A stretch of 64,000 bases of DNA from Zhongshania aquimaris (GTDB taxonomy: Bacteria; Pseudomonadota; Gammaproteobacteria; Pseudomonadales; Spongiibacteraceae), in the NCBI RefSeq assembly GCF_019312595.1, contig NZ_JAHWDQ010000006.1:1-64000 (forward strand). The letters are read 5' to 3'. Shown here one piece after another: positions 1 to 64,000 of this stretch. The notes beneath the pieces were generated by a model. It made no database searches. It worked only from the letters and a program-made list of their open reading frames with translations, and was not told the origin of the DNA. Positions within the stretch are counted from its first letter, which is position 1. Every line of letters starts with the position of its first letter. The translations under genes were made by a program, and so were the position numbers.

Positions 1-46
1 CAATCATTGCGCTTTGATTGTAGTCGTAGGGTTTGAACTTAGGCAT
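1..46 (-). CDS. Transposase, N-terminal fragment cut by window edge
   Basis: Only about 15 codons are visible, reading off the left edge. The peptide begins MPKFKPYDYNQSAMI, which from memory resembles the N-terminus of IS1182-type DDE transposases. An AAGGAG box lies 8 nt before the ATG at 46. A second ATG at 52 is only 2 nt from that box and is a worse start. The DNA between this start and the attC-like site contains TGTATAAAAACCCCC (minus strand), which could be the IS terminal repeat. The family assignment rests on very few residues and needs the sequence beyond the window. Confidence 0.45.
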   Translation of the reverse strand, partial: MPKFKPYDYNQSAMI

Positions 47-114
47 TCGCATCACTCCTTAATGCTTTGGCCAATTTTATCAAAACTTTTATCGAAATGG
101 GGGTTTTTATACAG

Positions 115-198
115 CCTCAACGCCCAAAGCAGCGGCGAGCGTTAGCGAGTCCAGCCCACGTGTTTTTCGCGTGGGCGATGCTGCCTTTGCTTGTTATG
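115..198 (-). other. Integron attC-like recombination site
   Basis: Read on the minus strand, the site starts 4 nt after the stop codon of the upstream gene. Its outer arms are AACAAGCAAAGGCAGC (195-180) and GCTGCTTTGGGCGTTG (133-118). AAC pairs with GTT, a 3-nt stretch is unpaired, and CAAAGGCAGC pairs with GCTGCTTTG leaving one extra G bulged. A bulged base on one arm only is the hallmark of attC sites read by IntI. The centre holds a nested hairpin (GCCCACG/CGTGGGC). The R' box reads GTTGAGG rather than GTTRRRY (last base off), and the left box CATAAC is also imperfect. No integrase gene is in the window. Confidence 0.7.
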
Positions 199-201
199 AA
201 T

Positions 202-534
202 TTAGCCATTTAAGACGCCCCAGCCATCCAAATAACCATTTACTTTAGCAGTGCGTTCGGCAAGAGTTTTCTCAAAGGCCACTATGTTTTCATATGTAAC
301 TTTCATGATAGGAACTAGCTCGAGTTCCATACCACCTTTTTCGCTCGGTCTCGTTTCTATATTTTTGAATTGCTGCCCGCGCTTCCAGTCGGTTGCATAC
401 TGCTTTGCAACTAGATCTGCTTCCTCTTCGGTTGCGTAGATAGCGTAAAAATCTACGGGATGTTCAATAGAGAAATCGAAATTGTCTTCTTCCAGCCTTC
501 TAAAGACATCACCGTTTACATCGTTCGGATACAT
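202..534 (-). CDS. RraB-family (RNase E inhibitor-like) protein, probable gene cassette
   Basis: A 110-residue acidic protein starting MYPNDVNGDVFRRLEE. The region YAIYATEEEADLVAK followed by a beta strand with ELELVPIMKVT and a C-terminal YENIVAFEKTLAE helix matches the compact alpha/beta RraB fold. E. coli RraB inhibits RNase E; most relatives of this length are uncharacterised. The gene lies directly before an attC-like site and has no operon partner, which fits an integron cassette. Its role in the host is unknown, and regulation of RNA turnover is only suggested by the family. Confidence 0.65.
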   Translation of the reverse strand: MYPNDVNGDVFRRLEEDNFDFSIEHPVDFYAIYATEEEADLVAKQYATDWKRGQQFKNIETRPSEKGGMELELVPIMKVTYENIVAFEKTLAERTAKVNGYLDGWGVLNG

Positions 535-958
535 TCTACTCTCTCAAAATTGAGTGATTCGTAACAGTTTTATCATAACGACTCAGGCCATATATCATTT
601 TGGCCCCCTTATCACGGAATCGGCTTTTACGTTGATTGGAAATATTTAGGGAATTCAATGATGTAGCGGCCTCGCCATTAACGAGCGCCGGTCAAACGAA
701 GACTAACTCCCTATATTTCTGCCAAGCATTCCTTTCCCCTGATCATATCTCATATTTTATGAATTTCAATGAGTTAAGTACGTGATAGACATGTTAATGG
801 GAACAGCTCTCCTGTTCACAACACTTGAACAGGAGAAAGTAGATCATGCAGCGATGATGAGAATTCAACGACCCAAAGTTGTTTTACATTATCAAGACGA
901 CCCGAAACTATACAGCCTCTACTTAAGGCATTTCGGCAATGTAGATTCAATTGCTAGT
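535..958. other. Gene-poor stretch with two inverted repeats
   Basis: I see no convincing gene here. An imperfect inverted repeat pairs 639-652 (GAAATATTTAGGGA) with 708-719 (TCCCTATATTTC). A perfect 10-bp inverted repeat, TCTCCTGTTC/GAACAGGAGA, lies at 808-817 and 827-836 with a 9-nt loop. A plus-strand reading frame from a GTG at 782 runs through this area into the antisense of the next gene and has no recognisable domain. The stretch may be a decayed mobile-element edge. Confidence 0.4.
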
Positions 959-1429
959 CTAGCTTTTGGATGCCTTAGCAGCTCCCCACCCTGGGATAGA
1001 GAAGGAAAACAAAGGGGTGTGCAGGTCACCGCGCAAGCGAGTTAAGGTCGAGGTTTTGATTCGCCACTCGCCATCTGCCTTTTCATAGGTCTCGTGGTAG
1101 TGGCCATAACCCCGCAGGCTCAGCCCCGGAAAGAAACGCACAAAGTCCTCTAGCGCCCAGATACCGCTGGCAGTGTTTTCCGATTGGATCTGTAATTCCG
1201 GAGCGTGTACTTGATGGACAGTTTTTCGATACTGCGGCCCCAAGGTTTTTCTCACATAGGCGACAAAGGCATCGGCGTCCTCAATAAGTGGGCCGCCGGA
1301 ACCGCGGGTATCACTCACAAAATCATCAGTGAATAGTGTTCGCCATGCAGCCCAATCCTTAAGATCAAGGAATCGGCAATAACGCGCTTTTAACTGTCTG
1401 AGCTTTTCCATATCGTCGACAGAACTCAC
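959..1429 (-). CDS. SnoaL-like / NTF2-fold protein
   Basis: A 156-residue protein if the GTG at 1429 is used (GGGG box just upstream, product begins MSSVDDMEKLRQL). An ATG at 1411 is the alternative, and an in-frame TTG at 1513 has no family support. The motif ARYCRFLDLKDW holds the Tyr and Asp, and VHQVHAPEL the His, that form the active site in SnoaL_4 relatives such as the bile-acid 7-alpha-dehydratase BaiE and scytalone dehydratase. A dehydratase or isomerase acting on a cyclic substrate is therefore possible. It probably shares a transcript with the two minus-strand genes upstream. Confidence 0.75.
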   Translation of the reverse strand: MSSVDDMEKLRQLKARYCRFLDLKDWAAWRTLFTDDFVSDTRGSGGPLIEDADAFVAYVRKTLGPQYRKTVHQVHAPELQIQSENTASGIWALEDFVRFFPGLSLRGYGHYHETYEKADGEWRIKTSTLTRLRGDLHTPLFSFSIPGWGAAKASKS

Positions 1430-1522
1430 GATAACCCCCGTCCCTATTCCAGAAACAAAAAACCCCGCTGAACATACTAGTACTCCTGCAGGGTCTAATT
1501 TATTTGAAATCAAATGGCGCGA

Positions 1523-1840
1523 TTACAGCTTTTCACCGGTGAACGGGTATTTACCGACAAAACCCGCTTTCACTTTACCGGACATCGAGGTTCCGCTAAT
1601 TGTTGCGGTGAATTCGGTTTTGATTTTCATTGGCTTGGTGACATTGTTTTTCCAAAAGAAAGTATTGCCGTCAAGGCTTGGCTCAAGAATATCGCTGGTA
1701 GAGCCTTTACCCGTTTGAGTGCCGCTGAACTGACCATCTGCGTAGCTAATATCTAATTCAGATGATTCTGCGCCAGTAGGGCCTTTAACAATAACCTTCC
1801 ATTTACCAACCATAGACTCTGGTGAAATTGCGTCTGACAT
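1523..1840 (-). CDS. Small beta-rich protein of unknown function
   Basis: A 105-residue protein with no signal peptide. Start ATG at 1840 is preceded by GGGAG. The sequence alternates short strands and turns (VGKWKVIVKGPTG, FSGTQTGKG, FTATISGTSMSGKVKAG) and looks like a small lipocalin-like or half-barrel fold that could bind a hydrophobic ligand. I cannot name a family with confidence. It lies about 95 bp upstream of the SnoaL-like gene and is co-directional with it, so a helper role in handling the same substrate is possible. Confidence 0.6.
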   Translation of the reverse strand: MSDAISPESMVGKWKVIVKGPTGAESSELDISYADGQFSGTQTGKGSTSDILEPSLDGNTFFWKNNVTKPMKIKTEFTATISGTSMSGKVKAGFVGKYPFTGEKL

Positions 1841-1891
1841 AGTAACTCCCTTGCTTGTTATGTAATGTTGCTAGATTTATCCAAAATTGTT

Positions 1892-1914
1892 AAAAAAAAC
1901 TGCGATCTCATCGC
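1892..1914 (-). terminator. Possible intrinsic terminator after small secreted gene
   Basis: On the minus strand GCGAT-GAG-ATCGC forms a short hairpin followed by AG and eight T. It lies 40 nt after the stop at 1954. The stem is only 5 bp, so termination would be weak. Confidence 0.4.
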
Positions 1915-1953
1915 CACATAGGCGTTACGTTGGCTTGGCTGCGCTGACATGTA

Positions 1954-2244
1954 TTACTCGCGCGCCAAACTCTTAAATTCCAGATCCATTTGATCCAAAT
2001 TCTCATTCGTCATTTCACCCTTTTCATCATATGCCGCGATGAAGCGCAGGGAAAAAGACGAGGCTAGGGAAAAGCGATCATCTTTTATGTTTTGTGGAAG
2101 GTATTTCTCAAGAATAGCCTTCGCTTGTGGATCTGCCAGCAAGTCCCTGATTTTCGTTTTTTCGGTGGTGTAGATCTCTCCAGCCAATACTGGTCTTAGC
2201 AGCGCCGCGACTGTAATTAACAGAATGAATATAAAATTGCGCAT
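1954..2244 (-). CDS. Small secreted protein, unknown
   Basis: A 96-residue protein with a clear Sec signal peptide: MRNF, a hydrophobic core FILLITVAALL, then cleavage probably after VLAG near residue 22. The mature part is a charged, largely helical 70-residue domain (KTKIRDLLADPQAKAILEKYLP). No cysteines remain for a lipobox or disulfides. It is divergently transcribed from the MFS gene at 2441, with two palindromic operators between them. No function can be assigned; a periplasmic location is expected. Confidence 0.65.
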   Translation of the reverse strand: MRNFIFILLITVAALLRPVLAGEIYTTEKTKIRDLLADPQAKAILEKYLPQNIKDDRFSLASSFSLRFIAAYDEKGEMTNENLDQMDLEFKSLARE

Positions 2245-2357
2245 AGTCGAAACCTAATTTTTCAATAATCTAGCCACCGCCGACTTACCGCCAAAAGCTC
2301 ACTAAATTTAACAATTGTTATTGATGTTCGCCGTATACTCAGGTCAAATCCTAACCT

Positions 2358-2401
2358 TATAATATACAACACTGTCGATTATGTGAAGCACTGTGGTTCA
2401 C
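2358..2401 (+). promoter_or_regulatory. -10 box plus both island operator motifs
   Basis: TATAAT lies at 2358-2363. It is followed by TACAACACTGTCGAT (2365-2379), a version of the 15-bp motif with 12 of 15 bases matching the best copy. Then comes GTGAAGCACTGTGGTTCAC (2383-2401), one of three copies of the 17-bp palindrome TGAAnCAnnnTGnTTCA. No good -35 is visible. Both sites would sit near +1 of transcription toward the MFS gene, so repression is the likely effect. Confidence 0.55.
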
Positions 2402-2440
2402 AATTAACAAACGGTCATAACGATATAACAGGACCTTTTA

Positions 2441-3811
2441 ATGCCAAATCAAATTCATGCGCCATCAGCTCCACCGAGCACAGTGCCATTTCCCGCACCC
2501 TCAGTAGGTTGGTACGCCACCATTGTGCTGGCCTTTCTCTATTGGCTTTCGATTCTAGACCGATTCATTATTTCACTATTGGTCGAGCCCATTAAACGAG
2601 ATATGGGGATAAGCGACCTTCAGTTTGGCTTGCTGCACGGTATGGCTTTTGCCATTACTTACTCTCTGTTCGGTCTTGTTGCTGGCGCGATGGCCGACCG
2701 CTTTAGCCGCCGTTGGATTATTTTTGCCAGCGTATCGATTTGGTCCTTTGCCACCGCCGCCTGCGGCGCGGCAGTGCAATATTGGCAATTACTCATTGCT
2801 CGGGTGGGGGTCGGCGCGGGTGAAGCCGGTCTTAATCCAAGTGCAACGTCTATGCTCACCGATCTCTTCCCCCGCGATAAGCTCACCTCAGCACTGGCGG
2901 TTTATACCATTGGCGCTACCGTAGGCTCTGGCACCGCGTATTTTTTTGGTGGCATGATCGTAGAAGCCGTAGCGACAACTCCCAGCTATATCATTCCCCT
3001 ATTGGGTGAAATTCGCTCTTGGCAGGCTGTGTTTCTATTTATCGGCATTCCAGGCATTGCGATTTCTTTCATTGTATTCACCTTCCCGGAACCATTCCGT
3101 CGCGACCGCCGCACTAACGAAGTGAAGCAAAACTTCTGGGCGGGTATTTTCGCTTCCTATGCAAATTTGCTGCGCTTTATTTGCTCGCAAAAACGCTTTT
3201 TTGCCCACCACTACGCCGGCTTTGCGCTAGGCTCAATGGTCATGAGCGGCTGCGCGATTTGGTATCCCGCCCACATGGGCAGAACCTTTGGCTGGGGCGC
3301 CGGTGAAATCGGACTGTGGCTGGGTTCTGTAGTTGTGATATCGAGCATAAGCGGCAAATTACTGTGCGGTTATTTCGTAGACAAAATGTACAAACGCGGT
3401 TACCGAGACGCGCAGTTCCGCTGGTACGCCAGCTGCCTCATTCTCTCTGCCCCTATCGGGGTGTTTATGATGACCACCGACAGCCCAATATTGTTTTTAG
3501 CCGGTGCAAGTTTATTTCTATCGCTGATGGCACCTTTACCTGCCTGCTACACCGCTTCACTCAACCTCGCGACCCCCAATGAATTGCGCGGCACTGGCAT
3601 GGCGTTTTTTGCTGGTACGGCGGGCTTAATTGGTATGGCGGCCGGCCCAGTACTTATTGCAACGGCTTCTGAACAGCTTTATGGGGAAGGATCTATAGGG
3701 CTCGGCATGGCAACCGTAATAGGCATATTTTGCCCACTATCGGCATTAATACTAGCGACAGGCTGCAAAGCCATGCGCAAAGCGGTGAATGATTTGGAGC
3801 AAGCTAGTTAA
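2441..3811 (+). CDS. MFS transporter, Spinster-like family
   Basis: A 456-residue inner-membrane protein with about 12 hydrophobic segments. After a Pro-rich cytoplasmic tail, TM1 contains YWLSILDRFIISLLVEPIK, and the loop between TM2 and TM3 carries the MFS motif A version GAMADRFSRRW. The motif RVGVGAGEAGLNPSA is typical of Spns-like carriers, which move lipids, steroids or aromatic acids. A second family member is at 28837. Likely role: import or export of the island's substrate or an intermediate. The start follows ACAGGACC, and operators sit directly upstream. Confidence 0.85.
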   Translation: MPNQIHAPSAPPSTVPFPAPSVGWYATIVLAFLYWLSILDRFIISLLVEPIKRDMGISDLQFGLLHGMAFAITYSLFGLVAGAMADRFSRRWIIFASVSIWSFATAACGAAVQYWQLLIARVGVGAGEAGLNPSATSMLTDLFPRDKLTSALAVYTIGATVGSGTAYFFGGMIVEAVATTPSYIIPLLGEIRSWQAVFLFIGIPGIAISFIVFTFPEPFRRDRRTNEVKQNFWAGIFASYANLLRFICSQKRFFAHHYAGFALGSMVMSGCAIWYPAHMGRTFGWGAGEIGLWLGSVVVISSISGKLLCGYFVDKMYKRGYRDAQFRWYASCLILSAPIGVFMMTTDSPILFLAGASLFLSLMAPLPACYTASLNLATPNELRGTGMAFFAGTAGLIGMAAGPVLIATASEQLYGEGSIGLGMATVIGIFCPLSALILATGCKAMRKAVNDLEQAS

Positions 3812-4199
3812 TGCTGGCTTGCTAACAATATAAAGCTGCGCGGGCAAGGATTAGGCGTAGCAACCGCTTCCCCACATTGCGAACTACCGAAACCCCTTGG
3901 TAGTTCCTCCCCCTCTTGTACTTGCTCGCGAAAGTTATTTTTCAAGTGAGGACCACTATTGTCGGTCAACATGGCAACAGGTCTTGCACTTGGCCATGAG
4001 TTGCACAAGGGTTTTACCCTCCAGGCGCAACACCATCTGTTATAGATTTGTGTCAAGAAGTCACATCATCTTTGAGAAGATACTTAAGGCATCAGAGCAA
4101 CTACTGCAACGTAAAAAGGCAGCGCAACTCATGGAGTTACGCTGCCTTTAATTTAGCATCAGCTATTGAACTCGAATCACGAATTCAACATGCTCAGGC
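3812..4199. other. Intergenic region between convergent genes
   Basis: No gene is supported in these 388 bases. Frames on both strands are short, cysteine- and arginine-rich and without recognisable domains. The only clear element is the terminator hairpin at its right end. Confidence 0.5.
4113..4151. terminator. Strong bidirectional terminator hairpin
   Basis: AAAGGCAGCGCAACTC (4115-4130) pairs with GAGTTACGCTGCCTTT (4134-4149), a 16-bp stem with one mismatch and an ATG loop. A-rich and T-rich flanks on the two sides allow it to serve both the plus-strand MFS gene and the minus-strand amidohydrolase, which ends 50 nt away. Confidence 0.8.
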
Positions 4200-5528
4200 T
4201 TAGCCCGCTTTGTTGGCACCGTTCTGTGCATGATGGGCGAACATCTTCATCAAGTCGCCAGAAACAACGCGGCGTTTCGCTTCGCCATCGGCAAGTGGTT
4301 TATCACCGCTGTATGACTTAGGCGTAGTATCAACACCGTCTGCCGCGGCTTTAGCTCGCAGAGCGCCAACCGTCACATCTTCGCGTTTGAAGTGTTTGAA
4401 CAGATCAAAATTGAAGAAACGCATGGCATTGCCATTGGTGACTTTTTCAATCTGCGCTTCTGTTAGATGCTGAATGCTCTTCCAGAGGTATTCAGGCACT
4501 TCTGGCCACAGTGTGTCTGAGTGTGGGTAGTCACACTCATAGGCCACCATGTCTTCATTGAGTGAATCGAGGTTCTTCAAACCGAAGGCATCATCAATAA
4601 AGCAGCTCATGAAGTGGCGTTTGAATATATCGCTTGGCTTCAAGCCGCCAAAGCCGGAATTAGTCCACGCTTTGTGACGAGCATGGCTAAAATCAGCACG
4701 CTCCATGAAGTAAGGAATCCAGCCTATACCTGACTCTGAAAGCGCTATTTTCATATTTGGGTATTTCAATAGGGCTTCAAGGTTCAGCCAGTCTGCTGCG
4801 CCAGTCGATACTGACATTGGCATGGTGGTGATCCACGCTTCAATCGGGCTGTCCATAGAGGCGTGTGGCGCAGGGTGACCAGCACCAATGTGCAAACAAG
4901 TTACCATGTCGTTCTCTACCAGCGCTTTCCACATTGGCTCCCAGTATTCGTTGTGAATGCTCGGTAAGCCTTGGCTAGTTGGCGCCTCGTTCATAGAAAT
5001 GGCCGTGCAGCCCTTTTTGGCTAGACGGTTAATTTCTTCAACCGTCGCTTTCATATCCCAGGTCGGCAAAATACCGCAGGGAATAAAACGCCCAGGGTGA
5101 GCGCCACACCATTCGTCAACGTGCCAGTCGTTATAGGCGCGCAAATGAATTAACGACAGTGATTTGTCTTCTGCCTTGTGGAAGCGACCGCCGTCAAAAC
5201 CTACACAGGTTCCGAAGTTTAGCGATGCTGCAATACCGTTGGCATTCATGTCATTTACACGATCATCGACCTTATAAACGCCATCGCGCATTTCTTCCAG
5301 CGATGACGGCTCCATGCCGTATTCCTCTGGAAGACGACCGACAACCGCATTCAAACCCACCGACGGCATAAACATACCTTGGTAAGTCCAATAGTTTTTG
5401 CCATTTTCATCAACGCAAAACTTAGGTGCGGTTTTTAAGTCAGCGGCAGAAAGATGCTTGTCAAACATATCCGGCGGCTCAGTCACGTGATCATCTACAC
5501 TAATAATCACCAAATCGTTCTTGTCCAT
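4200..5528 (-). CDS. Amidohydrolase_2 family metal-dependent hydrolase
   Basis: A 442-residue TIM-barrel protein of the ACMSD/amidohydrolase-2 group. The N-terminal metal motif reads SVDDHVTEP (D12-x-H14), a barrel His occurs in LHIGAGHPAP, and ECDYPHSDTLWP at about 331-342 gives the late acidic/His motif. Relatives are non-oxidative decarboxylases or C-C/lactone hydrolases in ring-degradation pathways. The C-terminal 60 residues are an extra tail beyond the usual barrel. It is last in the ferredoxin-SDR-P450-aldolase operon, separated by 57 nt from the DUF2889 gene, where a weak operator copy lies. The exact reaction is unknown. Confidence 0.85.
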   Translation of the reverse strand: MDKNDLVIISVDDHVTEPPDMFDKHLSAADLKTAPKFCVDENGKNYWTYQGMFMPSVGLNAVVGRLPEEYGMEPSSLEEMRDGVYKVDDRVNDMNANGIAASLNFGTCVGFDGGRFHKAEDKSLSLIHLRAYNDWHVDEWCGAHPGRFIPCGILPTWDMKATVEEINRLAKKGCTAISMNEAPTSQGLPSIHNEYWEPMWKALVENDMVTCLHIGAGHPAPHASMDSPIEAWITTMPMSVSTGAADWLNLEALLKYPNMKIALSESGIGWIPYFMERADFSHARHKAWTNSGFGGLKPSDIFKRHFMSCFIDDAFGLKNLDSLNEDMVAYECDYPHSDTLWPEVPEYLWKSIQHLTEAQIEKVTNGNAMRFFNFDLFKHFKREDVTVGALRAKAAADGVDTTPKSYSGDKPLADGEAKRRVVSGDLMKMFAHHAQNGANKAG

Positions 5529-5558
5529 ATCGTCCTCCTAGCGGCGACTTATTTTCTA

Positions 5559-5573
5559 CTCAATACTGTTACT
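5559..5573. promoter_or_regulatory. Weak copy of 15-bp island operator
   Basis: CTCAATACTGTTACT matches the core CAACACTGTT with one mismatch but has poor flanks. It lies 31 nt before the amidohydrolase start. No good promoter boxes surround it, so it could be chance. Confidence 0.3.
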
Positions 5574-5585
5574 ACAGATTTACAC

Positions 5586-6308
5586 TTAAAAAGCCGACTC
5601 AAAATGTGCAAGTGGCCACCCATTCTCTTTGCTGAAATCTAATATCTTTCCCACCCGCTTTGCCCGCTCGGCGCGCTCGGGCTGAAAGGTGTAACACCCT
5701 GCTGGCATTTTGGTGGCGTCTGACTGCTGCGCCAGCGGAATCACCCGGCCATTGGCCAACATATTTCCCCATTGCAGAAGCTTTGCTGCCTCTCGCAAAT
5801 CGGCATCAATGCCGTCAATCCAATCGCGCAATTTGTCGAGTCGTATTCCCCGAATCTCAGCAGGCGACTGCATGACAAACCCTTTCTCCAGCCACTTCAG
5901 CAAACACACGCCGTTGCGGCGAATCTCTGCATTCCGCAAACCGTCAACGGGATCTGACACCACAATGTCGTAGCTCACGTTTTCACCGACACCACTATGT
6001 CTAGCGGCCAGCACAGTCAAATCATGCAAGTGCGTACAGTTTTGCCGTTTCTCAACACGTTCAGAAATATCGCTTAGCGCCATTCCTAAAAACGTTTGCC
6101 GTAACTTTTCTTCCGCGCCGGGACAGGTAGTCCACGGCACCCGATGCATCTGGGCATTTATCTCAAGCACACATGTGTCATCGTGGTGAAGAAGGACTTC
6201 CATACAATGGAAATCGTCTTCAAGGGCGGCACTTACACGTCCCCGCCCCGCTACTATTTCTATGCGTCGACGAAATCCAGCCTGCTGATCTAGTGCGACA
6301 TCAGCCAT
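5586..6308 (-). CDS. DUF2889 family protein
   Basis: A 240-residue protein from the ATG at 6308 (a GTG one codon earlier is possible). It starts MADVALDQQAGFRRRIEI, and the central block ALEDDFHCMEVLLHH with MHRVPWTTCPGA is what I recognise as DUF2889. A Cys-containing PWTTCPGA and a CTHLHD motif near the middle could bind metal. The family has no established biochemical role but recurs beside Ltp2-like aldolases and DUF35 proteins. Here it starts within 5 nt of the aldolase stop, which implies tight co-expression and perhaps joint function. Confidence 0.75.
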   Translation of the reverse strand: MADVALDQQAGFRRRIEIVAGRGRVSAALEDDFHCMEVLLHHDDTCVLEINAQMHRVPWTTCPGAEEKLRQTFLGMALSDISERVEKRQNCTHLHDLTVLAARHSGVGENVSYDIVVSDPVDGLRNAEIRRNGVCLLKWLEKGFVMQSPAEIRGIRLDKLRDWIDGIDADLREAAKLLQWGNMLANGRVIPLAQQSDATKMPAGCYTFQPERAERAKRVGKILDFSKENGWPLAHFESAF

Positions 6309-6312
6309 CACA

Positions 6313-7479
6313 TTAGGCGTCCCGCGCCAGCAATAAGGCAGTCGCTAAAGGGCCGCCGCCTGAGGTCGCAATGGCCACTTTGGGATCGCCGTTAATTTGT
6401 CGCTCGCCACCCAATCCGCGCAATTGCACGACGGCCTCGTGGGCGAAGCCGAAGCCGTGTAGACGCCCCGCTGCAATTTGCCCACCAAAGGTATTCAGGG
6501 GAAGCTCACCATCTAGGGCGATGCGCGAGCCACCTTCAATAAATTTGCCACCTTCGCCGACCTCACAAAACCCAAGCCCTTCCAACCAGGTAAGCGCTAG
6601 GAAACTGAAACCGTCGTAGAGTTGAACGGTGTCGACATCTGCGGGTGTGTAATCGGTGCGCTGCCATAGATCGCGACCGGTAGCATAAGATGCCATCCAC
6701 TCAGCTTGATCCCAGCTATGTCGATCTACACTGCCCGCCATGGCCGCAATACGCACTGGGGTACAGCGCACTTCGTCGATAGCATCGCCAGCGGAAACGA
6801 TAAGCACCGTGGACGCGTCGCTATGGCGGTCACAGTCGTATAAGCACAGCGGATCTGACACCATGCGCGCTGACAAATATTCATCCATGCTTAGCGGTTC
6901 ACGAACTAAAGCGCGCGGATTCAGCAAGGCATTTGCGCGGTCAGTCAGCGCAATTTGCGCCAGTTGTTCACGTGTTAGACCATATTTTTTAACATGACGC
7001 ATAGCGTACTGGGCAACCCAGGTGGCCGCCGACAATGCGTTAAAAGGCGCTGTCCACTGGGAATTACCATCGACGCGATCGCGACGCATCATGGGATATT
7101 CAGCTGGATTCGCCATCGCACCAGCTTCATACACCGTGCGGTAACAAATCACATGACGCGCCTGCCCAGTTCGAACAGCACTAGCAGCGGCGACAATAGC
7201 GCCTAACTGGGAGCTAATTTCGCCACCACCGGCATACCATTTAGCCTTTATTCCAAGCGCATCAATCAGCTCGTCGCTGCCAACTGGCGAAAAGCCCAGC
7301 ATCTGTGGCACCCGACCGGGATAGGTGGACACCCCATCAATTTGTTCAATACTTAAGCCTGCTTCTGCCAAGGCTTCTTTCACTGCATCGACTGTTAGCA
7401 GCAGTGGATGGCGCGCTAATTTGCGGCCAATTTCCGACTGCCCGATGCCGGTGATAAACGCTTCATTTCGCATCGTCAT
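6313..7479 (-). CDS. Thiolase-fold lyase lacking catalytic Cys (Ltp2-like aldolase)
   Basis: A 388-residue protein with the thiolase/SCP-x fold (VTGIGQSE-like start FITGIGQSEIG, GHVLHGFGFAHE-type C-terminal block RLHGFGFAHEAVV). The nucleophilic Cys of true thiolases is absent: the corresponding stretch is GGGEISSQLGAIVAAAS. The second Cys before the Gly-rich C-terminus is also replaced (TSGGGP). This pattern fits Ltp2, the steroid side-chain retro-aldolase that works in complex with a DUF35 protein. A DUF35 gene ends 2 nt upstream. Likely reaction: retro-aldol cleavage of a beta-hydroxyacyl-CoA. Non-catalytic lipid-transfer protein is the alternative. Confidence 0.85.
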   Translation of the reverse strand: MTMRNEAFITGIGQSEIGRKLARHPLLLTVDAVKEALAEAGLSIEQIDGVSTYPGRVPQMLGFSPVGSDELIDALGIKAKWYAGGGEISSQLGAIVAAASAVRTGQARHVICYRTVYEAGAMANPAEYPMMRRDRVDGNSQWTAPFNALSAATWVAQYAMRHVKKYGLTREQLAQIALTDRANALLNPRALVREPLSMDEYLSARMVSDPLCLYDCDRHSDASTVLIVSAGDAIDEVRCTPVRIAAMAGSVDRHSWDQAEWMASYATGRDLWQRTDYTPADVDTVQLYDGFSFLALTWLEGLGFCEVGEGGKFIEGGSRIALDGELPLNTFGGQIAAGRLHGFGFAHEAVVQLRGLGGERQINGDPKVAIATSGGGPLATALLLARDA

Positions 7480-7481
7480 CT

Positions 7482-7877
7482 TTACTTCACCTTCTCAAAC
7501 AGGGGAATAAAGACATCATCCTGCTGTTCAAATACCACCGACACCTCGTCGCCGATATCTACATCGTCAACAGAGCAGCCAATAATATTGCTGGTAATGA
7601 TCACCCCCGGCGCATCGCTCAACGCAACCCGCGCAATAACAAACGGTACTTCCATTTTGGGATGCCAGGCTTGGTGGTTGATAGTGTAGGTATCAATAAC
7701 GCCACGGCCAGAAACCGCTTTTGCAGACACGTTCTCAGACAGACAATGACGGCATACAGGGCGCGGCGGATGTATATAGCCATCGCAATCATTGCAGTGC
7801 ATGATGCGCAACTCACCGTGCTCACCACCGGTCCAAAAGTCGCGATTGAGGCTATCTAGCCTTGGTAAAGCGCGCAT
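7482..7877 (-). CDS. DUF35 zinc-ribbon/OB-fold protein, aldolase partner
   Basis: A 131-residue protein starting MRALPRLDSLNRDFW. The ATG at 7877 has GGAGG 10 nt upstream and begins 5 nt after the P450 stop. CNDCDGYIHPPRPVCRHC carries two CxxC pairs for the rubredoxin-like zinc ribbon (about residues 28-45), followed by an OB fold. In actinobacterial sterol degradation such DUF35 domains bind Ltp2 and are needed for its retro-aldolase activity; there the domain is fused to the MaoC hydratase ChsH2. Here it is free-standing and no MaoC gene is in the window. Confidence 0.85.
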   Translation of the reverse strand: MRALPRLDSLNRDFWTGGEHGELRIMHCNDCDGYIHPPRPVCRHCLSENVSAKAVSGRGVIDTYTINHQAWHPKMEVPFVIARVALSDAPGVIITSNIIGCSVDDVDIGDEVSVVFEQQDDVFIPLFEKVK

Positions 7878-7882
7878 ACTTA

Positions 7883-9127
7883 TCAGACCTCCCACACTAA
7901 ATGCAGCGTATCTACGCCCAGTACGTGACCACCGTGAAATGTTGGCGGACGCTTGGGGTCGAGTTTAAATTTAGGCATGCGCGCCAAGAATTCTTCATAC
8001 ACAATCTGCAGCTCAACCCGCGCCAAATGTGATCCCAGGCAACGGTGTGGCCCCGCATTGAAGGCAATATGGGCTCTTTCCCGCGACATATTAAAACTGT
8101 CAGGTTCAGCAAATTCGCGAGCATCTAAATCTGCGGCTGGAAGATAGAGCAGCGCTCGCTCATCTTTTTTCATGCTGACACCCTGAAATTCCATATCGCG
8201 ACTCACGCGACGCGGCGGAACGGTAAAGGTATATCTGCGCAGCATTTCTTCTGAGGCCTGTTTAATTTTCTCAGGCTCAGCTCTTAATTCATCCTGTAAA
8301 TCCGGGTTCAGCGCCAAATGCCTGAAGCCATGCCCCATGCCCTGCATAACGGTATCGAGCCCTGCGATAAACAACAGAATCGCGTAGTTCTCCATATCCT
8401 CAAGGCTGACTGGGGCGCCATCTATCTCAACCTTCCACAACATACTCAGGATGTCGTCTTGCGGATTGTCGCGGCGCTCAATAATGGTGTCGCGCATTGC
8501 CGCCACCACTTTTTGCATAGTCAAAATCGCATTGGAAGAATCTACCGAACTCAGGTGCTCACTGACCAATTCGCGGTACTCCGCCAATCGCTCAAGTGGC
8601 AAGCCCAGCATTTTCAAAAATACCTGCACTGGCAAAGGCTCTGCCATCGCCGTCATAAACTCACACTGTCCCTTATCGACAATCTCATCGATAAGTTCTA
8701 CCGCGAGTGCACGAATACTGCCGCTAAGTGCATTTATCGTTTTTGGCGAAAATACCTTTTGCAGCGGTTGGCGGTATTTGGTGTGCATCGGCGGGTCGAG
8801 ATTAATCGGCACCGCAAGGGGGATGCGCCCCATTGTCTCTTCTAACTGCGCGAGTAACTCCGCCATTTGGTCGCGCGGAAATATTTCGCTTGAGAAAGCC
8901 TCAACATCCCGCGCGGCCTCAAAATTGGCAGAGTGTCCCGCCAAGACCCAGTGACCATTATTGCGCGGGGTCCAGAAAATGGGTGGCGCACTTTTAAGCA
9001 AATCCATTACCCGCATATGGGGGTCGGCACATAGGGCGGGGTCATGATAATAGTCAAAATCATAAACCAAGGACGCCGGCACATGATCTGGCGTCGCTAC
9101 TGCTGCTGATAATTTTGATTCTGTCAA
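7883..9127 (-). CDS. Cytochrome P450, CYP101 (P450cam)-like
   Basis: A 414-residue soluble class I P450. The N-terminus DHVPASLVYDFDYY and IFWTPRNNGHWV recall P450cam, as does the C-terminal LGVDTLHLVWEV. The I-helix AGLDT carries the acid-alcohol pair, EEMLRR is the ExxR motif, and the heme loop FNAGPHRCLG puts the Cys thiolate at 363. Start is TTG with AGGCGG upstream; the length agrees with the paralog at 55146. Electrons probably come from the ferredoxin two genes upstream. CYP101 enzymes hydroxylate camphor, ionones and other terpenoids, so a compact alicyclic substrate is likely. Confidence 0.9.
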   Translation of the reverse strand: MTESKLSAAVATPDHVPASLVYDFDYYHDPALCADPHMRVMDLLKSAPPIFWTPRNNGHWVLAGHSANFEAARDVEAFSSEIFPRDQMAELLAQLEETMGRIPLAVPINLDPPMHTKYRQPLQKVFSPKTINALSGSIRALAVELIDEIVDKGQCEFMTAMAEPLPVQVFLKMLGLPLERLAEYRELVSEHLSSVDSSNAILTMQKVVAAMRDTIIERRDNPQDDILSMLWKVEIDGAPVSLEDMENYAILLFIAGLDTVMQGMGHGFRHLALNPDLQDELRAEPEKIKQASEEMLRRYTFTVPPRRVSRDMEFQGVSMKKDERALLYLPAADLDAREFAEPDSFNMSRERAHIAFNAGPHRCLGSHLARVELQIVYEEFLARMPKFKLDPKRPPTFHGGHVLGVDTLHLVWEV

Positions 9128-9180
9128 AACATTTACCGCCTAATGTTGTAGAGCCAATGGATCTAAGTGCTGAGTAAACC

Positions 9181-10005
9181 TCAGCTCTTTGGCGCCATCG
9201 CGGCCAGCGCCGACAGATCGACCTGGCCGGTCATCATGCCCGCCATAAAGCCACCATCTACCGGCAATGCTAATCCGCTCATATAGCTTGCCGGTGCGCT
9301 GTTTAAAAAGATCAGCGCGGCGGCTTGCTCTTCTGGCGTGGAGCGACGACCGATTGGCTGAATAAAGGTTTTCAGGACTTTATCGTCGGTCGCGGCTTCG
9401 AAGTGGTTCATCATTGGTGTTTGGGTTGGACCGGGTAAGGTGCAGTTAATGCGAATACCCTGCTTAATAAGCTTGGGCGCCATCATCAATGTCCACACGC
9501 AAACCGCCTCTTTCGAGAAAGAGTAGCCCTCTTTAATGTGTTCATCTTTATGGTCTTCGCACCACTTGAGCGCCGCCTCGTAGCCTTGATTGGCTAGGAA
9601 CTGGCCGTGCAATTCCATCTTGCGCGGGTAGCTCATGCCGCCATTTGATGAAATGGTGACAATGGCACTGCCTTCACTCATTAACGGCAGTACTTGCTCG
9701 GTCATATGACGCATACCGATGAAGTTCACCTTCATTACGTCCATCGCGGGCGCGGTTTGTGGCAGACCTGCGCAGTTAAACAAGGCGTCGACTTTGCCGC
9801 CAATTTTGGCAATGGCTGCGTCAATGCTGGCGGGGTCGCGCAAATCGACTAAATTAAATGAGGCAAGGTTTAGGTCAGATTCTTTAAAGTCCAAACCGTG
9901 TACTTCTGCACCCAATTCCAACAATGCTTTGGCGGTAGCCGCCCCCATACCAGAGTAGCAACCACTCACAATGACACGTTTGTTCTCATATCCGAGAAAG
10001 CTCAT
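9181..10005 (-). CDS. SDR, 3-alpha-hydroxysteroid/coniferyl-alcohol dehydrogenase-like
   Basis: A 274-residue classical SDR from the ATG at 10005 (GAGG 7 nt upstream; a TTG two codons earlier is less likely). The cofactor motif is unusual, SGCYSGMG instead of TGxxxGIG. It is followed by LDFKES, whose Asp suggests NAD preference. The catalytic tetrad includes the Ser in ISSNGG and YSFSK. The short variable first half and the long insert before YxxxK match the 3-alpha-HSD / coniferyl alcohol dehydrogenase subfamily. Placed between ferredoxin and P450, it probably oxidises the alcohol made by the P450. Confidence 0.85.
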   Translation of the reverse strand: MSFLGYENKRVIVSGCYSGMGAATAKALLELGAEVHGLDFKESDLNLASFNLVDLRDPASIDAAIAKIGGKVDALFNCAGLPQTAPAMDVMKVNFIGMRHMTEQVLPLMSEGSAIVTISSNGGMSYPRKMELHGQFLANQGYEAALKWCEDHKDEHIKEGYSFSKEAVCVWTLMMAPKLIKQGIRINCTLPGPTQTPMMNHFEAATDDKVLKTFIQPIGRRSTPEEQAAALIFLNSAPASYMSGLALPVDGGFMAGMMTGQVDLSALAAMAPKS

Positions 10006-10068
10006 CTTCAACCCTCATTATTTATTGTAAATATATGTCTTACTGAAACCACAGCGCAGCTAAGGAAG

Positions 10069-10263
10069 CTATTCTTCAATAATATGTATTACGCGCTCAG
10101 GGCACGCTCTTGCTCCGCGCTTAGCGAGTTGTTCCATTCCTGGCGGTACATCGACCTCTGTCACTTTGATATAACCATCGTCATCCAAAGGGAACAGTTC
10201 CTCAGATATATTCGCGCACCTGGCATTGCCTACACAGGCGCTTTTATCGATGCGAATCTTCAT
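10069..10263 (-). CDS. [3Fe-4S] ferredoxin, P450 redox partner
   Basis: A 64-residue ferredoxin with three cluster cysteines: C10 and C16 in SACVGNARC (spaced by five residues, the middle Cys of the 4Fe motif missing) and C54 in ARACPERV. This is the pattern of short 3Fe-4S ferredoxins that feed class I P450s. It is the first gene of the minus operon and is followed by the SDR and the P450. A promoter with an operator in its spacer lies about 50 nt upstream. No ferredoxin reductase gene is near, so a shared host reductase is implied. Confidence 0.9.
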   Translation of the reverse strand: MKIRIDKSACVGNARCANISEELFPLDDDGYIKVTEVDVPPGMEQLAKRGARACPERVIHIIEE

Positions 10264-10312
10264 TATTAGCTCCTAGAATTGAATCGCTGGCCTTACTTTC
10301 ATTTTTTGCGTT

Positions 10313-10340
10313 ATTATACATCAGTGCTGTTCAATAGCAA
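10313..10340 (-). promoter_or_regulatory. Promoter with operator in spacer, ferredoxin operon
   Basis: On the minus strand TTGCTA (10340-10335), a 16-nt spacer and TATAAT (10318-10313) form a sigma70-like promoter. The spacer overlaps the 15-bp motif copy TACATCAGTGCTGTT (10317-10331, plus reading). The divergent gene at 10450 could be controlled by the same site. Confidence 0.55.
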
Positions 10341-10449
10341 TAAAATAGAACACCCCGAAAGCGGGTCTAAACCAAGTGTAGAATAGTCAGCTAAAGGCAC
10401 GGTTTATAGGGGTTTTAAAGAAAAAGCAACACAGCAACAGGAAAATAAA

Positions 10450-11208
10450 ATGGCGCTTTACACCACCGTACATCTTCACAACATTGCCCAAGGTCGCGAG
10501 CAAGAATACGCCAAATGGTTCGACGGCGAGCACCTAAAAGCACTGAGTAGCCTGCGCGGATTTCTGCGCGCCGAACGCTTTGAAGTAACACCAGAGCAAA
10601 TCATGCCAGACATTCCTCAGCCCTGGCAGTTTATGAGCGTTTATGACTTTGATTTCAGCGCCCCAGAAATTGACCTGCCCGCTCTCGGCCCACTGATCGC
10701 ATCAGTTCGCGACAGCGGCCTCATCGCCAACGACACCGCCGAGCGACTTTACAGCTACAAACTATTTGGTGACTGGAAAGCCAGCCCAAATTATCAAGCC
10801 GACCAACCCTATTCTGGTATGAGCCTTATCTTAGGTAACTACGTGGCTGGTCGTTACGAGGAATACCAAGAATGGTATGAAAACGTACACAGCGTTGAGG
10901 TAGCTAATGTACCGGGACACGTCGCCATGAAACGCGGCGAACTGTGCGATATTCAAATAGCGCCGCGCCATTACTGTCCCGGCGATCAGTTAGTGCTCTG
11001 CGCGCAGCAAACCGATGACCTAATGTTTACGCTGCGGGATTTTAGCGCCCGCGCTCGCGGCGTGAGCCCCAGCGGTATTGCCATGGAACCCCGCTCGTCC
11101 GCGGGCTCCATTGCGCGCACCGTACACTACTTTCGCAAAGTAAGCGGCGACCGCTTTTGGCCCGGCGGCATCGCCTACGGTGGCGATCTCTCGGTGTACC
11201 AACAATAA
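10450..11208 (+). CDS. Tandem dimeric alpha/beta-barrel (EthD-like) protein
   Basis: A 252-residue protein made of two ferredoxin-like halves. The first starts LYTTVHLHNIAQGREQEYAKWFDGEHL, the second SLILGNYVAGRYEEYQEWYENVHSVEV; each has the strand-helix pattern with a W-[FY]-x-x-[EN]-H motif typical of EthD and ABM-like barrels. The internal duplication would let one chain form the usual dimer barrel. Such proteins bind or transform hydrophobic intermediates, but no catalytic role is established here. It opens the plus operon and is divergent from the ferredoxin operon across a shared control region. Confidence 0.7.
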   Translation: MALYTTVHLHNIAQGREQEYAKWFDGEHLKALSSLRGFLRAERFEVTPEQIMPDIPQPWQFMSVYDFDFSAPEIDLPALGPLIASVRDSGLIANDTAERLYSYKLFGDWKASPNYQADQPYSGMSLILGNYVAGRYEEYQEWYENVHSVEVANVPGHVAMKRGELCDIQIAPRHYCPGDQLVLCAQQTDDLMFTLRDFSARARGVSPSGIAMEPRSSAGSIARTVHYFRKVSGDRFWPGGIAYGGDLSVYQQ

Positions 11209-11234
11209 AGACAAATCGCATTAGGAAAACAAGC

Positions 11235-11972
11235 ATGTCGAAAGTGATTGTAATTACCGGCGCGGGTGTTGGACTAGGTCGCGCACTCGCGAAGCGCTTT
11301 GCCAGCGAGGGTGAGGCTGTGGTTTTACTGGGCCGCACATATGCAAAGGTAGAGGCCGCCGCGAATGAGATTGGCGACGCAGCCACTGCCATACAATGCG
11401 ACGTGAGCAATCCCGATTCTGTGCGGGAAGCCTTTGCAGCCATCGCCAAAATTCATCCCAAAATAGATGTACTAATCAATAACGCCGCGGTGTTTGAACC
11501 CTTTAAAGTGGTCGACGCCAGCGACGCACAAATCCTCAACGCAGTGACCACCAATCTTGCAGGACCGATGTTCTGCGCGCGCGCAGCCATTCCACTGATA
11601 AATCGCGGCGGCCTGATTATCAGCGTGACCAGCGAGTCGGTGGACATGAACTTCCCCCATCTATCTATTTATCAATCCAGTAAAGCGGGCTTAGAACGTT
11701 TCTCAAAAAGCCTATCACATGAGCTGGAGCCGGAAGGTATTCGGGTTTGCAATGTACGCGCGGGACAAATGTTTGAAGAGGGCAAAACCTGGGACGTCGA
11801 CCCTGACGCACGCCTTGCCTTTGCCAAAGCCGCCATTGCCGCCGGCATCAATCTGATGGAGCGCCCAATCAGCCAGTTTGCCTCGGTTACTACTATTTTC
11901 CGCAGCCTTATTGATCTGCCCGCCGACCTCAACATCGGCAGCATTAGCCTTCAAGCGCGAAAATCAGACTGA
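11235..11972 (+). CDS. SDR family oxidoreductase
   Basis: A 245-residue classical SDR. MSKVIVITGAGVGLGRALAK holds the TGxxxGxG cofactor motif, NNAAV the structural motif, ISVTSES the catalytic Ser, and YQSSK the Tyr-Lys pair. The ATG at 11235 follows TTAGGA; an earlier in-frame ATG would extend into the previous gene without family support. The gene lies between the barrel protein and the flavoprotein, with about 20-nt gaps, so these form one transcript. A hydroxy-to-keto oxidation feeding the flavoprotein dehydrogenase is a reasonable guess. Confidence 0.85.
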   Translation: MSKVIVITGAGVGLGRALAKRFASEGEAVVLLGRTYAKVEAAANEIGDAATAIQCDVSNPDSVREAFAAIAKIHPKIDVLINNAAVFEPFKVVDASDAQILNAVTTNLAGPMFCARAAIPLINRGGLIISVTSESVDMNFPHLSIYQSSKAGLERFSKSLSHELEPEGIRVCNVRAGQMFEEGKTWDVDPDARLAFAKAAIAAGINLMERPISQFASVTTIFRSLIDLPADLNIGSISLQARKSD

Positions 11973-11991
11973 CATTTCGGAGTAAACATCA

Positions 11992-13653
11992 GTGACAGAG
12001 AAAAAGACTTGGGACTTTATCGTTGTTGGCAGTGGCGCAGGCTCTATGTGCGCGGCGCTGAAAATGCGCGCGGCGGGCAAGAGCGTACTCATTATTGAAA
12101 AAACCGAGCTGCTAGGCGGCACCACCGCCACGTCCGGTGGAGTTATGTGGATTCCTAATAACCGCTTTATGAAGGAAGCCGGTGTTAGCGACTGCCGCGA
12201 AGATGCCATTCGCTATCTCGACACGGTTGTCGGCGATAGCGACAGCACGCCCGGCACCAGCTCTAAGCGCCGCGCTGCCTACGTAGACGTATCGAACGAG
12301 ATGCTGGAGTTTCTAATCGATCAAGGCCTGCAATTCCGTCGCGTGCCGTCGTGGCCGGATTACTATGAGGCTCTGGGAGAGTCCATCCCAGGTCGCACCG
12401 TTGCGCCGGAGCTATTCGACTTAAATAAGTTAGGCAAAGAGTGGAAGGCCAAACTTCGCCCCGGCTTCATTCCCGCACCGGCTTATTTAGAAGAGGCCAT
12501 GCAGCTGCCTAATTTCAAACGCTCAAAGCCCGCCAAAAAGATACTCGCCCGTGTCATCGGCCGAACATTGTGGTCACGGCTGCGCGGCAAACATTTAGTT
12601 ACCGCCGGCCACGCCCTGCAGGGCCAAATGCTCCACGCCGCGTTGCAGGCGGGGATTGATATCAAGATTAATTGCGCGGCCAAAACACTGCTACAAAACG
12701 GCGACCGAATCAGCGGTGTGCTGGCAGTCATCGATGGCGTGGAAACTGAGCTACTCAGCACTCACGGCGTACTTATCAATGCCGGTGGCTTCGCCCAAAA
12801 CCAACGTATGCTAGACCAGTATTTACCCCTGGCCTCCAGCGAGTGGACTAATGCCAGTCCCGGCGACACCGGCGAAATGATTGAAGAATGCCAGCGTCTC
12901 GGCGCCGCCCTGGCCCAGATGGACGAGCGGGTCGGTTCACCTACTGTTATGTTGCCGGGAAATCCAGTATTTAAGCCCGCCATGCAGGGTGACCTCGCCA
13001 AGCCGCACAGCATTGTGGTGGACCAAACTGCACAGCGCTATATGCGCGAGTCCGCATCGTATATGACGCTCTCTAAAGCCATTTTAGAACGCAATGCCGT
13101 GGCCCCTGCCCTGCCTAGCTGGATGATCCTGGATCAGAACTACATTGAGACCTATATGCTAGCGGGAACAATGCCCGGCAAGAAGAAACCCAAAGAGTGG
13201 AGCGAATCTAAATTCCTGCGCCAGGGTGATTCCATTGACGAACTTGCCAGTGCTTGCCATCTCGAGCCAGACGCATTGAAGCAGACCGTAGCGCGCTTCA
13301 ATAAGATGGTCGAACAAGGCAAGGATGATGACTTTAAACGCGGCGACCACGCTTACGATCTCTGGCTTGGCGACGACCTTAATGAGGGAAATGCAACCCT
13401 GGGCAAGATCGAGCGCGCGCCCTTCTATGCGATAAAAATATATCCCGGCGACCTCAGCACCTATGGCGGCGTTGTCACCGATGAACACGCCCGCGTGTTG
13501 CGAGCCGACGGCTCAGCAATTAGCGGCTTGTACGCCACTGCAACCAGTACCGCATCCGTAATGGGACGTCACACCCCCGGTGCGGGTGGTAGCATTGGCC
13601 CAGGTTTTACATGGGCTTATGCCGCAGCAAAACACGCTTTAAACAATAATTGA
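11992..13653 (+). CDS. FAD-dependent dehydrogenase, 3-ketosteroid-delta1-dehydrogenase-like
   Basis: A 553-residue flavoprotein of the FAD_binding_2/KstD family. The Rossmann motif VVGSGAGSMCAAL is near residue 11 and the glycine-rich loop GGTTATSGGVMWIPNN near residue 43. The C-terminal YPGDLSTYGGVVTDEHARVL and GRHTPGAGGSIGPGFTWAYAAA bind FAD and substrate in KstD relatives. These enzymes remove hydrogens next to a ring ketone. Start is GTG at 11992, 19 nt after the SDR stop. It is a paralog of the gene at 21181. The substrate may be any cyclic ketone, not necessarily a steroid. Confidence 0.85.
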   Translation: MTEKKTWDFIVVGSGAGSMCAALKMRAAGKSVLIIEKTELLGGTTATSGGVMWIPNNRFMKEAGVSDCREDAIRYLDTVVGDSDSTPGTSSKRRAAYVDVSNEMLEFLIDQGLQFRRVPSWPDYYEALGESIPGRTVAPELFDLNKLGKEWKAKLRPGFIPAPAYLEEAMQLPNFKRSKPAKKILARVIGRTLWSRLRGKHLVTAGHALQGQMLHAALQAGIDIKINCAAKTLLQNGDRISGVLAVIDGVETELLSTHGVLINAGGFAQNQRMLDQYLPLASSEWTNASPGDTGEMIEECQRLGAALAQMDERVGSPTVMLPGNPVFKPAMQGDLAKPHSIVVDQTAQRYMRESASYMTLSKAILERNAVAPALPSWMILDQNYIETYMLAGTMPGKKKPKEWSESKFLRQGDSIDELASACHLEPDALKQTVARFNKMVEQGKDDDFKRGDHAYDLWLGDDLNEGNATLGKIERAPFYAIKIYPGDLSTYGGVVTDEHARVLRADGSAISGLYATATSTASVMGRHTPGAGGSIGPGFTWAYAAAKHALNNN

Positions 13654-13707
13654 TCGACATAATTAACCCGTCCGCAAAACTATTGCGGCAGTAATGAGGA
13701 AAATAAA

Positions 13708-15174
13708 ATGGAAATGCTAGCTGACGCCAACCTGTATATAAACGGCGTCGTTCGCCCCGCGAGCAACGGTAAAACCTATGACAATATCAACCCGTGGACC
13801 GCTGGTGTCATCGGCCAAGCCGCCGACGCGACACCCGATGACGTCAACGAGGCCATCGCCGCAGCCCGCCGCGCGTTTGACGACACCGACTGGTCACGCA
13901 ATCGCGAACTGCGCTATTCACTCGTTAGCAAATTCGTGGAATTACTGGTCGCCAACCGCGCCAAACTTGTCGAAATTGCGCGCCTGGAAGCGGGTTCAGC
14001 TATCGGCGCAGCAGCGCGCGCGCAAGTCGATGGTGCACTCAATGGCGGTAAAGATTTGCTGGAGTGCTATAAGCAAATTGAATGGGAGCAAGACCGCGGC
14101 GTCAAAGCCGAAATGGGCTCCGAATCCAAACGTACCGTCTTCTTAGAGCCGCTGGGTGTTATCGGCGCCATTACGCCGTGGAATGTGCCACTTTACGTCA
14201 ATGTCGGTAAAGTTGTTGCCGCACTTTTGGCAGGCTGCACCGTGGTTTTAAAACCCGCACCAGATACGCCGATGATGGGCTCCATTATGGGTGAACTCGC
14301 GGTTGAGGCTGGTTTACCTGCCGGCGTATTCAACGTCATCACCTCTGGCGAGCCTGCCATGGCCGGCGAAATGTTAAGCGCCGATCCCCGCGTCGATGTC
14401 ATCTCATTCACCGGATCTACAGGCGTCGGCAAACGTATTATGGAAGCGAGTTCAGCAACACTGAAGCGTGTGTTCTTAGAGCTCGGCGGGAAGTCTGCCA
14501 CCATCGTGCTTGACGATGCGCCTAATTTTGCCATGGCGGTTATGACCACCATGGTGGTATTCCATGCCGGCCAAGGCTGTGCCTACCCAACCCGTCTACT
14601 GGTCCCAAAAAGTCGCTACGACGAAGCAATACAAGCATTGCAAATGTCTTACGGTGGCTTTGCAGAAAAATGGGGCGACTTCGAAGACCCAACGTGCATC
14701 ATGGGGCCGGTTATCTCCAAGAGACAGCATGACCGCGTGATGAGTTACATCGAGCTCGGCGAAAAAGAAGGCGCACGCTTGATCGCAGGTGGTAAATCTC
14801 GTCCAGATAAGGGAACTGGCTTCTTCATTGAGCCAACCTGCTTTGCGGATGTTACAAATGATATGCGCATTGCTCAGGAAGAAATCTTTGGCCCCGTGCT
14901 GGTCGTCATTCCTTTTGAAGATGACGAGGACGCAATTCGCATCGCCAACGACAGCATCTACGGTTTGGGTGGCTCTGTTCAGGGAAGTGAAGAGCGCGCC
15001 ATGAATATTGCAAAACGTATTCGCACCGGCACCGTGAGTATTAATGGCGGCATGAGCATCACCGGCGACCTACCGTTTGGCGGATTTAAAGGCAGCGGCA
15101 TGGGGCGTGAATGGGGTGTTGAGGGAATTGAAGAATTCCTTGATACCAAGGCGGTTGCAATTAAAATCGGCTAA
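13708..15174 (+). CDS. NAD(P)-dependent aldehyde dehydrogenase
   Basis: A 488-residue ALDH. PWNVPLYVNVGKVVAALLAGCT is the cofactor region, FTGSTGVGK the Rossmann loop, ELGGKS the general-base Glu motif, and HAGQGCAYPTR the catalytic Cys region near residue 290. EEIFGPVL and the C-terminal PFGGFKGSGMGRE are also intact. It closes the plus operon and would oxidise an aldehyde to an acid before CoA activation. The downstream hairpin at 15190 terminates the transcript. Confidence 0.9.
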   Translation: MEMLADANLYINGVVRPASNGKTYDNINPWTAGVIGQAADATPDDVNEAIAAARRAFDDTDWSRNRELRYSLVSKFVELLVANRAKLVEIARLEAGSAIGAAARAQVDGALNGGKDLLECYKQIEWEQDRGVKAEMGSESKRTVFLEPLGVIGAITPWNVPLYVNVGKVVAALLAGCTVVLKPAPDTPMMGSIMGELAVEAGLPAGVFNVITSGEPAMAGEMLSADPRVDVISFTGSTGVGKRIMEASSATLKRVFLELGGKSATIVLDDAPNFAMAVMTTMVVFHAGQGCAYPTRLLVPKSRYDEAIQALQMSYGGFAEKWGDFEDPTCIMGPVISKRQHDRVMSYIELGEKEGARLIAGGKSRPDKGTGFFIEPTCFADVTNDMRIAQEEIFGPVLVVIPFEDDEDAIRIANDSIYGLGGSVQGSEERAMNIAKRIRTGTVSINGGMSITGDLPFGGFKGSGMGREWGVEGIEEFLDTKAVAIKIG

Positions 15175-15189
15175 TTACGTCAAAGCAAT

Positions 15190-15222
15190 TATAGTAAGGT
15201 GGCGAATAGCCACCTTACTATA
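15190..15222. terminator. Bidirectional terminator, 14-bp perfect stem
   Basis: TATAGTAAGGTGGC pairs perfectly with GCCACCTTACTATA around a GAATA loop, followed by an A/T-rich tail on the plus side. Its right arm overlaps the stop codon of the minus-strand COX4-like gene, so one hairpin ends both convergent operons. Confidence 0.85.
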
Positions 15223-15493
15223 AACTAAAAAAATAGAAGCCCAGCAGTAGCGCGAGCAAGACAATCAACCACGCGTTCATGGTACGTTTCAACCATCGGG
15301 GCGCCACGTTAACTTCCATAAAATAGCGCACCACAAGATGGACTTTCAGTGCAGACACCAACAGCACGGTGACCGTCACTAGCACGTTAACATTGAACTC
15401 AAACCCACCCTGACTCACCCACCACGACGCAAGTGTCATTGCCGATAGAAACGCCCAGACTTGGCAGAGCGGGTTTCGTAAATACTCAGCCAT
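15218..15493 (-). CDS. COX4/NorF-like small membrane protein
   Basis: A 91-residue protein with three hydrophobic segments (about 12-30, 36-56, 70-90), the shape of prokaryotic cytochrome c oxidase subunit IV and NorF. The second segment carries SALKVHLVVRYFMEV, a pattern typical of this family. It starts 4 nt after the COX3-like gene. No subunit I, II or cytochrome c gene is in the window. In nitric oxide reductase clusters a similar NorE/NorF pair has an accessory role; here the pair sits downstream of a TonB receptor in a catabolic island. Confidence 0.75.
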   Translation of the reverse strand: MAEYLRNPLCQVWAFLSAMTLASWWVSQGGFEFNVNVLVTVTVLLVSALKVHLVVRYFMEVNVAPRWLKRTMNAWLIVLLALLLGFYFFSL

Positions 15494-15497
15494 ACCC

Positions 15498-16100
15498 CTA
15501 CCTCATTAAATAAAACAGCGCGAACAGCAGCAACCACAGCAAGTCGACCATATGCCAGTAGACCGCGCCGGTCTCAACAAAACCAATATTCGGATGCTTG
15601 GCTGTTTTTAATTCTCGAAAAACAAAGCCTAAAATAATTAATCCCAAAATAACATGAACAAGATGCAAACCTGTCATAAGGTAATAATACATAAAGAACA
15701 GACTTTCACCCGGCGTTAAACCAGCGTCAAGTTTTGGCAGCCACTCAATCATTTTCAGAACAGGAAACAACACACCAAGAGCGCAGGCAATTGTCAGCAT
15801 ACGCAGGGCAGTCTTGCGATTGCCATTGCGCGCGCCCTCAGCGGCCAGCGCTACAAACAAAGAACTGGTCAACAAGACGAGGGTATTCACCACGCCTATC
15901 CATTGATCTAAGTGCTGCTGACCCTCTAGAAACAACTGTTGGTCTTGGCCGCGATAGTACATATAGGAAACAAAATAGGCGCCAAAAATAAATAGGTCGC
16001 CAATAATGAAAAACCACATACTCGATTCGCCAGAGACCCGCCCCGATGTTGCTGACGCAGGCTTAGCCAAATTTACAGCCGGGGAATTTGTGCTAGTCAA
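15498..16100 (-). CDS. Orphan cytochrome c oxidase subunit III / NorE-like protein
   Basis: A 200-residue membrane protein with five predicted TM segments: SSMWFFIIGDLFIFGAYFVS, a second around VVNTLVLLTSSLFVALA, and a C-terminal HLVHVILGLIILGF and YWHMVDLLWLLLFALFY. Those last motifs are diagnostic for COX3. Start is TTG with AAGGTG upstream; a later Met at residue 28 would remove the N-terminal tail. Five helices and no partner subunit I argue for the NorE-like branch. Its role here is unknown; it may support membrane electron transfer for the oxygenases or handle NO or O2. Confidence 0.8.
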   Translation of the reverse strand: MTSTNSPAVNLAKPASATSGRVSGESSMWFFIIGDLFIFGAYFVSYMYYRGQDQQLFLEGQQHLDQWIGVVNTLVLLTSSLFVALAAEGARNGNRKTALRMLTIACALGVLFPVLKMIEWLPKLDAGLTPGESLFFMYYYLMTGLHLVHVILGLIILGFVFRELKTAKHPNIGFVETGAVYWHMVDLLWLLLFALFYLMR

Positions 16101-16124
16101 AAGACACCTTCATCCTTATTATTT

Positions 16125-16913
16125 TTAGGAATACGCTAGTTTTTCATTCGGCGCCGCACTCTCTAGCTCACTAGAGTACAACTCAGTTTCACTCTGGTTT
16201 TTAATTGCCATAAATACGCAGACGTACACAATAATTTGCCAGGGCACATAAATAACGATGTTAAACCAAAATGCCATTAGCCCATCCCACGCAAAGGGGC
16301 CATCTTTCGCAATCCAAACGGTGGCAGCAAACAATTCAGTAGCGAATTGCCACGCGGTGTAATAACCCAACCACTTTGGCAAAATAGCATTTTTGTCTAA
16401 GACGATTGCTAAGCTGAGCACGCCCCAGTTAAGACAAAAACAACCCAATGAGCCTATAAATGACAGATAACCAAAATCATACAACATCGCTAAAATTTCG
16501 GGATCATAGCCTGGTCTAAAAGCGCCCAAACCGAAACAAAACATCGGAAATAAGCAGCCCACAATGGCTCCGACCATCGAGCCGGCAAGAAAGGCGTAAA
16601 GAAATACCGGGCTCACCGACATACGCCTTATTTGTACCGCGTAACATGCATTAGCAACCGCAGAAAGCCCCAAGACCAAAATCAATATAGCGCTGGCAAT
16701 CAGCAGCGTCGGCGACTGCATAAAGCTCACTACCTCTGCAATTCCTGCAGCTGGTGAGCGGGGTGGCATCATATAGCTCAGAGGCACAAACACCAGGCCA
16801 AACAAAGTATAGAAAACGGGCACTGACCAAAAACAAATGTATTGATCCAGCTTTTTGTTTTTAAACCACGGCACTGCGCTTCGATTTGCCGTATCAACGG
16901 CTAACTCGGTCAC
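16125..16913 (-). CDS. Polytopic membrane protein, unknown family A
   Basis: A 262-residue protein with six or seven hydrophobic segments and no signal peptide. Start is GTG at 16913, overlapping the previous stop as GTGA, so translation is coupled. It is a paralog of its neighbour: AFRPGYDPEILAMLYDFGY matches VFRPDRDPQLISLLNDMAW, and KDGPFAWDGLMAFW matches KTGPLAWDGSLSF. The conserved Arg-Pro-x-x-Asp-Pro loop and the GPxAWDG loop are likely functional. I do not recognise a characterised family. It lies between its paralog and the COX3-like gene. Confidence 0.75.
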   Translation of the reverse strand: MTELAVDTANRSAVPWFKNKKLDQYICFWSVPVFYTLFGLVFVPLSYMMPPRSPAAGIAEVVSFMQSPTLLIASAILILVLGLSAVANACYAVQIRRMSVSPVFLYAFLAGSMVGAIVGCLFPMFCFGLGAFRPGYDPEILAMLYDFGYLSFIGSLGCFCLNWGVLSLAIVLDKNAILPKWLGYYTAWQFATELFAATVWIAKDGPFAWDGLMAFWFNIVIYVPWQIIVYVCVFMAIKNQSETELYSSELESAAPNEKLAYS

Positions 16914-17614
16914 TGTGACCCCCCGCTATTTTCATTTTGCTTTCTCACGACGCCGAGCAATACGACAAACATCACCGCAACATAGACGGTAAAGGTCGCT
17001 AGCCTCAGGGTAAACGACAGGCTTCCATCCCAGGCAAGCGGGCCCGTTTTATAAATCACAGCGAATGCACCAGGCACCATTAAAATCGCGGTGACAACGT
17101 TGAAGTGGGCAACCCAACGAGGAAAAATAGGTTCTTCATTTGCATCTAAATAAATACTCAAGGCTAAACAGATATTCTGCACCACGAGAAGACCCACTGG
17201 CGTGATAAAGAAAAACCACGCCATATCATTCAATAAGCTAATCAATTGCGGATCGCGATCCGGCCTAAATACCGCCACTCCCCAACAGTAGTCAGCAAGA
17301 ATAAACGCCGACAAACTGACACCGACAGCAATAATATAAGAATAGGCGAATACGGGACTTGAGTTTGCAATACGCAGCATATGCACAGCGATAAGCGCAA
17401 AAAATGGCACAAGTGACGCGCCAATCAAATTGGCAAAAATAACCACACCACGAATACTTGTAAGATTGTTATTAAAAAACTCCGCCACTGCCTCGGGTGA
17501 CATAAGCGGTGACATGGGCGTCGTCAACACTGGGAACATGAGGTAGGCAATCAAAAATAGCGCTCCGCCAACCGGAGTAGTCCACAGCATTATCTGCTGG
17601 CCTCGTGTGTTCAT
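16910..17614 (-). CDS. Polytopic membrane protein, unknown family A (paralog)
   Basis: A 234-residue protein with about six hydrophobic segments (first MLWTTPVGGALFLIAYLMF). It shares the FRPxxDP and GPLAWDG loops with the downstream protein, which implies tandem duplication followed by divergence, and possibly a heterodimer. It begins about 80 nt after the TonB receptor stop. The extracytoplasmic loop AEFFNNNLTSIRG near residue 45 has no counterpart in known transporters that I can name. No conserved heme-ligand His pairs are obvious. A small-molecule permease or quinone-linked membrane subunit are both open. Confidence 0.75.
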   Translation of the reverse strand: MNTRGQQIMLWTTPVGGALFLIAYLMFPVLTTPMSPLMSPEAVAEFFNNNLTSIRGVVIFANLIGASLVPFFALIAVHMLRIANSSPVFAYSYIIAVGVSLSAFILADYCWGVAVFRPDRDPQLISLLNDMAWFFFITPVGLLVVQNICLALSIYLDANEEPIFPRWVAHFNVVTAILMVPGAFAVIYKTGPLAWDGSLSFTLRLATFTVYVAVMFVVLLGVVRKQNENSGGSQ

Positions 17615-17695
17615 TATTGCCTCACATTCATTGTCTATTTTGTCAATCGCATTGCGTTGCTGGCGCTGAGCGCCGCGCAGCTAATAAATAATCTT

Positions 17696-20164
17696 CTACT
17701 GCCAGTCGTAGCTTAGCTGCATACCCAGAACCCGTGGCTCAGAATAAATGGAACTGCGAAAGTAAGTGAGATTCCATTGATTACTATTCGAGATTCGGTA
17801 TTCCTTATTCGCTAAATTACTTCCGTAAAGCTGCAAGCTGAGCGCGGAACCAAAGAAGCGATTCCATGTAACACTGGCATTCACAAGACCAAAAGAAGGT
17901 AACCACGCACCTGGCTCACCTTCTGGTGGCGACAGTTGCGCGCTGTATTGCTCATCGACAAAGGTATAGGTAAGTGACGCCTCAATATCGCCATACTCAT
18001 CACTACCCATCAAGAAGGAGCGCGCTGAAATGCTGTATTGATGTTCCGGCGTGGTCTGAAACGGAAGGCAACTTAAATCCAGTACATTGCCTCTTTCCTT
18101 CGCTTCCCCGGAGCAATCTAACTGAGCGGTGGCACCACCATAAAGCAAGTCATACTCCTCATACTCAGCCTTGGTATAGCCATATGTTGCTACCAGCATT
18201 AACGATGGCAGAATTTGTGCAGTCAAATCCATTTCAAAGCCAGCCACCCAGGCCTTGCCAACATTAAAAACAGCCTGCCCAAGCTGCGGCACTGGGCTGG
18301 GGTTGGCGGGATCAACAAAAGAATCCGGTGCGGCTTTTTGAAGGTCTGCATAATCAGTGTAATAAAGCGCCGTATTTAAACGCAGTGGTATTTCGCCAAG
18401 TGTGAAATCAGACTTCTGGCCAATTTCATAATTAGTCACATACTCAGGCTCATAGGTGTAGTTGGCCGGATTCACCGCAATTGTCGCCACACCACCGGTC
18501 TTGTAACCACGACTTATTTTTCCGTAAATAAGATTCTCATTTATTTTATAGTCAAGCCCAGCGGTATAAGTAATTGCTGTATTTCTTATTCTTGTAGTGA
18601 AAGATTTATCAACTAAGGGAATAAGCCCAGCGGCTAGCTGTTGTATAGATGCGCGCCCGAAAGTTTTATCAACCGTGTAGCGAACACCTAAGGTTAAATT
18701 TAATCCCGCTAGCGAATCAGTAAAATAGCCAAGATCAAGATTGCCCTGAAAGAATGGCGCATAAGATTCCTTCTCCTGCTCGTATTCTTGATTAACGTCT
18801 ACAAATAAAAGCGACTTTGCAATTATGCGGCCTTTCGCATCAGTCTTTTCATAGTAGGCACCAACAACATAACTCAAGGCTTTATCTAATGCCTCACCCT
18901 GCAATTGCAGCTCTTCGGTGTAGGTGCTGACGTCTGCGTTATTAACATCTTCGGGATTGATAAATTCATTTAATTGCGCACGCGAACCGTCTAAATCCCA
19001 GCGATATGAATGCACCAATGTTGAGTAACTGGCAATATTTCGCAACGTTAGATTGTCATTTATGTCAAAACTAAACTTGTCTAACACTGTGCTACTTTTC
19101 AGTACATCTTGCGGGTCGCCACTTAGCTGAACACTGCGATTACCGCGCGCGCCCTGCTCATCAACGATATCCTGACCACAATTACTAGATGGTCCAAACG
19201 TATTTAAGATAAGGCAACCAAGATTCAAGGGCTGAGCCAGATCTAGACCAGGAATGAGATTAGAGACAAGCCCAAGACCCGCCGCCGCAGGAATGGCCTG
19301 ATTCAAGCCTTCACGGTTGATTTCCTCTATAACGGTTGCCGTGCCATTATCATCACTTTTGGAATACACACCCATAAAGTAATTTTCAAATCGGTCGTTA
19401 GGATTCCATAGCAAACCGACACGCGCAGTCCAGTAATTCTTATCGTCATAATCCTTATTAGTAATCACATCGCGGGTAAACCCATCACGCTTATATACTT
19501 GGCCACCAATACGAGCAGCGAGCTTTTCGTCAATTATCGGCAGGTTCAAAACAGCTTCGTAACTCTCGCCTGACGGCTTTGCAGAGCCAACATCTTCTAA
19601 ATAACTAACGCCAGCAGCAAGCCTAAACGACAGATTATTTTCTGGCTTATGGGGCTCCAGCAGCAATGCACCACCTGTGGTATTTCGACCAAACAGGGTT
19701 CCCTGAGAGCCTTTTAGAACCTGTATATTGCTAAGGTCAAAAAATTTACCCGCCCCGCCCTGATAGTTCGCAACCGGATCGGAAGGTAAAGCTACCTCGG
19801 CCATATACATCACAACGCCTGGACTGGAACCAAACTGAGCACCTTGCCCGCGAATGGTTGGGGTTTCGGTATTGCGCATTTGACTGCCAGTACCAACCAC
19901 CAGGGAGGGAACCCTGCCCTGCAAGTCCTGGGGACTATTGATCTGCTCGCGCCTAAGATCGTCACTATTAATTGTTGAAATCGCGACGGGCACGTCTTGC
20001 AAGTTCTCCTCTGTGCGTCGAGCCGTAACAACCACCTCCTCTAAAACACTGCGGCGCTCTTTTACGCTGGTTTGCTGCTTTGAATCCGCTGTTTGGGCCG
20101 CGCTTAACGGAGATATCGAGGTGAATAATGCTGATAGTAAAACCGGTTTAATATACGAATTCAC
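17696..20164 (-). CDS. TonB-dependent outer-membrane receptor
   Basis: An 822-residue receptor. A signal peptide ends near SAAQTA (about residue 25). VLEEVVVTARR is the TonB-box/plug entrance, RVPSLVVGTGSQMRNTETPT and GSQGTLFGRNTTGGALLLEP mark the plug domain, and the remainder is a 22-strand barrel ending MQLSYDWQ with an aromatic terminus near the end. Start is GTG with a strong AGGAGG 6 nt upstream. Such receptors of the hydrophobic-substrate group often serve polycyclic or terpenoid uptake. It heads the operon with the two unknown membrane proteins and the COX3/COX4-like pair. Confidence 0.9.
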   Translation of the reverse strand: MNSYIKPVLLSALFTSISPLSAAQTADSKQQTSVKERRSVLEEVVVTARRTEENLQDVPVAISTINSDDLRREQINSPQDLQGRVPSLVVGTGSQMRNTETPTIRGQGAQFGSSPGVVMYMAEVALPSDPVANYQGGAGKFFDLSNIQVLKGSQGTLFGRNTTGGALLLEPHKPENNLSFRLAAGVSYLEDVGSAKPSGESYEAVLNLPIIDEKLAARIGGQVYKRDGFTRDVITNKDYDDKNYWTARVGLLWNPNDRFENYFMGVYSKSDDNGTATVIEEINREGLNQAIPAAAGLGLVSNLIPGLDLAQPLNLGCLILNTFGPSSNCGQDIVDEQGARGNRSVQLSGDPQDVLKSSTVLDKFSFDINDNLTLRNIASYSTLVHSYRWDLDGSRAQLNEFINPEDVNNADVSTYTEELQLQGEALDKALSYVVGAYYEKTDAKGRIIAKSLLFVDVNQEYEQEKESYAPFFQGNLDLGYFTDSLAGLNLTLGVRYTVDKTFGRASIQQLAAGLIPLVDKSFTTRIRNTAITYTAGLDYKINENLIYGKISRGYKTGGVATIAVNPANYTYEPEYVTNYEIGQKSDFTLGEIPLRLNTALYYTDYADLQKAAPDSFVDPANPSPVPQLGQAVFNVGKAWVAGFEMDLTAQILPSLMLVATYGYTKAEYEEYDLLYGGATAQLDCSGEAKERGNVLDLSCLPFQTTPEHQYSISARSFLMGSDEYGDIEASLTYTFVDEQYSAQLSPPEGEPGAWLPSFGLVNASVTWNRFFGSALSLQLYGSNLANKEYRISNSNQWNLTYFRSSIYSEPRVLGMQLSYDWQ

Positions 20165-20615
20165 TTAAAACCTCCTAGCTGGCCGCCGTGGAGATCCGCC
20201 TTATCGATGAAGATGGTGCTGTACACACTTGTGCTGTCTAGCCAAATATAAGTGTGAATGCTTAAGTAGTGTAGCCATCGTCTTTTGACAGATCATTATT
20301 ATTTATGAAACAAATTGTTTCACAACCGATTTAGCTTTACAAGAACAGATAGACCAAGAAATGAACATATTTCCGCGGAATTCTACATAGTGAATTTAGA
20401 CGCTAAAAACCGACCTTTTCCGACTAAATTTACGCATGGAGATACGCCGTTCCCGGCTAACATTTATCGCTAAACATCTTCCCGCTTGTAAATATGCTTC
20501 CGTCATCCACCCAGGAAAACATCGACGCAATGGCGTCGACTTATTCCATCCGCTACTATGCATTTTCATTCCAGACCGTATTGAATTAAACCTACAGATT
20601 GAGCAACCTTTTTAA
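20165..20615. promoter_or_regulatory. Divergent control region with 17-bp palindrome
   Basis: No gene is seen in this 451-bp stretch between the receptor and the TetR gene. It contains TGAAACAAATTGTTTCA (20306-20322), a perfect palindrome around a 3-nt centre that matches the 17-bp motif at 2384 and 27108. It is a natural operator for autoregulation of the adjacent TetR gene and control of the receptor operon. Confidence 0.6.
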
Positions 20616-21200
20616 ATGGCAGAGAAAACTTTTCAACCTCACTATGCGACAGCCAAGGATGCGCGAGTTTTACAAACTCGAGAATCATTGCGAATGGCGT
20701 TTCTGACACTGCTCAAGAGCAAAGATCTGAATCAAATAGGCATTCGCGATATTGCAAACGAAGCAGGCGTTGGCTATACAACGGTCTATCGACACTTCAC
20801 TAACAAAGAAGAGTTGCTCGACTATATTGCGACGGAAGAAGTTAAAACATTAATTGATCTTGCCCTCCCCTTAGTCAACTCTGCCGACATGAGGTCAGCG
20901 GCGCTGTCACTGTGCCGCGAAGTCGCCAAACGCAAAACTATTTGGTCGTCACTGCTGACCGGCGGCGCGGCAAACACATTACGACAGGAATTTATCAATC
21001 AGGCGCTGCAGATTGCGGCAAACTGGGAGGCTCCCCACGACTGGATTCCGACAGAGATCGGCGTCACTCTTGCGGCCAGCAGTACCATCGAGCTACTGGG
21101 GTGCTGGCTAAAACAGGCCAAGCCCATCTCCGCCGATAAAATCGCGGTGATTTTTGAACACGTCATTATCACGCCGATCATTACTCAGCCGAAGAGCTGA
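20616..21200 (+). CDS. TetR-family transcriptional regulator
   Basis: A 194-residue regulator. The HTH is IGIRDIANEAGVGYTTVYRHFTNKEELLDY-type (about residues 43-72; shown in parts: IRDIANEAGVGYTTVYRHF). The C-terminal ligand domain is all-helical. It is a clear paralog of the regulator at 30365: the same FQPHYATAKDARVLQTRESL-like opening and ITPIIT-type end. Its 3' end overlaps the convergent flavoprotein gene by 20 nt. The palindrome 300 nt upstream is a candidate target. Ligand unknown, probably an intermediate of the pathway. Confidence 0.85.
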   Translation: MAEKTFQPHYATAKDARVLQTRESLRMAFLTLLKSKDLNQIGIRDIANEAGVGYTTVYRHFTNKEELLDYIATEEVKTLIDLALPLVNSADMRSAALSLCREVAKRKTIWSSLLTGGAANTLRQEFINQALQIAANWEAPHDWIPTEIGVTLAASSTIELLGCWLKQAKPISADKIAVIFEHVIITPIITQPKS

Positions 21201-22857
21201 GCACATGCTTTGCCGCCACATAGCCCCATGTAAAGGACGGCCCGACACTGGCACCCGCGCCGGGGTATGCTCCACCCATGACCGAAGCAGTCGATACGCC
21301 AGTAGCATATAGACCTTTAATAACCGCTCCGCTCTCTGTTAACACCCGCGCATATTCGTCAGTCACGACACCGCCGTAGGTGCCAACGTCGCCGGGATAA
21401 ACAGCAACAGCATAAAATGGCGCTCGATTGATTTCGCCTAAGGACGGCGATTCCGCAGACAGTGCATCCCCAAGCCACTTATCATAGGCCCGTTCACCGC
21501 GTTGAAAGTCCTCATCTTTACCTGTTTGTGCAAAGCCATTGAATCGCTTAACTGTCGACGTTAACGCTGCCGGCTCAACATTAATCAGGCCCGCCAATTC
21601 CGCCAATGAATCCGCTTGCTTTAAAAAACCTGACTCAAACCAATCTGCGGGCTTTTTCTTGCCGGGCATGGTGCCCGCCAGCATATACTTCGCCATAAAC
21701 TGACTATCAAAAATAGCCCAGCTCGGCACTGCGGGTGTCGTTTGATTGTGCGCCAACATCGCCTTGCAGTACGCCATATAGGAACCGCCCTCGTTCATAT
21801 AACGCTGGCCGGTCTGGTCGACTAAAATAGCATGAGGTTTCGCGGTAATAGCTTGCGCACCAAATTGAATTTCGCCCTCACTACTCCCTGGTGGCAGCAC
21901 ACATTGGTTGCCCACCATTTCATTCATCTGCGCTAGCGCCGCGCCGTGACGAGCCATTTCTTGAATCATTTCACCGCTGTCTTCGGGCAGGGCACTAGAC
22001 CACCGCGGCGAGGTTCCCGGCTGATATTGTTCGCGCATTTGCTTGTTATGGGCAAAGCCACCAGCGCCGACTAAGACGCCCAAAGTGGCGTTAATTCGTC
22101 TTTCTTTTCCGCCATTTTCAGTGACAACGCCTTTAACCTGCCCATCCTCAACAACTAGTTTACTCACTGGCGATTCCAGGCGGATATCTGCTCCCGCTGC
22201 CAGCGCTGCCTGCAACATCCGCCCCTGCAAGGCTTTACCTGCTGAGGCATAACGTTTACCACTGAGCAGCGCTAATGCCACTCGCCAGACAACTTTTAAC
22301 ATTAATTTTCGCGATGCCGGAGAGCGCTTAAAATACGGTAGTATCAGGGCTTCTTCTAAAGAAACCGGCATTTCTAAAAATCCCGGTCGCATCCGCTTTT
22401 TCCATTCGCCAAGGGAATTGATATTAAATGGTGCGGCAACCACGCTGCGACCACAGCTGAGCCCACCGGGACGCTCATCATAGTAATCCGGCCAATGTTT
22501 CGCGCGATCTAAGGCGATACCCTGTGCTAATAGATACTCGATCATTTCAGGTGCTTGCCGAATATACGTGTGTCGACGAATTTGACTTGCCCCAGGAACG
22601 GGCTCAAATTCATCGCATAGATTATCTAAGTACTGAGCTGCTTTTTCAAAGCTATCAGGGATGCCATCACGCTTTAAAAAGCAGTTATTGGGAATCCACA
22701 TAACGCCGCCAGAGCGCGCCGTTGTACCGCCGACATAGGCAGACTTTTCGAGCACCACAACTTTTTTGTTGTGACTGGCAAGATACAGCGCCGCGCACAG
22801 CGCGCCTCCACCGCTGCCGACTATAATGAAATCTGCGCTTTCGTCTACAGTCTGCAT
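21181..22857 (-). CDS. FAD-dependent dehydrogenase, 3-ketosteroid-delta1-dehydrogenase-like (second copy)
   Basis: A 558-residue flavoprotein from the ATG at 22857 (GGGG box 8 nt upstream; a GTG four codons earlier is possible). FIIVGSGGGALCAALYLAS is the FAD Rossmann motif, GGTTARSGGVMWIPNN the second glycine loop, and YPGDVGTYGGVVTDEYARVL with PGAGASVGPSFTWGY the C-terminal FAD/substrate motifs. It is a full-length paralog of the protein at 11992. Two copies suggest two desaturation steps or two ring positions. It starts the chain flavoprotein, NTF2-like, reductase, ligase on the minus strand in reverse order. Confidence 0.85.
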   Translation of the reverse strand: MQTVDESADFIIVGSGGGALCAALYLASHNKKVVVLEKSAYVGGTTARSGGVMWIPNNCFLKRDGIPDSFEKAAQYLDNLCDEFEPVPGASQIRRHTYIRQAPEMIEYLLAQGIALDRAKHWPDYYDERPGGLSCGRSVVAAPFNINSLGEWKKRMRPGFLEMPVSLEEALILPYFKRSPASRKLMLKVVWRVALALLSGKRYASAGKALQGRMLQAALAAGADIRLESPVSKLVVEDGQVKGVVTENGGKERRINATLGVLVGAGGFAHNKQMREQYQPGTSPRWSSALPEDSGEMIQEMARHGAALAQMNEMVGNQCVLPPGSSEGEIQFGAQAITAKPHAILVDQTGQRYMNEGGSYMAYCKAMLAHNQTTPAVPSWAIFDSQFMAKYMLAGTMPGKKKPADWFESGFLKQADSLAELAGLINVEPAALTSTVKRFNGFAQTGKDEDFQRGERAYDKWLGDALSAESPSLGEINRAPFYAVAVYPGDVGTYGGVVTDEYARVLTESGAVIKGLYATGVSTASVMGGAYPGAGASVGPSFTWGYVAAKHVLSSSAE

Positions 22858-22879
22858 TCTCAGCCCCACCTCATAATAA

Positions 22880-23290
22880 TTATTTTTTGCCTGTGCCTAG
22901 CGCCATCATCAGCGGCATAATTTTTTCTTCAACAACACGCTGATTCATAAACTCGACTACCGCAGAGATTTTTCCATCGCTCACGGTAAAAATAAAGACA
23001 TGCTTGTTCTGCAGGCCCTCGCCATTAATTAGCGTTCCGCTGGAACTCACTTCCGCTGCAGCGCGCTGGCCATCAACAATTAAGGTGTCGACTGTATAGC
23101 ACAGCGACTTGCCAGCAATTGTTGCCAGCACCCGAATGCCTTGCAGAAATCTTTCACGCTCAGAGACACCGGAATTGACACTCCAGAACGTCATCTCCGG
23201 GGTCAGCATATCTGCATCGATTTCACCGAGGCTTAAACCCGAAAAAAAGGCATCTACCAATGTTCTTATATCGTGAGACGTCATTCCCAT
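22880..23290 (-). CDS. NTF2-like / limonene-epoxide-hydrolase-type protein
   Basis: A 136-residue cone-shaped NTF2-fold protein. The opening helix MTSHDIRTLVDAFFSGLSLGEIDADMLTPEMTFW-type region and the late strands HVFIFTVSDGKISAVVEF (residues about 97-114) fit SnoaL/LEH and ketosteroid isomerase relatives. A start at 23284 (AAGG 8 nt upstream) is at least as good as the one given. It lies 22 nt upstream of the KstD-like gene and 25 nt after the reductase gene, so it belongs to that operon. A ring isomerase or hydratase role is possible. Confidence 0.7.
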   Translation of the reverse strand: MGMTSHDIRTLVDAFFSGLSLGEIDADMLTPEMTFWSVNSGVSERERFLQGIRVLATIAGKSLCYTVDTLIVDGQRAAAEVSSSGTLINGEGLQNKHVFIFTVSDGKISAVVEFMNQRVVEEKIMPLMMALGTGKK

Positions 23291-23315
23291 CGCCTTTTTC
23301 TATTATCTGAGCAGC

Positions 23316-24332
23316 TTATTTTTCTGGCTGTGGCCGCGTTGCATACCATGCGGCAGCGTCCTTGATAGTTTGTTTTATAGGACGCGGTTGCCAGTCTAAA
23401 TCTCGACCAGCTTTGCTGTGATCCATCTCTTGAAAGACGTTAGACAAATACACGGCGCTAGTCCGAACGATATAATCTTTGCGACGCAGTAAAATCATAA
23501 TTGCCTGGATTAGACCGACCATGCAGTAAGCAAACCACATAGGTATAACCTTAGGCGGCTTGTGACCACCTTCTGCTGCTGCTAATGCAGCAAAGTCGCG
23601 ATTGCTAATGAATTCATTGGCGATGATATAGCGCTCACCTAATTTCCCCTTGGTTTCCGCCGCCACCGCCGCTATCGCGACGTCGCGAATATCGACGGTC
23701 GGCGCGCCAGCGCCCATGGTAAAACCCACTCGACCCTCGGCGATATCCCAGAGCATTTTACCGTGGGGCGTCGGTTGATAATCATGTGGCCCGTAGGTAT
23801 TAGCGACACACAGCGCCACACCCGGTAGTGACTTCTCTCGGCAATAGCGCAAAAACTCCTGCTCTGCCTTTAAGCGGGCCTTTATATAGGGTGGTGCTTT
23901 GTCCAGCCAATTAAATTCGATGTCTTCTGTAACAGGCCCGTCGGGATTAATGCCGAGGGTGCCCATAGTACTAGTAAAAATAAATCGGCTGACCCCAAGT
24001 GTTAGAGCCACTTCCATTGCATTCACCAAGCCATCGACATTATTTCGATATATGGGAGCCGGGTCGCTAAGCCAAAAGCGGGGATCAACTACGCTGTAGA
24101 AAACACTTTGGCAGCCTTGCATTGCCGCTTTTAAGGACGGCACGTCGAGCACGTCACCGTAAACAATCTCTACCGGCAAATCGGCAATGGCGCTCGTGTC
24201 ACTGCTTTTGCGCAACATAACCCGCACTCGCCTGCCCTGCTCACAGAGTAAGCGCGCCGTATGACTACCCACAAAACCACTCGCACCCGCCACTAGAACG
24301 GGTGCCTGGGTATCTACACTAAACTCACTCAT
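23316..24332 (-). CDS. Extended SDR (3-beta-HSD / dihydroflavonol-reductase-like) with Lys-to-Arg change
   Basis: A 338-residue NAD(P)-binding protein. VLVAGASGFVGSHTAR is the TGxxGxxG-type motif and YGDVLD the adenine-binding Asp. STMGTLG gives the Ser of the active site. The Tyr is in PPYIKARLKAE, but the Lys expected four residues later is Arg (CGC codon, checked in the DNA). The flanking AE aligns as in other members, so this is a real substitution. A hydrophobic helix near residue 268 (FAYCMVGLIQAIMILL) resembles the membrane anchor of 3-beta-HSDs. Function may be kept with Arg or altered. Confidence 0.8.
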   Translation of the reverse strand: MSEFSVDTQAPVLVAGASGFVGSHTARLLCEQGRRVRVMLRKSSDTSAIADLPVEIVYGDVLDVPSLKAAMQGCQSVFYSVVDPRFWLSDPAPIYRNNVDGLVNAMEVALTLGVSRFIFTSTMGTLGINPDGPVTEDIEFNWLDKAPPYIKARLKAEQEFLRYCREKSLPGVALCVANTYGPHDYQPTPHGKMLWDIAEGRVGFTMGAGAPTVDIRDVAIAAVAAETKGKLGERYIIANEFISNRDFAALAAAEGGHKPPKVIPMWFAYCMVGLIQAIMILLRRKDYIVRTSAVYLSNVFQEMDHSKAGRDLDWQPRPIKQTIKDAAAWYATRPQPEK

Positions 24333-24404
24333 GACGATTCCTTATTCTTCTGCCAGCCTGACACGGCATTAAACCGCGTCAACTCTTGTACAATTTGCAG
24401 TGCG

Positions 24405-26093
24405 CTAAGCCTCTGTCATTCTCTCGACCACGAGTTTCTTCAGTTCTGGACGACGAATTTTATTACTGCCCGTCATCGGCAACTCTTCTTCACTGAAAAA
24501 TAGTACCCGACGCGGCACCTTGTAACTGGCTAGCGTTTGTTTGGCGAAGACGCGCAGCTCTTCTTCCGTTAATGTTTTTGCGTCGCGCAGGATCACGCAG
24601 GAAACAACAATCTCACCAAGGGTGTCATGCGGTACACCGACGGTGAAGGTACTTTGAATAGCAGCATGAGTGCTCAAGACCGCATCAATTTCAGACGGCG
24701 ATACGTTGGCACCCCCGGTTTTGATGGTGTCACTTAAGCGCCCCTCCCAAACCAGCTGACCTGATTCGGTGAAGTGACCCGCGTCGCCGCTGTGCATAAA
24801 GCCATCACTATCGAAGGTATTTTCCGTCGGCACCTTCAAATAGCCTGCCATCAGTGTGGGGCCTTTAACGATAATTTCACCAGACTGACCAATCGGCAAA
24901 ATTTCGCCGGTATCTGGGTCAATAATCCTAACGGTATTCCCCGGCAGTACCGGCCCATGAGTACCCGCCTCAACACGGCTGCCTTTGTCACCTGCTATAA
25001 ACGTAAAGGTCTCCGTCATCCCGTAACCATTGGGCTGACGCCACTTACCTTCAATATCAGGGTGGCTCGCCAAGGTTAAATTAGCGTCGACATACTGAAG
25101 GGCGCTTAGATCGGTATCTGCCCAAGCGGGGCATTCGGTTAGGCGAGCTTCTTGATGTGGCCACGCAATAGCCAATGACACTTTTTGCTCTTGAAATAAT
25201 GCGAGACTTTCATCGGGATCGAAAAAACGCTGCAGTACTAAGCAACCACCAATCGTCAAGGTGCTACCGAAGGCCATAGCAAAGTTGCCCGACCAAAAGA
25301 AGCCATTAGCACTCCAGCTGCGCACATCGGGATCGACGCCATACCACTGCCCAAATCGCCAGCACTGCAACATCGCCGCGCGCTGGGTTTGCTGAATAGC
25401 TTTGGGCAATGCCGTCGAACCAGATGAAAAGAATATTAAACCCATGTCTAATGGGTCCGACGCAGAAATTCTGGCATCGATAATATCTGTGGGAACATCA
25501 GCGCCAGCGTCCAAAAAATGCTGCCAAGCGATTATTCCTGGGAATGCCGAAACATCTTCCGTACAGATAATTTTTCGTAAGAAAGGATAGGCGGCATCCA
25601 AACTATTGCCACTGCCATTCACTATGGCGGGGCACAAGTTTTGAATATCTTGCAAGAAATTTTTGGAGGCGACTTTTGCTTCCATGAACAGAAATTCAAC
25701 ATCAGCGTGCTTAAGCTGATACTCAAGTTCCGCCGGTGTGGAAAAGGTGTTTAAGGCAACGCACACTGCACCCGCCATCGCCGAACCAAATGCTGCGAAA
25801 ATCCATTCAGGGCGGTTACTAATGAGTACGCCAACACGGCTACCCTTGCCCGCGCCAGCGGCAATCAAGGCGGCGGCAACTCGTCGACACTCGTCAACCA
25901 TTTGCGCATAAGACCACTCTTGCAGCTCACCCTGGAGATCACGCCAGCAGAGCGCATCGCGCTCACCGAAACGCTCACCTAGCTCAGTTATAAAGCCGGC
26001 CATTGTTAAACTGCCCAGCCCTACCTCCGCCGCTAAAGAACTGCCCACAATGGAGGAGAGCCCTGCCTTAAGATCATTCTCCGCAATCGTCAT
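24405..26093 (-). CDS. Acyl-CoA synthetase (AMP-forming)
   Basis: A 562-residue ANL-superfamily ligase. The P-loop is FFSSGSTALPKAI, a variant of SSGTTGxPK with Gly replaced by Ala-Leu. YGMTETF is the adenine motif, HSGDAGHFTESG contains the ATP-ribose Asp, and the catalytic Lys is expected in TGSNKIRRPELKK near the C-terminus. It activates an acid to its CoA thioester through an acyl-AMP. It is first or second in the minus operon with the reductase, NTF2-like and flavoprotein genes. Substrate unknown, likely the acid made by ALDH action. Confidence 0.85.
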   Translation of the reverse strand: MTIAENDLKAGLSSIVGSSLAAEVGLGSLTMAGFITELGERFGERDALCWRDLQGELQEWSYAQMVDECRRVAAALIAAGAGKGSRVGVLISNRPEWIFAAFGSAMAGAVCVALNTFSTPAELEYQLKHADVEFLFMEAKVASKNFLQDIQNLCPAIVNGSGNSLDAAYPFLRKIICTEDVSAFPGIIAWQHFLDAGADVPTDIIDARISASDPLDMGLIFFSSGSTALPKAIQQTQRAAMLQCWRFGQWYGVDPDVRSWSANGFFWSGNFAMAFGSTLTIGGCLVLQRFFDPDESLALFQEQKVSLAIAWPHQEARLTECPAWADTDLSALQYVDANLTLASHPDIEGKWRQPNGYGMTETFTFIAGDKGSRVEAGTHGPVLPGNTVRIIDPDTGEILPIGQSGEIIVKGPTLMAGYLKVPTENTFDSDGFMHSGDAGHFTESGQLVWEGRLSDTIKTGGANVSPSEIDAVLSTHAAIQSTFTVGVPHDTLGEIVVSCVILRDAKTLTEEELRVFAKQTLASYKVPRRVLFFSEEELPMTGSNKIRRPELKKLVVERMTEA

Positions 26094-26171
26094 AAACTGC
26101 CACTGCCTTTACTTGTTCAATAATTATTGATTATTTTCGTCTACCTCACTACGCCACCGCGGCATAGTCGG

Positions 26172-26921
26172 TTACGACATGTACCGGCCACCATTAACGC
26201 TAAGGGTATGGCCGGTGATGTAACCTGCGTCTTCCGATGCCAAAAAGGCAACTGCCGCCGCCATATCATTGGGCTGGCCAATACGCTTAACGGGATTCCG
26301 CGCAGCAATGGCATCAACGCCACCAGGCAGACCGCCCTTGGCTTCAAGTGCACGCAACATCGGGGTGTCTACAGATCCCGGTGGCACGTTATTAACGGTT
26401 ATGCCGTTGCCACCCAACTCAACTGCCAGCGCCTTGGTGAAGCCAATCACGCCGCCTTTCGACGCTACATAGTGGGCCATGCCTGGCGAGCCAGTTTGGG
26501 TGCTAGAAGACGAAATATTGATGATGCGACCCCAATTTGCCGCAATCATGTCCGCCGCCACCACCTGAGTACAGATAAAGGTACCTTTGAGATTGATCGT
26601 CATCACGCGATCCCATGCTTCATCGGTCATTTCCATAAATGGCCCAGTGGCGTGAATGCCGGCACTGTTCACTAAAATACTTACCGGACCAAGCTCTTTG
26701 CGAACCTCATTGGCGGCAGCAGTTACCACCGCGCGATCTGACACATCCACTCGGCAGCACAAGGCCTTGCGCCCCAAAGCACGCACCTCTTCCGCCACGC
26801 TGGCCATGGCCTCTTCATTGAGGTCCCATATCGCAATATCTGCCCCATCGCGAGCTAGGTAACGACAAATTGCCGCCCCAATTCCTGACGCTCCTCCGGT
26901 AACTACGGCTATTTTATTCAT
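26172..26921 (-). CDS. SDR family oxidoreductase (FabG-like)
   Basis: A 249-residue classical SDR: VTGGASGIG near residue 8, NSAG, the Ser in NISSSS, YVASKGG with the Tyr-Lys pair, and the C-terminal SVNGGRYMS. The DLNEEA after strand 2 suggests NAD use. It is divergent from the P450 at 27163 across a 240-bp control region holding both operator motifs. A ring-alcohol or beta-hydroxyacyl-CoA oxidation is likely. About 78 nt separate it from the ligase gene downstream. Confidence 0.85.
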   Translation of the reverse strand: MNKIAVVTGGASGIGAAICRYLARDGADIAIWDLNEEAMASVAEEVRALGRKALCCRVDVSDRAVVTAAANEVRKELGPVSILVNSAGIHATGPFMEMTDEAWDRVMTINLKGTFICTQVVAADMIAANWGRIINISSSSTQTGSPGMAHYVASKGGVIGFTKALAVELGGNGITVNNVPPGSVDTPMLRALEAKGGLPGGVDAIAARNPVKRIGQPNDMAAAVAFLASEDAGYITGHTLSVNGGRYMS

Positions 26922-26976
26922 ATCTATTCTATATCCCAGAATTTGGGTGTTACCATCTCAGCGCGGGCAACACATT

Positions 26977-26991
26977 ATCAACAGTGTTGAC
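26977..26991. promoter_or_regulatory. 15-bp island operator upstream of SDR
   Basis: ATCAACAGTGTTGAC has a perfect TCAACA/TGTTGA inverted repeat around one base. It is 56 nt upstream of the SDR start, and TATAGT (minus strand, 26999-26994) is a possible -10 beside it. Confidence 0.55.
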
Positions 26992-27078
26992 CACTATAGA
27001 ATAAGTTGCCGCAGAATCCCAGTGCAAAATGTTCAATTACATTCTGTTTGAATCTTAATATGCGAGCATAATTTTCGC

Positions 27079-27124
27079 TTGACAGCTCACAATTCAAGCC
27101 ACTAATATGAACCACAGTGTTTCA
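27079..27124 (+). promoter_or_regulatory. Sigma70 promoter overlapped by 17-bp palindrome, P450 gene
   Basis: TTGACA (27079-27084), an 18-nt spacer and TAATAT (27103-27108) give one of the best promoters in the window. The palindrome TGAACCACAGTGTTTCA (27108-27124) begins at the last base of the -10 and covers +1. A regulator bound there would block transcription of the P450-ferredoxin pair. Confidence 0.7.
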
Positions 27125-27162
27125 CATATAAAAATACCATTAACACAATCAAGGTGAGCGAA

Positions 27163-28365
27163 ATGAGTGAATCAAACGCTACGGGAGAGGTTTATTGGGA
27201 CCCCTATCGTCCCGATATCAATCTGGACCCCTACCCCTACTTTAAGCGCCTTCGTGAGCAAGCGCCGCTGTACTACAACAAAGAATACGACTTCTATGCC
27301 TTAAGTCGTTTCGACGATATCAATAAGTACTTCTCTGACACCACGACCTTCAGCTCAGCGCGAAGCGATATCATGGAGTTCATCAAGGAAGACGATCTGG
27401 AAATTCCAGATGGCATGTTCATTTGGCATGATCCCCCGCGCCACACTTCTTACCGCAACATCGTGACAAGGGTATTCACACCGCGCCGCATGAACGAGCT
27501 TGAATCAAAGATTCGGGCCTACTGTGCGCGCTGTCTCGACCCGATGATTGGTGAGACCAACTTTAATTTTATTGACGACTTTGGCGCGCAACTACCCGGC
27601 GGCGTTATTGGCATGCTGCTCGGTATTCCAGACGAAGACCGCGACATCATTCGTGATCGTATTGATAATTCTTTGCGCACAGAATCCGGCAAACCAATGG
27701 AAAGCTCGCAAAGTAGCTATCAAGGTGAAGGCTTTGAGGACTATGTTGAATGGCGCAAAAACAATCCATCTAATGACCTGATGACGGATCTATTAAACGC
27801 TGAATTCACTGATCCCGACGGTGTGAAGCGCAAGCTGACCACCGAAGAAGTATTAATATTCATCAACGTCATTGCCGGCGCAGGGAATGAAACCACGTCT
27901 CGACTGATTGGCTGGACAGGTAAACTGCTAGGCGATCATCCAGATCAACGTCGTCAAATTGCCAAGGACTTAAGCTTAGTCCCCGCCGCAATTGAAGAAA
28001 TTTTGCGCTGCGAACCACCGGGACCATCAGTTGCTCGCTACGTGACTAAAGACGTTGAGATTCACGGGCAAATTGTTCCGGCTGGCGCTGTCATGCAGTT
28101 CATCCTTTCTTCGGCCAATAGAGATGAAAGTCGCTTTGCTGATGGTGAAAAATTTAATATTCACCGCGAAGGATCTCCGCATATAACCTTTGGTCGCGGC
28201 GTACACGCTTGCCTCGGCGCAGCACTTGCTCGCGTAGAGGGACGAGTTGGACTTGAAGAAATGCTAAAACGGTTCCCAGATTGGGAACTCGATATGGCCA
28301 ATGCGGAAATGTCTGCCTCATCCACAACACGCGGCTGGGATAGCTTGCCTGCATTCCTTCGCTAA
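27163..28365 (+). CDS. Cytochrome P450, class I bacterial type
   Basis: A 400-residue P450 from the ATG at 27163 (AAGG 8 nt upstream; the GTG three codons earlier is too close to it). WHDPPRHTSYRNIV is the C-helix region with the heme-propionate Arg, AGAGNETT the I-helix with Glu in place of Asp, EEILR the ExxR, and FGRGVHACLG the heme loop with Cys 350. It is not close to the CYP101-like pair in this window. Its partner ferredoxin lies 128 nt downstream behind a stem-loop. Likely a hydroxylase of the island substrate. Confidence 0.9.
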   Translation: MSESNATGEVYWDPYRPDINLDPYPYFKRLREQAPLYYNKEYDFYALSRFDDINKYFSDTTTFSSARSDIMEFIKEDDLEIPDGMFIWHDPPRHTSYRNIVTRVFTPRRMNELESKIRAYCARCLDPMIGETNFNFIDDFGAQLPGGVIGMLLGIPDEDRDIIRDRIDNSLRTESGKPMESSQSSYQGEGFEDYVEWRKNNPSNDLMTDLLNAEFTDPDGVKRKLTTEEVLIFINVIAGAGNETTSRLIGWTGKLLGDHPDQRRQIAKDLSLVPAAIEEILRCEPPGPSVARYVTKDVEIHGQIVPAGAVMQFILSSANRDESRFADGEKFNIHREGSPHITFGRGVHACLGAALARVEGRVGLEEMLKRFPDWELDMANAEMSASSTTRGWDSLPAFLR

Positions 28366-28367
28366 AT

Positions 28368-28407
28368 ATTAAATAAGGGTTATCTTTGTGGGTACCCCTT
28401 ATTTAAT
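28368..28407. terminator. Stem-loop between P450 and its ferredoxin
   Basis: ATTAAATAAGGG pairs perfectly with CCCTTATTTAAT over a 16-nt loop, starting 3 nt after the P450 stop. The flank lacks a T-run, so it is more likely a partial terminator or an mRNA 3' stabiliser than a full stop. It may set the P450:ferredoxin ratio. Confidence 0.6.
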
Positions 28408-28493
28408 GAGGTAAACTGCACGCTGATTAAACAACTGCAAAAACCTTGCGAATTTTCAGCGCAGCGTGAGCAAAGATTGAGAGCGGAATACAA

Positions 28494-28814
28494 ATGGCAA
28501 AGATAAAATTTATTGAGTTCAGCGGCAAAGAACATGACGTCGAAATTGCTAACGGCACATCTATTATGCAGGCGGCACTAGACGAAAATGTAAGAGGTAT
28601 TGTTGGCGATTGCGGCGGCTCATGCTCTTGCGCCACCTGCCATATCTATGTCGATGAGTCTTGGCTGGATAAGATTGAAGTGAAAAGCGAAATGGAAGAA
28701 ATTCTATTAGAAGAAGTCTGTGATCCACAGGACAACAGTCGCCTTTCCTGCCAGATTATCGTTAGCGATGCACTGGATGGCATGGTGTTGCGCGTTCCAG
28801 AAAAACAGTTTTAA
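28494..28814 (+). CDS. [2Fe-2S] ferredoxin, adrenodoxin/putidaredoxin type
   Basis: A 106-residue ferredoxin. The cluster cysteines are C40, C46 and C49 in DCGGSCSCATCH (spacing Cx5Cx2C, with one additional Cys) and a fourth in RLSCQIIV near residue 86. The acidic helix DESWLDKIEVKSEMEE is the docking surface in this family. It is the redox partner expected for the upstream P450, distinct in cluster type from the 3Fe-4S ferredoxin at 10069. No reductase is adjacent. Start ATG is preceded by a GAGAG purine stretch. Confidence 0.92.
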   Translation: MAKIKFIEFSGKEHDVEIANGTSIMQAALDENVRGIVGDCGGSCSCATCHIYVDESWLDKIEVKSEMEEILLEEVCDPQDNSRLSCQIIVSDALDGMVLRVPEKQF

Positions 28815-28836
28815 TTCTAGAAACACGCACGCTTTA

Positions 28837-30171
28837 CTATCTCGCAGCCCGACCCTGGATTTTCTTTGGTCGGGTTTTTAATACCCCGTCCTCGTAGTAG
28901 CGGCTCGACACCAGCAAAAGTACACACCCGATAACACCCAAACCAAGGCTCACCAGCAGGGCATAGCGAATGGCCTCTAGGCCAAATTGTGGGCTAAAGT
29001 AATCGCTCAATATACCGACCACCAAAGGCCCCAAGCCGGCCCCAACAATATTTACCACAAACAGCATAATTGCCGACGCAGTCGCCCTCATTCGCAACTT
29101 TGCCAAGGCCTGGTTCGCCGCATACATCGCGGGAATATAAATATTTAACAATACATAAAATGGGGCAAAAAATAGTAGCGAAACCGTCGGCGATGTCGTT
29201 AACAAAAACACCGCGCCTAAGGGAAGACCTAACAAGGTAATCCAAACCGGTACTTTAATACCTAAATGCAGCGATTTTACGCTGACTTTATCGACCAGTA
29301 GGCCACCGAATATAGTGCCAACACTACCGCCAACGCCGACTATTAGCCCCATCCACTGACCAATTCGAATTGGCGACATACCGTGCACACGGCCAAAAAA
29401 TTCGTAACCCCACATAAGCACCGCGTAACCCGTCAAGGACACCAGCGAGAAGCCCAACATAAGCAGGACCCAGCAGCGACTGGCCATCAAAAAGTGCAGG
29501 GTTTCTTTGAGCGTTGACGTCGAATCGTCCTTCGCGCCAACTTCTGAATATCCTCGCGGCGGCTCCTTAACCGTGAATCGCAACACCAGAGCAAGTAAAA
29601 TACCGGGAGCACCCACCACAATAAACGCGGTACGCCAGTCAAAATACTCTCGCAAATAGCCGCCGCCCAGGTAAGCGATACCAGATCCGACAAACGCACC
29701 AGACGCATAAACTGCCAGTGCGGTTGCCCGTCGATTCAAAGGGAAATAATCTGCAATCAATGAATGCGCTGGCGGCGACCCAGCCGCCTCACCAACCCCC
29801 ACCCCAACGCGCGCAATCGCTAGCGTGGCAAAGCTTCTTGCCAAACCAGACAACACCGTCATCGCGCTCCAGACTGCCAAGCCCAAGGCGATAATATTGC
29901 GCCGATTACCGCTGTCCGCCCAGCGGGCAATAGGGATTCCCACCACGGTATACAGCAATGCAAAGGCAAACCCAACCAGCAAGCCCATTGCGGTGTCGGA
30001 GACGCCAAACTCTTCTTTAATCGGGCCAATAAATACCGACATAATCTGCCGATCTACGAAATTAAAAACGTAAACGACAAACAAAATTCCCAGTACATAA
30101 TTAGAGTAAGCCGAGGAACTACGAAACTCGGTGTCACCGCTAACTTCTTCCAGCTTGCCATCCTGCGTCAT
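28837..30171 (-). CDS. MFS transporter, Spinster-like family (second copy)
   Basis: A 444-residue protein with 12 TM segments. VFNFVDRQIMSVFIGPIKEEF is TM1, ARWADSGNRRN the motif-A loop, and RVGVGVGEAAGSPPAHS the Spns-type motif in TM4-5. It is paralogous to the carrier at 2441. Its 3' end lies 22 nt from the convergent ferredoxin gene. It is divergent from the TetR gene at 30365, which probably controls it. Substrate likely the island compound or a product. Confidence 0.88.
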   Translation of the reverse strand: MTQDGKLEEVSGDTEFRSSSAYSNYVLGILFVVYVFNFVDRQIMSVFIGPIKEEFGVSDTAMGLLVGFAFALLYTVVGIPIARWADSGNRRNIIALGLAVWSAMTVLSGLARSFATLAIARVGVGVGEAAGSPPAHSLIADYFPLNRRATALAVYASGAFVGSGIAYLGGGYLREYFDWRTAFIVVGAPGILLALVLRFTVKEPPRGYSEVGAKDDSTSTLKETLHFLMASRCWVLLMLGFSLVSLTGYAVLMWGYEFFGRVHGMSPIRIGQWMGLIVGVGGSVGTIFGGLLVDKVSVKSLHLGIKVPVWITLLGLPLGAVFLLTTSPTVSLLFFAPFYVLLNIYIPAMYAANQALAKLRMRATASAIMLFVVNIVGAGLGPLVVGILSDYFSPQFGLEAIRYALLVSLGLGVIGCVLLLVSSRYYEDGVLKTRPKKIQGRAAR

Positions 30172-30308
30172 ATTATTCTTCTTATTTCTCGCAAATCATT
30201 TATTTATCGCCCTGATCAGACAAGGCGTGATCTCGGCGACATCGTCTTAATTTCTTTAGCAAACAAGTGGGCAACCTAGCAGCAGGATTGCCCAAGCCCC
30301 ACAAGCTA

Positions 30309-30331
30309 GGTAAAGTGTCGTGTGCTTTACC
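30309..30331. promoter_or_regulatory. Inverted repeat upstream of TetR gene
   Basis: GGTAAAG and CTTTACC flank a 9-nt centre, 34 nt before the TetR start and 140 nt before the divergent MFS gene. It does not match the 17-bp motif. It is a candidate autoregulatory site. Confidence 0.45.
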
Positions 30332-30364
30332 ATGTGTAATTCAATTTTCCAGATAGCGACACCA

Positions 30365-30958
30365 ATGCAACAAAAAAAAATATTCCGTCCCCATTATTCC
30401 ACAACCACTGATGCCAGGGTTATTCAAACCCGCGACGCCTTGCGCAATGCATTTCTTGAACTCTTAAACGAAAAGACTTATGAGCAAATAACCATCCGGG
30501 AAATTACGGCGAAAGCGAGCATTGGTTACACCACGTTTTTCAGGCACTACCCCAGCAAAGAAGAATTACTCGACACCGTCGCCTTCGATGAAATTGCCAC
30601 CCTGATAGATTTGGCCATAAACGCCTTGGGCTCCAGTGACACCCACGCCGCCGCAACGACCTTATGCGGCTACGTGGGCGAGCACCGCATTTTGTGGCGA
30701 ACCCTGCTTACCGGTGGCGCCTCTAGCCGACTGCGGGAAGAGTTTGTTCGCATCGCCCGCGAAATCGCCGCGGCCTGGCACAACGAGAATCACTGGTTAC
30801 CCGCCGACCTCGGCGTCATTGTGGTCTCTAGCGGCACGATTGAACTACTCGCCTGGTGGTTAGGACAGGAAGAACCCATGCCTGCCAACCAGCTTGCTGA
30901 AATTTATGAGCGTATCGTGATAAATCCCGTCATCAAGGCGAACAACACCACGCTCTAA
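30365..30958 (+). CDS. TetR-family transcriptional regulator
   Basis: A 197-residue regulator. The ATG at 30365 gives MQQKKIFRPHYSTTTDARV, which aligns with the start of the paralog at 20616; an upstream GTG at 30320 would run through the inverted repeat and is rejected. HTH: IREITAKASIGYTTFFRHY. The last four bases overlap the convergent TetR gene at 30955. Likely target: its own promoter and the divergent MFS gene. Confidence 0.85.
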   Translation: MQQKKIFRPHYSTTTDARVIQTRDALRNAFLELLNEKTYEQITIREITAKASIGYTTFFRHYPSKEELLDTVAFDEIATLIDLAINALGSSDTHAAATTLCGYVGEHRILWRTLLTGGASSRLREEFVRIAREIAAAWHNENHWLPADLGVIVVSSGTIELLAWWLGQEEPMPANQLAEIYERIVINPVIKANNTTL

Positions 30959-31611
30959 ATCAGATTTTTATCCAACATGTCCTGAAGCTGCGGAAACTCT
31001 TCATTTTCCAATACACCATGTAAAAATAGTCGTACCACTTCGTGCCGCATTCTACGCGCCATCTCCTGGCGATCACGCTTACTATCAGCATGCGCCTCAA
31101 CCCACAGCGGCCAGACAAAATAGCCCGACAGCATGAGCACCGACAGCACTTCAACGTCAATACCTGGCTTGCTGGATTTGGTTTTTGCCAACTCTTTAGT
31201 CGATGCCTTGAATTGTCTAAAAAAAGGATCCTGACTCGGGTTGGCAGAAGACAAAACCTCGAATAACCAAATTCGGCACAGCGCTGGGTTATCGACCGCA
31301 AAATTCACCAAGCGGCTCACAACCTCAACAACCGGACGCTCCGAGTTACCTATCCACTGACCTTCGTCATCAACCTCAATACCGCTGAATACAATGCTCG
31401 ATAAATATTCGCCAACAGAGGCGATTGAGGCTTTAACCAGCTCGTCGCGGGTGCCGAAATGCTGATAAGCGGTGCCGCGATTAATACCAGCAAGGTTGGC
31501 GACCCTGGATAGACTCAGCGCCTCAGGCCCTCCAGATGCCAACACCGTGCGTGCGGCTTCCAGAATAGCCTCTCTCGTTGCCGCCTTATTGCGCTCCCTT
31601 GCCACACACAC
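30955..31611 (-). CDS. TetR-family transcriptional regulator
   Basis: A 218-residue regulator with HTH LSRVANLAGINRGTAYQHF (about residues 39-57). It is paralogous to the regulator at 59026, including the conserved RIWLFEVLSS stretch in the ligand domain. Start is GTG with CAAGG-type purines upstream; a second GTG two codons later is possible. It faces the AhpD-like gene at 31796, and the sequence AACACGCTGC in the gap (minus strand) resembles AACACGATGC upstream of its paralog, suggesting a shared autoregulatory half-site. Confidence 0.85.
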   Translation of the reverse strand: MCVARERNKAATREAILEAARTVLASGGPEALSLSRVANLAGINRGTAYQHFGTRDELVKASIASVGEYLSSIVFSGIEVDDEGQWIGNSERPVVEVVSRLVNFAVDNPALCRIWLFEVLSSANPSQDPFFRQFKASTKELAKTKSSKPGIDVEVLSVLMLSGYFVWPLWVEAHADSKRDRQEMARRMRHEVVRLFLHGVLENEEFPQLQDMLDKNLI

Positions 31612-31795
31612 CCCTTAACTAATCACCATCGTTGATTTATACTACCAAATAGTGCAGCGTGTTCAAGATAATGTCAATCACATCAATAAGGTAAGCACGC
31701 GACATAAATGAGTAGTTTTTAATACAAAGCAGAATTTGCCCATTAGAGGCATGCCTGCGATACATCGTCATGGCAAAGTTGTAATAGGAATCACT

Positions 31796-32419
31796 ATGAA
31801 AGTCACACCCACAGCAAGACTCTCACCACTGATGCCAGATGAGTGGAATAGCGAAGTCCTCGACGCCTTAGGCGCTTTTCCGAGCAGCCGCGACTTTGTA
31901 TTAAAACAGTGGAAAGAAAAAACCGGTGATGGTCGCGGCAGCCACACGCTGGGATTGTTCGCGCACTACCCTGCGCTCGCAAAAGCGTTTCTGACCTTGA
32001 ACAAACATGTTGCCGTAGACAGCACACTCAATGTTCGCGATCGAGAGTTGATTATTCTGCGAACAAGTTGGCTAAAGAAGTCTGAATACGAGTATGTTCA
32101 GCATCTCATTCTCGGCGCAAGAGCGGGTTTGCAGGAGGAAGATTTTCTGCGTATTCAAATTGGTGCAGACGCCGAGGGCTGGGACGCCAAAGACGCAACG
32201 CTAATTCAAGTTGTCGATGACTTACATCACCACTCAAAAATTAGCGCAGCAACGTGGGCGCGGCTAGAGCCGCACTACAGTCACCAACAAGTGTTAGACA
32301 TGATATGTTTAGCGGGCTATTACGAAACCTTAGCGAAAGCGATTAATAGCTTTGACGTACCGCTTGAAGAGGGCTGCAAGTCCATTGATGACGAAACCCG
32401 CGCCCGAATGATGAAGTAA
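31796..32419 (+). CDS. Carboxymuconolactone decarboxylase / AhpD-like protein without CxxC
   Basis: A 207-residue helical protein starting MKVTPTARLSPLMPDEW (AGGA upstream). RELIILRTSWLKKSEYEYVQHL matches the CMD/AhpD core with its conserved Glu-Tyr-x-x-His region. The CxxC of peroxidase members is absent, so AhpD chemistry is unlikely; a decarboxylase, lactone-handling or binding role is more plausible. It is divergent from the TetR gene at 30955, and ends 24 nt from the convergent kinase-like gene. Confidence 0.8.
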   Translation: MKVTPTARLSPLMPDEWNSEVLDALGAFPSSRDFVLKQWKEKTGDGRGSHTLGLFAHYPALAKAFLTLNKHVAVDSTLNVRDRELIILRTSWLKKSEYEYVQHLILGARAGLQEEDFLRIQIGADAEGWDAKDATLIQVVDDLHHHSKISAATWARLEPHYSHQQVLDMICLAGYYETLAKAINSFDVPLEEGCKSIDDETRARMMK

Positions 32420-32443
32420 CTGGAAATAGCAGATATGATTTTA

Positions 32444-33718
32444 TCAACTGACTTCACCAATAAATATCTGCCACAAGTTTAAAAAATTTATCAGCATTTG
32501 CAGCTGAGTACGCGCACTTTCGCAGCGACTGAATCGCGGATCACAGCGATCTTTCACCGTCGCGAGATTAGGTATCTCCCGTAGAATAAGTGCAGGGGCA
32601 TCCATAAGCCAAGACAAACCCATCACCAGCGCGCTACCGACAAGATCTTGCTTAAGCCGCGTATGCGTTAGCAGCGGACCGCCAGCACGGCGATACTCGT
32701 CGATAAACATCGCAAGTAAATTATCCAGATCTTGCTCCCAGAGCTCAGATTCAGCAGCACTCAATGCTCCCCAAAGCGCCAAGCCGATATTCATTTGACT
32801 CACGCCACCCCAGTCCATCAAACCGCAGCGAAGCTGACCCGCGCTGTCAGACCAAAACCACGCGTTATCGATATTGGCATTCCAATGCATCAGTGCGATG
32901 TAATCCCCAGGCTGACTAAGCTGGGTCTTTATTGTTTTCTCCTGACTAAGAATATGGGGCAAAGAATTTCGCAGTAATTCTATACACGCTGGCTGAGTAA
33001 ATTTAGCGGGTAGAAACTGAGGATAAGCTTTGGCAAAATCCGCTAGTTTTTCTAGCCGGCGCTGCAGTTGCGCCTCGGTATACCGAATCGGTGCCGCGAA
33101 TGATTGTGATTCTGGACGATAGGGAAACAAGGCTTCCGCCGCCGCTAATTTCTCAGACTTTTGCGCGCCAGCCAACTGAGCCAAAGCTTTAATAATAGCT
33201 TGATAATGCGCTAATACTTGGGGAATAGTGTAGTCCAAGCACTTCTCATAAAGCGGCTCAATACCATCCCGCCCAAAACCAACACACTGATTAATAATGA
33301 TTCCCGTACCTGAGGCGAGATGATAATCAGCGAAATAGCAACGGGGGACCGCAATGGGAAAATCCGGACTATTGGACAGCAGACCGAGTTTAACCTCAGC
33401 CTCTAATTGCGTTTTAGCCGCGTCGCGAATCGGATCAGAAAAGTCTCGCGAAAATTTCACAAAAATTCGCCGATCCATTGTTTTGGGTGGCCGCGCAAAC
33501 TCCAATTCAAGTATCACTTTCTGGCCGGTGCTACCACCCAGACACGGCTCACAGCCAGCAATACCCGCTATGGCATTGCCGTCTTCCAAAGTGCCAGCAG
33601 CCGACATTGCACGATTAAGAAAGTCCACACCACCGAGCATTAGCGCATCGATATCTGCGGGAATATCGACTCCTAAAAAATCGCCCCTTAGCCACTGGCC
33701 TTTCGCTACCACACACAA
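32444..33718 (-). CDS. Kinase-like phosphotransferase (APH/ecdysteroid-kinase-like)
   Basis: A 424-residue protein of the protein-kinase-like fold. ILELEFARPPK and RRIFVKFSRD give the N-lobe with its Lys. The catalytic loop reads MHWNANIDNAWF (His-x-Asn in place of HxD; Asn and a following Asp present) and CGLMDWGG is the DFG-equivalent metal-binding motif. The His-Trp-Asn-Ala version departs from HGDxxxxN, so catalysis is uncertain. Start GTG at 33718 follows GAGG. Relatives phosphorylate small alcohols or are acyl-CoA-dehydrogenase-linked; here it lies next to an SDR gene. Substrate unknown. Confidence 0.7.
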   Translation of the reverse strand: MCVVAKGQWLRGDFLGVDIPADIDALMLGGVDFLNRAMSAAGTLEDGNAIAGIAGCEPCLGGSTGQKVILELEFARPPKTMDRRIFVKFSRDFSDPIRDAAKTQLEAEVKLGLLSNSPDFPIAVPRCYFADYHLASGTGIIINQCVGFGRDGIEPLYEKCLDYTIPQVLAHYQAIIKALAQLAGAQKSEKLAAAEALFPYRPESQSFAAPIRYTEAQLQRRLEKLADFAKAYPQFLPAKFTQPACIELLRNSLPHILSQEKTIKTQLSQPGDYIALMHWNANIDNAWFWSDSAGQLRCGLMDWGGVSQMNIGLALWGALSAAESELWEQDLDNLLAMFIDEYRRAGGPLLTHTRLKQDLVGSALVMGLSWLMDAPALILREIPNLATVKDRCDPRFSRCESARTQLQMLINFLNLWQIFIGEVS

Positions 33719-33768
33719 AACCTCGGCACGTAAATTTCAAACAACAAATGCACTACTGTCACTGCCGT

Positions 33769-34554
33769 CTATTTCCTTTCGGCAAGCAATGCTTCCCTAC
33801 TGAGGTACTTGGTCGTAGACCAGCCGCCGTCCAGGGCAATCGTCTGTCCATTAATATAAGCACCAGATTCACTGGCAAGAAAATAAATAGCATTCGCAAC
33901 ATCGGCAGTGGTGCCTTCGCGATGAAATGGCGTCATTTCATGATTCAAACGTCTAAAGGGCTCAGCCATCCACGCAGCATCTGTCATTTCGGTGCGAATA
34001 ACGCCGGGGGCGACTAAATTTGTTCGAATACCATCTGCACCGTATTGCGCCGCCATCGTTTGGGTCAATCCCACCAAGCCCGCCTTAACTGCGCAGTACG
34101 CACCGCCGTCTAAACCACCCAAGCTGCCAAATACCGACCCTACGTTAATAATCGACGCACCTGACTTCATCACGGCCAAGGCTTCGCGGCAAAACCGAAA
34201 CGGGGCTTTCAAACTAATATCAATGACTTCGTTAAGAATGGCATCGGTGGTTTCATGCACCGGCGCCCAGGTTCCCGCACCGGCATTATTGACTAAACAA
34301 TCCAGCCGACCAAAGGTTGCCATAGCCAACTCAACGGCCTGCTTTGGGGTATTTTCTGCTGTCACATCTGCTGCCAAAATAGCGACCTTAGCCACACCGG
34401 ATAATTCACCTGCCAAAGCCTCTAATCGCTCTTTGCGCCGCGCTACCACCACCAGATCAAAACCACCCTCGGCAAATTTCCTGGCGACCGTGTCACCTAT
34501 TCCCGAGCTCGCGCCAGTAATCAGCGCAACCGGCCTCTGTGTAGACTGCCCCAT
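33769..34554 (-). CDS. SDR family oxidoreductase
   Basis: A 261-residue classical SDR with TGASSGIG near residue 13, ARRKER (Arg after strand 2 favours NADP), NNAGAG, the Ser in VGSVFG, YCAVK as the Tyr-Lys pair, and LDGGWS near the end. It is first in a two-gene minus unit with the kinase-like gene 50 nt downstream. It probably reduces or oxidises a ring ketone or alcohol. Confidence 0.85.
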   Translation of the reverse strand: MGQSTQRPVALITGASSGIGDTVARKFAEGGFDLVVVARRKERLEALAGELSGVAKVAILAADVTAENTPKQAVELAMATFGRLDCLVNNAGAGTWAPVHETTDAILNEVIDISLKAPFRFCREALAVMKSGASIINVGSVFGSLGGLDGGAYCAVKAGLVGLTQTMAAQYGADGIRTNLVAPGVIRTEMTDAAWMAEPFRRLNHEMTPFHREGTTADVANAIYFLASESGAYINGQTIALDGGWSTTKYLSREALLAERK

Positions 34555-34888
34555 AACCTACCCCTTAAAGTTATTTACTATTTTATAGTTTTGGAAATCT
34601 GCGCCCAGCTCAAAAACGCCTTCACCCGCCAGATTCCCAACCTCATTATTTTAAAGCATGACGGTAATAAAACATTTGCGGCGGATAATGTCCGTATGCT
34701 TTTACCGACAATGCAGCTACAGGCATATCCCTTCTCCTACCTGGACTACTCAGCGAAGCTAGAGCTGCGTTAACTGTATAAAGGCTCACACGACAAGTCG
34801 GGAAGGGTTTCACCGGAAGTCCTTATTATTAGCCTCATCGTAAAGCGCTCCGCATAGGCTGACCGCAGATACAAATAGAGAAGCCCCC
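34555..34888. other. Divergent intergenic region, no gene seen
   Basis: This 334-bp stretch separates the SDR and HyuB genes. A 60-codon plus-strand frame from 34591 has no domain and no ribosome site. I find no copy of the two operator motifs. A GAGAAG purine box precedes the HyuB start. Confidence 0.5.
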
Positions 34889-36709
34889 ATGTCATACGAA
34901 CTCAATAATAAACTCGCCGCCAAACGGCCGGCACTAACTACCAGTGCCAATATCGATGCGGTCACTGCCAGTATTATTCGCGGCGCTATGGAGACGGTTT
35001 GTTTCGAAGCCGCAACCCATCTTGGGCGGGCGGCGTCTTCACCTATCATCAATCAGTCCAATGAGCGCAACGCCAGTATTATTGACGCCAACGGCCGACT
35101 TGCGTCTGGCTCCATTGGTACGCCACACCTCACCTTTGTTTCACAACTTACGGTGCGCTATGGCATAGAGCATTTTAAAAATTACGACTGGGGCCCAGGC
35201 GATGTTTTCCTCGGCAACGACCCCGACTACGGCGGCGGCCACCTCCCCGACTACAATGTCTATGCGCCGGTCTTCGACGAGAATGGCGAGCTCATTATGA
35301 TCCAGGCTCTGCAGGCTCACCAGGGTGACACCGGCGGCAAGGACCCGGGCGGATTCACCTTGGAAGCCACCGATATTTTCACCGAAGGCTTGGCAATCCC
35401 CTGTATAAAATTGGTACATCGCGGCGAAAAACGCCGTGACATTATTCATCTGTTAGAGCGCAATAATCGCTTCGCCTCCTTCGCTGGCGACCTCGCCGCC
35501 ATGATTAGCGGCGTGCAACTTGCGACTCGTCTGTTACAAGACATTATTAACAAATGGGGGGCTGATACGGTTAAAGCCGCCATCAACTACAATATTGACC
35601 ACACCGAACAACGCTTTCGCGAAGAGGTTAGCAAGTGGCCTGACGGCGTATATGAGGCGGATGTTTTTATTGACCACGACACCGTGGGCACCAAAGACAT
35701 AAAGGTTCATGTTGCCTGCAAAGTCGCCGGCGACCAGCTTACCGTAGACCTCACCGGCACCGATGACCGACCAGAATTAGTGGGTGTGTGGAATACCTTC
35801 GCCAATAGCCGCAGCTATGTCATGGTGCAACTCGCCGCCGCCGTTGACCCCAGTATTGTCAAAAACGAAGGCATGTTTCACGCCGTCGACATTATTGCTC
35901 CCGAAGGTACCATTGCCCATCCGCCACCAAATAAGCCTGCCGCGCTAGGTTCATTCCATCCCGCCTGCGAAATTACCGAGGCGGTTTGTATTGCTCTCTC
36001 TGCCGTTGTACCCGAGCGCAGCGCACCCCAGGTGTACAAAATCGGTATGCCAAACGCGGTTATCGGTTTTGATGAAATGGGTCAAATGTGGATGGACCAA
36101 GGGGTCGACTCTCGCTCTATGGATGTCTCTGCGGTGCAGGGCATCGACGGTTGGGGCTCCTGCCCTAACGCCCTTGGCAGCTTGCTGCTATCTCAGGCCG
36201 AAGACGCCGAAGCGCGCTTTCCCGTCATCAATATTAGTCGAGAAATGACCACCGACGCCGGCGGCGCCGGGCAATGGCGCGGCCAGCCCGGTAGCCTGAA
36301 TGTAAAGAAAGTATTAAAGCCCACCATGGCCATGGCCTGGATGGTGTCAGCCGCTCACCCAATGCAGGGCATCTGCGGTGGCGATCCCGCCAGCCCCTAT
36401 GAAAACCATTTTGAAGTGGGTACAGAGCGAGAATATAAAATCGAGCGCACAGTGCAGGCCCAACTTCCGGAGGGCGCAGTCATCGCCTATCAGCACGGCG
36501 GTGGCGCGGGCTTCGGCTCGGCACTGCTGCGCGACCCAAATATGGTGAAAGAAGATGTACTAGACGAATACGTCAGCGTCGACGCGGCAAAATCACGCTA
36601 CGGCGTGGTGCTTACCGGCTCGCTTGAAAATTACGATTTGCAGGTTGATACCACTGCAACAGAGACCTTACGAAAGCAAATGCAAGCACAGCGCGAAGGA
36701 GCGAAATAA
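34889..36709 (+). CDS. Hydantoinase B/oxoprolinase family protein
   Basis: A 606-residue HyuB-type subunit. VTASIIRGAMETVCFEAATH near the start and NDPDYGGGHLPDYNVYAPVF (about residues 110-130) with the AHQGDTGGKDPGG region match the metal- and substrate-binding core. The C-terminal GGAGQWRGQPG and HGGGAGFG are typical. HyuB works with HyuA in ATP-dependent opening of cyclic amides or, in acetone and acetophenone carboxylases, in carboxylation of a phosphorylated enolate. In this island a ketone carboxylase role is attractive but no gamma subunit is seen. HyuA follows after 1 nt. Confidence 0.88.
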   Translation: MSYELNNKLAAKRPALTTSANIDAVTASIIRGAMETVCFEAATHLGRAASSPIINQSNERNASIIDANGRLASGSIGTPHLTFVSQLTVRYGIEHFKNYDWGPGDVFLGNDPDYGGGHLPDYNVYAPVFDENGELIMIQALQAHQGDTGGKDPGGFTLEATDIFTEGLAIPCIKLVHRGEKRRDIIHLLERNNRFASFAGDLAAMISGVQLATRLLQDIINKWGADTVKAAINYNIDHTEQRFREEVSKWPDGVYEADVFIDHDTVGTKDIKVHVACKVAGDQLTVDLTGTDDRPELVGVWNTFANSRSYVMVQLAAAVDPSIVKNEGMFHAVDIIAPEGTIAHPPPNKPAALGSFHPACEITEAVCIALSAVVPERSAPQVYKIGMPNAVIGFDEMGQMWMDQGVDSRSMDVSAVQGIDGWGSCPNALGSLLLSQAEDAEARFPVINISREMTTDAGGAGQWRGQPGSLNVKKVLKPTMAMAWMVSAAHPMQGICGGDPASPYENHFEVGTEREYKIERTVQAQLPEGAVIAYQHGGGAGFGSALLRDPNMVKEDVLDEYVSVDAAKSRYGVVLTGSLENYDLQVDTTATETLRKQMQAQREGAK

Positions 36710-36710
36710 T

Positions 36711-38783
36711 ATGAACTATCGCGTTGGGATTGATATTGGCGGCACCTTCACCGACTTTGCGCTGCTTAAAGGCGACGAAGTCATTCTCCACAAAAACCTC
36801 AGCACCCCTGAAGACCGTTCGCTGGGTGTTATGCAGGGCTTAGGCATTCTCGCCGAAAAGGAAGGCTTATCACTGGCCGAGTTTTTAAAACAGTGCGACG
36901 CCATTGTTCACGGCACCACCATCGCCGACAACACCTTAATTGAAATGAACGGCGCCATTACCGGCCTGATAACCACCGAAGGTTTTCGAGATGAAGTGGA
37001 GTACCGCCGCGGCTTTAAGGAAGATATTTGGGATCTGCGCTTAGCACCACCGGCCCAAATTGTGCAGCGCCGCCGTCGCATGACCGTGCCTGAGCGCACT
37101 CTGTTCGACGGCTCGGTATATAAAGAACTCGATGAAGATGCAGTGCGCGCCTGCTGTCTGCGCCTGAAAAAACAAAACGTTGAGTCAGTGGCGATCTCGC
37201 TCATTTTCTCCTTTATCAATCCCGCCCACGAAAAGCGTGTCGCGGAGATTGTCGCGGAAGAAATGCCCGGCGTGCATATTTCGGTATCACATGAAGTCCT
37301 GCCGCGCTCGCCGGAATACGACCGCACCAGCACCACCGTGGTCAACGCCTATGTGGCGCCCCGCGTTACCTCGTATTTAAATAGCTTGGTAAGCCGCTTA
37401 GAAAAGGCCGGCTATGACCGCCAGCTGATGGTGATGCAGGCCAGCGGCGGCGTCATGACCAAAGAGTATATTAAAGGCTCACCGATTCGGGTCTTGGCAT
37501 CTGGCCCGGCGGGCGGCGTCATTGGCTCCGCCCATGTCGGCTCGGCAAAAGGCTATCCCAATCTACTGTGCGTCGATATGGGCGGCACGTCCTACGACAT
37601 GTCCATGGTACTGAATGGCGACGCCCCCGCCGTCGCCGGCTGGAATATGCACCATCGCAACCTGGTCGGCGTGCCCATGGTTCAGGTTGAAACCCTGGGC
37701 GCTGGCGGCGGCTCAATCTGTCACGTCGCCAATGGCGAACTTCGCGTTGGCCCCGCCTCTGCCGGCTCTGACCCCGGCCCTATTTGCTATGGTCGCGGCG
37801 GCTCGCAGCCAACAGTGACTGACGCATTGCTTATGCTTGGCATTTTATCGACTGATGCAGGCTTTGCTGGCGGCAGCTTTAGTCTAAGTGACGACGGTGT
37901 AGAAACGGCCTTCGCCGCAATTGGCGAAGCCATGCAGTACAGCGCGGAAGACGCCGCCTTTGATTGCTGGCGAATGGTCAACGCCAATATGATTCAAGCG
38001 GTTCGCCGTACAACAGCTGGCAAGGGCATAGATCCCAAAGACATGGTCATGCTCGCCTACGGCGGCAACGGACCGGCATTTGCGGCGGTGCACGCCGAGG
38101 CACTGGGCATTCGCAAAGTGCTAGTACCTAAAGCCTCGCCGACTTTCTCGGCGCTGGGCACCTTGGTCGCCAAACCCAGCATAGACGAAGAGCGCTCGTT
38201 TATATGTCCAGCCGAAAGCCCGAATTTAGAACGCTTGAGCGCGCTGTGGCAGGAGCTTGAAGTACGTGCGGCGCACTACTTCAAGGAAGCCGGCTTCCCC
38301 GATCAGGTCATCGAGCGCAGCTACCAAATTAATATGCGCTATCGCGGCCAAAACTGGGCGCTTAATTTTAATATGCACACCAGCGTCGGCGGCAATGATC
38401 TGTCTTTTGTCGACGACAACTTCGGCACCCGCGCCATTGCCGCGTTCAACGCGCGGCACATGGAGGAGTACGGTCACATTCGCGAAGCGGAACTACCAGA
38501 AATTATTGGCGTACGCTTAACGAGTTCGGTAGATACACCGTCACCGGTCATCAAGTCTGGCTACCTTGCACGCAGCGAAGCAGCGACGCCAAGATCACAT
38601 CGACGCGCGAATTTAGGTGAGGGATTTAAGGAAACACCTGTCTATGCAGGCGTGGACTTGCAGGCGGGGAATTCACTCGACGGACCGGCCATTATTCAAG
38701 AGACCTTTACCACTATCGTGGTGTATCCGGGGTGGCGAGCAGTGGTGGATGATGCGGGAGATTATGAGTTGCTGCGGAGCTAA
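36711..38783 (+). CDS. Hydantoinase A/oxoprolinase family protein
   Basis: A 690-residue ATPase subunit starting MNYRVGIDIGGTFTDFALL, the ASKHA phosphate-1 motif; the ATG at 36711 has GAAGGAG upstream and any earlier start would overlap HyuB. HGTTIADNTLIE, LASGPAGGVIGSAH and LCVDMGGTSYDMSM (about residue 285) complete the ATP site. GAGGGSI and GNGPAFAAVHAEALGI lead into the C-terminal domain. It forms a heteromer with the upstream HyuB. Which compound is carboxylated or hydrolysed is unknown. Confidence 0.9.
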   Translation: MNYRVGIDIGGTFTDFALLKGDEVILHKNLSTPEDRSLGVMQGLGILAEKEGLSLAEFLKQCDAIVHGTTIADNTLIEMNGAITGLITTEGFRDEVEYRRGFKEDIWDLRLAPPAQIVQRRRRMTVPERTLFDGSVYKELDEDAVRACCLRLKKQNVESVAISLIFSFINPAHEKRVAEIVAEEMPGVHISVSHEVLPRSPEYDRTSTTVVNAYVAPRVTSYLNSLVSRLEKAGYDRQLMVMQASGGVMTKEYIKGSPIRVLASGPAGGVIGSAHVGSAKGYPNLLCVDMGGTSYDMSMVLNGDAPAVAGWNMHHRNLVGVPMVQVETLGAGGGSICHVANGELRVGPASAGSDPGPICYGRGGSQPTVTDALLMLGILSTDAGFAGGSFSLSDDGVETAFAAIGEAMQYSAEDAAFDCWRMVNANMIQAVRRTTAGKGIDPKDMVMLAYGGNGPAFAAVHAEALGIRKVLVPKASPTFSALGTLVAKPSIDEERSFICPAESPNLERLSALWQELEVRAAHYFKEAGFPDQVIERSYQINMRYRGQNWALNFNMHTSVGGNDLSFVDDNFGTRAIAAFNARHMEEYGHIREAELPEIIGVRLTSSVDTPSPVIKSGYLARSEAATPRSHRRANLGEGFKETPVYAGVDLQAGNSLDGPAIIQETFTTIVVYPGWRAVVDDAGDYELLRS

Positions 38784-39354
38784 ATTAGATACTGCGAGTG
38801 CTGGGGGAGACGCTTGCTGGGAGTCGGTAGATGCAAAAGCCGGAACCCAGCATCCAGCGTAATAGTGGCCTGCTCCCTCGAACAGAACGGAGGAAATATA
38901 TTGAAAGCCTTGCAGGAAAAAACCGTCTTCCCAGAGGCGAAAACCAGCACTATATCCATATACAATTTTTTCGGAAATGAATTAAGGTCTAACTTTTCAC
39001 TAATGCTTGCGTTTTAAGCTAACCTAGAGAAATTGTGTCAGACCCGAATATCACTTAGTTAAAATCTTTGTCAGAATCGAAGTTCCGCCCCCCTTTGAGC
39101 TCACCAAGCATCGCAGAAATCCAATGGGAAAGCTCTTAGCGTCGGCTGTTTGAGGCGCAGCCGAGTTCCGACGCGTTTTCCCATTGGATTTTGAGAAGCA
39201 CAGGGTAGCCGAAGGCCGAGTGACTGGGGGCGAACTTTCTTGCCTACTTCTTTCTTTCGTCAGAAAGAAGTAGGTCGCCCAGCAAGGCGAAATAGGGGCC
39301 TACAACAAAACCCCAAACCCGACGAAGTCGCAAATAAGAGCCTGACCAAACTCT
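38784..39354. repeat. Intergenic patch with large dispersed-repeat hairpins
   Basis: No gene is supported in 571 bp. Two strong inverted repeats lie here. AAATCCAATGGGAAA (39117-39131) pairs perfectly with TTTCCCATTGGATTT (39177-39191), with a smaller CGTCGG/CCGACG pair nested inside. CCTACTTCTTTCT (39243-39255) pairs perfectly with AGAAAGAAGTAGG (39262-39274) over a 6-nt loop. The latter resembles the repeated 'TTTCTTTCGTCAGAAAGAAG' class of interspersed elements found between genes in many proteobacteria. A shorter GCTGGG/CCCAGC pair lies near 38815-38855. Confidence 0.65.
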
Positions 39355-40410
39355 TTAATTAAGATACTGCCGCCGATACTGTTTCGGCGTCACCCCCGTC
39401 CAGCGCTTAAACGCTCTGCCAAAACTGGACTGCTCTGAGTAGCCGAGATTAGCTGCCACGTCATCCAGAGAAAATTGATCTTGTTTTAAATAGGACTGTG
39501 CCAGCGACATGCGCTGCTCTTCCAGTAATTCAGAAAAACTCAAACCCGCTTCACTCAAACGCGATTGCAAGGTGCGCACCGACGTACCCAGCTTCTCTGC
39601 ACAGCGCTCAATTGAGCAGCCACCCGATGCCAGCGAGCTGCGAATATAATCCTGCACACGATCGAGATCACTGTGTCGCGACGCCGCTTTGACTCGATCT
39701 AAATAGCCACCCAATAAGCGAAATAACAGCCGACTCGACGTCGCAATGGGTTGGTCCAGATAGGCAGCTGGAAAAGCGATAGCGTTTTCCGTTGCGGTAT
39801 TGTGGAAACGACATCCCAGCTGACGTTCCAGCTCCTGAATATCGCGGTTACGCGCATCAACCCCTAAATTGACGTAGTTGGGCTGAAAGCCCTTGCCACC
39901 GATTTGCCGCAGCAATTTTATATTCAGCATCGCGGCCTGGTAGTTGGCCTGACTGTTTTTGCCTAAATCAGTACGCACACACCAGCGCAGTTCAGCGGTC
40001 TGACTGCCCTCCACCAGCTCGATAACCGTCGCGGGAGAGTGGGTAACGGGAATGTAATTGATAAAGCTCTGCAAGGCTTCGCGCATGGTCGACGCCGCCC
40101 GACATAGCGCCGTGACACAGCCGTAAATATCCGGCTCTTGTTGGCGAGCTAACTGCAAACCAAACAGCGGATCGTTCAGGCTGGTACTGCAGTATTCCAG
40201 CATGTCGACCATCGACTTGCAGTCGATATAGTGGTCGGGATCGCGAACAAAACGCGGGTCTATTTCGTGCCGTTCAAGAATGGCGCGGGGATCGGCACCC
40301 AAGCTGCGCACCAAGGGTGCGAACCCAGTCAAGTTTGCCACCCGCATTTGGCGTTCGCTGGGCATAGACTCTAGCGGGCCGTCTAAACTGTAAAAATTAT
40401 TATCACCCAT
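39355..40410 (-). CDS. AraC-family transcriptional regulator
   Basis: A 351-residue regulator from the ATG at 40410 (AGGAG 8 nt upstream; the longer upstream frame is rejected). The N-terminal 200 residues are the Arabinose_bd/OruR-type ligand domain found in OruR and MmsR-like regulators. The C-terminal double HTH includes IERCAEKLGTSVRTLQSRL and LDDVAANLGYSEQSSFGRAF with WTGVTPKQYRR. It is divergent from the crotonase/CoA-transferase genes and is a likely activator of them. Confidence 0.88.
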   Translation of the reverse strand: MGDNNFYSLDGPLESMPSERQMRVANLTGFAPLVRSLGADPRAILERHEIDPRFVRDPDHYIDCKSMVDMLEYCSTSLNDPLFGLQLARQQEPDIYGCVTALCRAASTMREALQSFINYIPVTHSPATVIELVEGSQTAELRWCVRTDLGKNSQANYQAAMLNIKLLRQIGGKGFQPNYVNLGVDARNRDIQELERQLGCRFHNTATENAIAFPAAYLDQPIATSSRLLFRLLGGYLDRVKAASRHSDLDRVQDYIRSSLASGGCSIERCAEKLGTSVRTLQSRLSEAGLSFSELLEEQRMSLAQSYLKQDQFSLDDVAANLGYSEQSSFGRAFKRWTGVTPKQYRRQYLN

Positions 40411-40479
40411 ATCGGGTACTCCTATTGTGGAGGTCGCCTTTGCATCAACTGTACAGCCTACCACATCTACTGTCGCGAA

Positions 40480-40508
40480 TTAAGCAACACTGGTGTGGAA
40501 TATATACT
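40480..40508 (+). promoter_or_regulatory. Promoter with operator across -35/spacer, crotonase operon
   Basis: TTAAGC (40480-40485), a 17-nt spacer and TATACT (40503-40508) form a promoter toward 40616. The 15-bp motif copy AGCAACACTGGTGTG (40483-40497) overlaps the -35 and spacer; 11 of 15 bases match the best copy. Confidence 0.5.
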
Positions 40509-40615
40509 ACACTGCCAACTCGATTTTGCGCTGCGTAAGACCAGCTAATCGTCAAGTCCGCACAGAACCTTAAGCAATTGATTTTAAAAATAATACTGAG
40601 CATTCCGGAGTTACT

Positions 40616-41587
40616 ATGATCGATATTGAAGAGTTGAAAGCCGAGGCAAGAAAGTTAATTCGCTATGAAAAAGATGAAGAGAATAAAATTGCCTACCTGA
40701 CTTTTAACCGCCCGGAAGCACTAAATGCGACCACCGTGGGCATGCGTCAGGTGTACGCAGAACTGGTCTTTAAAGCCAATGTTGACGATGACGTTAAAGT
40801 ACTGGTTATCCGCGGTGAAGGCGAACATTTGGGCAGCGGCGGCGATCTTGGCGAACAAGCTGGCATGTTCTCTGACGATGGCGAAGACATGTCACTTCTG
40901 CATGAATTCGGCATCAATGACCCCAGCGTAAAATACCCGCCAAAAGGGTCTTACCGCTTTTTGCACAGCATGACCGATCACTACGCCAAAACCGCGGCCG
41001 GCAACCGGCCACTGCAGGATTTTAAGAAAGTCAGCATCGTTGAAGCCAAAGGCTATTGCTACGGCTGGCACTTCTATCAAGCCGCCGACGCCGACCTGGT
41101 TGTTTCTTCAGACGAAGCCCTGTTTGGTCATCCGGCCTTTCGCTATGCGGGCTGGGGGCCAAGAATGTGGACCTGGGTCGAAACCATTGGCCTGCGCAAG
41201 TTTTCAGAAATGCTATTCACCGGTCGCCCCTTCACCGCCGATGAAATGGACAAATGCCAATTTATAAACAGCGTTGTTCCCCTTGAAAAGCTCGAAGCCG
41301 AAACCCTGAAATACGCGATGGCCTGCTCGCGCAGCAGACCGACCGATGTGGTTCAGGTACAAAAGACCTTTTTAGAAATGTACAAACAGTATCGCGGCGA
41401 ATACATGGGCAGCCTGATGACCGGATTTGTCGAGGGCATGCTGCCAATGATGACCAACGACCGCAACCCTCAAGCGGGCGTCGGCGACGACACCTTCAAC
41501 AAGGGCTTAAATAATGTCGTGAAAGATATTGATATGTCCTACCCACCAGAATGGCGGATGGGACGCTCGAATCGCAAGAAACCCTAA
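40616..41587 (+). CDS. Enoyl-CoA hydratase/isomerase (crotonase) family protein
   Basis: A 323-residue crotonase-fold protein, longer than the usual 260 because of an insert near residues 85-130. GSGGDLGEQ and AKGYCYGWHF form the oxyanion hole. The stretch where crotonases have their first catalytic Glu reads FGHPAFRYAG, with Ala instead, and no clear second Glu is seen. That argues against simple hydration and leaves C-C hydrolysis, isomerisation or decarboxylation. The start follows CCGGAG. It is first in an operon with two CoA-transferase genes. Confidence 0.82.
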   Translation: MIDIEELKAEARKLIRYEKDEENKIAYLTFNRPEALNATTVGMRQVYAELVFKANVDDDVKVLVIRGEGEHLGSGGDLGEQAGMFSDDGEDMSLLHEFGINDPSVKYPPKGSYRFLHSMTDHYAKTAAGNRPLQDFKKVSIVEAKGYCYGWHFYQAADADLVVSSDEALFGHPAFRYAGWGPRMWTWVETIGLRKFSEMLFTGRPFTADEMDKCQFINSVVPLEKLEAETLKYAMACSRSRPTDVVQVQKTFLEMYKQYRGEYMGSLMTGFVEGMLPMMTNDRNPQAGVGDDTFNKGLNNVVKDIDMSYPPEWRMGRSNRKKP

Positions 41588-41606
41588 GCTGGCAGTGTGC
41601 CAGCTT
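41586..41606. terminator. Hairpin after crotonase gene
   Basis: AAGCTGGCA-GTG-TGCCAGCTT is a perfect 9-bp stem that begins at the crotonase stop codon. No T-run follows, so it may be a partial terminator or RNA-stability element within the operon. Confidence 0.55.
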
Positions 41607-41650
41607 TACTACATTTGCACTCCCGTCTACGCATACTGGATTGACGATTT

Positions 41651-42832
41651 ATGTCGGCGTTAAACGAAGTAACTATTCTTGAATTATCTGAACGTGTTTC
41701 AGGTGAATACTGCGGAAAACTCCTGGCCGAGTTTGGCGCAACTGTGATCAAAGTCGAAAAGACCGGTACCGGCAGCCCCACCCGCCGCATGGGACCGTTT
41801 GGCAAAGACACATCAGGGCCGGAAAACAGCGGCCTGTTTGCTTACTTAAATGCAGGCAAGCAATCTGTTGAGCTGAATTTAGACAGCGCGTCGGACCACG
41901 CCACACTGCTCGAGCTACTCAAAACCGTTGACGTCCTTATCGACGATCACGGCGCAAAGTGGCTGCGCCAATACGACCTTGCACCAGACAGCATTGCCGA
42001 GCGCTTCCCAGGCTTAGTGTTTTGCGCCATCACCGCCTATGGATTAGACGCCGATGACGATCGCCAATACGCAGAGGATTTAAACGTCTTTCACAGCAGC
42101 GGCCTCGGCTATCACACGCCCAGCGGCGCCGCTGACGATCTACCGCCACTCAAAGGCGCCGGACGCTTTTTGCCCAGCTATGAAGCCGGTTTAGATGCCG
42201 CCCTTTGCATCAGCGCTACTCTCTATGAGCGTCGCAGCTCCGGCCTGGGGCAGCTCATCGAAATCTCTGCCCAGGAGGTACTGGCATCGCGGGTTGACTA
42301 CGTACTGGGCCAAATGATCGCCGGCGACATGGACGTAAGTCCCAGTCGTCACACCTTCGACCTTGGCGGGCCAGCAGGTATTTTCCCCTGCGCCGACGGC
42401 TTCGCTTATCTGTGGATGTCTGCCCCGCCGCACTGGGACGCCCTGCGCCAACTGCTCGACAATCCCGCGTGGATGAATAGCTTTCCCGAACGCTGGATGG
42501 AGCTGGACTGCACGGCAGAACGGGTCGCCGAATGCCGCAAACATATCACCCAGTGGCTTAGCACAAAGCAAAAACACCAAGTTGCCGAACAAGCCCAGCA
42601 ACTCGGCTTAACCCTGGTTGCGGTCAACAATGCCGGCGACCTACTCGCCTCGCCGCAATATCAATTCCGCGACTATTTTTCTGAGATAGAGCACCCGGTA
42701 CTGGGTAAATTCCATATCCCAACGTCGCCCTATCGCCTGTCGGCAACGCCGATAAAAACCAATGTTGCGCCCCTGCTAGGACAGCACCAGTATTCCATGC
42801 CGAACGCAGCGCAATTCGGAGAGCCACAATGA
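41651..42832 (+). CDS. CaiB/BaiF CoA-transferase family III, probable non-catalytic partner
   Basis: A 393-residue class III CoA-transferase-fold protein: VTILELSERVSGEYCGKLLAEFGATVIKVE is cut here to its motif, EFGATVIKVE, near residue 30. The segment that holds the catalytic Asp in family members (four residues before a conserved Gly) reads PSYEAGLDAAL, with Ser at that place and Glu two residues later. The adjacent CoA-transferase keeps Asp. The two genes overlap by 4 nt, so a heteromer with one active subunit is likely. The protein may help bind acceptor or donor acid. Confidence 0.85.
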   Translation: MSALNEVTILELSERVSGEYCGKLLAEFGATVIKVEKTGTGSPTRRMGPFGKDTSGPENSGLFAYLNAGKQSVELNLDSASDHATLLELLKTVDVLIDDHGAKWLRQYDLAPDSIAERFPGLVFCAITAYGLDADDDRQYAEDLNVFHSSGLGYHTPSGAADDLPPLKGAGRFLPSYEAGLDAALCISATLYERRSSGLGQLIEISAQEVLASRVDYVLGQMIAGDMDVSPSRHTFDLGGPAGIFPCADGFAYLWMSAPPHWDALRQLLDNPAWMNSFPERWMELDCTAERVAECRKHITQWLSTKQKHQVAEQAQQLGLTLVAVNNAGDLLASPQYQFRDYFSEIEHPVLGKFHIPTSPYRLSATPIKTNVAPLLGQHQYSMPNAAQFGEPQ

Positions 42833-44043
42833 CAGATCAGCAAAAACGCGGCGGCCCGCTTGCCGGGGTGCGAGTTGTCGAACTCACCAAGGTCTGGGCT
42901 GGCCCCTATGCTGGAAAACTCCTTGCCTTTTTAGGGGCTGAGGTTATCCGTATAGAGAGTGAAGGCTCACTCGATGTCACCCGCACTTACGGCGTGAAAG
43001 ACATCAACAAAGCGCCGGGGTTTCAGGCGGTAAACCCGCAAAAGCTCAGCGTGCAAATTAATATGAAATCTGATGAGGGCATCGCCCTATTACTCGAGCT
43101 AGTCAAAGAGTCGGATATCTTGATAGAAAACCTGCGACCCGGTGCGGTAGACAGGCTCGGACTAGGCTATGAACAGGTCAAAAAGCACTGCCCTAATATC
43201 ATTTACACATCGATGGGTATGTACGGCGCAGAGGGGCCACTTAGCTACCAAACGGGATACGCTCCCTGCTTTGCCGCACTTGGCGGTTTAAGCGCACTGT
43301 CAGGCTATGAAGGTGCGGCGCCCGCCGGTGTCAATATCCGCTACGCAGACTCTACCTTCGGCGCCGCGGCCGCACTGGCTAGCGTGGCGGCATTAAATCA
43401 TCGCAGCAAAACCGGCGAAGGTCAGTTTATCGACGTCTCGGCAGTTGAAAGCATGACCAGCATGATCGGCGACGCGGTAATGGATTTCAGCCTGAATGGC
43501 GCGGTTAGGCAGTGTGATGGAAATCGCCACGAAGATATGGCACCCCACGGCGTATACCCCTGTCGCGACGGTGAATGGATTTGTATCGCCGTTAGCGACG
43601 ATCAAGCTTGGCAGCGTTTTGCCCCGGCCTTGAATCTAGCAGGCGGCGCGGGCGCGCTAGCCGGTCGCTTTGACACTTTTGCCAGCAGAAAAGCTGAGGA
43701 GTCCGAACTCGACGACATCATCGCCAACTGGACTGCCTCACACGATGCCTCCGAACTTGCCGCGACACTGCAAGGACTCGGTATCGCCGCGAGCAAAAGC
43801 TTCAGTTCGGTCGATTTAATCTCCGACCACCACCTTTGGGCCCGCGGATTTTACGCCGACGTGGAAGACAGCGAGGGCCAAAGCCGCCCGATAGTCGGCC
43901 CGAGCTGGAAAATGTCCCGAGGCGCGACCATCAACAAGGCGGCCCCCAAACTTGGCGAGCACAATAAATATGTTTTTGGTGAATTGCTGAGGCTGTCTGA
44001 TGAAGAGCAAGAACGGCTTCATACGGCGGGTGTAACGCGCTAA
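42829..44043 (+). CDS. CaiB/BaiF CoA-transferase family III, catalytic subunit
   Basis: A 404-residue class III CoA-transferase. VVELTKVWAGPYAGKLLAFL and LGAEVIRIE open the fold; NPQKLSVQINMKS follows. YADSTFGAAAALASVAAL holds the Asp that forms the aspartyl-CoA anhydride/thioester, and HRSKTGEGQFIDVS follows as usual. It would move CoA from a donor such as succinyl-CoA to a pathway acid without ATP. It overlaps its upstream paralog by 4 nt. Confidence 0.88.
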   Translation: MTDQQKRGGPLAGVRVVELTKVWAGPYAGKLLAFLGAEVIRIESEGSLDVTRTYGVKDINKAPGFQAVNPQKLSVQINMKSDEGIALLLELVKESDILIENLRPGAVDRLGLGYEQVKKHCPNIIYTSMGMYGAEGPLSYQTGYAPCFAALGGLSALSGYEGAAPAGVNIRYADSTFGAAAALASVAALNHRSKTGEGQFIDVSAVESMTSMIGDAVMDFSLNGAVRQCDGNRHEDMAPHGVYPCRDGEWICIAVSDDQAWQRFAPALNLAGGAGALAGRFDTFASRKAEESELDDIIANWTASHDASELAATLQGLGIAASKSFSSVDLISDHHLWARGFYADVEDSEGQSRPIVGPSWKMSRGATINKAAPKLGEHNKYVFGELLRLSDEEQERLHTAGVTR

Positions 44044-44113
44044 AACGACGCCTGGAAGAGAAAATCCACAGGATAATCGCGATATTAAATTACTGTCATG
44101 CGATTGACCCCAA

Positions 44114-44143
44114 TTGACGTCACACAACAGTGTTGACTACAAT
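44114..44143 (+). promoter_or_regulatory. Promoter with operator filling spacer, PQQ dehydrogenase
   Basis: TTGACG (44114-44119), an 18-nt spacer and TACAAT (44138-44143) form a good sigma70 promoter. The 15-bp motif copy CACAACAGTGTTGAC (44123-44137) lies wholly within the spacer and ends at the -10. Confidence 0.65.
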
Positions 44144-44267
44144 CAAAGGCTCTAATTTAAATAATATTTCTCAGCGCCGCATTTTAATTCTTTTAAACGC
44201 CATTACCGGTGGCCAGGATAAGCAAGATGATTTGGCGCGACTGTCTTCAACAAAAAAAAAAGAAGCT

Positions 44268-46217
44268 ATGACTATGCGATTCCCTCTCGGTAGACCCCAG
44301 ATCCAAAAACTGATACTTGCCACTTCCTTGCTACTGATGGCCAGTTCAGGATTTACATCCTCGGAAGAGGACCAGCACCAATTTGGCAGCAAATATTCGC
44401 CGCTCAAGCAAATCAACACCGGCAACATTGCTAATTTAGAACAGGCTTGGGAATACCGCACCGGTGAAGTCATCCCCGAAGACCTCACTGACCTCCTCAT
44501 CGCCTTTGAAGATCAACCCAGCATGATCGAAGGCAATTTAGTGGTGTGTACCACCACTCGAAAAATTATTGCCCTGGACCCCAAAACCGGCAAACAGCGC
44601 TGGAAGTATGACCCCAAGGACCCCAAAGTTGGCATGCAAAAATGCCGTGGTATCGCGGCCTATGTTGACGACAGCAGTGACGCGAATGCCCAGTGTCATT
44701 CCCGTATTATTTTAGGTACCGCCGATTATCGCCTAGTCGCCATCGACGCCAAAACCGGCGTACCCTGCGCCGATTTTGGTGACAACGGCGAAGTCAAAAT
44801 GCCCACCAGCACACCGCAAATATTTGATGGCGAGGTTGTCGCCAACTCGCGCCCCGCCATCGTCAACGATGTCATTATTGTTGGGTCGTCGGTCGCCGAT
44901 AACCAGCGCGTTGATGCGCCCAGCGGCAGAGTCATGGCCTACGACGCCCGCAGCGGCGAATTCCGCTGGTCCTTCGACCCCATTCCGCATAACCCAGATG
45001 ACCCAGCTTCATCAAGCTGGGAAAACGGCACCGGCAACGGCTGGGGCGGCGGCAATGTGTGGGCCACAACCTCTGCGGACCAATCACTAGATTTAGTGTA
45101 CTTGCCAACCACCAGCGCCTCTGGGGATTTTTACGGTGGCGGACGCGCCGGCGACAATCACTACACTACCTCGGTGGTGGCAGTGAAAGGCGCGACCGGC
45201 GAAGTGGTTTGGCACCAACAACTGGTTCACCACAATGTTTTTGACTACGACATTCCGTCGCAACCGCTGCTGATCGACTACCCCAACAAAGACGGAAAAC
45301 TGATTCCCGCTCTAGTGCAAAACACCAAGATGGGCCTGATCTTTGTATTTGATCGCGCCACCGGTGAGCCGCTAGTGCCGATTGAAGAGCGCCCGGTTCC
45401 GCAGGACGGTGCTGTTAAAGGACAGATCCTTTCTAAAACCCAGCCCTTCCCCGTTGGTATGCCTACCTTGGCACCGCAAGGCTTCTCCCCAGACGATGCA
45501 TGGGGATTCACCTTCATCGACAAATGGCTGTGTAAAAGAAAGGTCGAGAAGTACCGCTACGGCGCTATCTATACCCCACCAAGTGAGCAGGGAACGATAT
45601 TCTCGCCCTCTGTTGGCGGTGGCCCAAACTGGGGCGGCGGCGCCTTCGACCCAGAAAGCAATATTATGATCGTGCCGTCTAATCGCGTACCGACCATCGT
45701 CACCCTGACACCGAGAGAAAAGGCAAAAATCGTCGAGTCTCAAGCCATAGAATCGCTTGGCGCAATGACCTTCGATGTAACGGGCGCACCATATATTCCC
45801 ACCATAGAGCCCCTGCTTTCACCACTGGGGGCACCCTGCTCAGAGCCACCGTGGGCGGTGTTGTCGGCGGTGGATATTGTCAGCAAGAAAATACTGTGGG
45901 AATCACCACTGGGTGACGTCGGCGCCATGATGGGCGCTCCGTTCTCAATGATGCTGGGCACACCTGGCGCGGGCGGCCCGCTGGCAACCGCCGGCGGACT
46001 GGTTTTTATTGGCTACTCACTGGACAAGCAATTCAGAGCCTTTGACATTAAAAGCGGTGAAACCGTGTGGAGCGCAGACCTGCCATTTGGCGGCCACGCC
46101 ATACCCATTAGTTATGAAATCGACGGCGAACAGTACATCGTGATTACCGCGGGTGGTCATAGCATGTACGGTTCACAACCCGGCGACGCAGTGATTGCCT
46201 ACAAACTCAAAAAATAA
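44268..46217 (+). CDS. PQQ-dependent dehydrogenase, periplasmic quinoprotein
   Basis: A 649-residue eight-bladed propeller. The ATG at 44268 (or 44274) gives a signal peptide with core LILATSLLLMASSGF; a GTG at 44130 in frame lies inside the operator and is rejected. FGSKYSPLKQINTGNIANLEQAWEYRTGE-type start (residues about 35-62) is the first blade of GDH/quinate-type quinoproteins. Repeated blade motifs include ALDPKTGKQRW, AIDAKTGVPC, AYDARSGEFRW and FDIKSGETVW. No cytochrome c motif and no vicinal Cys pair typical of methanol dehydrogenases. It probably oxidises an alcohol or polyol in the periplasm. Confidence 0.88.
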   Translation: MTMRFPLGRPQIQKLILATSLLLMASSGFTSSEEDQHQFGSKYSPLKQINTGNIANLEQAWEYRTGEVIPEDLTDLLIAFEDQPSMIEGNLVVCTTTRKIIALDPKTGKQRWKYDPKDPKVGMQKCRGIAAYVDDSSDANAQCHSRIILGTADYRLVAIDAKTGVPCADFGDNGEVKMPTSTPQIFDGEVVANSRPAIVNDVIIVGSSVADNQRVDAPSGRVMAYDARSGEFRWSFDPIPHNPDDPASSSWENGTGNGWGGGNVWATTSADQSLDLVYLPTTSASGDFYGGGRAGDNHYTTSVVAVKGATGEVVWHQQLVHHNVFDYDIPSQPLLIDYPNKDGKLIPALVQNTKMGLIFVFDRATGEPLVPIEERPVPQDGAVKGQILSKTQPFPVGMPTLAPQGFSPDDAWGFTFIDKWLCKRKVEKYRYGAIYTPPSEQGTIFSPSVGGGPNWGGGAFDPESNIMIVPSNRVPTIVTLTPREKAKIVESQAIESLGAMTFDVTGAPYIPTIEPLLSPLGAPCSEPPWAVLSAVDIVSKKILWESPLGDVGAMMGAPFSMMLGTPGAGGPLATAGGLVFIGYSLDKQFRAFDIKSGETVWSADLPFGGHAIPISYEIDGEQYIVITAGGHSMYGSQPGDAVIAYKLKK

Positions 46218-46236
46218 ATAGAAATCCCTCAAAAGG

Positions 46237-46267
46237 CTAAGGCACTTCTCACCGAGACGTGCCTTAG
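46237..46267 (+). terminator. Terminator hairpin after PQQ dehydrogenase
   Basis: CTAAGGCAC pairs perfectly with GTGCCTTAG over a 13-nt loop, 20 nt after the stop codon. There is no strong T-run, so it may rely on another mechanism. Confidence 0.55.
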
Positions 46268-46405
46268 TACACAGAAACACCCTCAGCCTAACTATCAATT
46301 AATTAATGTGAATAGACACATAGTCCTAGCATTAACCATATTGGTGACAGTACAATGACACCAATATCAAGCACTCCACTCAATGGCAAACTCAGGGTGA
46401 ACACC

Positions 46406-47608
46406 ATGACTGACACAAACACACCGACATGCCCTATGCACGACAATATTGATCGCAGGAAATCTGCACCTATCGCCTATGCCAACAACCGCCCTGACGA
46501 AGGTGTGCACTGGGTTAAAATCCCCGCCATCGCAAGAAAAGTACTTCGCAGTAAATCCGCTGTCCAAGCAGGTGCCGGCGCGGACTTGCTAAATTACAAA
46601 AGCCCGGAACAAGCACCTGTCTTCTTTCTTGACGGCGAAGAGCACGCCAAGAAGCGCCGTAAAACCTTAAAATTTTTATCGCCCAAAGCCGTATCGGAAA
46701 AGCACTTTACGGTTATGCGCCGCTTCACCGATGCCCTGCTTGAAGAGTTTAAACAGGAAGGAAAAGGCAAGATCGAAGACATTGGCTTTCGCTTAGCTGT
46801 CGAAGTTGTCGGCGAGATATTAGGGCTTACCGAGAGCAATCAAGAGGGGAAAATTCGCCGCATTGGCTGGGTACTGAACGCCAGTATTTCCAAAGCGCGG
46901 AACACCCTGCTGTCACGCTTTTGGCTAAACTTCCGCCGGGTATTTTTCACTGGTATTTTCTTTTTCTTTGACGTTAGACCAGCAATTAAAGCACGCAAAG
47001 CCAACCCCAAAGACGACGCCATCTCCAGCTTTATTGAAGACGGCTACTCCAATGTCGCCATCATTATTGAGTGTCTCACCTACGGCTCGGCAGGTATGCT
47101 AACTACCCGCGAATTTATCACCATGACCTCATGGTATTTATTTGAAAATCAGCCACTGCGTGAGCGTTTCTTAGCGGGGAATGAGAAAGAGCAACTCGCT
47201 ATCTTAATGGAAATTTTGCGGCTCGAACCGATTGCCGCAAAACTTATGCGCCGCGTAGATGAAGAAGTTGAAGGCCTGTCCGAGCAACCACTTCCGGCCG
47301 GCGAAAAATACGATATCGATATTCGCAACTTAAATATCCACGAGGATTTAGTTGGCGAATGCCCATTTGCAATAGACCCAGACAGAGCGCAGCGTCAAAA
47401 TGATTCCGGAAAGTATTTCAGCTTTGGCGATGGTCCCCACGGCTGCCCAGGATCACAAGTTGCCCTACATGAAACACGTATATTTTTAGAGCAACTTTTC
47501 AAAATTCCGGGAATAAAATTAGACAGCGCGCCGATCATAACGTGGAATGACATGGTGCACGGCTATGAGTTGCGAGAAGCACTGATTTCTTGTGACAAGC
47601 TAAGCTGA
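46406..47608 (+). CDS. Cytochrome P450 with atypical I-helix
   Basis: A 400-residue P450-fold protein from the ATG at 46406 (AGGG 8 nt upstream; an ATG at 46355 is weaker). HAKKRRKTLKFLSPKAV is the C-helix region, MEILRLEP the ExxR, and FGDGPHGCPGSQVALHE the heme loop with Cys 347. The I-helix reads GSAGMLTTREF: the residue before the conserved Thr, normally Asp or Glu, is Leu (codon CTA). The segment RFWLNFRRVFFTGIFFFFDV near residue 170 is unusually hydrophobic. No ferredoxin is adjacent. A hydroxylase with altered proton delivery or a peroxide-type P450 is possible. Confidence 0.8.
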   Translation: MTDTNTPTCPMHDNIDRRKSAPIAYANNRPDEGVHWVKIPAIARKVLRSKSAVQAGAGADLLNYKSPEQAPVFFLDGEEHAKKRRKTLKFLSPKAVSEKHFTVMRRFTDALLEEFKQEGKGKIEDIGFRLAVEVVGEILGLTESNQEGKIRRIGWVLNASISKARNTLLSRFWLNFRRVFFTGIFFFFDVRPAIKARKANPKDDAISSFIEDGYSNVAIIIECLTYGSAGMLTTREFITMTSWYLFENQPLRERFLAGNEKEQLAILMEILRLEPIAAKLMRRVDEEVEGLSEQPLPAGEKYDIDIRNLNIHEDLVGECPFAIDPDRAQRQNDSGKYFSFGDGPHGCPGSQVALHETRIFLEQLFKIPGIKLDSAPIITWNDMVHGYELREALISCDKLS

Positions 47609-47707
47609 TTTTATTTCTGATAAAGGCATCGAGGCTGCTGCTATAATGACTTCGATGTCTGAAGAACCATCGGTCTTAACCCTTTGTATCTCGCCTAACT
47701 GGACATT

Positions 47708-48095
47708 GCGTGCTTCAAGCGTCGGACGTTAAAGCATTCGCTGTCGCTCATCTGGATCCCCGATCGGGGTCGGGGATGACGTAGAACTGACACGTCGAGG
47801 ATGACGTAGAACTGACAGGTCGAGGATGATGTAGTACTGACAGATCGAGGATGACGTAGTACTGACACGTAGTACTGACAGATCGGGGATGACGTAGAAC
47901 TAACAGGTCGGGGATGACGTAGTATTGAAAGATCGGAGATGACGTAGTTTTTAAAGCTCGATGAAGACGGAGTGTGTTTGTGTCATCCTCAACGACCCAC
48001 TACCCTCATCCTCAACTCGATTGAGGACCCCGTCGCTTTGGCGTTCGTAACACCCCGAACTGGGCGGCGCGTACTTCAAGCGTCGGACGTTAAAG
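47708..48095. repeat. Direct-repeat pair flanking tandem array
   Basis: A 27-bp sequence beginning GCGTGCTTCAAGCGTCGGAC (47708-47734) recurs with one change at 48069-48095. The two copies bracket the 25-bp tandem array, as expected for a composite intergenic repeat. No gene is found between 47609 and 48162. Confidence 0.75.
47771..47958. repeat. 25-bp tandem repeat array, about 7.5 units
   Basis: Units begin CGGGGATGACGTAGAACTGA and continue for five more bases; full copies start at 47771, 47796, 47821, 47846, 47884, 47909 and 47934, with a 13-nt partial at 47871-47883. Variation increases to the right. There are no spacers, so it is not a CRISPR array. It looks like a minisatellite in non-coding DNA. 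Confidence 0.85.
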
Positions 48096-48113
48096 ACTTC
48101 CCTCACGCTCACC

Positions 48114-48141
48114 GTCATACTCGGTCGCTGCCGAGTATGAC
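48114..48141. repeat. Perfect 11-bp hairpin downstream of aldehyde dehydrogenase
   Basis: GTCATACTCGG and CCGAGTATGAC flank a 6-nt loop, 22 nt after the stop of the minus-strand ALDH gene. No T-run is present. It has the look of a dispersed GTCAT-type intergenic repeat and could also end transcription. Confidence 0.6.
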
Positions 48142-48162
48142 GATGCTTGGGTTTTAGCCAGC

Positions 48163-49620
48163 TTAATCCAAACCACCCATACACATGTATTTCACCACTT
48201 GGTATTCATCAATGCCGTAGTGTGAGCCTTCGCGGCCAAAACCCGACTGTTTTACGCCGCCAAACGGCGCAACTTCATTTGAGATCAGACCGGTATTGAT
48301 CCCGACCATGCCGTACTCCAAGGCCTCGGCGACTTTCCAAACACGACCAATATCGCGGCTGTAGAAGTAGCTGGCCAAACCGAACTCAGTATCGTTGGCT
48401 AGCTTGATGACTTCCTCATCGCTGTGAAAACGCAATACCGGTGCCACTGGCCCGAAGGTCTCCTCGTGGGCGATGCACATTTCCTGGTTTACATCAGCCA
48501 ACACGGTCGGTTGGAAGAAATTGCCGCCCAGAGCATGACGCTGCCCGCCGCTTAATATTCTCGCGCCCAAGCCCACCGCATTCTCTATATGCTGCTCAAC
48601 TTTTAACACAGCACCTTCGTCAATTAATGGCCCCTGTGAAACACCCTCATCAACCCCGTTTCCGACTTTTAATGCATCTACTGCCTTCGCCAGTTTTTCA
48701 GTAAACGCGTCATAGACTTTATCGTGAACATATAGGCGATTCGTGCACACACAGGTCTGACCCGTGTTACGGAATTTAGAGATCATGGCGCCCTCTACTG
48801 CGGCATCCAGATCGGCATCCTCAAACACGATGAATGGCGCATTGCCACCCAACTCCAATGACAGTTTCTTTAACGTAGGGGCACACTGCTCCATGAGTTT
48901 CCGCCCGACTTCGGTCGAGCCGGTAAACGACAATTTCCTCACCTTCATACTGTTGGTAAATTCCGCACCGATAACCCGCGACTTACCGGTCAGGATATTG
49001 AGTACGCCGGCGGGAATACCCGCCTCTTCGGCCAATACAGCCAAAGCCAGGGCGGTAAACGGTGTCGCATCAGCGGGCCTAACCAGCATTGTGCAGCCCG
49101 CCGCCAGTGCCGGCGCCGCCTTTCTGGTGATCATTGCCGCTGGGAAGTTCCACGGGGTAATCGCAGCGCACACACCGACGGGTTCTTTCACCACGATTAA
49201 GCGTTTGTCATTTGCAGGACTGGGAATCACATCACCGTAGGTGCGCTTGGCTTCTTCGGAAAACCATTCGATAAACGAGGCCGCGTATTGAACCTCACCC
49301 CGCGCTTCGGCTAGGGGTTTACCCTGCTCGGCGGTCATAATTTGGGCAATATCTTCAGCGTTGTCTTGAATCAAATTAAACCAGCGACGCAAATAGGCAG
49401 AGCGCTCTTTAGCTGGCAATTTGCGCCACGGCCCCCAAGCGGCATTTGCGGCATCTATCGCATCCCGCGTTTCCAGGTCGCTAAGGCGCGGAATGGTGCC
49501 AATTAATTCACCATTAGCGGGATTAAAAACATCGGTGGTTTCGCCAGAGGTGGCATCTAGCCACTGTCCATTTACATAGGCTTGCTGCCGAAATAATTCA
49601 GGTCTATTAAGGGATAACAT
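48163..49620 (-). CDS. NAD(P)-dependent aldehyde dehydrogenase, succinate-semialdehyde type
   Basis: A 485-residue ALDH from the ATG at 49620 (product MLSLNRPELFRQQAYVNGQW). PWNFPAAMITRKAAPALAAGC, FTGSTEVGR, ELGGNAPFIVFEDAD and FRNTGQTCVC (catalytic Cys near residue 286) are all intact, as are EETFGPV and PFGGVKQSGFGREG. Sequence pattern matches GabD-like enzymes. It lies 160 nt downstream of the Rieske gene and may oxidise a short semialdehyde released from the ring or a general aldehyde. Confidence 0.9.
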   Translation of the reverse strand: MLSLNRPELFRQQAYVNGQWLDATSGETTDVFNPANGELIGTIPRLSDLETRDAIDAANAAWGPWRKLPAKERSAYLRRWFNLIQDNAEDIAQIMTAEQGKPLAEARGEVQYAASFIEWFSEEAKRTYGDVIPSPANDKRLIVVKEPVGVCAAITPWNFPAAMITRKAAPALAAGCTMLVRPADATPFTALALAVLAEEAGIPAGVLNILTGKSRVIGAEFTNSMKVRKLSFTGSTEVGRKLMEQCAPTLKKLSLELGGNAPFIVFEDADLDAAVEGAMISKFRNTGQTCVCTNRLYVHDKVYDAFTEKLAKAVDALKVGNGVDEGVSQGPLIDEGAVLKVEQHIENAVGLGARILSGGQRHALGGNFFQPTVLADVNQEMCIAHEETFGPVAPVLRFHSDEEVIKLANDTEFGLASYFYSRDIGRVWKVAEALEYGMVGINTGLISNEVAPFGGVKQSGFGREGSHYGIDEYQVVKYMCMGGLD

Positions 49621-49783
49621 AATTTCAATCCGAGTATAAAATTCATGTCGGTGTCTGCACACCACCAGTCAGAACAACAATCTTGCTTTCAATACGAACA
49701 AGGAGCCTATATCAGGCCCCTTGCGCTTGTAAACTGCGGTTTATTGTATCTGCACTATTGCAGACCAGACATCGCCCCAAAAG

Positions 49784-51178
49784 CTATTCTGCCGGCGGCG
49801 CGCCCAAGTAACGGTCTAACTCTAGATGCATATTAATAATCATCTTCTCGTGATGACCAGCAAACCAAACCTGCTTGCAAGCACTTGCATTCAAGCCCTT
49901 CTGGATACGGGGAATATTACTCATATCCTGCCGCGGTATTAATAAGAACTGATCGGGATCATTGATATCCGTCATGTGTTCACATTCCGCGCGCGGAACC
50001 GGCTTATCGGCAGGGTAAGTCGTGGTTGAGTAAATCTCGAAAATACAGCTATTAGGGTCATCGCCATTGGGACGCGAACGATAGAACATTGCATTGCCCA
50101 TATTCGGCAGAATTAATAAATTCGGGAAAATAAAAACCTCGCCGCCCCACATACCTGCCACTTCTGGCGTTGGCGCTGGCATCGGTCGCTGAGTCATCGC
50201 CGCATCGGTATACACCGCTTTAACGAACTCGGCGCCGTAGCTTGAACCTTCAGGCACAGGCTTACCTTTTAGGGTCTTGGCGATATCGACGTCCTGCTGC
50301 AGAACCATGGCATCCATTTCGTCAACCAAGTGGGCCATGTGCTCAATCATATGATCCAACACGTCTTCAGTCGCATTGGCGTCATTGTTGGTCATGGGCT
50401 TTTTACCTGCATAAAAGCGGCCGTGACCATATGGATAAGCGTCATACTCTACATGGGAATGCTGGAATACATCATGATGAATACCTTCGTACATGAACTC
50501 CCGCCCAGCATCATCTAATTGCGGGTGCGTCGTCGGCACGTGATAGGTTTCAAAAAAGGCCTCTTGGGCAACTTTCCAGTTGGCACCAACCTCAACGGAC
50601 TTCCACCAGTAGTGGTGCATGTCGCCAATCGCCAAGCCGTCGACGATTGCCCGTACCGGCTCAATAAATTCATCAAATGACTGGGGATTAGCATCAAAAT
50701 TAATAAACACAAAGCCCGCGTAAATTTCACAGTGCAAGGTCTTTAAATGCACATCTTCGTTTTTTAACGTGCCGCCACGGAATTCTTTCTGCTCGAATAT
50801 TAGCGTGCTTTCACCCGCCAAATTCCACTGCCAGCCGTGAAAGGGGCACATGATTTTCTCATGTTCAAAATGACCGCAACCACCGCCGGACAAAGCGGTA
50901 CCGCGATGCGGGCAAAAGTTGTGATAGGCCTTGACCGTATCGGCGTCGACCCGCACCACGATCACCGACTGATTCCCGATTTCGTAGGTAGTGAAATCGC
51001 CGGCGGAGGGAATTTCGTCCAAGCGTGCGGCGCACTGCCACACGGTGGACCACAACTTTTCGTACTCCAGCTTCTGAAACTCTGGATCGACATAACGCCC
51101 TTTACGCGCACCATGCCCTTTGGACAGCAACCGCCAGCTTTCTGGCCACGCATTGTTATTATTCAGTGCGGCGCTCAT
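49784..51178 (-). CDS. Rieske non-heme iron oxygenase, alpha subunit
   Basis: A 464-residue oxygenase from the ATG at 51178 (GGAG 10 nt upstream). The Rieske site is CPHRG near residue 89 and CPFHGW about 20 residues later. The mononuclear iron ligands are expected in AFFETYHVPTTHP. The protein is longer than many alpha subunits and has no beta-subunit gene nearby, so a homotrimeric three-component or two-component enzyme is likely. No reductase is adjacent. The stop of the lipoyl gene is 1 nt before this start, so these genes are co-transcribed. It may demethylate or hydroxylate a ring. Confidence 0.9.
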   Translation of the reverse strand: MSAALNNNNAWPESWRLLSKGHGARKGRYVDPEFQKLEYEKLWSTVWQCAARLDEIPSAGDFTTYEIGNQSVIVVRVDADTVKAYHNFCPHRGTALSGGGCGHFEHEKIMCPFHGWQWNLAGESTLIFEQKEFRGGTLKNEDVHLKTLHCEIYAGFVFINFDANPQSFDEFIEPVRAIVDGLAIGDMHHYWWKSVEVGANWKVAQEAFFETYHVPTTHPQLDDAGREFMYEGIHHDVFQHSHVEYDAYPYGHGRFYAGKKPMTNNDANATEDVLDHMIEHMAHLVDEMDAMVLQQDVDIAKTLKGKPVPEGSSYGAEFVKAVYTDAAMTQRPMPAPTPEVAGMWGGEVFIFPNLLILPNMGNAMFYRSRPNGDDPNSCIFEIYSTTTYPADKPVPRAECEHMTDINDPDQFLLIPRQDMSNIPRIQKGLNASACKQVWFAGHHEKMIINMHLELDRYLGAPPAE

Positions 51179-51179
51179 A

Positions 51180-51410
51180 TCACACGATCTCCGCAATTAG
51201 CGATCCTATCTCACACACCTCACCGGCTTCGACTTTAATACGCAGGGTCCCAGACGCCGGAGACTCAATCTCTTGAGTAGACTTGTCCAACTCCAAGGCA
51301 TACAGCGGCGCGCCTTTTTCGACGGTGGCACCATCCGCCACCATCCACTCAGCCAATGTTGCTTCTTGCGTTGAAAACCCAATGGACGGAATACGGACTT
51401 CAGTGCTCAT
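51180..51410 (-). CDS. Free-standing lipoyl/biotinyl-domain protein
   Basis: A 76-residue single lipoyl domain: VRIPSIGFSTQEATLAEW, then the modified Lys in LELDKSTQEIESPASG (the hairpin turn, near residue 43) and GTLRIKVEAGE. Normally this domain is fused to the E2 acyltransferase; here it is separate. It overlaps the E1 beta gene by 4 nt. It could accept the acyl or hydroxyethyl group from E1, but no E2 catalytic core or E3 is in the window. Confidence 0.88.
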   Translation of the reverse strand: MSTEVRIPSIGFSTQEATLAEWMVADGATVEKGAPLYALELDKSTQEIESPASGTLRIKVEAGEVCEIGSLIAEIV

Positions 51411-52405
51411 CGGCTGGTGCTCCCTTCTAAGGTTTGACGAATTGCGGCTTCGATATCAGTCGCTTTGTATAAAAACTCTTGCTCAAGCTTACGGGCAAAT
51501 GGCACCGCGACATCTTTTGATGCCACGCGAAGCACCGGTGCTTTCAACGCCGCGAAGCAGTGTTCCTGAATACGGGCAGCAACTTCCGCACCCACACCAA
51601 AGCTGCGTACGGCTTCGTGGGCGATAACTGCGCGGCCGGTTTTATTAACCGACTTAACGATGGTGTCAGTATCCAGAGGAGATACCGTACGAAGGTCGAC
51701 AATCTCAACGGAGATGCCTTCTTCGGCCAAACGATCCACCATCTTTCTCATGTCTTGCAGCGGACGACCGTAGCTAATAAAGCTTACGTCCGTTCCTTCG
51801 CGCTCAACATTCGCTTTACCCAAAGGCAAAATATGGTTGGCTTCTGGCGCGGGGCCAGACACGGTGCGCGTCAGCGCATCTTCAATAAATAAACAGGGAT
51901 CCGGGTCTTCGATACAGGCGCGCAACAAGCCCACCGCATCAGCAGGTGTAGACGGAATAACCACCTTCATGCCCGCGGTGTGGCAGAACCACGCTTCCAA
52001 CATATCAGAATGCTGGCCCGCCGCACTCATACCCGCACCGGTACGAGTCCGGATCGTGATAGGCACACTGGTTTGACCACCGGACATAAAACGCAGCTTA
52101 GCCGCATGGTTAACAATCATATCCATGGCGACGGTGATGAAGTTCATCAACATTATTTCGGCAACAGGCTTCATGCCCGCCAGCGATGCGCCAATCGCCG
52201 CGCCCACAATCGCCTGTTCGGAAATTGGTGTAGTGCGAACGCGATCAGTACCGTATTTTGTAGACAGGCCACCGGTTACTTTAAATACACCGCCACCTTC
52301 TTTGTCACCAATGTCTTCGCCCAACATAATAACGGTGGGGTCGGCAGCCATTGCTTCATCGAGAGCACGGTTATACGCCTGGGTAAAATTTATTTTATCG
52401 CTCAT
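51407..52405 (-). CDS. 2-oxoacid/acetoin dehydrogenase E1 beta subunit
   Basis: A 332-residue transketolase-like beta subunit. NRALDEAMAADPTVIMLGEDIGD-type start (residues about 11-33), the MFNF-like LMNFITVAMDMIVNHAAK, and RTRTGAGMSAAGQHSDMLEAWF match AcoB/PdhB. VDLRTVSPLDTDTIVKSVNK leads the C-terminal domain. It forms an alpha2-beta2 E1 with the gene 2 nt upstream. The substrate may be acetoin, pyruvate or a branched 2-oxoacid produced by the pathway. Confidence 0.88.
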   Translation of the reverse strand: MSDKINFTQAYNRALDEAMAADPTVIMLGEDIGDKEGGGVFKVTGGLSTKYGTDRVRTTPISEQAIVGAAIGASLAGMKPVAEIMLMNFITVAMDMIVNHAAKLRFMSGGQTSVPITIRTRTGAGMSAAGQHSDMLEAWFCHTAGMKVVIPSTPADAVGLLRACIEDPDPCLFIEDALTRTVSGPAPEANHILPLGKANVEREGTDVSFISYGRPLQDMRKMVDRLAEEGISVEIVDLRTVSPLDTDTIVKSVNKTGRAVIAHEAVRSFGVGAEVAARIQEHCFAALKAPVLRVASKDVAVPFARKLEQEFLYKATDIEAAIRQTLEGSTSR

Positions 52406-52406
52406 C

Positions 52407-53390
52407 TTAGGCGGCTCCGTAAATATCTTTGTAAACTTCGTCTAGTTCAGGTTCTGGGCTGTCTTTGGCAAATTGCACCGCGGCCTCAAACTCAGCTTCG
52501 AGCTCAGCTTTTAACGCCACTAAATCATCTTCTGTGGCAACGCCTGAATCCAGCACCTGCTGACGAATACGAATCATGGGGTCTTTGGCCATCTCGGCGG
52601 CCAATTCTTCTTTAGGAATGTAAGGAGCCTGATCACCAAAGTAATGCCCCATATAGCGGAAAGTATTTGCCTCAATCAGGGTTGGTCCCGCGCCGCTACG
52701 TGCACGCGCAACTGCGTCGCGCATCGCGTTCCACATTTCCTCCGCATCATTGCCATCTACACTGACGCCAACCATATTGGGGCCGTAAGCAGCCGCGCGA
52801 TCAGAGATCTTTTCACAGGAAGTCGAATCAGCGTACTGAGTACATTCCTGATAACGGTTGTTTTGGCATAAGAAAATGGTCGGCAATTTCCACACCGCAG
52901 CCATATTCAGGGCTTCATGGAAGGCACCAATATTTGAGGCACCATCGCCAAAGGTGGCAACTGACACGCGGTCATCACCCTTAATTTGCGAGGCCCAGGC
53001 CATGCCATTTGCGATTGGCATGCTACTGCCTACCACCCCTGTGGTTACCATCACGCCAGAAGCGGGATGGGTAATGTGCATCGCACCACCCTTGCCCTTG
53101 CAGGCACCAGTCACCTTCATAAAGTACTCAGCCAACAGCACATCCAAGGGCATACCCTTGGCGACCTGGTCGTGAACACCGCGGTAAATGGTGCAGAGAT
53201 AGTCTGTAGGCTCAAGATGAACGCCCATCGCTGCGGCGACAATTTCTTGACCGCGCGGTGAGTAATACACCGGGTGCATGGCGCCAGAACGGATCAAGCC
53301 GCGGATATTCTCGTCGACAATGAGAATTTTCAGAGCCTTTTTATAGACCTCATAGAGATCCTTTGAAGTAAAAGATGCGGATGTAGTCAT
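52407..53390 (-). CDS. 2-oxoacid/acetoin dehydrogenase E1 alpha subunit
   Basis: A 327-residue ThDP-dependent alpha subunit. GDGASNIGAFHEALNMAAVW through FLCQNNRYQE is the ThDP/Mg motif (GDG to NN, about residues 146-176), and EANTFRYMGHYFGDQ is the phosphorylation-loop region. Size and pattern are closest to AcoA. It is the first gene of the E1 alpha, E1 beta, lipoyl, Rieske, ALDH transcript, with an operator and promoter just upstream. Confidence 0.88.
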   Translation of the reverse strand: MTTSASFTSKDLYEVYKKALKILIVDENIRGLIRSGAMHPVYYSPRGQEIVAAAMGVHLEPTDYLCTIYRGVHDQVAKGMPLDVLLAEYFMKVTGACKGKGGAMHITHPASGVMVTTGVVGSSMPIANGMAWASQIKGDDRVSVATFGDGASNIGAFHEALNMAAVWKLPTIFLCQNNRYQECTQYADSTSCEKISDRAAAYGPNMVGVSVDGNDAEEMWNAMRDAVARARSGAGPTLIEANTFRYMGHYFGDQAPYIPKEELAAEMAKDPMIRIRQQVLDSGVATEDDLVALKAELEAEFEAAVQFAKDSPEPELDEVYKDIYGAA

Positions 53391-53434
53391 AAGATTATTC
53401 GCTGATTATGTTCGTGGATTACACTTGAGTTTAT

Positions 53435-53463
53435 TTTTTAATTGTACAACAATGGTGTTCAAT
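53435..53463 (-). promoter_or_regulatory. Promoter with 15-bp operator, E1/Rieske operon
   Basis: On the minus strand TTGAAC (53463-53458), a 17-nt spacer and TAAAAA (53440-53435) form a plausible promoter. The motif copy TACAACAATGGTGTT (53445-53459, plus reading) fills the spacer. The same site is 106 nt upstream of the divergent ligase gene. Confidence 0.5.
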
Positions 53464-53565
53464 CTATCGCGGAAGAGAGCAAATGTAAAGTATCGTGATT
53501 GATCATAATCTCACCATCAATCTCGAACAGCTGATCGACAGTATGAAGACAATAGAGAATCAGCA

Positions 53566-55038
53566 ATGACGCTGGAGCAACTCTGCGCCTCAGCCTTAAG
53601 CCGCCCGCATGACCAAGCAGCCATAGAATTTAACGGTGCCTGGCGAAGCTGGGGGGATTTGCGACACATAGCGGAAAGCTGCTGCGATCAGTTACAGAAT
53701 TGCCATATTCCACCGCACTCGGATATTGCACTGATAGCGCGCAACCAGCCCGCTGCCATTGCCGCGTTTCTTGGTCTCATCAGCCGAGGCTACAATATCC
53801 GCATGGTTTATCCCTTCCAATCAGGCCAGTGCATTGCCGCGGATCTAGCGCAAGATCCACCGGCAGCAGTGTTGGCGATCGACACTGATTTTTGTGATTC
53901 GGTATTACAGACGTTAGCGACTCACGATATCGCCGGCATCGCCTTTACTGACACTGGCGCAAACATCGCCTACGCCGCCAGAGGCGCTCGCAACACCAGC
54001 TTCAGCGGCATACCAACTATTTCAATTTTGAGCAGCGGCACAACAGGCAAACCAAAACCCGTCGCGCTTAGCTATGCGCTAATAGCCAGAGATATAGTCG
54101 GTCTGAGCCCAACACCCTCACAGCAAGCCAACGAAAACCTGACCCCGGCACTGTTATATTTTCCGCTCGGCAACATCTCCGGCTTGTACACCACACTGCC
54201 TCCCCTGGTCCACGGTCTGCCAGTCGTGTTACTAGACCGGTTTTCACTTGACGCCTGGCGCCAACACATTGTGCGCTATCGCCCTGCCGTCAGCGGCCTG
54301 CCGCCGGCGGCGATCAAAATGCTGCTCGATGCCGACACGCCAAAGGCGGATCTGGCCAGCTTGCGCTACCTGGGCGTGGGCGCCGCACCACTAGATGCCA
54401 ATGTGCAAAGTACTTTCGAGCAACGCTACGATGTGACCATTCTAATGTCGTATGGCGCCACTGAATTTGGCGGCCCGGTCACGCGCATGACGCCGCAATT
54501 ATTGGAGCAGTACGGCACGCAGAAAGCAGCGAGTGTTGGCAAAGCGATGGACGGCGTTGAACTGCGCGTCATCGACCCGGAATCAAACGACCCTAAACCC
54601 ACCGGCGCCACCGGCTTGCTAGAAGTAAAAGCCCTGCGCATGGGTGAGCACTGGATACGCACTACAGATTTAGCAAAACTCGACGAAGACGGTTTTCTTT
54701 ACCACCAGGGACGTGCCGACGGCGCCATTATTCGCGGCGGCTTCAAAATTCTGCCAGAGACCATCGAAAGTGCACTGCTCAAGCACCCCGCAATTTCTGC
54801 ATCGGCGGTAGTTGGGATTTCAGACCCTCGACTTGGTCAGGTGCCGGTTGCCGCGATTGTATTAAAGGATAAAGCCGGCGCTTTGTCCGATCAGGAATTA
54901 GAGGCGTTTCTACGCCGCAATGTATTAACCACACATATACCGGTCGCCTGGCGACAAATAGCAGCCTTACCCAGAACGCCACTTTCTTACAAAGTCGATC
55001 AGGCGGCTGTGCGCCAACTATTTATTCAAGACCCGTAG
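53566..55038 (+). CDS. AMP-dependent acyl-CoA ligase
   Basis: A 490-residue ANL enzyme, shorter than the other two ligases. ILSSGTTGKPKPVALS is the P-loop near residue 152, SYGATEFGG the adenine motif, IRTTDLAKLDEDGFLYHQGR the hinge region, and LPRTPLSYKVDQ holds the C-terminal catalytic Lys. It activates an acid to the CoA ester. It is divergent from the E1 alpha gene over the shared operator, and precedes the P450 by 107 nt. Substrate unknown. Confidence 0.85.
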   Translation: MTLEQLCASALSRPHDQAAIEFNGAWRSWGDLRHIAESCCDQLQNCHIPPHSDIALIARNQPAAIAAFLGLISRGYNIRMVYPFQSGQCIAADLAQDPPAAVLAIDTDFCDSVLQTLATHDIAGIAFTDTGANIAYAARGARNTSFSGIPTISILSSGTTGKPKPVALSYALIARDIVGLSPTPSQQANENLTPALLYFPLGNISGLYTTLPPLVHGLPVVLLDRFSLDAWRQHIVRYRPAVSGLPPAAIKMLLDADTPKADLASLRYLGVGAAPLDANVQSTFEQRYDVTILMSYGATEFGGPVTRMTPQLLEQYGTQKAASVGKAMDGVELRVIDPESNDPKPTGATGLLEVKALRMGEHWIRTTDLAKLDEDGFLYHQGRADGAIIRGGFKILPETIESALLKHPAISASAVVGISDPRLGQVPVAAIVLKDKAGALSDQELEAFLRRNVLTTHIPVAWRQIAALPRTPLSYKVDQAAVRQLFIQDP

Positions 55039-55145
55039 AACGTATTATTGCTATTAAACTTAATCATTACGCAAAACCATGAAACTAAGTCGCCAAGAAC
55101 ATAATTATATGTAAAGGCACTTTAAAAATAATTCAGGAGCACACT

Positions 55146-56393
55146 ATGTCAAATACAGCCCAGCTAAGCCCCGCAGCGGAAAAACCAGACCATGTCCCAG
55201 AGTCACTGGTATACGATTTCGATTTTTACGCTGACCCCGGATTAATCGAACGCGGCCACGATCGCGCCATCGAAGTAGCCAAGGAAGCTCCTGAGATTTT
55301 CTGGACACCACGCCAGGGTGGCCACTGGATGATCAAAGGTCACAAGGCGGTATTTGACGCGTCACGAGATACCGAAAGCTTTAGCAATAGCCCGTTTTCT
55401 TATGACGAAATGCAAGAAATTATTAAATCGCTGCCTGCTGACTATCCCAAGCCCTTAATCCCAACACCGATCACGTTGGATGCCCCGCATCACGGCACCT
55501 TCCGTATGCCACTGCAAAGAGCTTTTTCGCCAAAAGCGATGAAGGCAATCAGCGACGACATTCGTGCGCTGGCCATTAGCTTGGTAGAAGAGTTCAAACC
55601 TCTCGGCGGCTGCGAATTTATGTCGGCCATTGCTGAGCCACTACCGGTCACCGTATTCCTGAAGATGTTTGGCCTACCAGTTGAGCGCCAAGTTGAATAC
55701 CGCGTACTGGTGAAACAGCATTTGGCAGCAACGGACTCGAACCCATCTGCGGTCCAAGAACGTTTGCGCAAGGTGGCTGCGGCGATGCACGACACCATCA
55801 TGGAGCGCAAAGAGAATCCGCAAGACGATATTATTTCTATGCTATGGGCGGCAGAATTTAACGGCGAGCCCGCAACAATCAATGATATGGAAAACTACTG
55901 TGTCATGATTTTCGTCGCCGGATTAGATACCGTTATGAATGGTATGGGCCTCGGTGCGCTTCATCTAGCGAACAACCCAAAACTGCAAGCTGAACTCAAA
56001 GCAGACCCGAGCAAAGTACCCGCCGCGACAGAAGAAATTTTACGTCGCTACACCTTTACCCTGCCTCCCCGCTTTGTAGCAAAAGATATGACATTCCAAG
56101 GCATCACCATGAAGAAAGGTGAGAAAGCCGTTCTACTATTACCAACAGCCGATCTCGATGAAAGTGAATACGAGTCACCAGAAGAGTTTAAAATGGCGCG
56201 TGAGAACGTCCATATCGCGTTTGGAGCAGGGCCACATCGCTGCCTCGGTTCCCATTTAGCCAGAGTAGAGCTAAATATTCTTTATGAAGAAATGGTAAAG
56301 CGCTTACCGGAATTCAAACTTGATCCGAACAAGGCCGTGCAATATCACGGTGGTCCAGTTTGGGGGCCAGAATCAGTACATCTAGTTTGGTAA
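55146..56393 (+). CDS. Cytochrome P450, CYP101 (P450cam)-like (second copy)
   Basis: A 415-residue P450 closely related to the one at 7883: DHVPESLVYDFDFY, IFWTPRQGGHWMIKG, the I-helix AGLDTVMNG, EEILRR and heme loop FGAGPHRCLG (Cys 366), ending ESVHLVW. Start ATG has AGGAG upstream. No ferredoxin gene is adjacent, so it must borrow one of the two ferredoxins elsewhere in the island. The P450cam-like ends point to a terpenoid-sized ring substrate. Two diverged copies suggest hydroxylation at two positions or of two related compounds. Confidence 0.9.
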   Translation: MSNTAQLSPAAEKPDHVPESLVYDFDFYADPGLIERGHDRAIEVAKEAPEIFWTPRQGGHWMIKGHKAVFDASRDTESFSNSPFSYDEMQEIIKSLPADYPKPLIPTPITLDAPHHGTFRMPLQRAFSPKAMKAISDDIRALAISLVEEFKPLGGCEFMSAIAEPLPVTVFLKMFGLPVERQVEYRVLVKQHLAATDSNPSAVQERLRKVAAAMHDTIMERKENPQDDIISMLWAAEFNGEPATINDMENYCVMIFVAGLDTVMNGMGLGALHLANNPKLQAELKADPSKVPAATEEILRRYTFTLPPRFVAKDMTFQGITMKKGEKAVLLLPTADLDESEYESPEEFKMARENVHIAFGAGPHRCLGSHLARVELNILYEEMVKRLPEFKLDPNKAVQYHGGPVWGPESVHLVW

Positions 56394-56583
56394 ATTCCGC
56401 CGCAACAGCTATCCCAGTGAAAACCCAGTGTCAGACCGGGATAGCTTGTTGTGTTCTAATAATCAACAATGCCTATCAATTCCTGTATCCTTTTCTCGAC
56501 AAGCATGTCAGATTATTACGCAACAACTCACAATTAGCCTGAAAAAAGGCTGCTTTATCTATTCAATAAAGGATGTGCCTATC

Positions 56584-57975
56584 ATGGACAGAATCTCGCT
56601 AATCGACGACACATTTCTGCGTTTAGAAACACGCAGACAGCCGTTTCACATCGGCATGTTAATGCTGTTCGATCCCGGCGAAAAAGCACCACAAGATTTT
56701 GTCATGAAGCTTTCGGAGAAGTTGCGAAAATCTACCGAAATGCAGGAACCTTTTAACCGACATTTAGTTCAGAAAAATGGCTTGCACTACTGGGAAGAAG
56801 ATACCGATTTTGACTTAGAACACCACTTCGCCCACATCGCCCTCCCCAAACCAGGTCGGATCAGAGAATTGCTCGCAACGGTATCGCGTATTCACGGTGG
56901 TCATTTAGACCGAGCCTATCCTTTGTGGCGCATATATTTAATCGAAGGCATTGAAGACGGCCGATTTGCGGTTTATATGAAAATTCATCACTCTCTAGTC
57001 GATGGCATCGCGGGAATTAAAATGCTGATTAGCAGCATGTCTAGCAATAAGCGTGAGTCGACAAAGTTACCGCCTTTTTGGGAAAACGGCATCAGTAATT
57101 CCAAAGCCCAGCATTTACCCGTTCCCACACCTACGGCAAAAGGGCTAAGCGCGATTAGCAAGTTATCTAAAAATGGCCTCCGGTCTATTCCGCCGGTATA
57201 CCGCGAGATTCGCAGTAATATCGCCGATATTTGGAAGGGGAACCCTGACTTTGTCTTTGGGGGACAAGCGCCCCGTTGTAGCTTAAATCAATCTGTCAGC
57301 GCCACACGTCGCTTTGCGGCACAGTCTTACTCAACACCACGTATGCGCGCGGTTGGCAAAGCCTTCGACGCCAGCATAAATGATGTCGCCTTAGCCATGT
57401 GCGGAGCGGCATTGCGTCAATACCTTGCAGACTTAGATGACTTACCGCTGCAACCACTAGTCGCGGCGGTACCGGTATCCGTTAGACGAGAGGACAGCAC
57501 CAGCGCCGGCAATGAAGTGGCCTTTACCCTGTGCCATTTAGCGACCCATTTAAAAGATCCCGCCGAACGCATTGTGGCCATAAAAGCCTGCATGGATTAC
57601 AACAAAAAGCATATTCGCAATTTAAGCCCCACCCAAACCCTAACCACCGCCGCAGTAAAATTAATTCCTGGTGCGATCAATGCTATCTTTAACGTCAATC
57701 CAAATAAAACCTTAGGCAACCTGGTTATTTCTCACGTACCTGGGCCAAAAGAAGATTTGTATTGGCAGGGCGCCAAGCTAAGCGGCCTCTATCCCTTATC
57801 TCTACTCACCGATGGCGCCGCACTAAATATTACGCTAATCAGTCGCCATGACACCGTCGATTTCGGCTTAATTGCCTGCCGAAAATCCGTCCCCCATGTC
57901 CAGCGCATATTGAAATATCTAGAAGACGGTCTGGTGGAATTAGAAGAAGCCGTTAAAAATCGGAATGCACCATGA
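56584..57975 (+). CDS. Wax ester synthase/diacylglycerol acyltransferase (WS/DGAT)
   Basis: A 463-residue acyltransferase. The ATG at 56584 (AAGGA 10 nt upstream) gives the family-typical MDRISLIDDTFLRLE; the longer upstream frame is rejected. MKIHHSLVDGIAGIK contains HHxxxDG, the catalytic motif, near residue 135. NDVALAMCGAALRQYL and VSHVPGP-like ISHVPGPKEDLYW are also conserved. It esterifies alcohols or diglycerides with acyl-CoA. In this island it could store or detoxify hydroxylated substrate as esters. It overlaps the esterase gene by 4 nt. Confidence 0.88.
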   Translation: MDRISLIDDTFLRLETRRQPFHIGMLMLFDPGEKAPQDFVMKLSEKLRKSTEMQEPFNRHLVQKNGLHYWEEDTDFDLEHHFAHIALPKPGRIRELLATVSRIHGGHLDRAYPLWRIYLIEGIEDGRFAVYMKIHHSLVDGIAGIKMLISSMSSNKRESTKLPPFWENGISNSKAQHLPVPTPTAKGLSAISKLSKNGLRSIPPVYREIRSNIADIWKGNPDFVFGGQAPRCSLNQSVSATRRFAAQSYSTPRMRAVGKAFDASINDVALAMCGAALRQYLADLDDLPLQPLVAAVPVSVRREDSTSAGNEVAFTLCHLATHLKDPAERIVAIKACMDYNKKHIRNLSPTQTLTTAAVKLIPGAINAIFNVNPNKTLGNLVISHVPGPKEDLYWQGAKLSGLYPLSLLTDGAALNITLISRHDTVDFGLIACRKSVPHVQRILKYLEDGLVELEEAVKNRNAP

Positions 57976-58958
57976 ATAGTAAAATAGATATTAATAATTT
58001 TGGCCAGGGCATTGTCTATCCAGAGGTTCCAGTCGGCGTACGCAGTCGGCTGATACTATTTTCTATGCGCATCGTGGTACGCCGACTAATGATGCACATG
58101 GCCACATCCAGCCCGGAAAAAATAGCGGGACTTCAGGCAAAAGTGTCTTCTATGCGCACACCTGTCGTCGACAATGTGAGCATACAGTACCAGCGCATAA
58201 ACAAGATTAACGGACACGTGTTTGGCGACCTGAGCAACACCGATAAGCCCGTTATGCTATGGCTGCACGGCGGTGCATTTATGCTGCCTGCGGCGCCCAA
58301 TATGCATTTATCGACGGCAGCCATATTCTGCGACGGCATAGACGCATCAGGCTTTATGCCCGACTATCGACTAGCGCCACAAAACCCCTTTCCAGCAGGC
58401 CTGGACGACTGTGAGCAGGCATTTCTGGGCTTATTAGAACGCGGCTTTAAACCGTCGCAAATAGTGTTAATGGGCGACTCCGCTGGAGGGAATTTAATTT
58501 TTGGCCTAATGCAGCGGATACGTAAAGCCGGTATTGGCATGCCCGCTTGCGCCATTGCCATTTCACCGGTAACGGAAATGGCACGTATTCATGGTTCGCC
58601 ATCACTCTACCATTTCAAAGATACCGACGCGCTGCTGCCCCTCGCAGCCCTACCCGCCTTCGCCACTTTTTATACCGATCCTCTCAATAGCACCCACCCG
58701 GAAGTATCGCCGCTGTATATGGATTGCGCTGGCCTACCACCATTATTTTTTATAGCCAGCAAAGAAGAAATACTAATGAATGACACCATTATGCTCGCCG
58801 AGCGCTGCTACGAAGCTGGCGTGCATACTACCTGTCATATCTGGCCAACCCTGCCCCACGCCTTTCCAATATTTGAACGATTTTTCCCCGAGGCCCGCAA
58901 GTCGATTAAAGATATGATTGCGTTCTCAAAAATTCACTTAAAAAGAGCTAGATGCTAG
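57972..58958 (+). CDS. Alpha/beta hydrolase, hormone-sensitive-lipase family
   Basis: A 328-residue esterase. LWLHGGAFMLP is the HGG oxyanion motif near residue 97, GDSAGGN the nucleophile elbow (Ser near 168), and the late His is in PTLPHAFPIFE. A hydrophobic N-terminal helix (RLILFSMRIVVRRLMM) could attach it to the membrane. It is translationally coupled to the WS/DGAT gene (4-nt overlap), so the two may make and break the same esters. Confidence 0.88.
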   Translation: MNSKIDINNFGQGIVYPEVPVGVRSRLILFSMRIVVRRLMMHMATSSPEKIAGLQAKVSSMRTPVVDNVSIQYQRINKINGHVFGDLSNTDKPVMLWLHGGAFMLPAAPNMHLSTAAIFCDGIDASGFMPDYRLAPQNPFPAGLDDCEQAFLGLLERGFKPSQIVLMGDSAGGNLIFGLMQRIRKAGIGMPACAIAISPVTEMARIHGSPSLYHFKDTDALLPLAALPAFATFYTDPLNSTHPEVSPLYMDCAGLPPLFFIASKEEILMNDTIMLAERCYEAGVHTTCHIWPTLPHAFPIFERFFPEARKSIKDMIAFSKIHLKRARC

Positions 58959-59025
58959 ATCTACTCCGTTCGCGACATCAATAATGCCAGCAAGCGGGAA
59001 TCAAGGCCGTGTAAGCAGACAAAAA

Positions 59026-59709
59026 CTACAAATCATCTTTAAGCATTTTGATCAGATTTGGATAGTGCTTGGGCTTCAATACGCCGTTTAAGGTGAGTCG
59101 CAACATTTCGCGGGAAAAACGCTTGGTCATCGCCGCTCTTTCCTTCTTAGTCTTAGCGTGGGCATTCACCCATACCGGCCACAAAAAATTACCCGCTAAC
59201 ATCAACACCGCAAGCGCTTCTGAATCGACATCGTCGTGGCCGTATTCACCGGCAACCAAAGACTCTATACCCTGCTTGTAGCGCGCGAAAAATTTATCAC
59301 CCGATGGGTTCTTTGATGACAGCATTTCAAACAGCCAAATGCGCCCCAACTCCGGGTTTTCTACCGCAAAATTAACCATGCGCTCCATGGTTTCAAATAC
59401 CGGCTGCTCGCGCGCAGGCATCGTTTTCTCACTAGACGCTTGCTCGTCGCGCGCAGCAAAAACACCTTCCGACAGCAACTGATCTGCAACCCAGTCAGCG
59501 GTTGCATGCAATAAATCTTCACGGGTATGAAAATGTTGGTAGGCGGTACCGCGGTTAACACCCGCTAAATTTGCTACTCTAGAGACACTCAAACCCTCTG
59601 GACCGTCCTCTGACAGAACTGTGCGCGCCGCCGTTAGAATCGCCTCTCTGGTTGCTTCGGGATTGCGAACCCGACGCTTTTCTTCTGTGGCTTTTGGTTT
59701 TGCTGCCAT
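59026..59709 (-). CDS. TetR-family transcriptional regulator
   Basis: A 227-residue regulator from the ATG at 59709. HTH: VSRVANLAGVNRGTAYQHF. It is a paralog of the regulator at 30955 with the same RIWLFEMLSSKNPS stretch and C-terminal PVWVNAHAKTKKERAAM region. A half-site TACAACACGATGC (minus strand, near 59770-59758) lies upstream. It is a candidate reader of the 15-bp motif. It is co-directional with, and downstream of, the acyl-CoA synthetase gene. Confidence 0.85.
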   Translation of the reverse strand: MAAKPKATEEKRRVRNPEATREAILTAARTVLSEDGPEGLSVSRVANLAGVNRGTAYQHFHTREDLLHATADWVADQLLSEGVFAARDEQASSEKTMPAREQPVFETMERMVNFAVENPELGRIWLFEMLSSKNPSGDKFFARYKQGIESLVAGEYGHDDVDSEALAVLMLAGNFLWPVWVNAHAKTKKERAAMTKRFSREMLRLTLNGVLKPKHYPNLIKMLKDDL

Positions 59710-59874
59710 GCTAATCACCCGTGTTGTTAAGCTAATTGCGGCGATTATAGTTAATAAGCATCGTGTTGTATATTTTCTAAATACTTACATTTCGCCTTTA
59801 TACCGTCTCTGCCAATATAAACTAGGGCAAATATTGACATACCAACCTTTTCTTATTATCGAACAGAATGTTTA

Positions 59875-61434
59875 CTAACTATTTGCATAGCGCTGACGCA
59901 GTAATTTTTTGTCGGGCTTACCGACTGGGGTTTGGGGAATAGAATCTATAAATAAGATAGATTTGGGTGCCTGATATGCCCCCTTGCTAGCAGTAACGCG
60001 GTCAACAATCTCCTGACTATCCACGCTCTGACCATCACGCAATACAATCAATGCCGTTACGGCCTCACCCCATTTTTCATCGGGCAGACCGATTACCGCA
60101 ACCTGAGACACACTCGGATGTTCGGCAATAATATCTTCGATTTCGCGGGGATAAATATTAAAACCGCCACTCACTATCATGTCTTTGGTGCGATCAATTA
60201 TGCGCAAATAGCCGTCGTGGTCGCGCACCGCGACATCGCCGCTGTGCAACCACCCTCCCTCAAACGCCTGCTCAGTAAGTTCTGGCAGATTGCGATAGCC
60301 GTTCATTACCAGCGGCCCGCGCACGCATATTTCACCGGGCTCACCATCAGCCACAGGCTGCTTGTTACTATCTAGCAAGGCGACATTCACCCAGGGTACT
60401 GGGCGGCCACAACTGGCAAGACGCAAGGGGTCATCCACCTTGTGATCTCGCTTTCGTAAAATAGTGACTGCCATCGGCGCCTCTGCTTGGCCGTAAAACT
60501 GCATAAATACTGGGCCGATTCTCTCAATTGCTTCTTTCAGGCGCGACGGCGAAATAGCCGAAGCACCGTAAAAAACCGTTTCTAAACTAGATAAATCAAA
60601 CTCGTCAAAGCGGGGATGATCCAACAAGGCATAAATCATGGTGGGCACCAACATCATGCAGTTAATTTTATACCGCTGGATGGTTTCTAACACTTGCAGC
60701 GGGTTAAAGCCCGGCAGCACCAACATGGTTCCACCCTTTAACAAGGTGGGTAAAAACATGGCGGCGCCAGCGTGACTCAGCGGCGTACAACATAAAAAAT
60801 GCGGCAGCGAAGGCCACTCCCACTCTGCCATCATGATTTGAACAGTAACGATGCCGGTGCGCTGCACACTCGCCAGTGCTTTGGGTTTTCCGGTTGTGCC
60901 ACCAGAATAGCCAAGACGCATTACATCGTTGCCATCCACAGAGGCAGGCTTTAGTGGTAAAGGAGCAAAGCCAGCGGCTAATTCACTCAAATTCGCGCCA
61001 AGCTCACTCTCACCAAATGCCAGTAAACTTAATGCCGGCGTTGCCGCAGCTAATTCTGCAGCTCGACTAGCATAATTATCCGCGTCAAAAATCAGCACAT
61101 CAATTTCGGCATCATCGACGACATGTTGATGATCCGCTAAACCCGCTAAGGGATGCATAGGCACATAGATAGCCGCCATTAGCTGGACCGCGTTAGCGAC
61201 GTGCAATACCTCCGGGCGATTCGCCGACAGCAAGCCAATTCGCTTGCCCTTACCTAAATTCAAACTTTCAAAAGCTTGAATGAATTGGCTCGCTGCATCC
61301 CTGACCTCGCCAACCGTCATCATCGGCCCGCCCAATAATTGCAACATGGGTCGCTGCGGATCTTGGCTTAAGGCATTGGCCAGCACATTGGGAACATATA
61401 ATGGAGTATGTATAGGATTCATCATTGTGGTCAC
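59875..61434 (-). CDS. Acyl-CoA synthetase (AMP-forming), long-chain FadD-like
   Basis: A 519-residue ANL ligase. LGYSGGTTGKPKALASV is the P-loop (about residue 175), YGQAEAPM the adenine motif, HSGDVAVRDHDGYLRIIDR the hinge, VSGGFNIYPREIED the linker and TPVGKPDKKLL the catalytic Lys. Start is GTG, overlapping the upstream stop as GTGA; ATG codons 3 and 4 codons later are alternatives. Operon partner: the MDR oxidoreductase. Confidence 0.88.
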   Translation of the reverse strand: MTTMMNPIHTPLYVPNVLANALSQDPQRPMLQLLGGPMMTVGEVRDAASQFIQAFESLNLGKGKRIGLLSANRPEVLHVANAVQLMAAIYVPMHPLAGLADHQHVVDDAEIDVLIFDADNYASRAAELAAATPALSLLAFGESELGANLSELAAGFAPLPLKPASVDGNDVMRLGYSGGTTGKPKALASVQRTGIVTVQIMMAEWEWPSLPHFLCCTPLSHAGAAMFLPTLLKGGTMLVLPGFNPLQVLETIQRYKINCMMLVPTMIYALLDHPRFDEFDLSSLETVFYGASAISPSRLKEAIERIGPVFMQFYGQAEAPMAVTILRKRDHKVDDPLRLASCGRPVPWVNVALLDSNKQPVADGEPGEICVRGPLVMNGYRNLPELTEQAFEGGWLHSGDVAVRDHDGYLRIIDRTKDMIVSGGFNIYPREIEDIIAEHPSVSQVAVIGLPDEKWGEAVTALIVLRDGQSVDSQEIVDRVTASKGAYQAPKSILFIDSIPQTPVGKPDKKLLRQRYANS

Positions 61435-62438
61435 ACGTTTATGACAATTTTGCCAAATTGCTTGCCGCTCTCTAAATAACGCAGAGCGAGGTTTATGTCG
61501 TCAAAGGGGAAGATACGATCAATGACGGGCTTTAATTTATGAAAGCTAATGGCGCGGTTCATCAATTCAAAATCGTGACGGCTGCCAACGGTAACCGGGG
61601 TCACATCAATTCGCGATGCGAATAAGCCATCAATGGTTTGCGGCCAACCATCCAACAAACCCACCAATGCAAGACGCCCACCTTTTTTCAGCGCGGCAAC
61701 AGATTGGTTAACTGTTCCCGCACCACCGAGATCAACAGCCAGATCGACACCTACCCCATCGGTCAATTCCTTAACCTTTACTACCCAGTCAGGGTGTTGC
61801 CTATAGTTGATAATTTCGTCCGCACCTAATTCCCTGAGTTGTGCACAGCGCTCCTCACTCGATGACAGCGCAATAACTCTGGCACCAAATAACTTGGCAA
61901 ATTGCAGACAAAAAACTGAAACGCCACCGCCGCCCTGGGTAAGCACCGTCATACCGGGATACAAGGGCGCAACGCCGCACAGGGCATGCCAGGCAGTGAC
62001 CCCAGCGCAGGGTAGGCAGGCCGCTTCCTCGTAACTTAAATGCGCCGGAAATTTTAAAGCTTCACTGTAATGAACGATTAGCTCTTCACTAAGTACACCA
62101 GCTAATGGGTAACCTCGACTGGCCGGCGCACGCGCGCTGGTAAATTCGCCACTAAACCATTGCGGAATAAAACTAAGACTAATACGATCTCCAAGCTTGA
62201 ATTCTTGAACATCATCGGCAAGCTCGACAACCTCACCCGCGGCGTCAGAACACAGGACCTGCCCCTCTGGTGAAATCGGCCCCAGCTTGCCATTGATCAC
62301 CAGTAAATCGCGATAATTTAGCGAAACCGCCTTAACCTTGATCCTCAACTGCCCAGTACAAAGGGTCGCAGAATTAGCGTGATTGTCTAATTGCACAGCG
62401 TCGATACCGCCAGCCTCTTTAATCAAAATGCGCTTCAC
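61431..62438 (-). CDS. Zinc-independent MDR oxidoreductase (quinone reductase/crotonyl-CoA reductase-like)
   Basis: A 335-residue medium-chain reductase. SLNYRDLLVINGKLG is the N-terminal MDR motif and LTQGGGGVSVFCLQFAKLFGA the cofactor loop near residue 166. The catalytic and structural zinc cysteines of classical ADHs are missing, so NADPH-dependent reduction of a conjugated carbonyl is more likely than alcohol oxidation. It is divergent from the SDR at 62571 over the best copy of the 15-bp operator and is coupled to the downstream ligase. Confidence 0.85.
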   Translation of the reverse strand: MKRILIKEAGGIDAVQLDNHANSATLCTGQLRIKVKAVSLNYRDLLVINGKLGPISPEGQVLCSDAAGEVVELADDVQEFKLGDRISLSFIPQWFSGEFTSARAPASRGYPLAGVLSEELIVHYSEALKFPAHLSYEEAACLPCAGVTAWHALCGVAPLYPGMTVLTQGGGGVSVFCLQFAKLFGARVIALSSSEERCAQLRELGADEIINYRQHPDWVVKVKELTDGVGVDLAVDLGGAGTVNQSVAALKKGGRLALVGLLDGWPQTIDGLFASRIDVTPVTVGSRHDFELMNRAISFHKLKPVIDRIFPFDDINLALRYLESGKQFGKIVINV

Positions 62439-62511
62439 GTGCTATCAATCCTTATTATTTTATTCAAGAACTGCATGCTTTTTCGACGCTGCAGATTCCT
62501 GTACCATGAAA

Positions 62512-62540
62512 TTAGTATACAACACTGTTGTACTTATAAA
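62512..62540 (+). promoter_or_regulatory. Promoter with the perfect 15-bp operator
   Basis: TTAGTA (62512-62517), a 17-nt spacer and TATAAA (62535-62540) point to the SDR at 62571. TACAACACTGTTGTA (62518-62532) is a perfect palindrome around one base and begins directly at the end of the -35. It is the best copy in the window. Confidence 0.65.
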
Positions 62541-62570
62541 ACATAAATTCAACTTCAGAGAACTGCAACA

Positions 62571-63374
62571 ATGATAGGCACAGACCCACTGGATCTGCGT
62601 GGCCAGATCGCATTTGTAAGCGGAGCTGGACAAGGCGCTGGTCGTGAAATCGCCCTGACACTGGCAAAGCACAATGCCGGCGGCATTATTGTGAATGATT
62701 TTGAGCTACTGCGCGCCGAATCCGTGGTCGAGGAAATAAGGCAGTTAGGTATTCCAGCGCAGGCTGCAGCAGCGGATGTCGGCGACTACGACGCCTTGAA
62801 GCTAGCTTATGACAAGACCACTAAAATCCTCGGCAACGTAACGGTGTTGGTAAACAATGCCGGCAATGCTGGCCCGCAAATAAGCATGCGACCTTCTCCG
62901 CTATTTTGGGAAACCGAACCAGCGGACTGGGATCGCTACTTTCACACCAACTTAAAAGGGGTAATGAACTGCTGTCATTTGGCTCTGCCAGCCATGGTTG
63001 CAGCGAAGCGGGGTAGAATTGTCACCGTCGTGTCAGATGCAGGACGAGTCGGCGAAGCGCGACTTACTGTCTATGCCGCCGCAAAAGCGGGTGCGGCCGG
63101 CTTTATGCGCTCGATTGCAAAAGAAAGCGGTCGCTACAAAATCACCGCTAACTGCATTTCCTTGTCAACCTTAGAACCTCAAATGGAAGAGGCGGCACTC
63201 CGTGAGTTCCTCGCCAGCGATCGCGCCAAAACCCATGTCGAGCGCTATGCAATTCGTCGCTTTGGCAAAAATCAGGATGTTGCGAATATGGCGCTGTTTC
63301 TCTGTTCAGACGCTGCGGAGTGGATCACTGGGCAAACTTATCCGGTCAACGGTGGCTACAGTTTTGCGCAATAA
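62571..63374 (+). CDS. SDR family oxidoreductase
   Basis: A 267-residue classical SDR: SGAGQGAGREIAL near residue 17 is the cofactor motif (Ala replaces the usual Ile in GxG), NDFELL favours NAD, NNAGNAG, VVSDAG with Ser in the catalytic strand, YAAAK as the Tyr-Lys pair, and PVNGGYSFAQ at the end. It resembles beta-hydroxyacyl-CoA or ring-alcohol dehydrogenases. It stands alone downstream of the perfect operator. Confidence 0.86.
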   Translation: MIGTDPLDLRGQIAFVSGAGQGAGREIALTLAKHNAGGIIVNDFELLRAESVVEEIRQLGIPAQAAAADVGDYDALKLAYDKTTKILGNVTVLVNNAGNAGPQISMRPSPLFWETEPADWDRYFHTNLKGVMNCCHLALPAMVAAKRGRIVTVVSDAGRVGEARLTVYAAAKAGAAGFMRSIAKESGRYKITANCISLSTLEPQMEEAALREFLASDRAKTHVERYAIRRFGKNQDVANMALFLCSDAAEWITGQTYPVNGGYSFAQ

Positions 63375-63620
63375 GAAAGTAAATTAAATAAAGCGATAGC
63401 ACACTTTACTCTCCCTCCCCGCAAACGGTTACCAGCTCTTAATGAACAACTTCGCATGTTGACTCACCCATAAATTGGCGGCTTTACCCATCGTTTGCTA
63501 AAAATCTGCATCAGCCAACTTATAGCAAAGCAGTTTCTGTGGTGCGCAAGAGAGGCCTGCATTTGGTAAAAAGCGGACGTACGACCGATCAGTGCAATCT
63601 GCATGCAGGGTGTTGTGGGG

Positions 63621-63643
63621 GCTGAGGGTTAGAGACCCTCGGC
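63621..63643 (-). terminator. Hairpin downstream of the partial membrane-protein gene
   Basis: GCTGAGGGT pairs with ACCCTCGGC over a TAGAG loop, with one G-T pair. It lies 8 nt past the minus-strand stop codon at 63651. No T-run follows, so it is a possible terminator or RNA end-stabiliser. The rest of 63375-63650 shows no gene. Confidence 0.5.
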
Positions 63644-63650
63644 TACCCGA

Positions 63651-64000
63651 TTATGAGCTGACCAACCAAGCCAGCATTAAACCCGCAGCAATATTTACCA
63701 CGAATGAAACTGCCACAGAACTCACAAGCTTGATGGTGCTGTTCTTTGACTTAGCAGCGATTTTTGTTTGCTGATTGTTATCACCACCTGTAACCATGAA
63801 AAGACTGAAGTTTCGACTAGTATGCGCCCAGCGCTCAATCATTCGATTAGTGCTTTGAGCCGCGCTACGAAGAAAAGTTACAGCGACAATAGCTAAAAAG
63901 ACATAAGGTACAACGGTATCAAGGGCGATAGTTTGCAGAAATTGGAATGAACATGCCGTAAAAAGAATGGGAAAAACCCAATAATTTAGAAAAGATACTT
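63651..64000 (-). CDS. Membrane protein, C-terminal part, truncated by window edge
   Basis: The minus-strand frame stays open from the stop at 63651 to the end of the window, giving about 116 residues without a necessary start. It contains three hydrophobic segments: one around NYWVFPILFTACSFQF, VVPYVFLAIVAVTFL, and VSSVAVSFVVNIAAGLMLAW near the end, with a charged loop RMIERWAHTSRN between. An internal ATG at 63842 would give only 63 residues and split a natural protein. I do not recognise the family. Confidence 0.6.
   Translation of the reverse strand, partial: VSFLNYWVFPILFTACSFQFLQTIALDTVVPYVFLAIVAVTFLRSAAQSTNRMIERWAHTSRNFSLFMVTGGDNNQQTKIAAKSKNSTIKLVSSVAVSFVVNIAAGLMLAWLVSS

Follow-up and report, generated by a model that had tools for sequence, protein, structure and literature searches.

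Palindromic sites of the window and their neighbour genes

The window, a stretch of 64,000 nucleotides of Zhongshania aquimaris, carries nine predicted operators and the genes of two TetR-type proteins, TetR_A1 and TetR_A2, which are the predicted regulators binding to them (Table 1). Seven of the sites had been listed in the preliminary description as copies of a 15-bp palindrome and all seven are indeed present, while two, 59714-59728 and 31622-31636, had been overlooked; each of the latter sits where one of the two TetR genes starts. The palindrome is recurrent as claimed, but the proposed unit was too long, and the sites are fitted better by the 11-bp core CAACANTGTTG, i.e. CAACA-N-TGTTG, usually with A/T flanks. 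The earlier 15-bp consensus is matched exactly by site 62518 and with two mismatches by 53445, while three mismatches occur at 2365, 10317 and 44123 and four at 26977 and 40483.

Table 1. Predicted operators and regulators of the window. Bits are scores with the matrix built from sites of other genera (see text).
Feature	Positions	Strand	Context	Bits
Predicted operator TACAACACTGTCGAT	2365..2379	.	upstream of MFS transporter gene 2441	15.5
Predicted operator TACATCAGTGCTGTT	10317..10331	.	between SDR 9181 (-) and gene 10450 (+)	13.4
Predicted operator ATCAACAGTGTTGAC	26977..26991	.	between SDR 26172 (-) and P450 27154 (+)	20.7
TetR_A2, predicted palindrome-binding regulator	30955..31611	-	TetR_N domain; 51% identical to TetR_A1
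Predicted operator ATCACCATCGTTGAT	31622..31636	.	directly upstream of TetR_A2 (30955) and CMD-domain gene 31736	16.5
Predicted operator AGCAACACTGGTGTG	40483..40497	.	between AraC-type 39355 (-) and enoyl-CoA-hydratase-type 40616 (+)	12.9
Predicted operator CACAACAGTGTTGAC	44123..44137	.	upstream of PQQ-type dehydrogenase gene	17.0
Predicted operator TACAACAATGGTGTT	53445..53459	.	between E1 dehydrogenase 52407 (-) and AMP-ligase 53566 (+)	16.1
TetR_A1, predicted palindrome-binding regulator	59026..59709	-	TetR_N domain; relatives in other genera with the same palindrome upstream
Predicted operator ATCACCCGTGTTGTT	59714..59728	.	4 bases before the presumed TetR_A1 start codon, ATG 59709	14.5
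Predicted operator TACAACACTGTTGTA	62518..62532	.	between MDR-type 61431 (-) and SDR 62571 (+)	15.4

All copies had been placed between genes, mostly divergent ones. Seven of the nine sites lie between divergent genes, but at 44123 the longest open reading frame called mechanically begins within the site (start GTG 44130). The PQQ-type dehydrogenase presumably starts further downstream, at about 44268, and therefore the site would lie upstream of the protein. Leftward of site 2365, just a small open reading frame (1954-2244) or the gene 959-1513 can serve as the partner. Leftward of site 62518 the MDR-type gene 61431 (-) is followed by the AMP-ligase 59875. Overlaps of the palindrome with -35 and -10 boxes, also noted in the preliminary description, can be drawn, but the boxes are consensus matches only (at one site a promoter scanner gave 2 promoters versus 0.9 in shuffles), therefore no mechanism is drawn from the exact overlap.

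The abundance of the palindrome was measured in several ways. With the 15-bp consensus and up to three mismatches, the window has 6 matches where 1.93 are expected; as many were found in 1 of 100 shuffles, and one of the six matches, 5958, is coding. In a blind enumeration of 9,216 palindromes CAACA-N-TGTTG was the commonest in the intergenic DNA of the window (7 intergenic and 2 coding copies). A foreign matrix was built from 38 sites that precede related TetR genes in other genera; at a threshold of at least 12 bits it found the nine sites of Table 1 in the 8,679 intergenic bases and 4 matches in the coding DNA of the window, while 500 dinucleotide shuffles gave on average 0.25 and never more than 3 intergenic matches. 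The earlier weak copy at 5559-5573 reached just 0.7 bits with this matrix and is not a site; a marginal intergenic match (11.5 bits) lies at 49673. Permuted matrices also gave at least 8 intergenic matches in 4 of 500 cases, which counts against the operator reading. Densities were compared with crude ORF calls, by which site 44123, intergenic in the matrix and shuffle test, was taken as coding. Against 11 other stretches of the genome taken as background, the coding density of the window is equal (0.87 versus 0.75 per 10 kb), whereas its intergenic density is far higher, 11.9 versus 0.95 per 10 kb. The intergenic placement of the palindrome is non-random. Since the coding density is at background level, coding matches such as 5958, 9407, 41264, 41030 and 20945 were rejected as sites. 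A search for a second common motif, one for the TetR_B pair (20616 and 30320), gave none.

Beyond the window, sites of the predicted regulon occur at C9:69694, at C9:75755 and on contig C10. No site precedes the presumed operon of 12 of the 49 listed window genes.

The TetR_A proteins and their relatives in other genomes

TetR_A1 and TetR_A2 have a third close paralogue in the genome, on contig C10. At an E value of 0.001 only PF00440 (TetR_N) matches TetR_A1 and TetR_A2, with 46.0 and 46.1 bits, respectively, against a cut-off of 24. The recognition helices of the three paralogues are nearly invariant (VNRGTAYQHF, INRGTAYQHF and VNRGTAYHHF). The structure model of TetR_A1 (mean pLDDT 86.6) is almost all helix, and among its best 50 Foldseek matches every tellingly titled one is a TetR-type regulator (TM 0.41-0.62 by query length); as modelled, the protein would have the all-helical fold with the larger C-terminal domain that is expected of the TetR family.

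Upstream of TetR relatives in other genera CAACA-N-TGTTG was again the commonest palindrome in a blind enumeration, here of 5,120, and it was present in 17 of 74 upstream segments versus 89 of 4,724 control segments. A site of at least 10 bits, scored in this case with the matrix of the preliminary description and not with the foreign one, was found in the 350 bp before the TetR gene in 34 of 80 named loci, against 3.6% of 4,409 control windows; its absence from the other 46 loci counts against the reading. Sites of at least 12 bits were seen upstream of 11 of 15 TetR genes (12 relatives). When the stretch upstream of TetR was left out, the named loci were still enriched, with 32 matches in 140 kb of intergenic DNA compared with 19 matches in 908 kb of coding DNA. 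A second spacing, CAACA-N4-TGTTG, occurred in 12 of the 74 relatives versus 69 of the 4,724 controls; on inspection it is, in most loci, the CAACA-N-TGTTG site plus a further half-site that overlaps it, and many of these loci are sphingomonad. The palindrome is thus associated with this TetR subfamily across genera, and the relatives include matches in metagenome bins labelled Myxococcales and Verrucomicrobia. The proteins at 30955 and 59026, which had been named earlier, are the right candidates for the regulator, since in other genera this palindrome ranks first among the signals in front of their relatives.

The sites are conserved in a congener. In the genome G192 comparable promoters keep a site, some at shifted positions. 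The site upstream of its transporter (73% identical to 2441) aligns with site 2365, site 59714 aligns with the sites that precede the orthologues of TetR_A1 in G192 and in Spongiibacter pelagi, and a site of 13.5 bits lies about 50 bases upstream of the G192 ligase (73% identical to 59875). The divergent pair corresponding to SDR 26172 and P450 27154 and the TetR_A2 orthologue also have a site, shifted relative to 26977 and 31622, respectively; that these two conserved promoters align only after a shift counts against the operator reading. Near the start of the G192 relative (54% identical) of the Rieske gene 49784 no site was found, which counts against the reading as well.

The exact 13-mer WCAACA-N-TGTTGW is present in 8 and 7 copies in the two genomes of the family which have three TetR_A copies, while 15 congeners without TetR_A have 18 copies in total versus 15 for the reversed control, i.e. 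the background. Spongiibacter pelagi and Litorivivens, with one TetR copy each, have no exact 13-mer, and what they carry at the TetR start are degenerate sites; this, too, counts against the operator reading. In the congener G293, which lacks a full-length TetR_A relative, five exact 13-mers occur, and this counts against the association; all five lie within open reading frames, one of them of just 63 aa.

A candidate operator of the TetR_A subfamily

The best explanation, to which we give a probability of roughly 85%, is that the palindrome is the operator of the TetR_A subfamily, serving autoregulation and the inducer-released repression of a dispersed catabolic regulon of the steroid/terpenoid type. 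The word WCAACA-N-TGTTGW would be recognised by TetR_A1, TetR_A2 and the C10 paralogue, whose dimers would bind and repress the control regions of divergent catabolic operons as well as their own genes, from directly upstream. A pathway intermediate, perhaps the CoA ester of a steroid- or terpenoid-like compound, may release the dimers, and most of the island would then be induced together with the related genes of C9 and C10. Binding and repression by TetR_A, the ligand and the assignment of paralogues to sites are inferred.

That one regulator controls most of the island, as had been suggested, holds in so far as an operator-like palindrome serves most of its operons; a single regulator is not supported, because the paralogues have almost the same recognition helix. 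Alternatively, the three paralogues might split the sites by half-site variants and flanks, each having its own sub-regulon and no code in common, which we consider rather unlikely. The sites before the TetR_A1 and TetR_A2 genes tend to start with ATCACC, ATCATC or ATCAAC while those of structural genes are nearer to WCAACA, and in G192 one site is common to the orthologue of transporter 2441 and the third paralogue's operon, which runs divergently; the near identity of the helices and the core bases common to the sites argue against such a division.

It is improbable that another regulator of the island, the AraC-type 39355, the TetR_B pair (20616 and 30320) or a Zur-like protein, binds the palindrome and that TetR_A is merely located in the same cluster. 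AraC-type genes adjoin sites 40483 and C10:126385, and a candidate Zur site of Desulfovibrio, ATGCAACagtGTTGCAT, resembles the palindrome in the excerpt of PMC545781. However, in the Zur consensus it is the outer bases, not the central ones, that are conserved, and the palindrome ranks first directly in front of the TetR_A relatives of other genera and falls to background in congeners without TetR_A. Moreover, around five unrelated TetR genes of this genome no upstream match of at least 9 bits was obtained with the foreign matrix. A chance set chosen by eye from A/T-rich intergenic DNA, which the single exact copy of the 15-bp consensus and its 6 matches versus 1.93 expected might suggest, is contradicted by the shuffles, the background stretches, the blind enumeration and the foreign promoters, and we give it hardly any weight.

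If the palindrome is the operator of TetR_A, the word and its predicted regulator would allow regulons and unassigned catabolic genes to be found directly from genomes, would tie scattered clusters (here on two contigs) into one pathway and would make TetR_A a candidate sensor for steroid- or terpenoid-type compounds. More tentatively, an undescribed CAACA-N-TGTTG code and an uncharacterised TetR subfamily could organise catabolism of this type across several orders of Pseudomonadota, with paralogues that share the code in some genomes cross-regulating separate clusters as one network, and with a sphingomonad branch using an overlapping double operator.

Relation to known TetR systems

A TetR repressor that acts on a palindromic operator is nothing unusual as a mechanism, and the list of known regulators of bacterial steroid catabolism is very short according to the excerpt of PMC8700777. 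Among the literature matches listed for the literal words CAACACTGTTG, CAACAGTGTTG, CAACAATGTTG and CAACATTGTTG no title concerned a TetR operator; in one of them, PMC545781, the word stands within the candidate Zur site, as far as its excerpt goes. Searches for TetR with steroid, for AtuR and for TetR with Zhongshania led to EdcR, AtuR/RdmA and reviews, and a description of this operator was not found among the matches listed or in their excerpts.

EdcR, the TetR repressor of estradiol degradation in Caenibius tardaugens, is similar in that it represses a steroid-type catabolic cluster of a member of the Pseudomonadota; divergent promoters there contain palindromes, and the gene of EdcR is itself preceded by a weaker palindrome (PMC8700777, excerpt). 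It differs in its C-terminal domain TetR_C_11 (PF16859), not matched by the TetR_A proteins of the window, and in the reported operator TnnCnnTACnAnTnGTAnnGnnA, which by eye is spaced otherwise than the sites described here. AtuR and RdmA of Pseudomonas, TetR-type proteins that repress the catabolism of acyclic terpenes and of DSF, act on inverted repeats before atuA-type genes (operator AGCAAGCGCTTGG; PMC9973270, excerpt), and an AtuA-family gene adjoins one of the C10 sites; their half-site, compared by eye, is CAAGC and not CAACA. KstR and KstR2, the TetR repressors of cholesterol catabolism in Actinobacteria, share with the proposed system the repression of a scattered steroid regulon, autoregulation and CoA-ester effectors, as far as the excerpt of PMC8700777 goes. 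The TetR_A proteins of the window, however, score 12.4 and 17.1 bits with the NCBIfam model for KstR, NF033703, against a cut-off of 280. The operators of KstR and KstR2 are unlike CAACA-N-TGTTG. The KstR2 structure 4w97 matches the model of TetR_A1 in its general fold, with 15% identity.

The palindrome is placed non-randomly

All seven 15-bp palindromes claimed in the preliminary description were present in the window, but the 15-bp consensus itself proved overspecified, since an exact copy occurred only at 62518 and there were 6 window matches at up to three mismatches against 1.93 expected. The part common to the sites, CAACA-N-TGTTG, usually has A or T on its flanks. In a blind enumeration of 9,216 palindromes in the intergenic DNA of the window (five-base arms, gaps of 0-8, at most one mismatch) this word ranked first, with 7 intergenic matches (six of the seven described before, and 49675) and 2 coding ones; ranks 2-4 were A/T-rich words. 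It was again first among 5,120 palindromes (gaps 0-4) enumerated upstream of 74 TetR genes of other genera, thinned from 79 and picked solely by similarity to the island TetR proteins, where it was found in 17 of 74, compared with 89 of 4,724 control segments. The runners-up here were mostly G/C words, frequent in the controls too.

The window was scanned with a foreign matrix (38 sites, about 14.8 bits in total) drawn from the same named TetR loci of other genera; bit values in this section refer to it, and the preliminary matrix, that of the preliminary description, is named where it was used. The sites of the foreign matrix were the best core matches (two mismatches or fewer) in the 350 bp preceding the TetR match, and because the core word was used for this choice the matrix comes from other genera yet is not blind. 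At 12 bits or more the window contained 9 intergenic (see the table) and 4 coding matches, and at 14 bits or more 7 and 0, respectively. In 500 dinucleotide shuffles of the window intergenic DNA the matches averaged 0.25 and never exceeded 3, and 4 of 500 column-permuted matrices, which may include ones with the core nearly unchanged, reached 8 intergenic window matches. In eleven background stretches taken from this genome (220 kb), the 21 kb of intergenic DNA contained 2 matches reaching 12 bits, and the density of coding matches was about that of the window. The weaker copy proposed at 5559 scored only 0.7 bits and fails as a site.

Predicted operator sites in the window, on the rest of its contig (C9) and on another contig of the genome (C10)
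Position	Bits	Context
2365	at least 12	
10317	at least 12	
26977	at least 12	SDR/P450 pair
31622	at least 12	directly upstream of TetR_A2
40483	at least 12	
44123	at least 12	
49673-49687, AACAACAATCTTGCT	11.5 (marginal, intergenic)	directly upstream of aldehyde dehydrogenase gene 48163-49665
53445	at least 12	
59714	at least 12	directly upstream of TetR_A1
62518	at least 12	precedes MDR gene, itself ahead of ligase 59875
C9:69694		beside SDR
C9:75755		between SDR and CoA-transferase; inside 76-aa ORF, taken as spurious
C10:66740		before flavin monooxygenase-type gene
C10:126385		before AraC-type gene
C10:131055		between SDR and AtuA-family gene
C10:149698		before thiolase gene followed by third TetR_A paralogue

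The mechanically longest start (GTG 44130) of the PQQ-type dehydrogenase ORF 44130-46217 overlaps the predicted operator site at 44123 with its first bases, and is probably too early.

In the whole genome (4,252,075 bases, 12 contigs; C9 has 203,287, and the window is its initial 64 kb) the 13-mer WCAACANTGTTGW has 8 exact copies versus 3 for the reversed control pattern, and 59 versus 22 when one mismatch is allowed. Five of the 8 are on C9, 3 of these in the window; two are inside ORFs (C1:487387, C11:37536).

The sites are associated with TetR genes

Two window TetR genes belong to one subfamily, TetR_A1 (59026..59709, minus strand) and TetR_A2 (30955..31611, minus strand; 51% identical), and a third paralogue (47% identical) is on C10. 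Their recognition helices are nearly invariant (VNRGTAYQHF, INRGTAYQHF, VNRGTAYHHF), which is consistent with an operator common to the paralogues. TetR relatives at E 1e-20 were found in 13 of 293 genomes of the order, own genome included. Among 15 TetR genes of the 12 relatives, 11 had an upstream site of at least 12 bits (preliminary matrix), and the remaining four loci (L057, L066, L068, L069) had intergenic sites at other positions of the stretch retrieved.

The named loci are the best 80 of 133 TetR relatives, several from the same genomes as the order-wide set. With the preliminary matrix, a site scoring 10 bits or more lay in the 350 bp before the TetR gene at 34 of them and was absent there at 46, compared with 3.6% of 4,409 control windows having one. 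When the TetR gene and the 500 bp before it were removed, near-identical loci being kept in, matches of at least 15 bits numbered 32 intergenic in 140 kb versus 19 coding in 908 kb; with 40 permuted matrices the intergenic matches averaged 0.9 and peaked at 16. At five unrelated TetR loci of the own genome no match of at least 9 bits to the foreign matrix was seen on the upstream side, and one of 14.7 bits lay elsewhere (L013).

A composite word (e.g. CAACANTGATGTTG) stands upstream of TetR in sphingomonads (L083, L086, L117, L121, L128) and Solimonas (L137). It consists of two operator-like halves overlapping at a 3-bp offset, which suggests a putative double-dimer operator.

The sites are conserved in a congener

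G192, a congener with three TetR copies, keeps the site in all four aligned promoters of orthologous genes or pairs, in register for the MFS gene 2441 and TetR_A1 and shifted for the SDR/P450 pair (26977) and TetR_A2. The G192 ligase that is 73% identical to 59875 is preceded by a site of 13.5 bits at a distance of about 50 bases, and near the G192 start of the Rieske gene (54% identical) there was none. The G192 orthologue of transporter 2441 (L057 8455) is divergent to the third-paralogue operon with one common site; the two are on different contigs of the own genome.

In a family sample of 21 genomes, of which five carry the TetR, exact copies of the 13-mer number 8 in the own genome and 7 in G192 (6 intergenic by crude ORFs), with three TetR copies each, and 0, 0 and 1 in the single-copy genomes Spongiibacter pelagi, Litorivivens and G300. 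Fifteen congeners without the TetR hold 18 together, versus 15 for the control. Five of these 18 are in G293, all inside crude ORFs (223, 391, 266, 388 and 63 aa); no full-length TetR relative was found in this genome, and the TetR matches in G293, G298 and G295 are weak (best E 2e-15), covering mostly the helix-turn-helix part or little beyond. The one TetR relative of S. pelagi (L070/L058) has a degenerate site at its start.

Genes behind the sites and the putative mechanism

The sites face genes of SDRs, P450s, two 3-ketosteroid-dehydrogenase-like flavoproteins, CoA ligases, a thiolase, CoA-transferases, a PQQ-type dehydrogenase, E1 dehydrogenase subunits, a Rieske oxygenase, transporters and TetR proteins. 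Judged by orientation, 37 of the 49 listed window genes would belong to operons with a site, some gaps within these operons exceeding 100 bp. Outside them are 959, 20616, 28837, 30320, 32444, 33769, the cytochrome-oxidase-like and TonB-receptor genes (15498-20164) and the hydantoinase genes (34889-38783). The enzyme classes behind the sites, and the relatives Steroidobacter, Solimonas and Novosphingobium among the matches listed, suggest a steroid- or terpenoid-like substrate.

Most likely, predicted TetR dimers would bind at the sites and repress, and an intermediate of the pathway would release them, as with KstR, KstR2, EdcR and AtuR. What the computation shows is where the sites lie, their link with the TetR subfamily and their conservation; binding, repression, the ligand and any division of labour among the TetR paralogues are inferred. 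Promoter boxes placed over the site earlier can indeed be drawn at most sites, but chance produces such matches. Sequence similarity of the TetR_A proteins to characterised TetR families and to solved structures lies mainly in the helix-turn-helix part, and their predicted fold resembles TetR regulators generally. The operators of EdcR (PMC8700777) and AtuR/RdmA (PMC9973270), as given in the available parts of these papers, differ by eye from the window sites. The spread of steroid degradation genes is described in PMC4810484, in the available part of which no mention of a CAACA-N-TGTTG operator was found (openly licensed literature only).

The window also has a second similar TetR pair, 20616-21200 and 30320-30958 (both plus strand). 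Inverted repeats lie upstream of both; a repeat common to the two regions was looked for and none was seen. Each gene is best matched by one G192 gene (53% and 69% identical).
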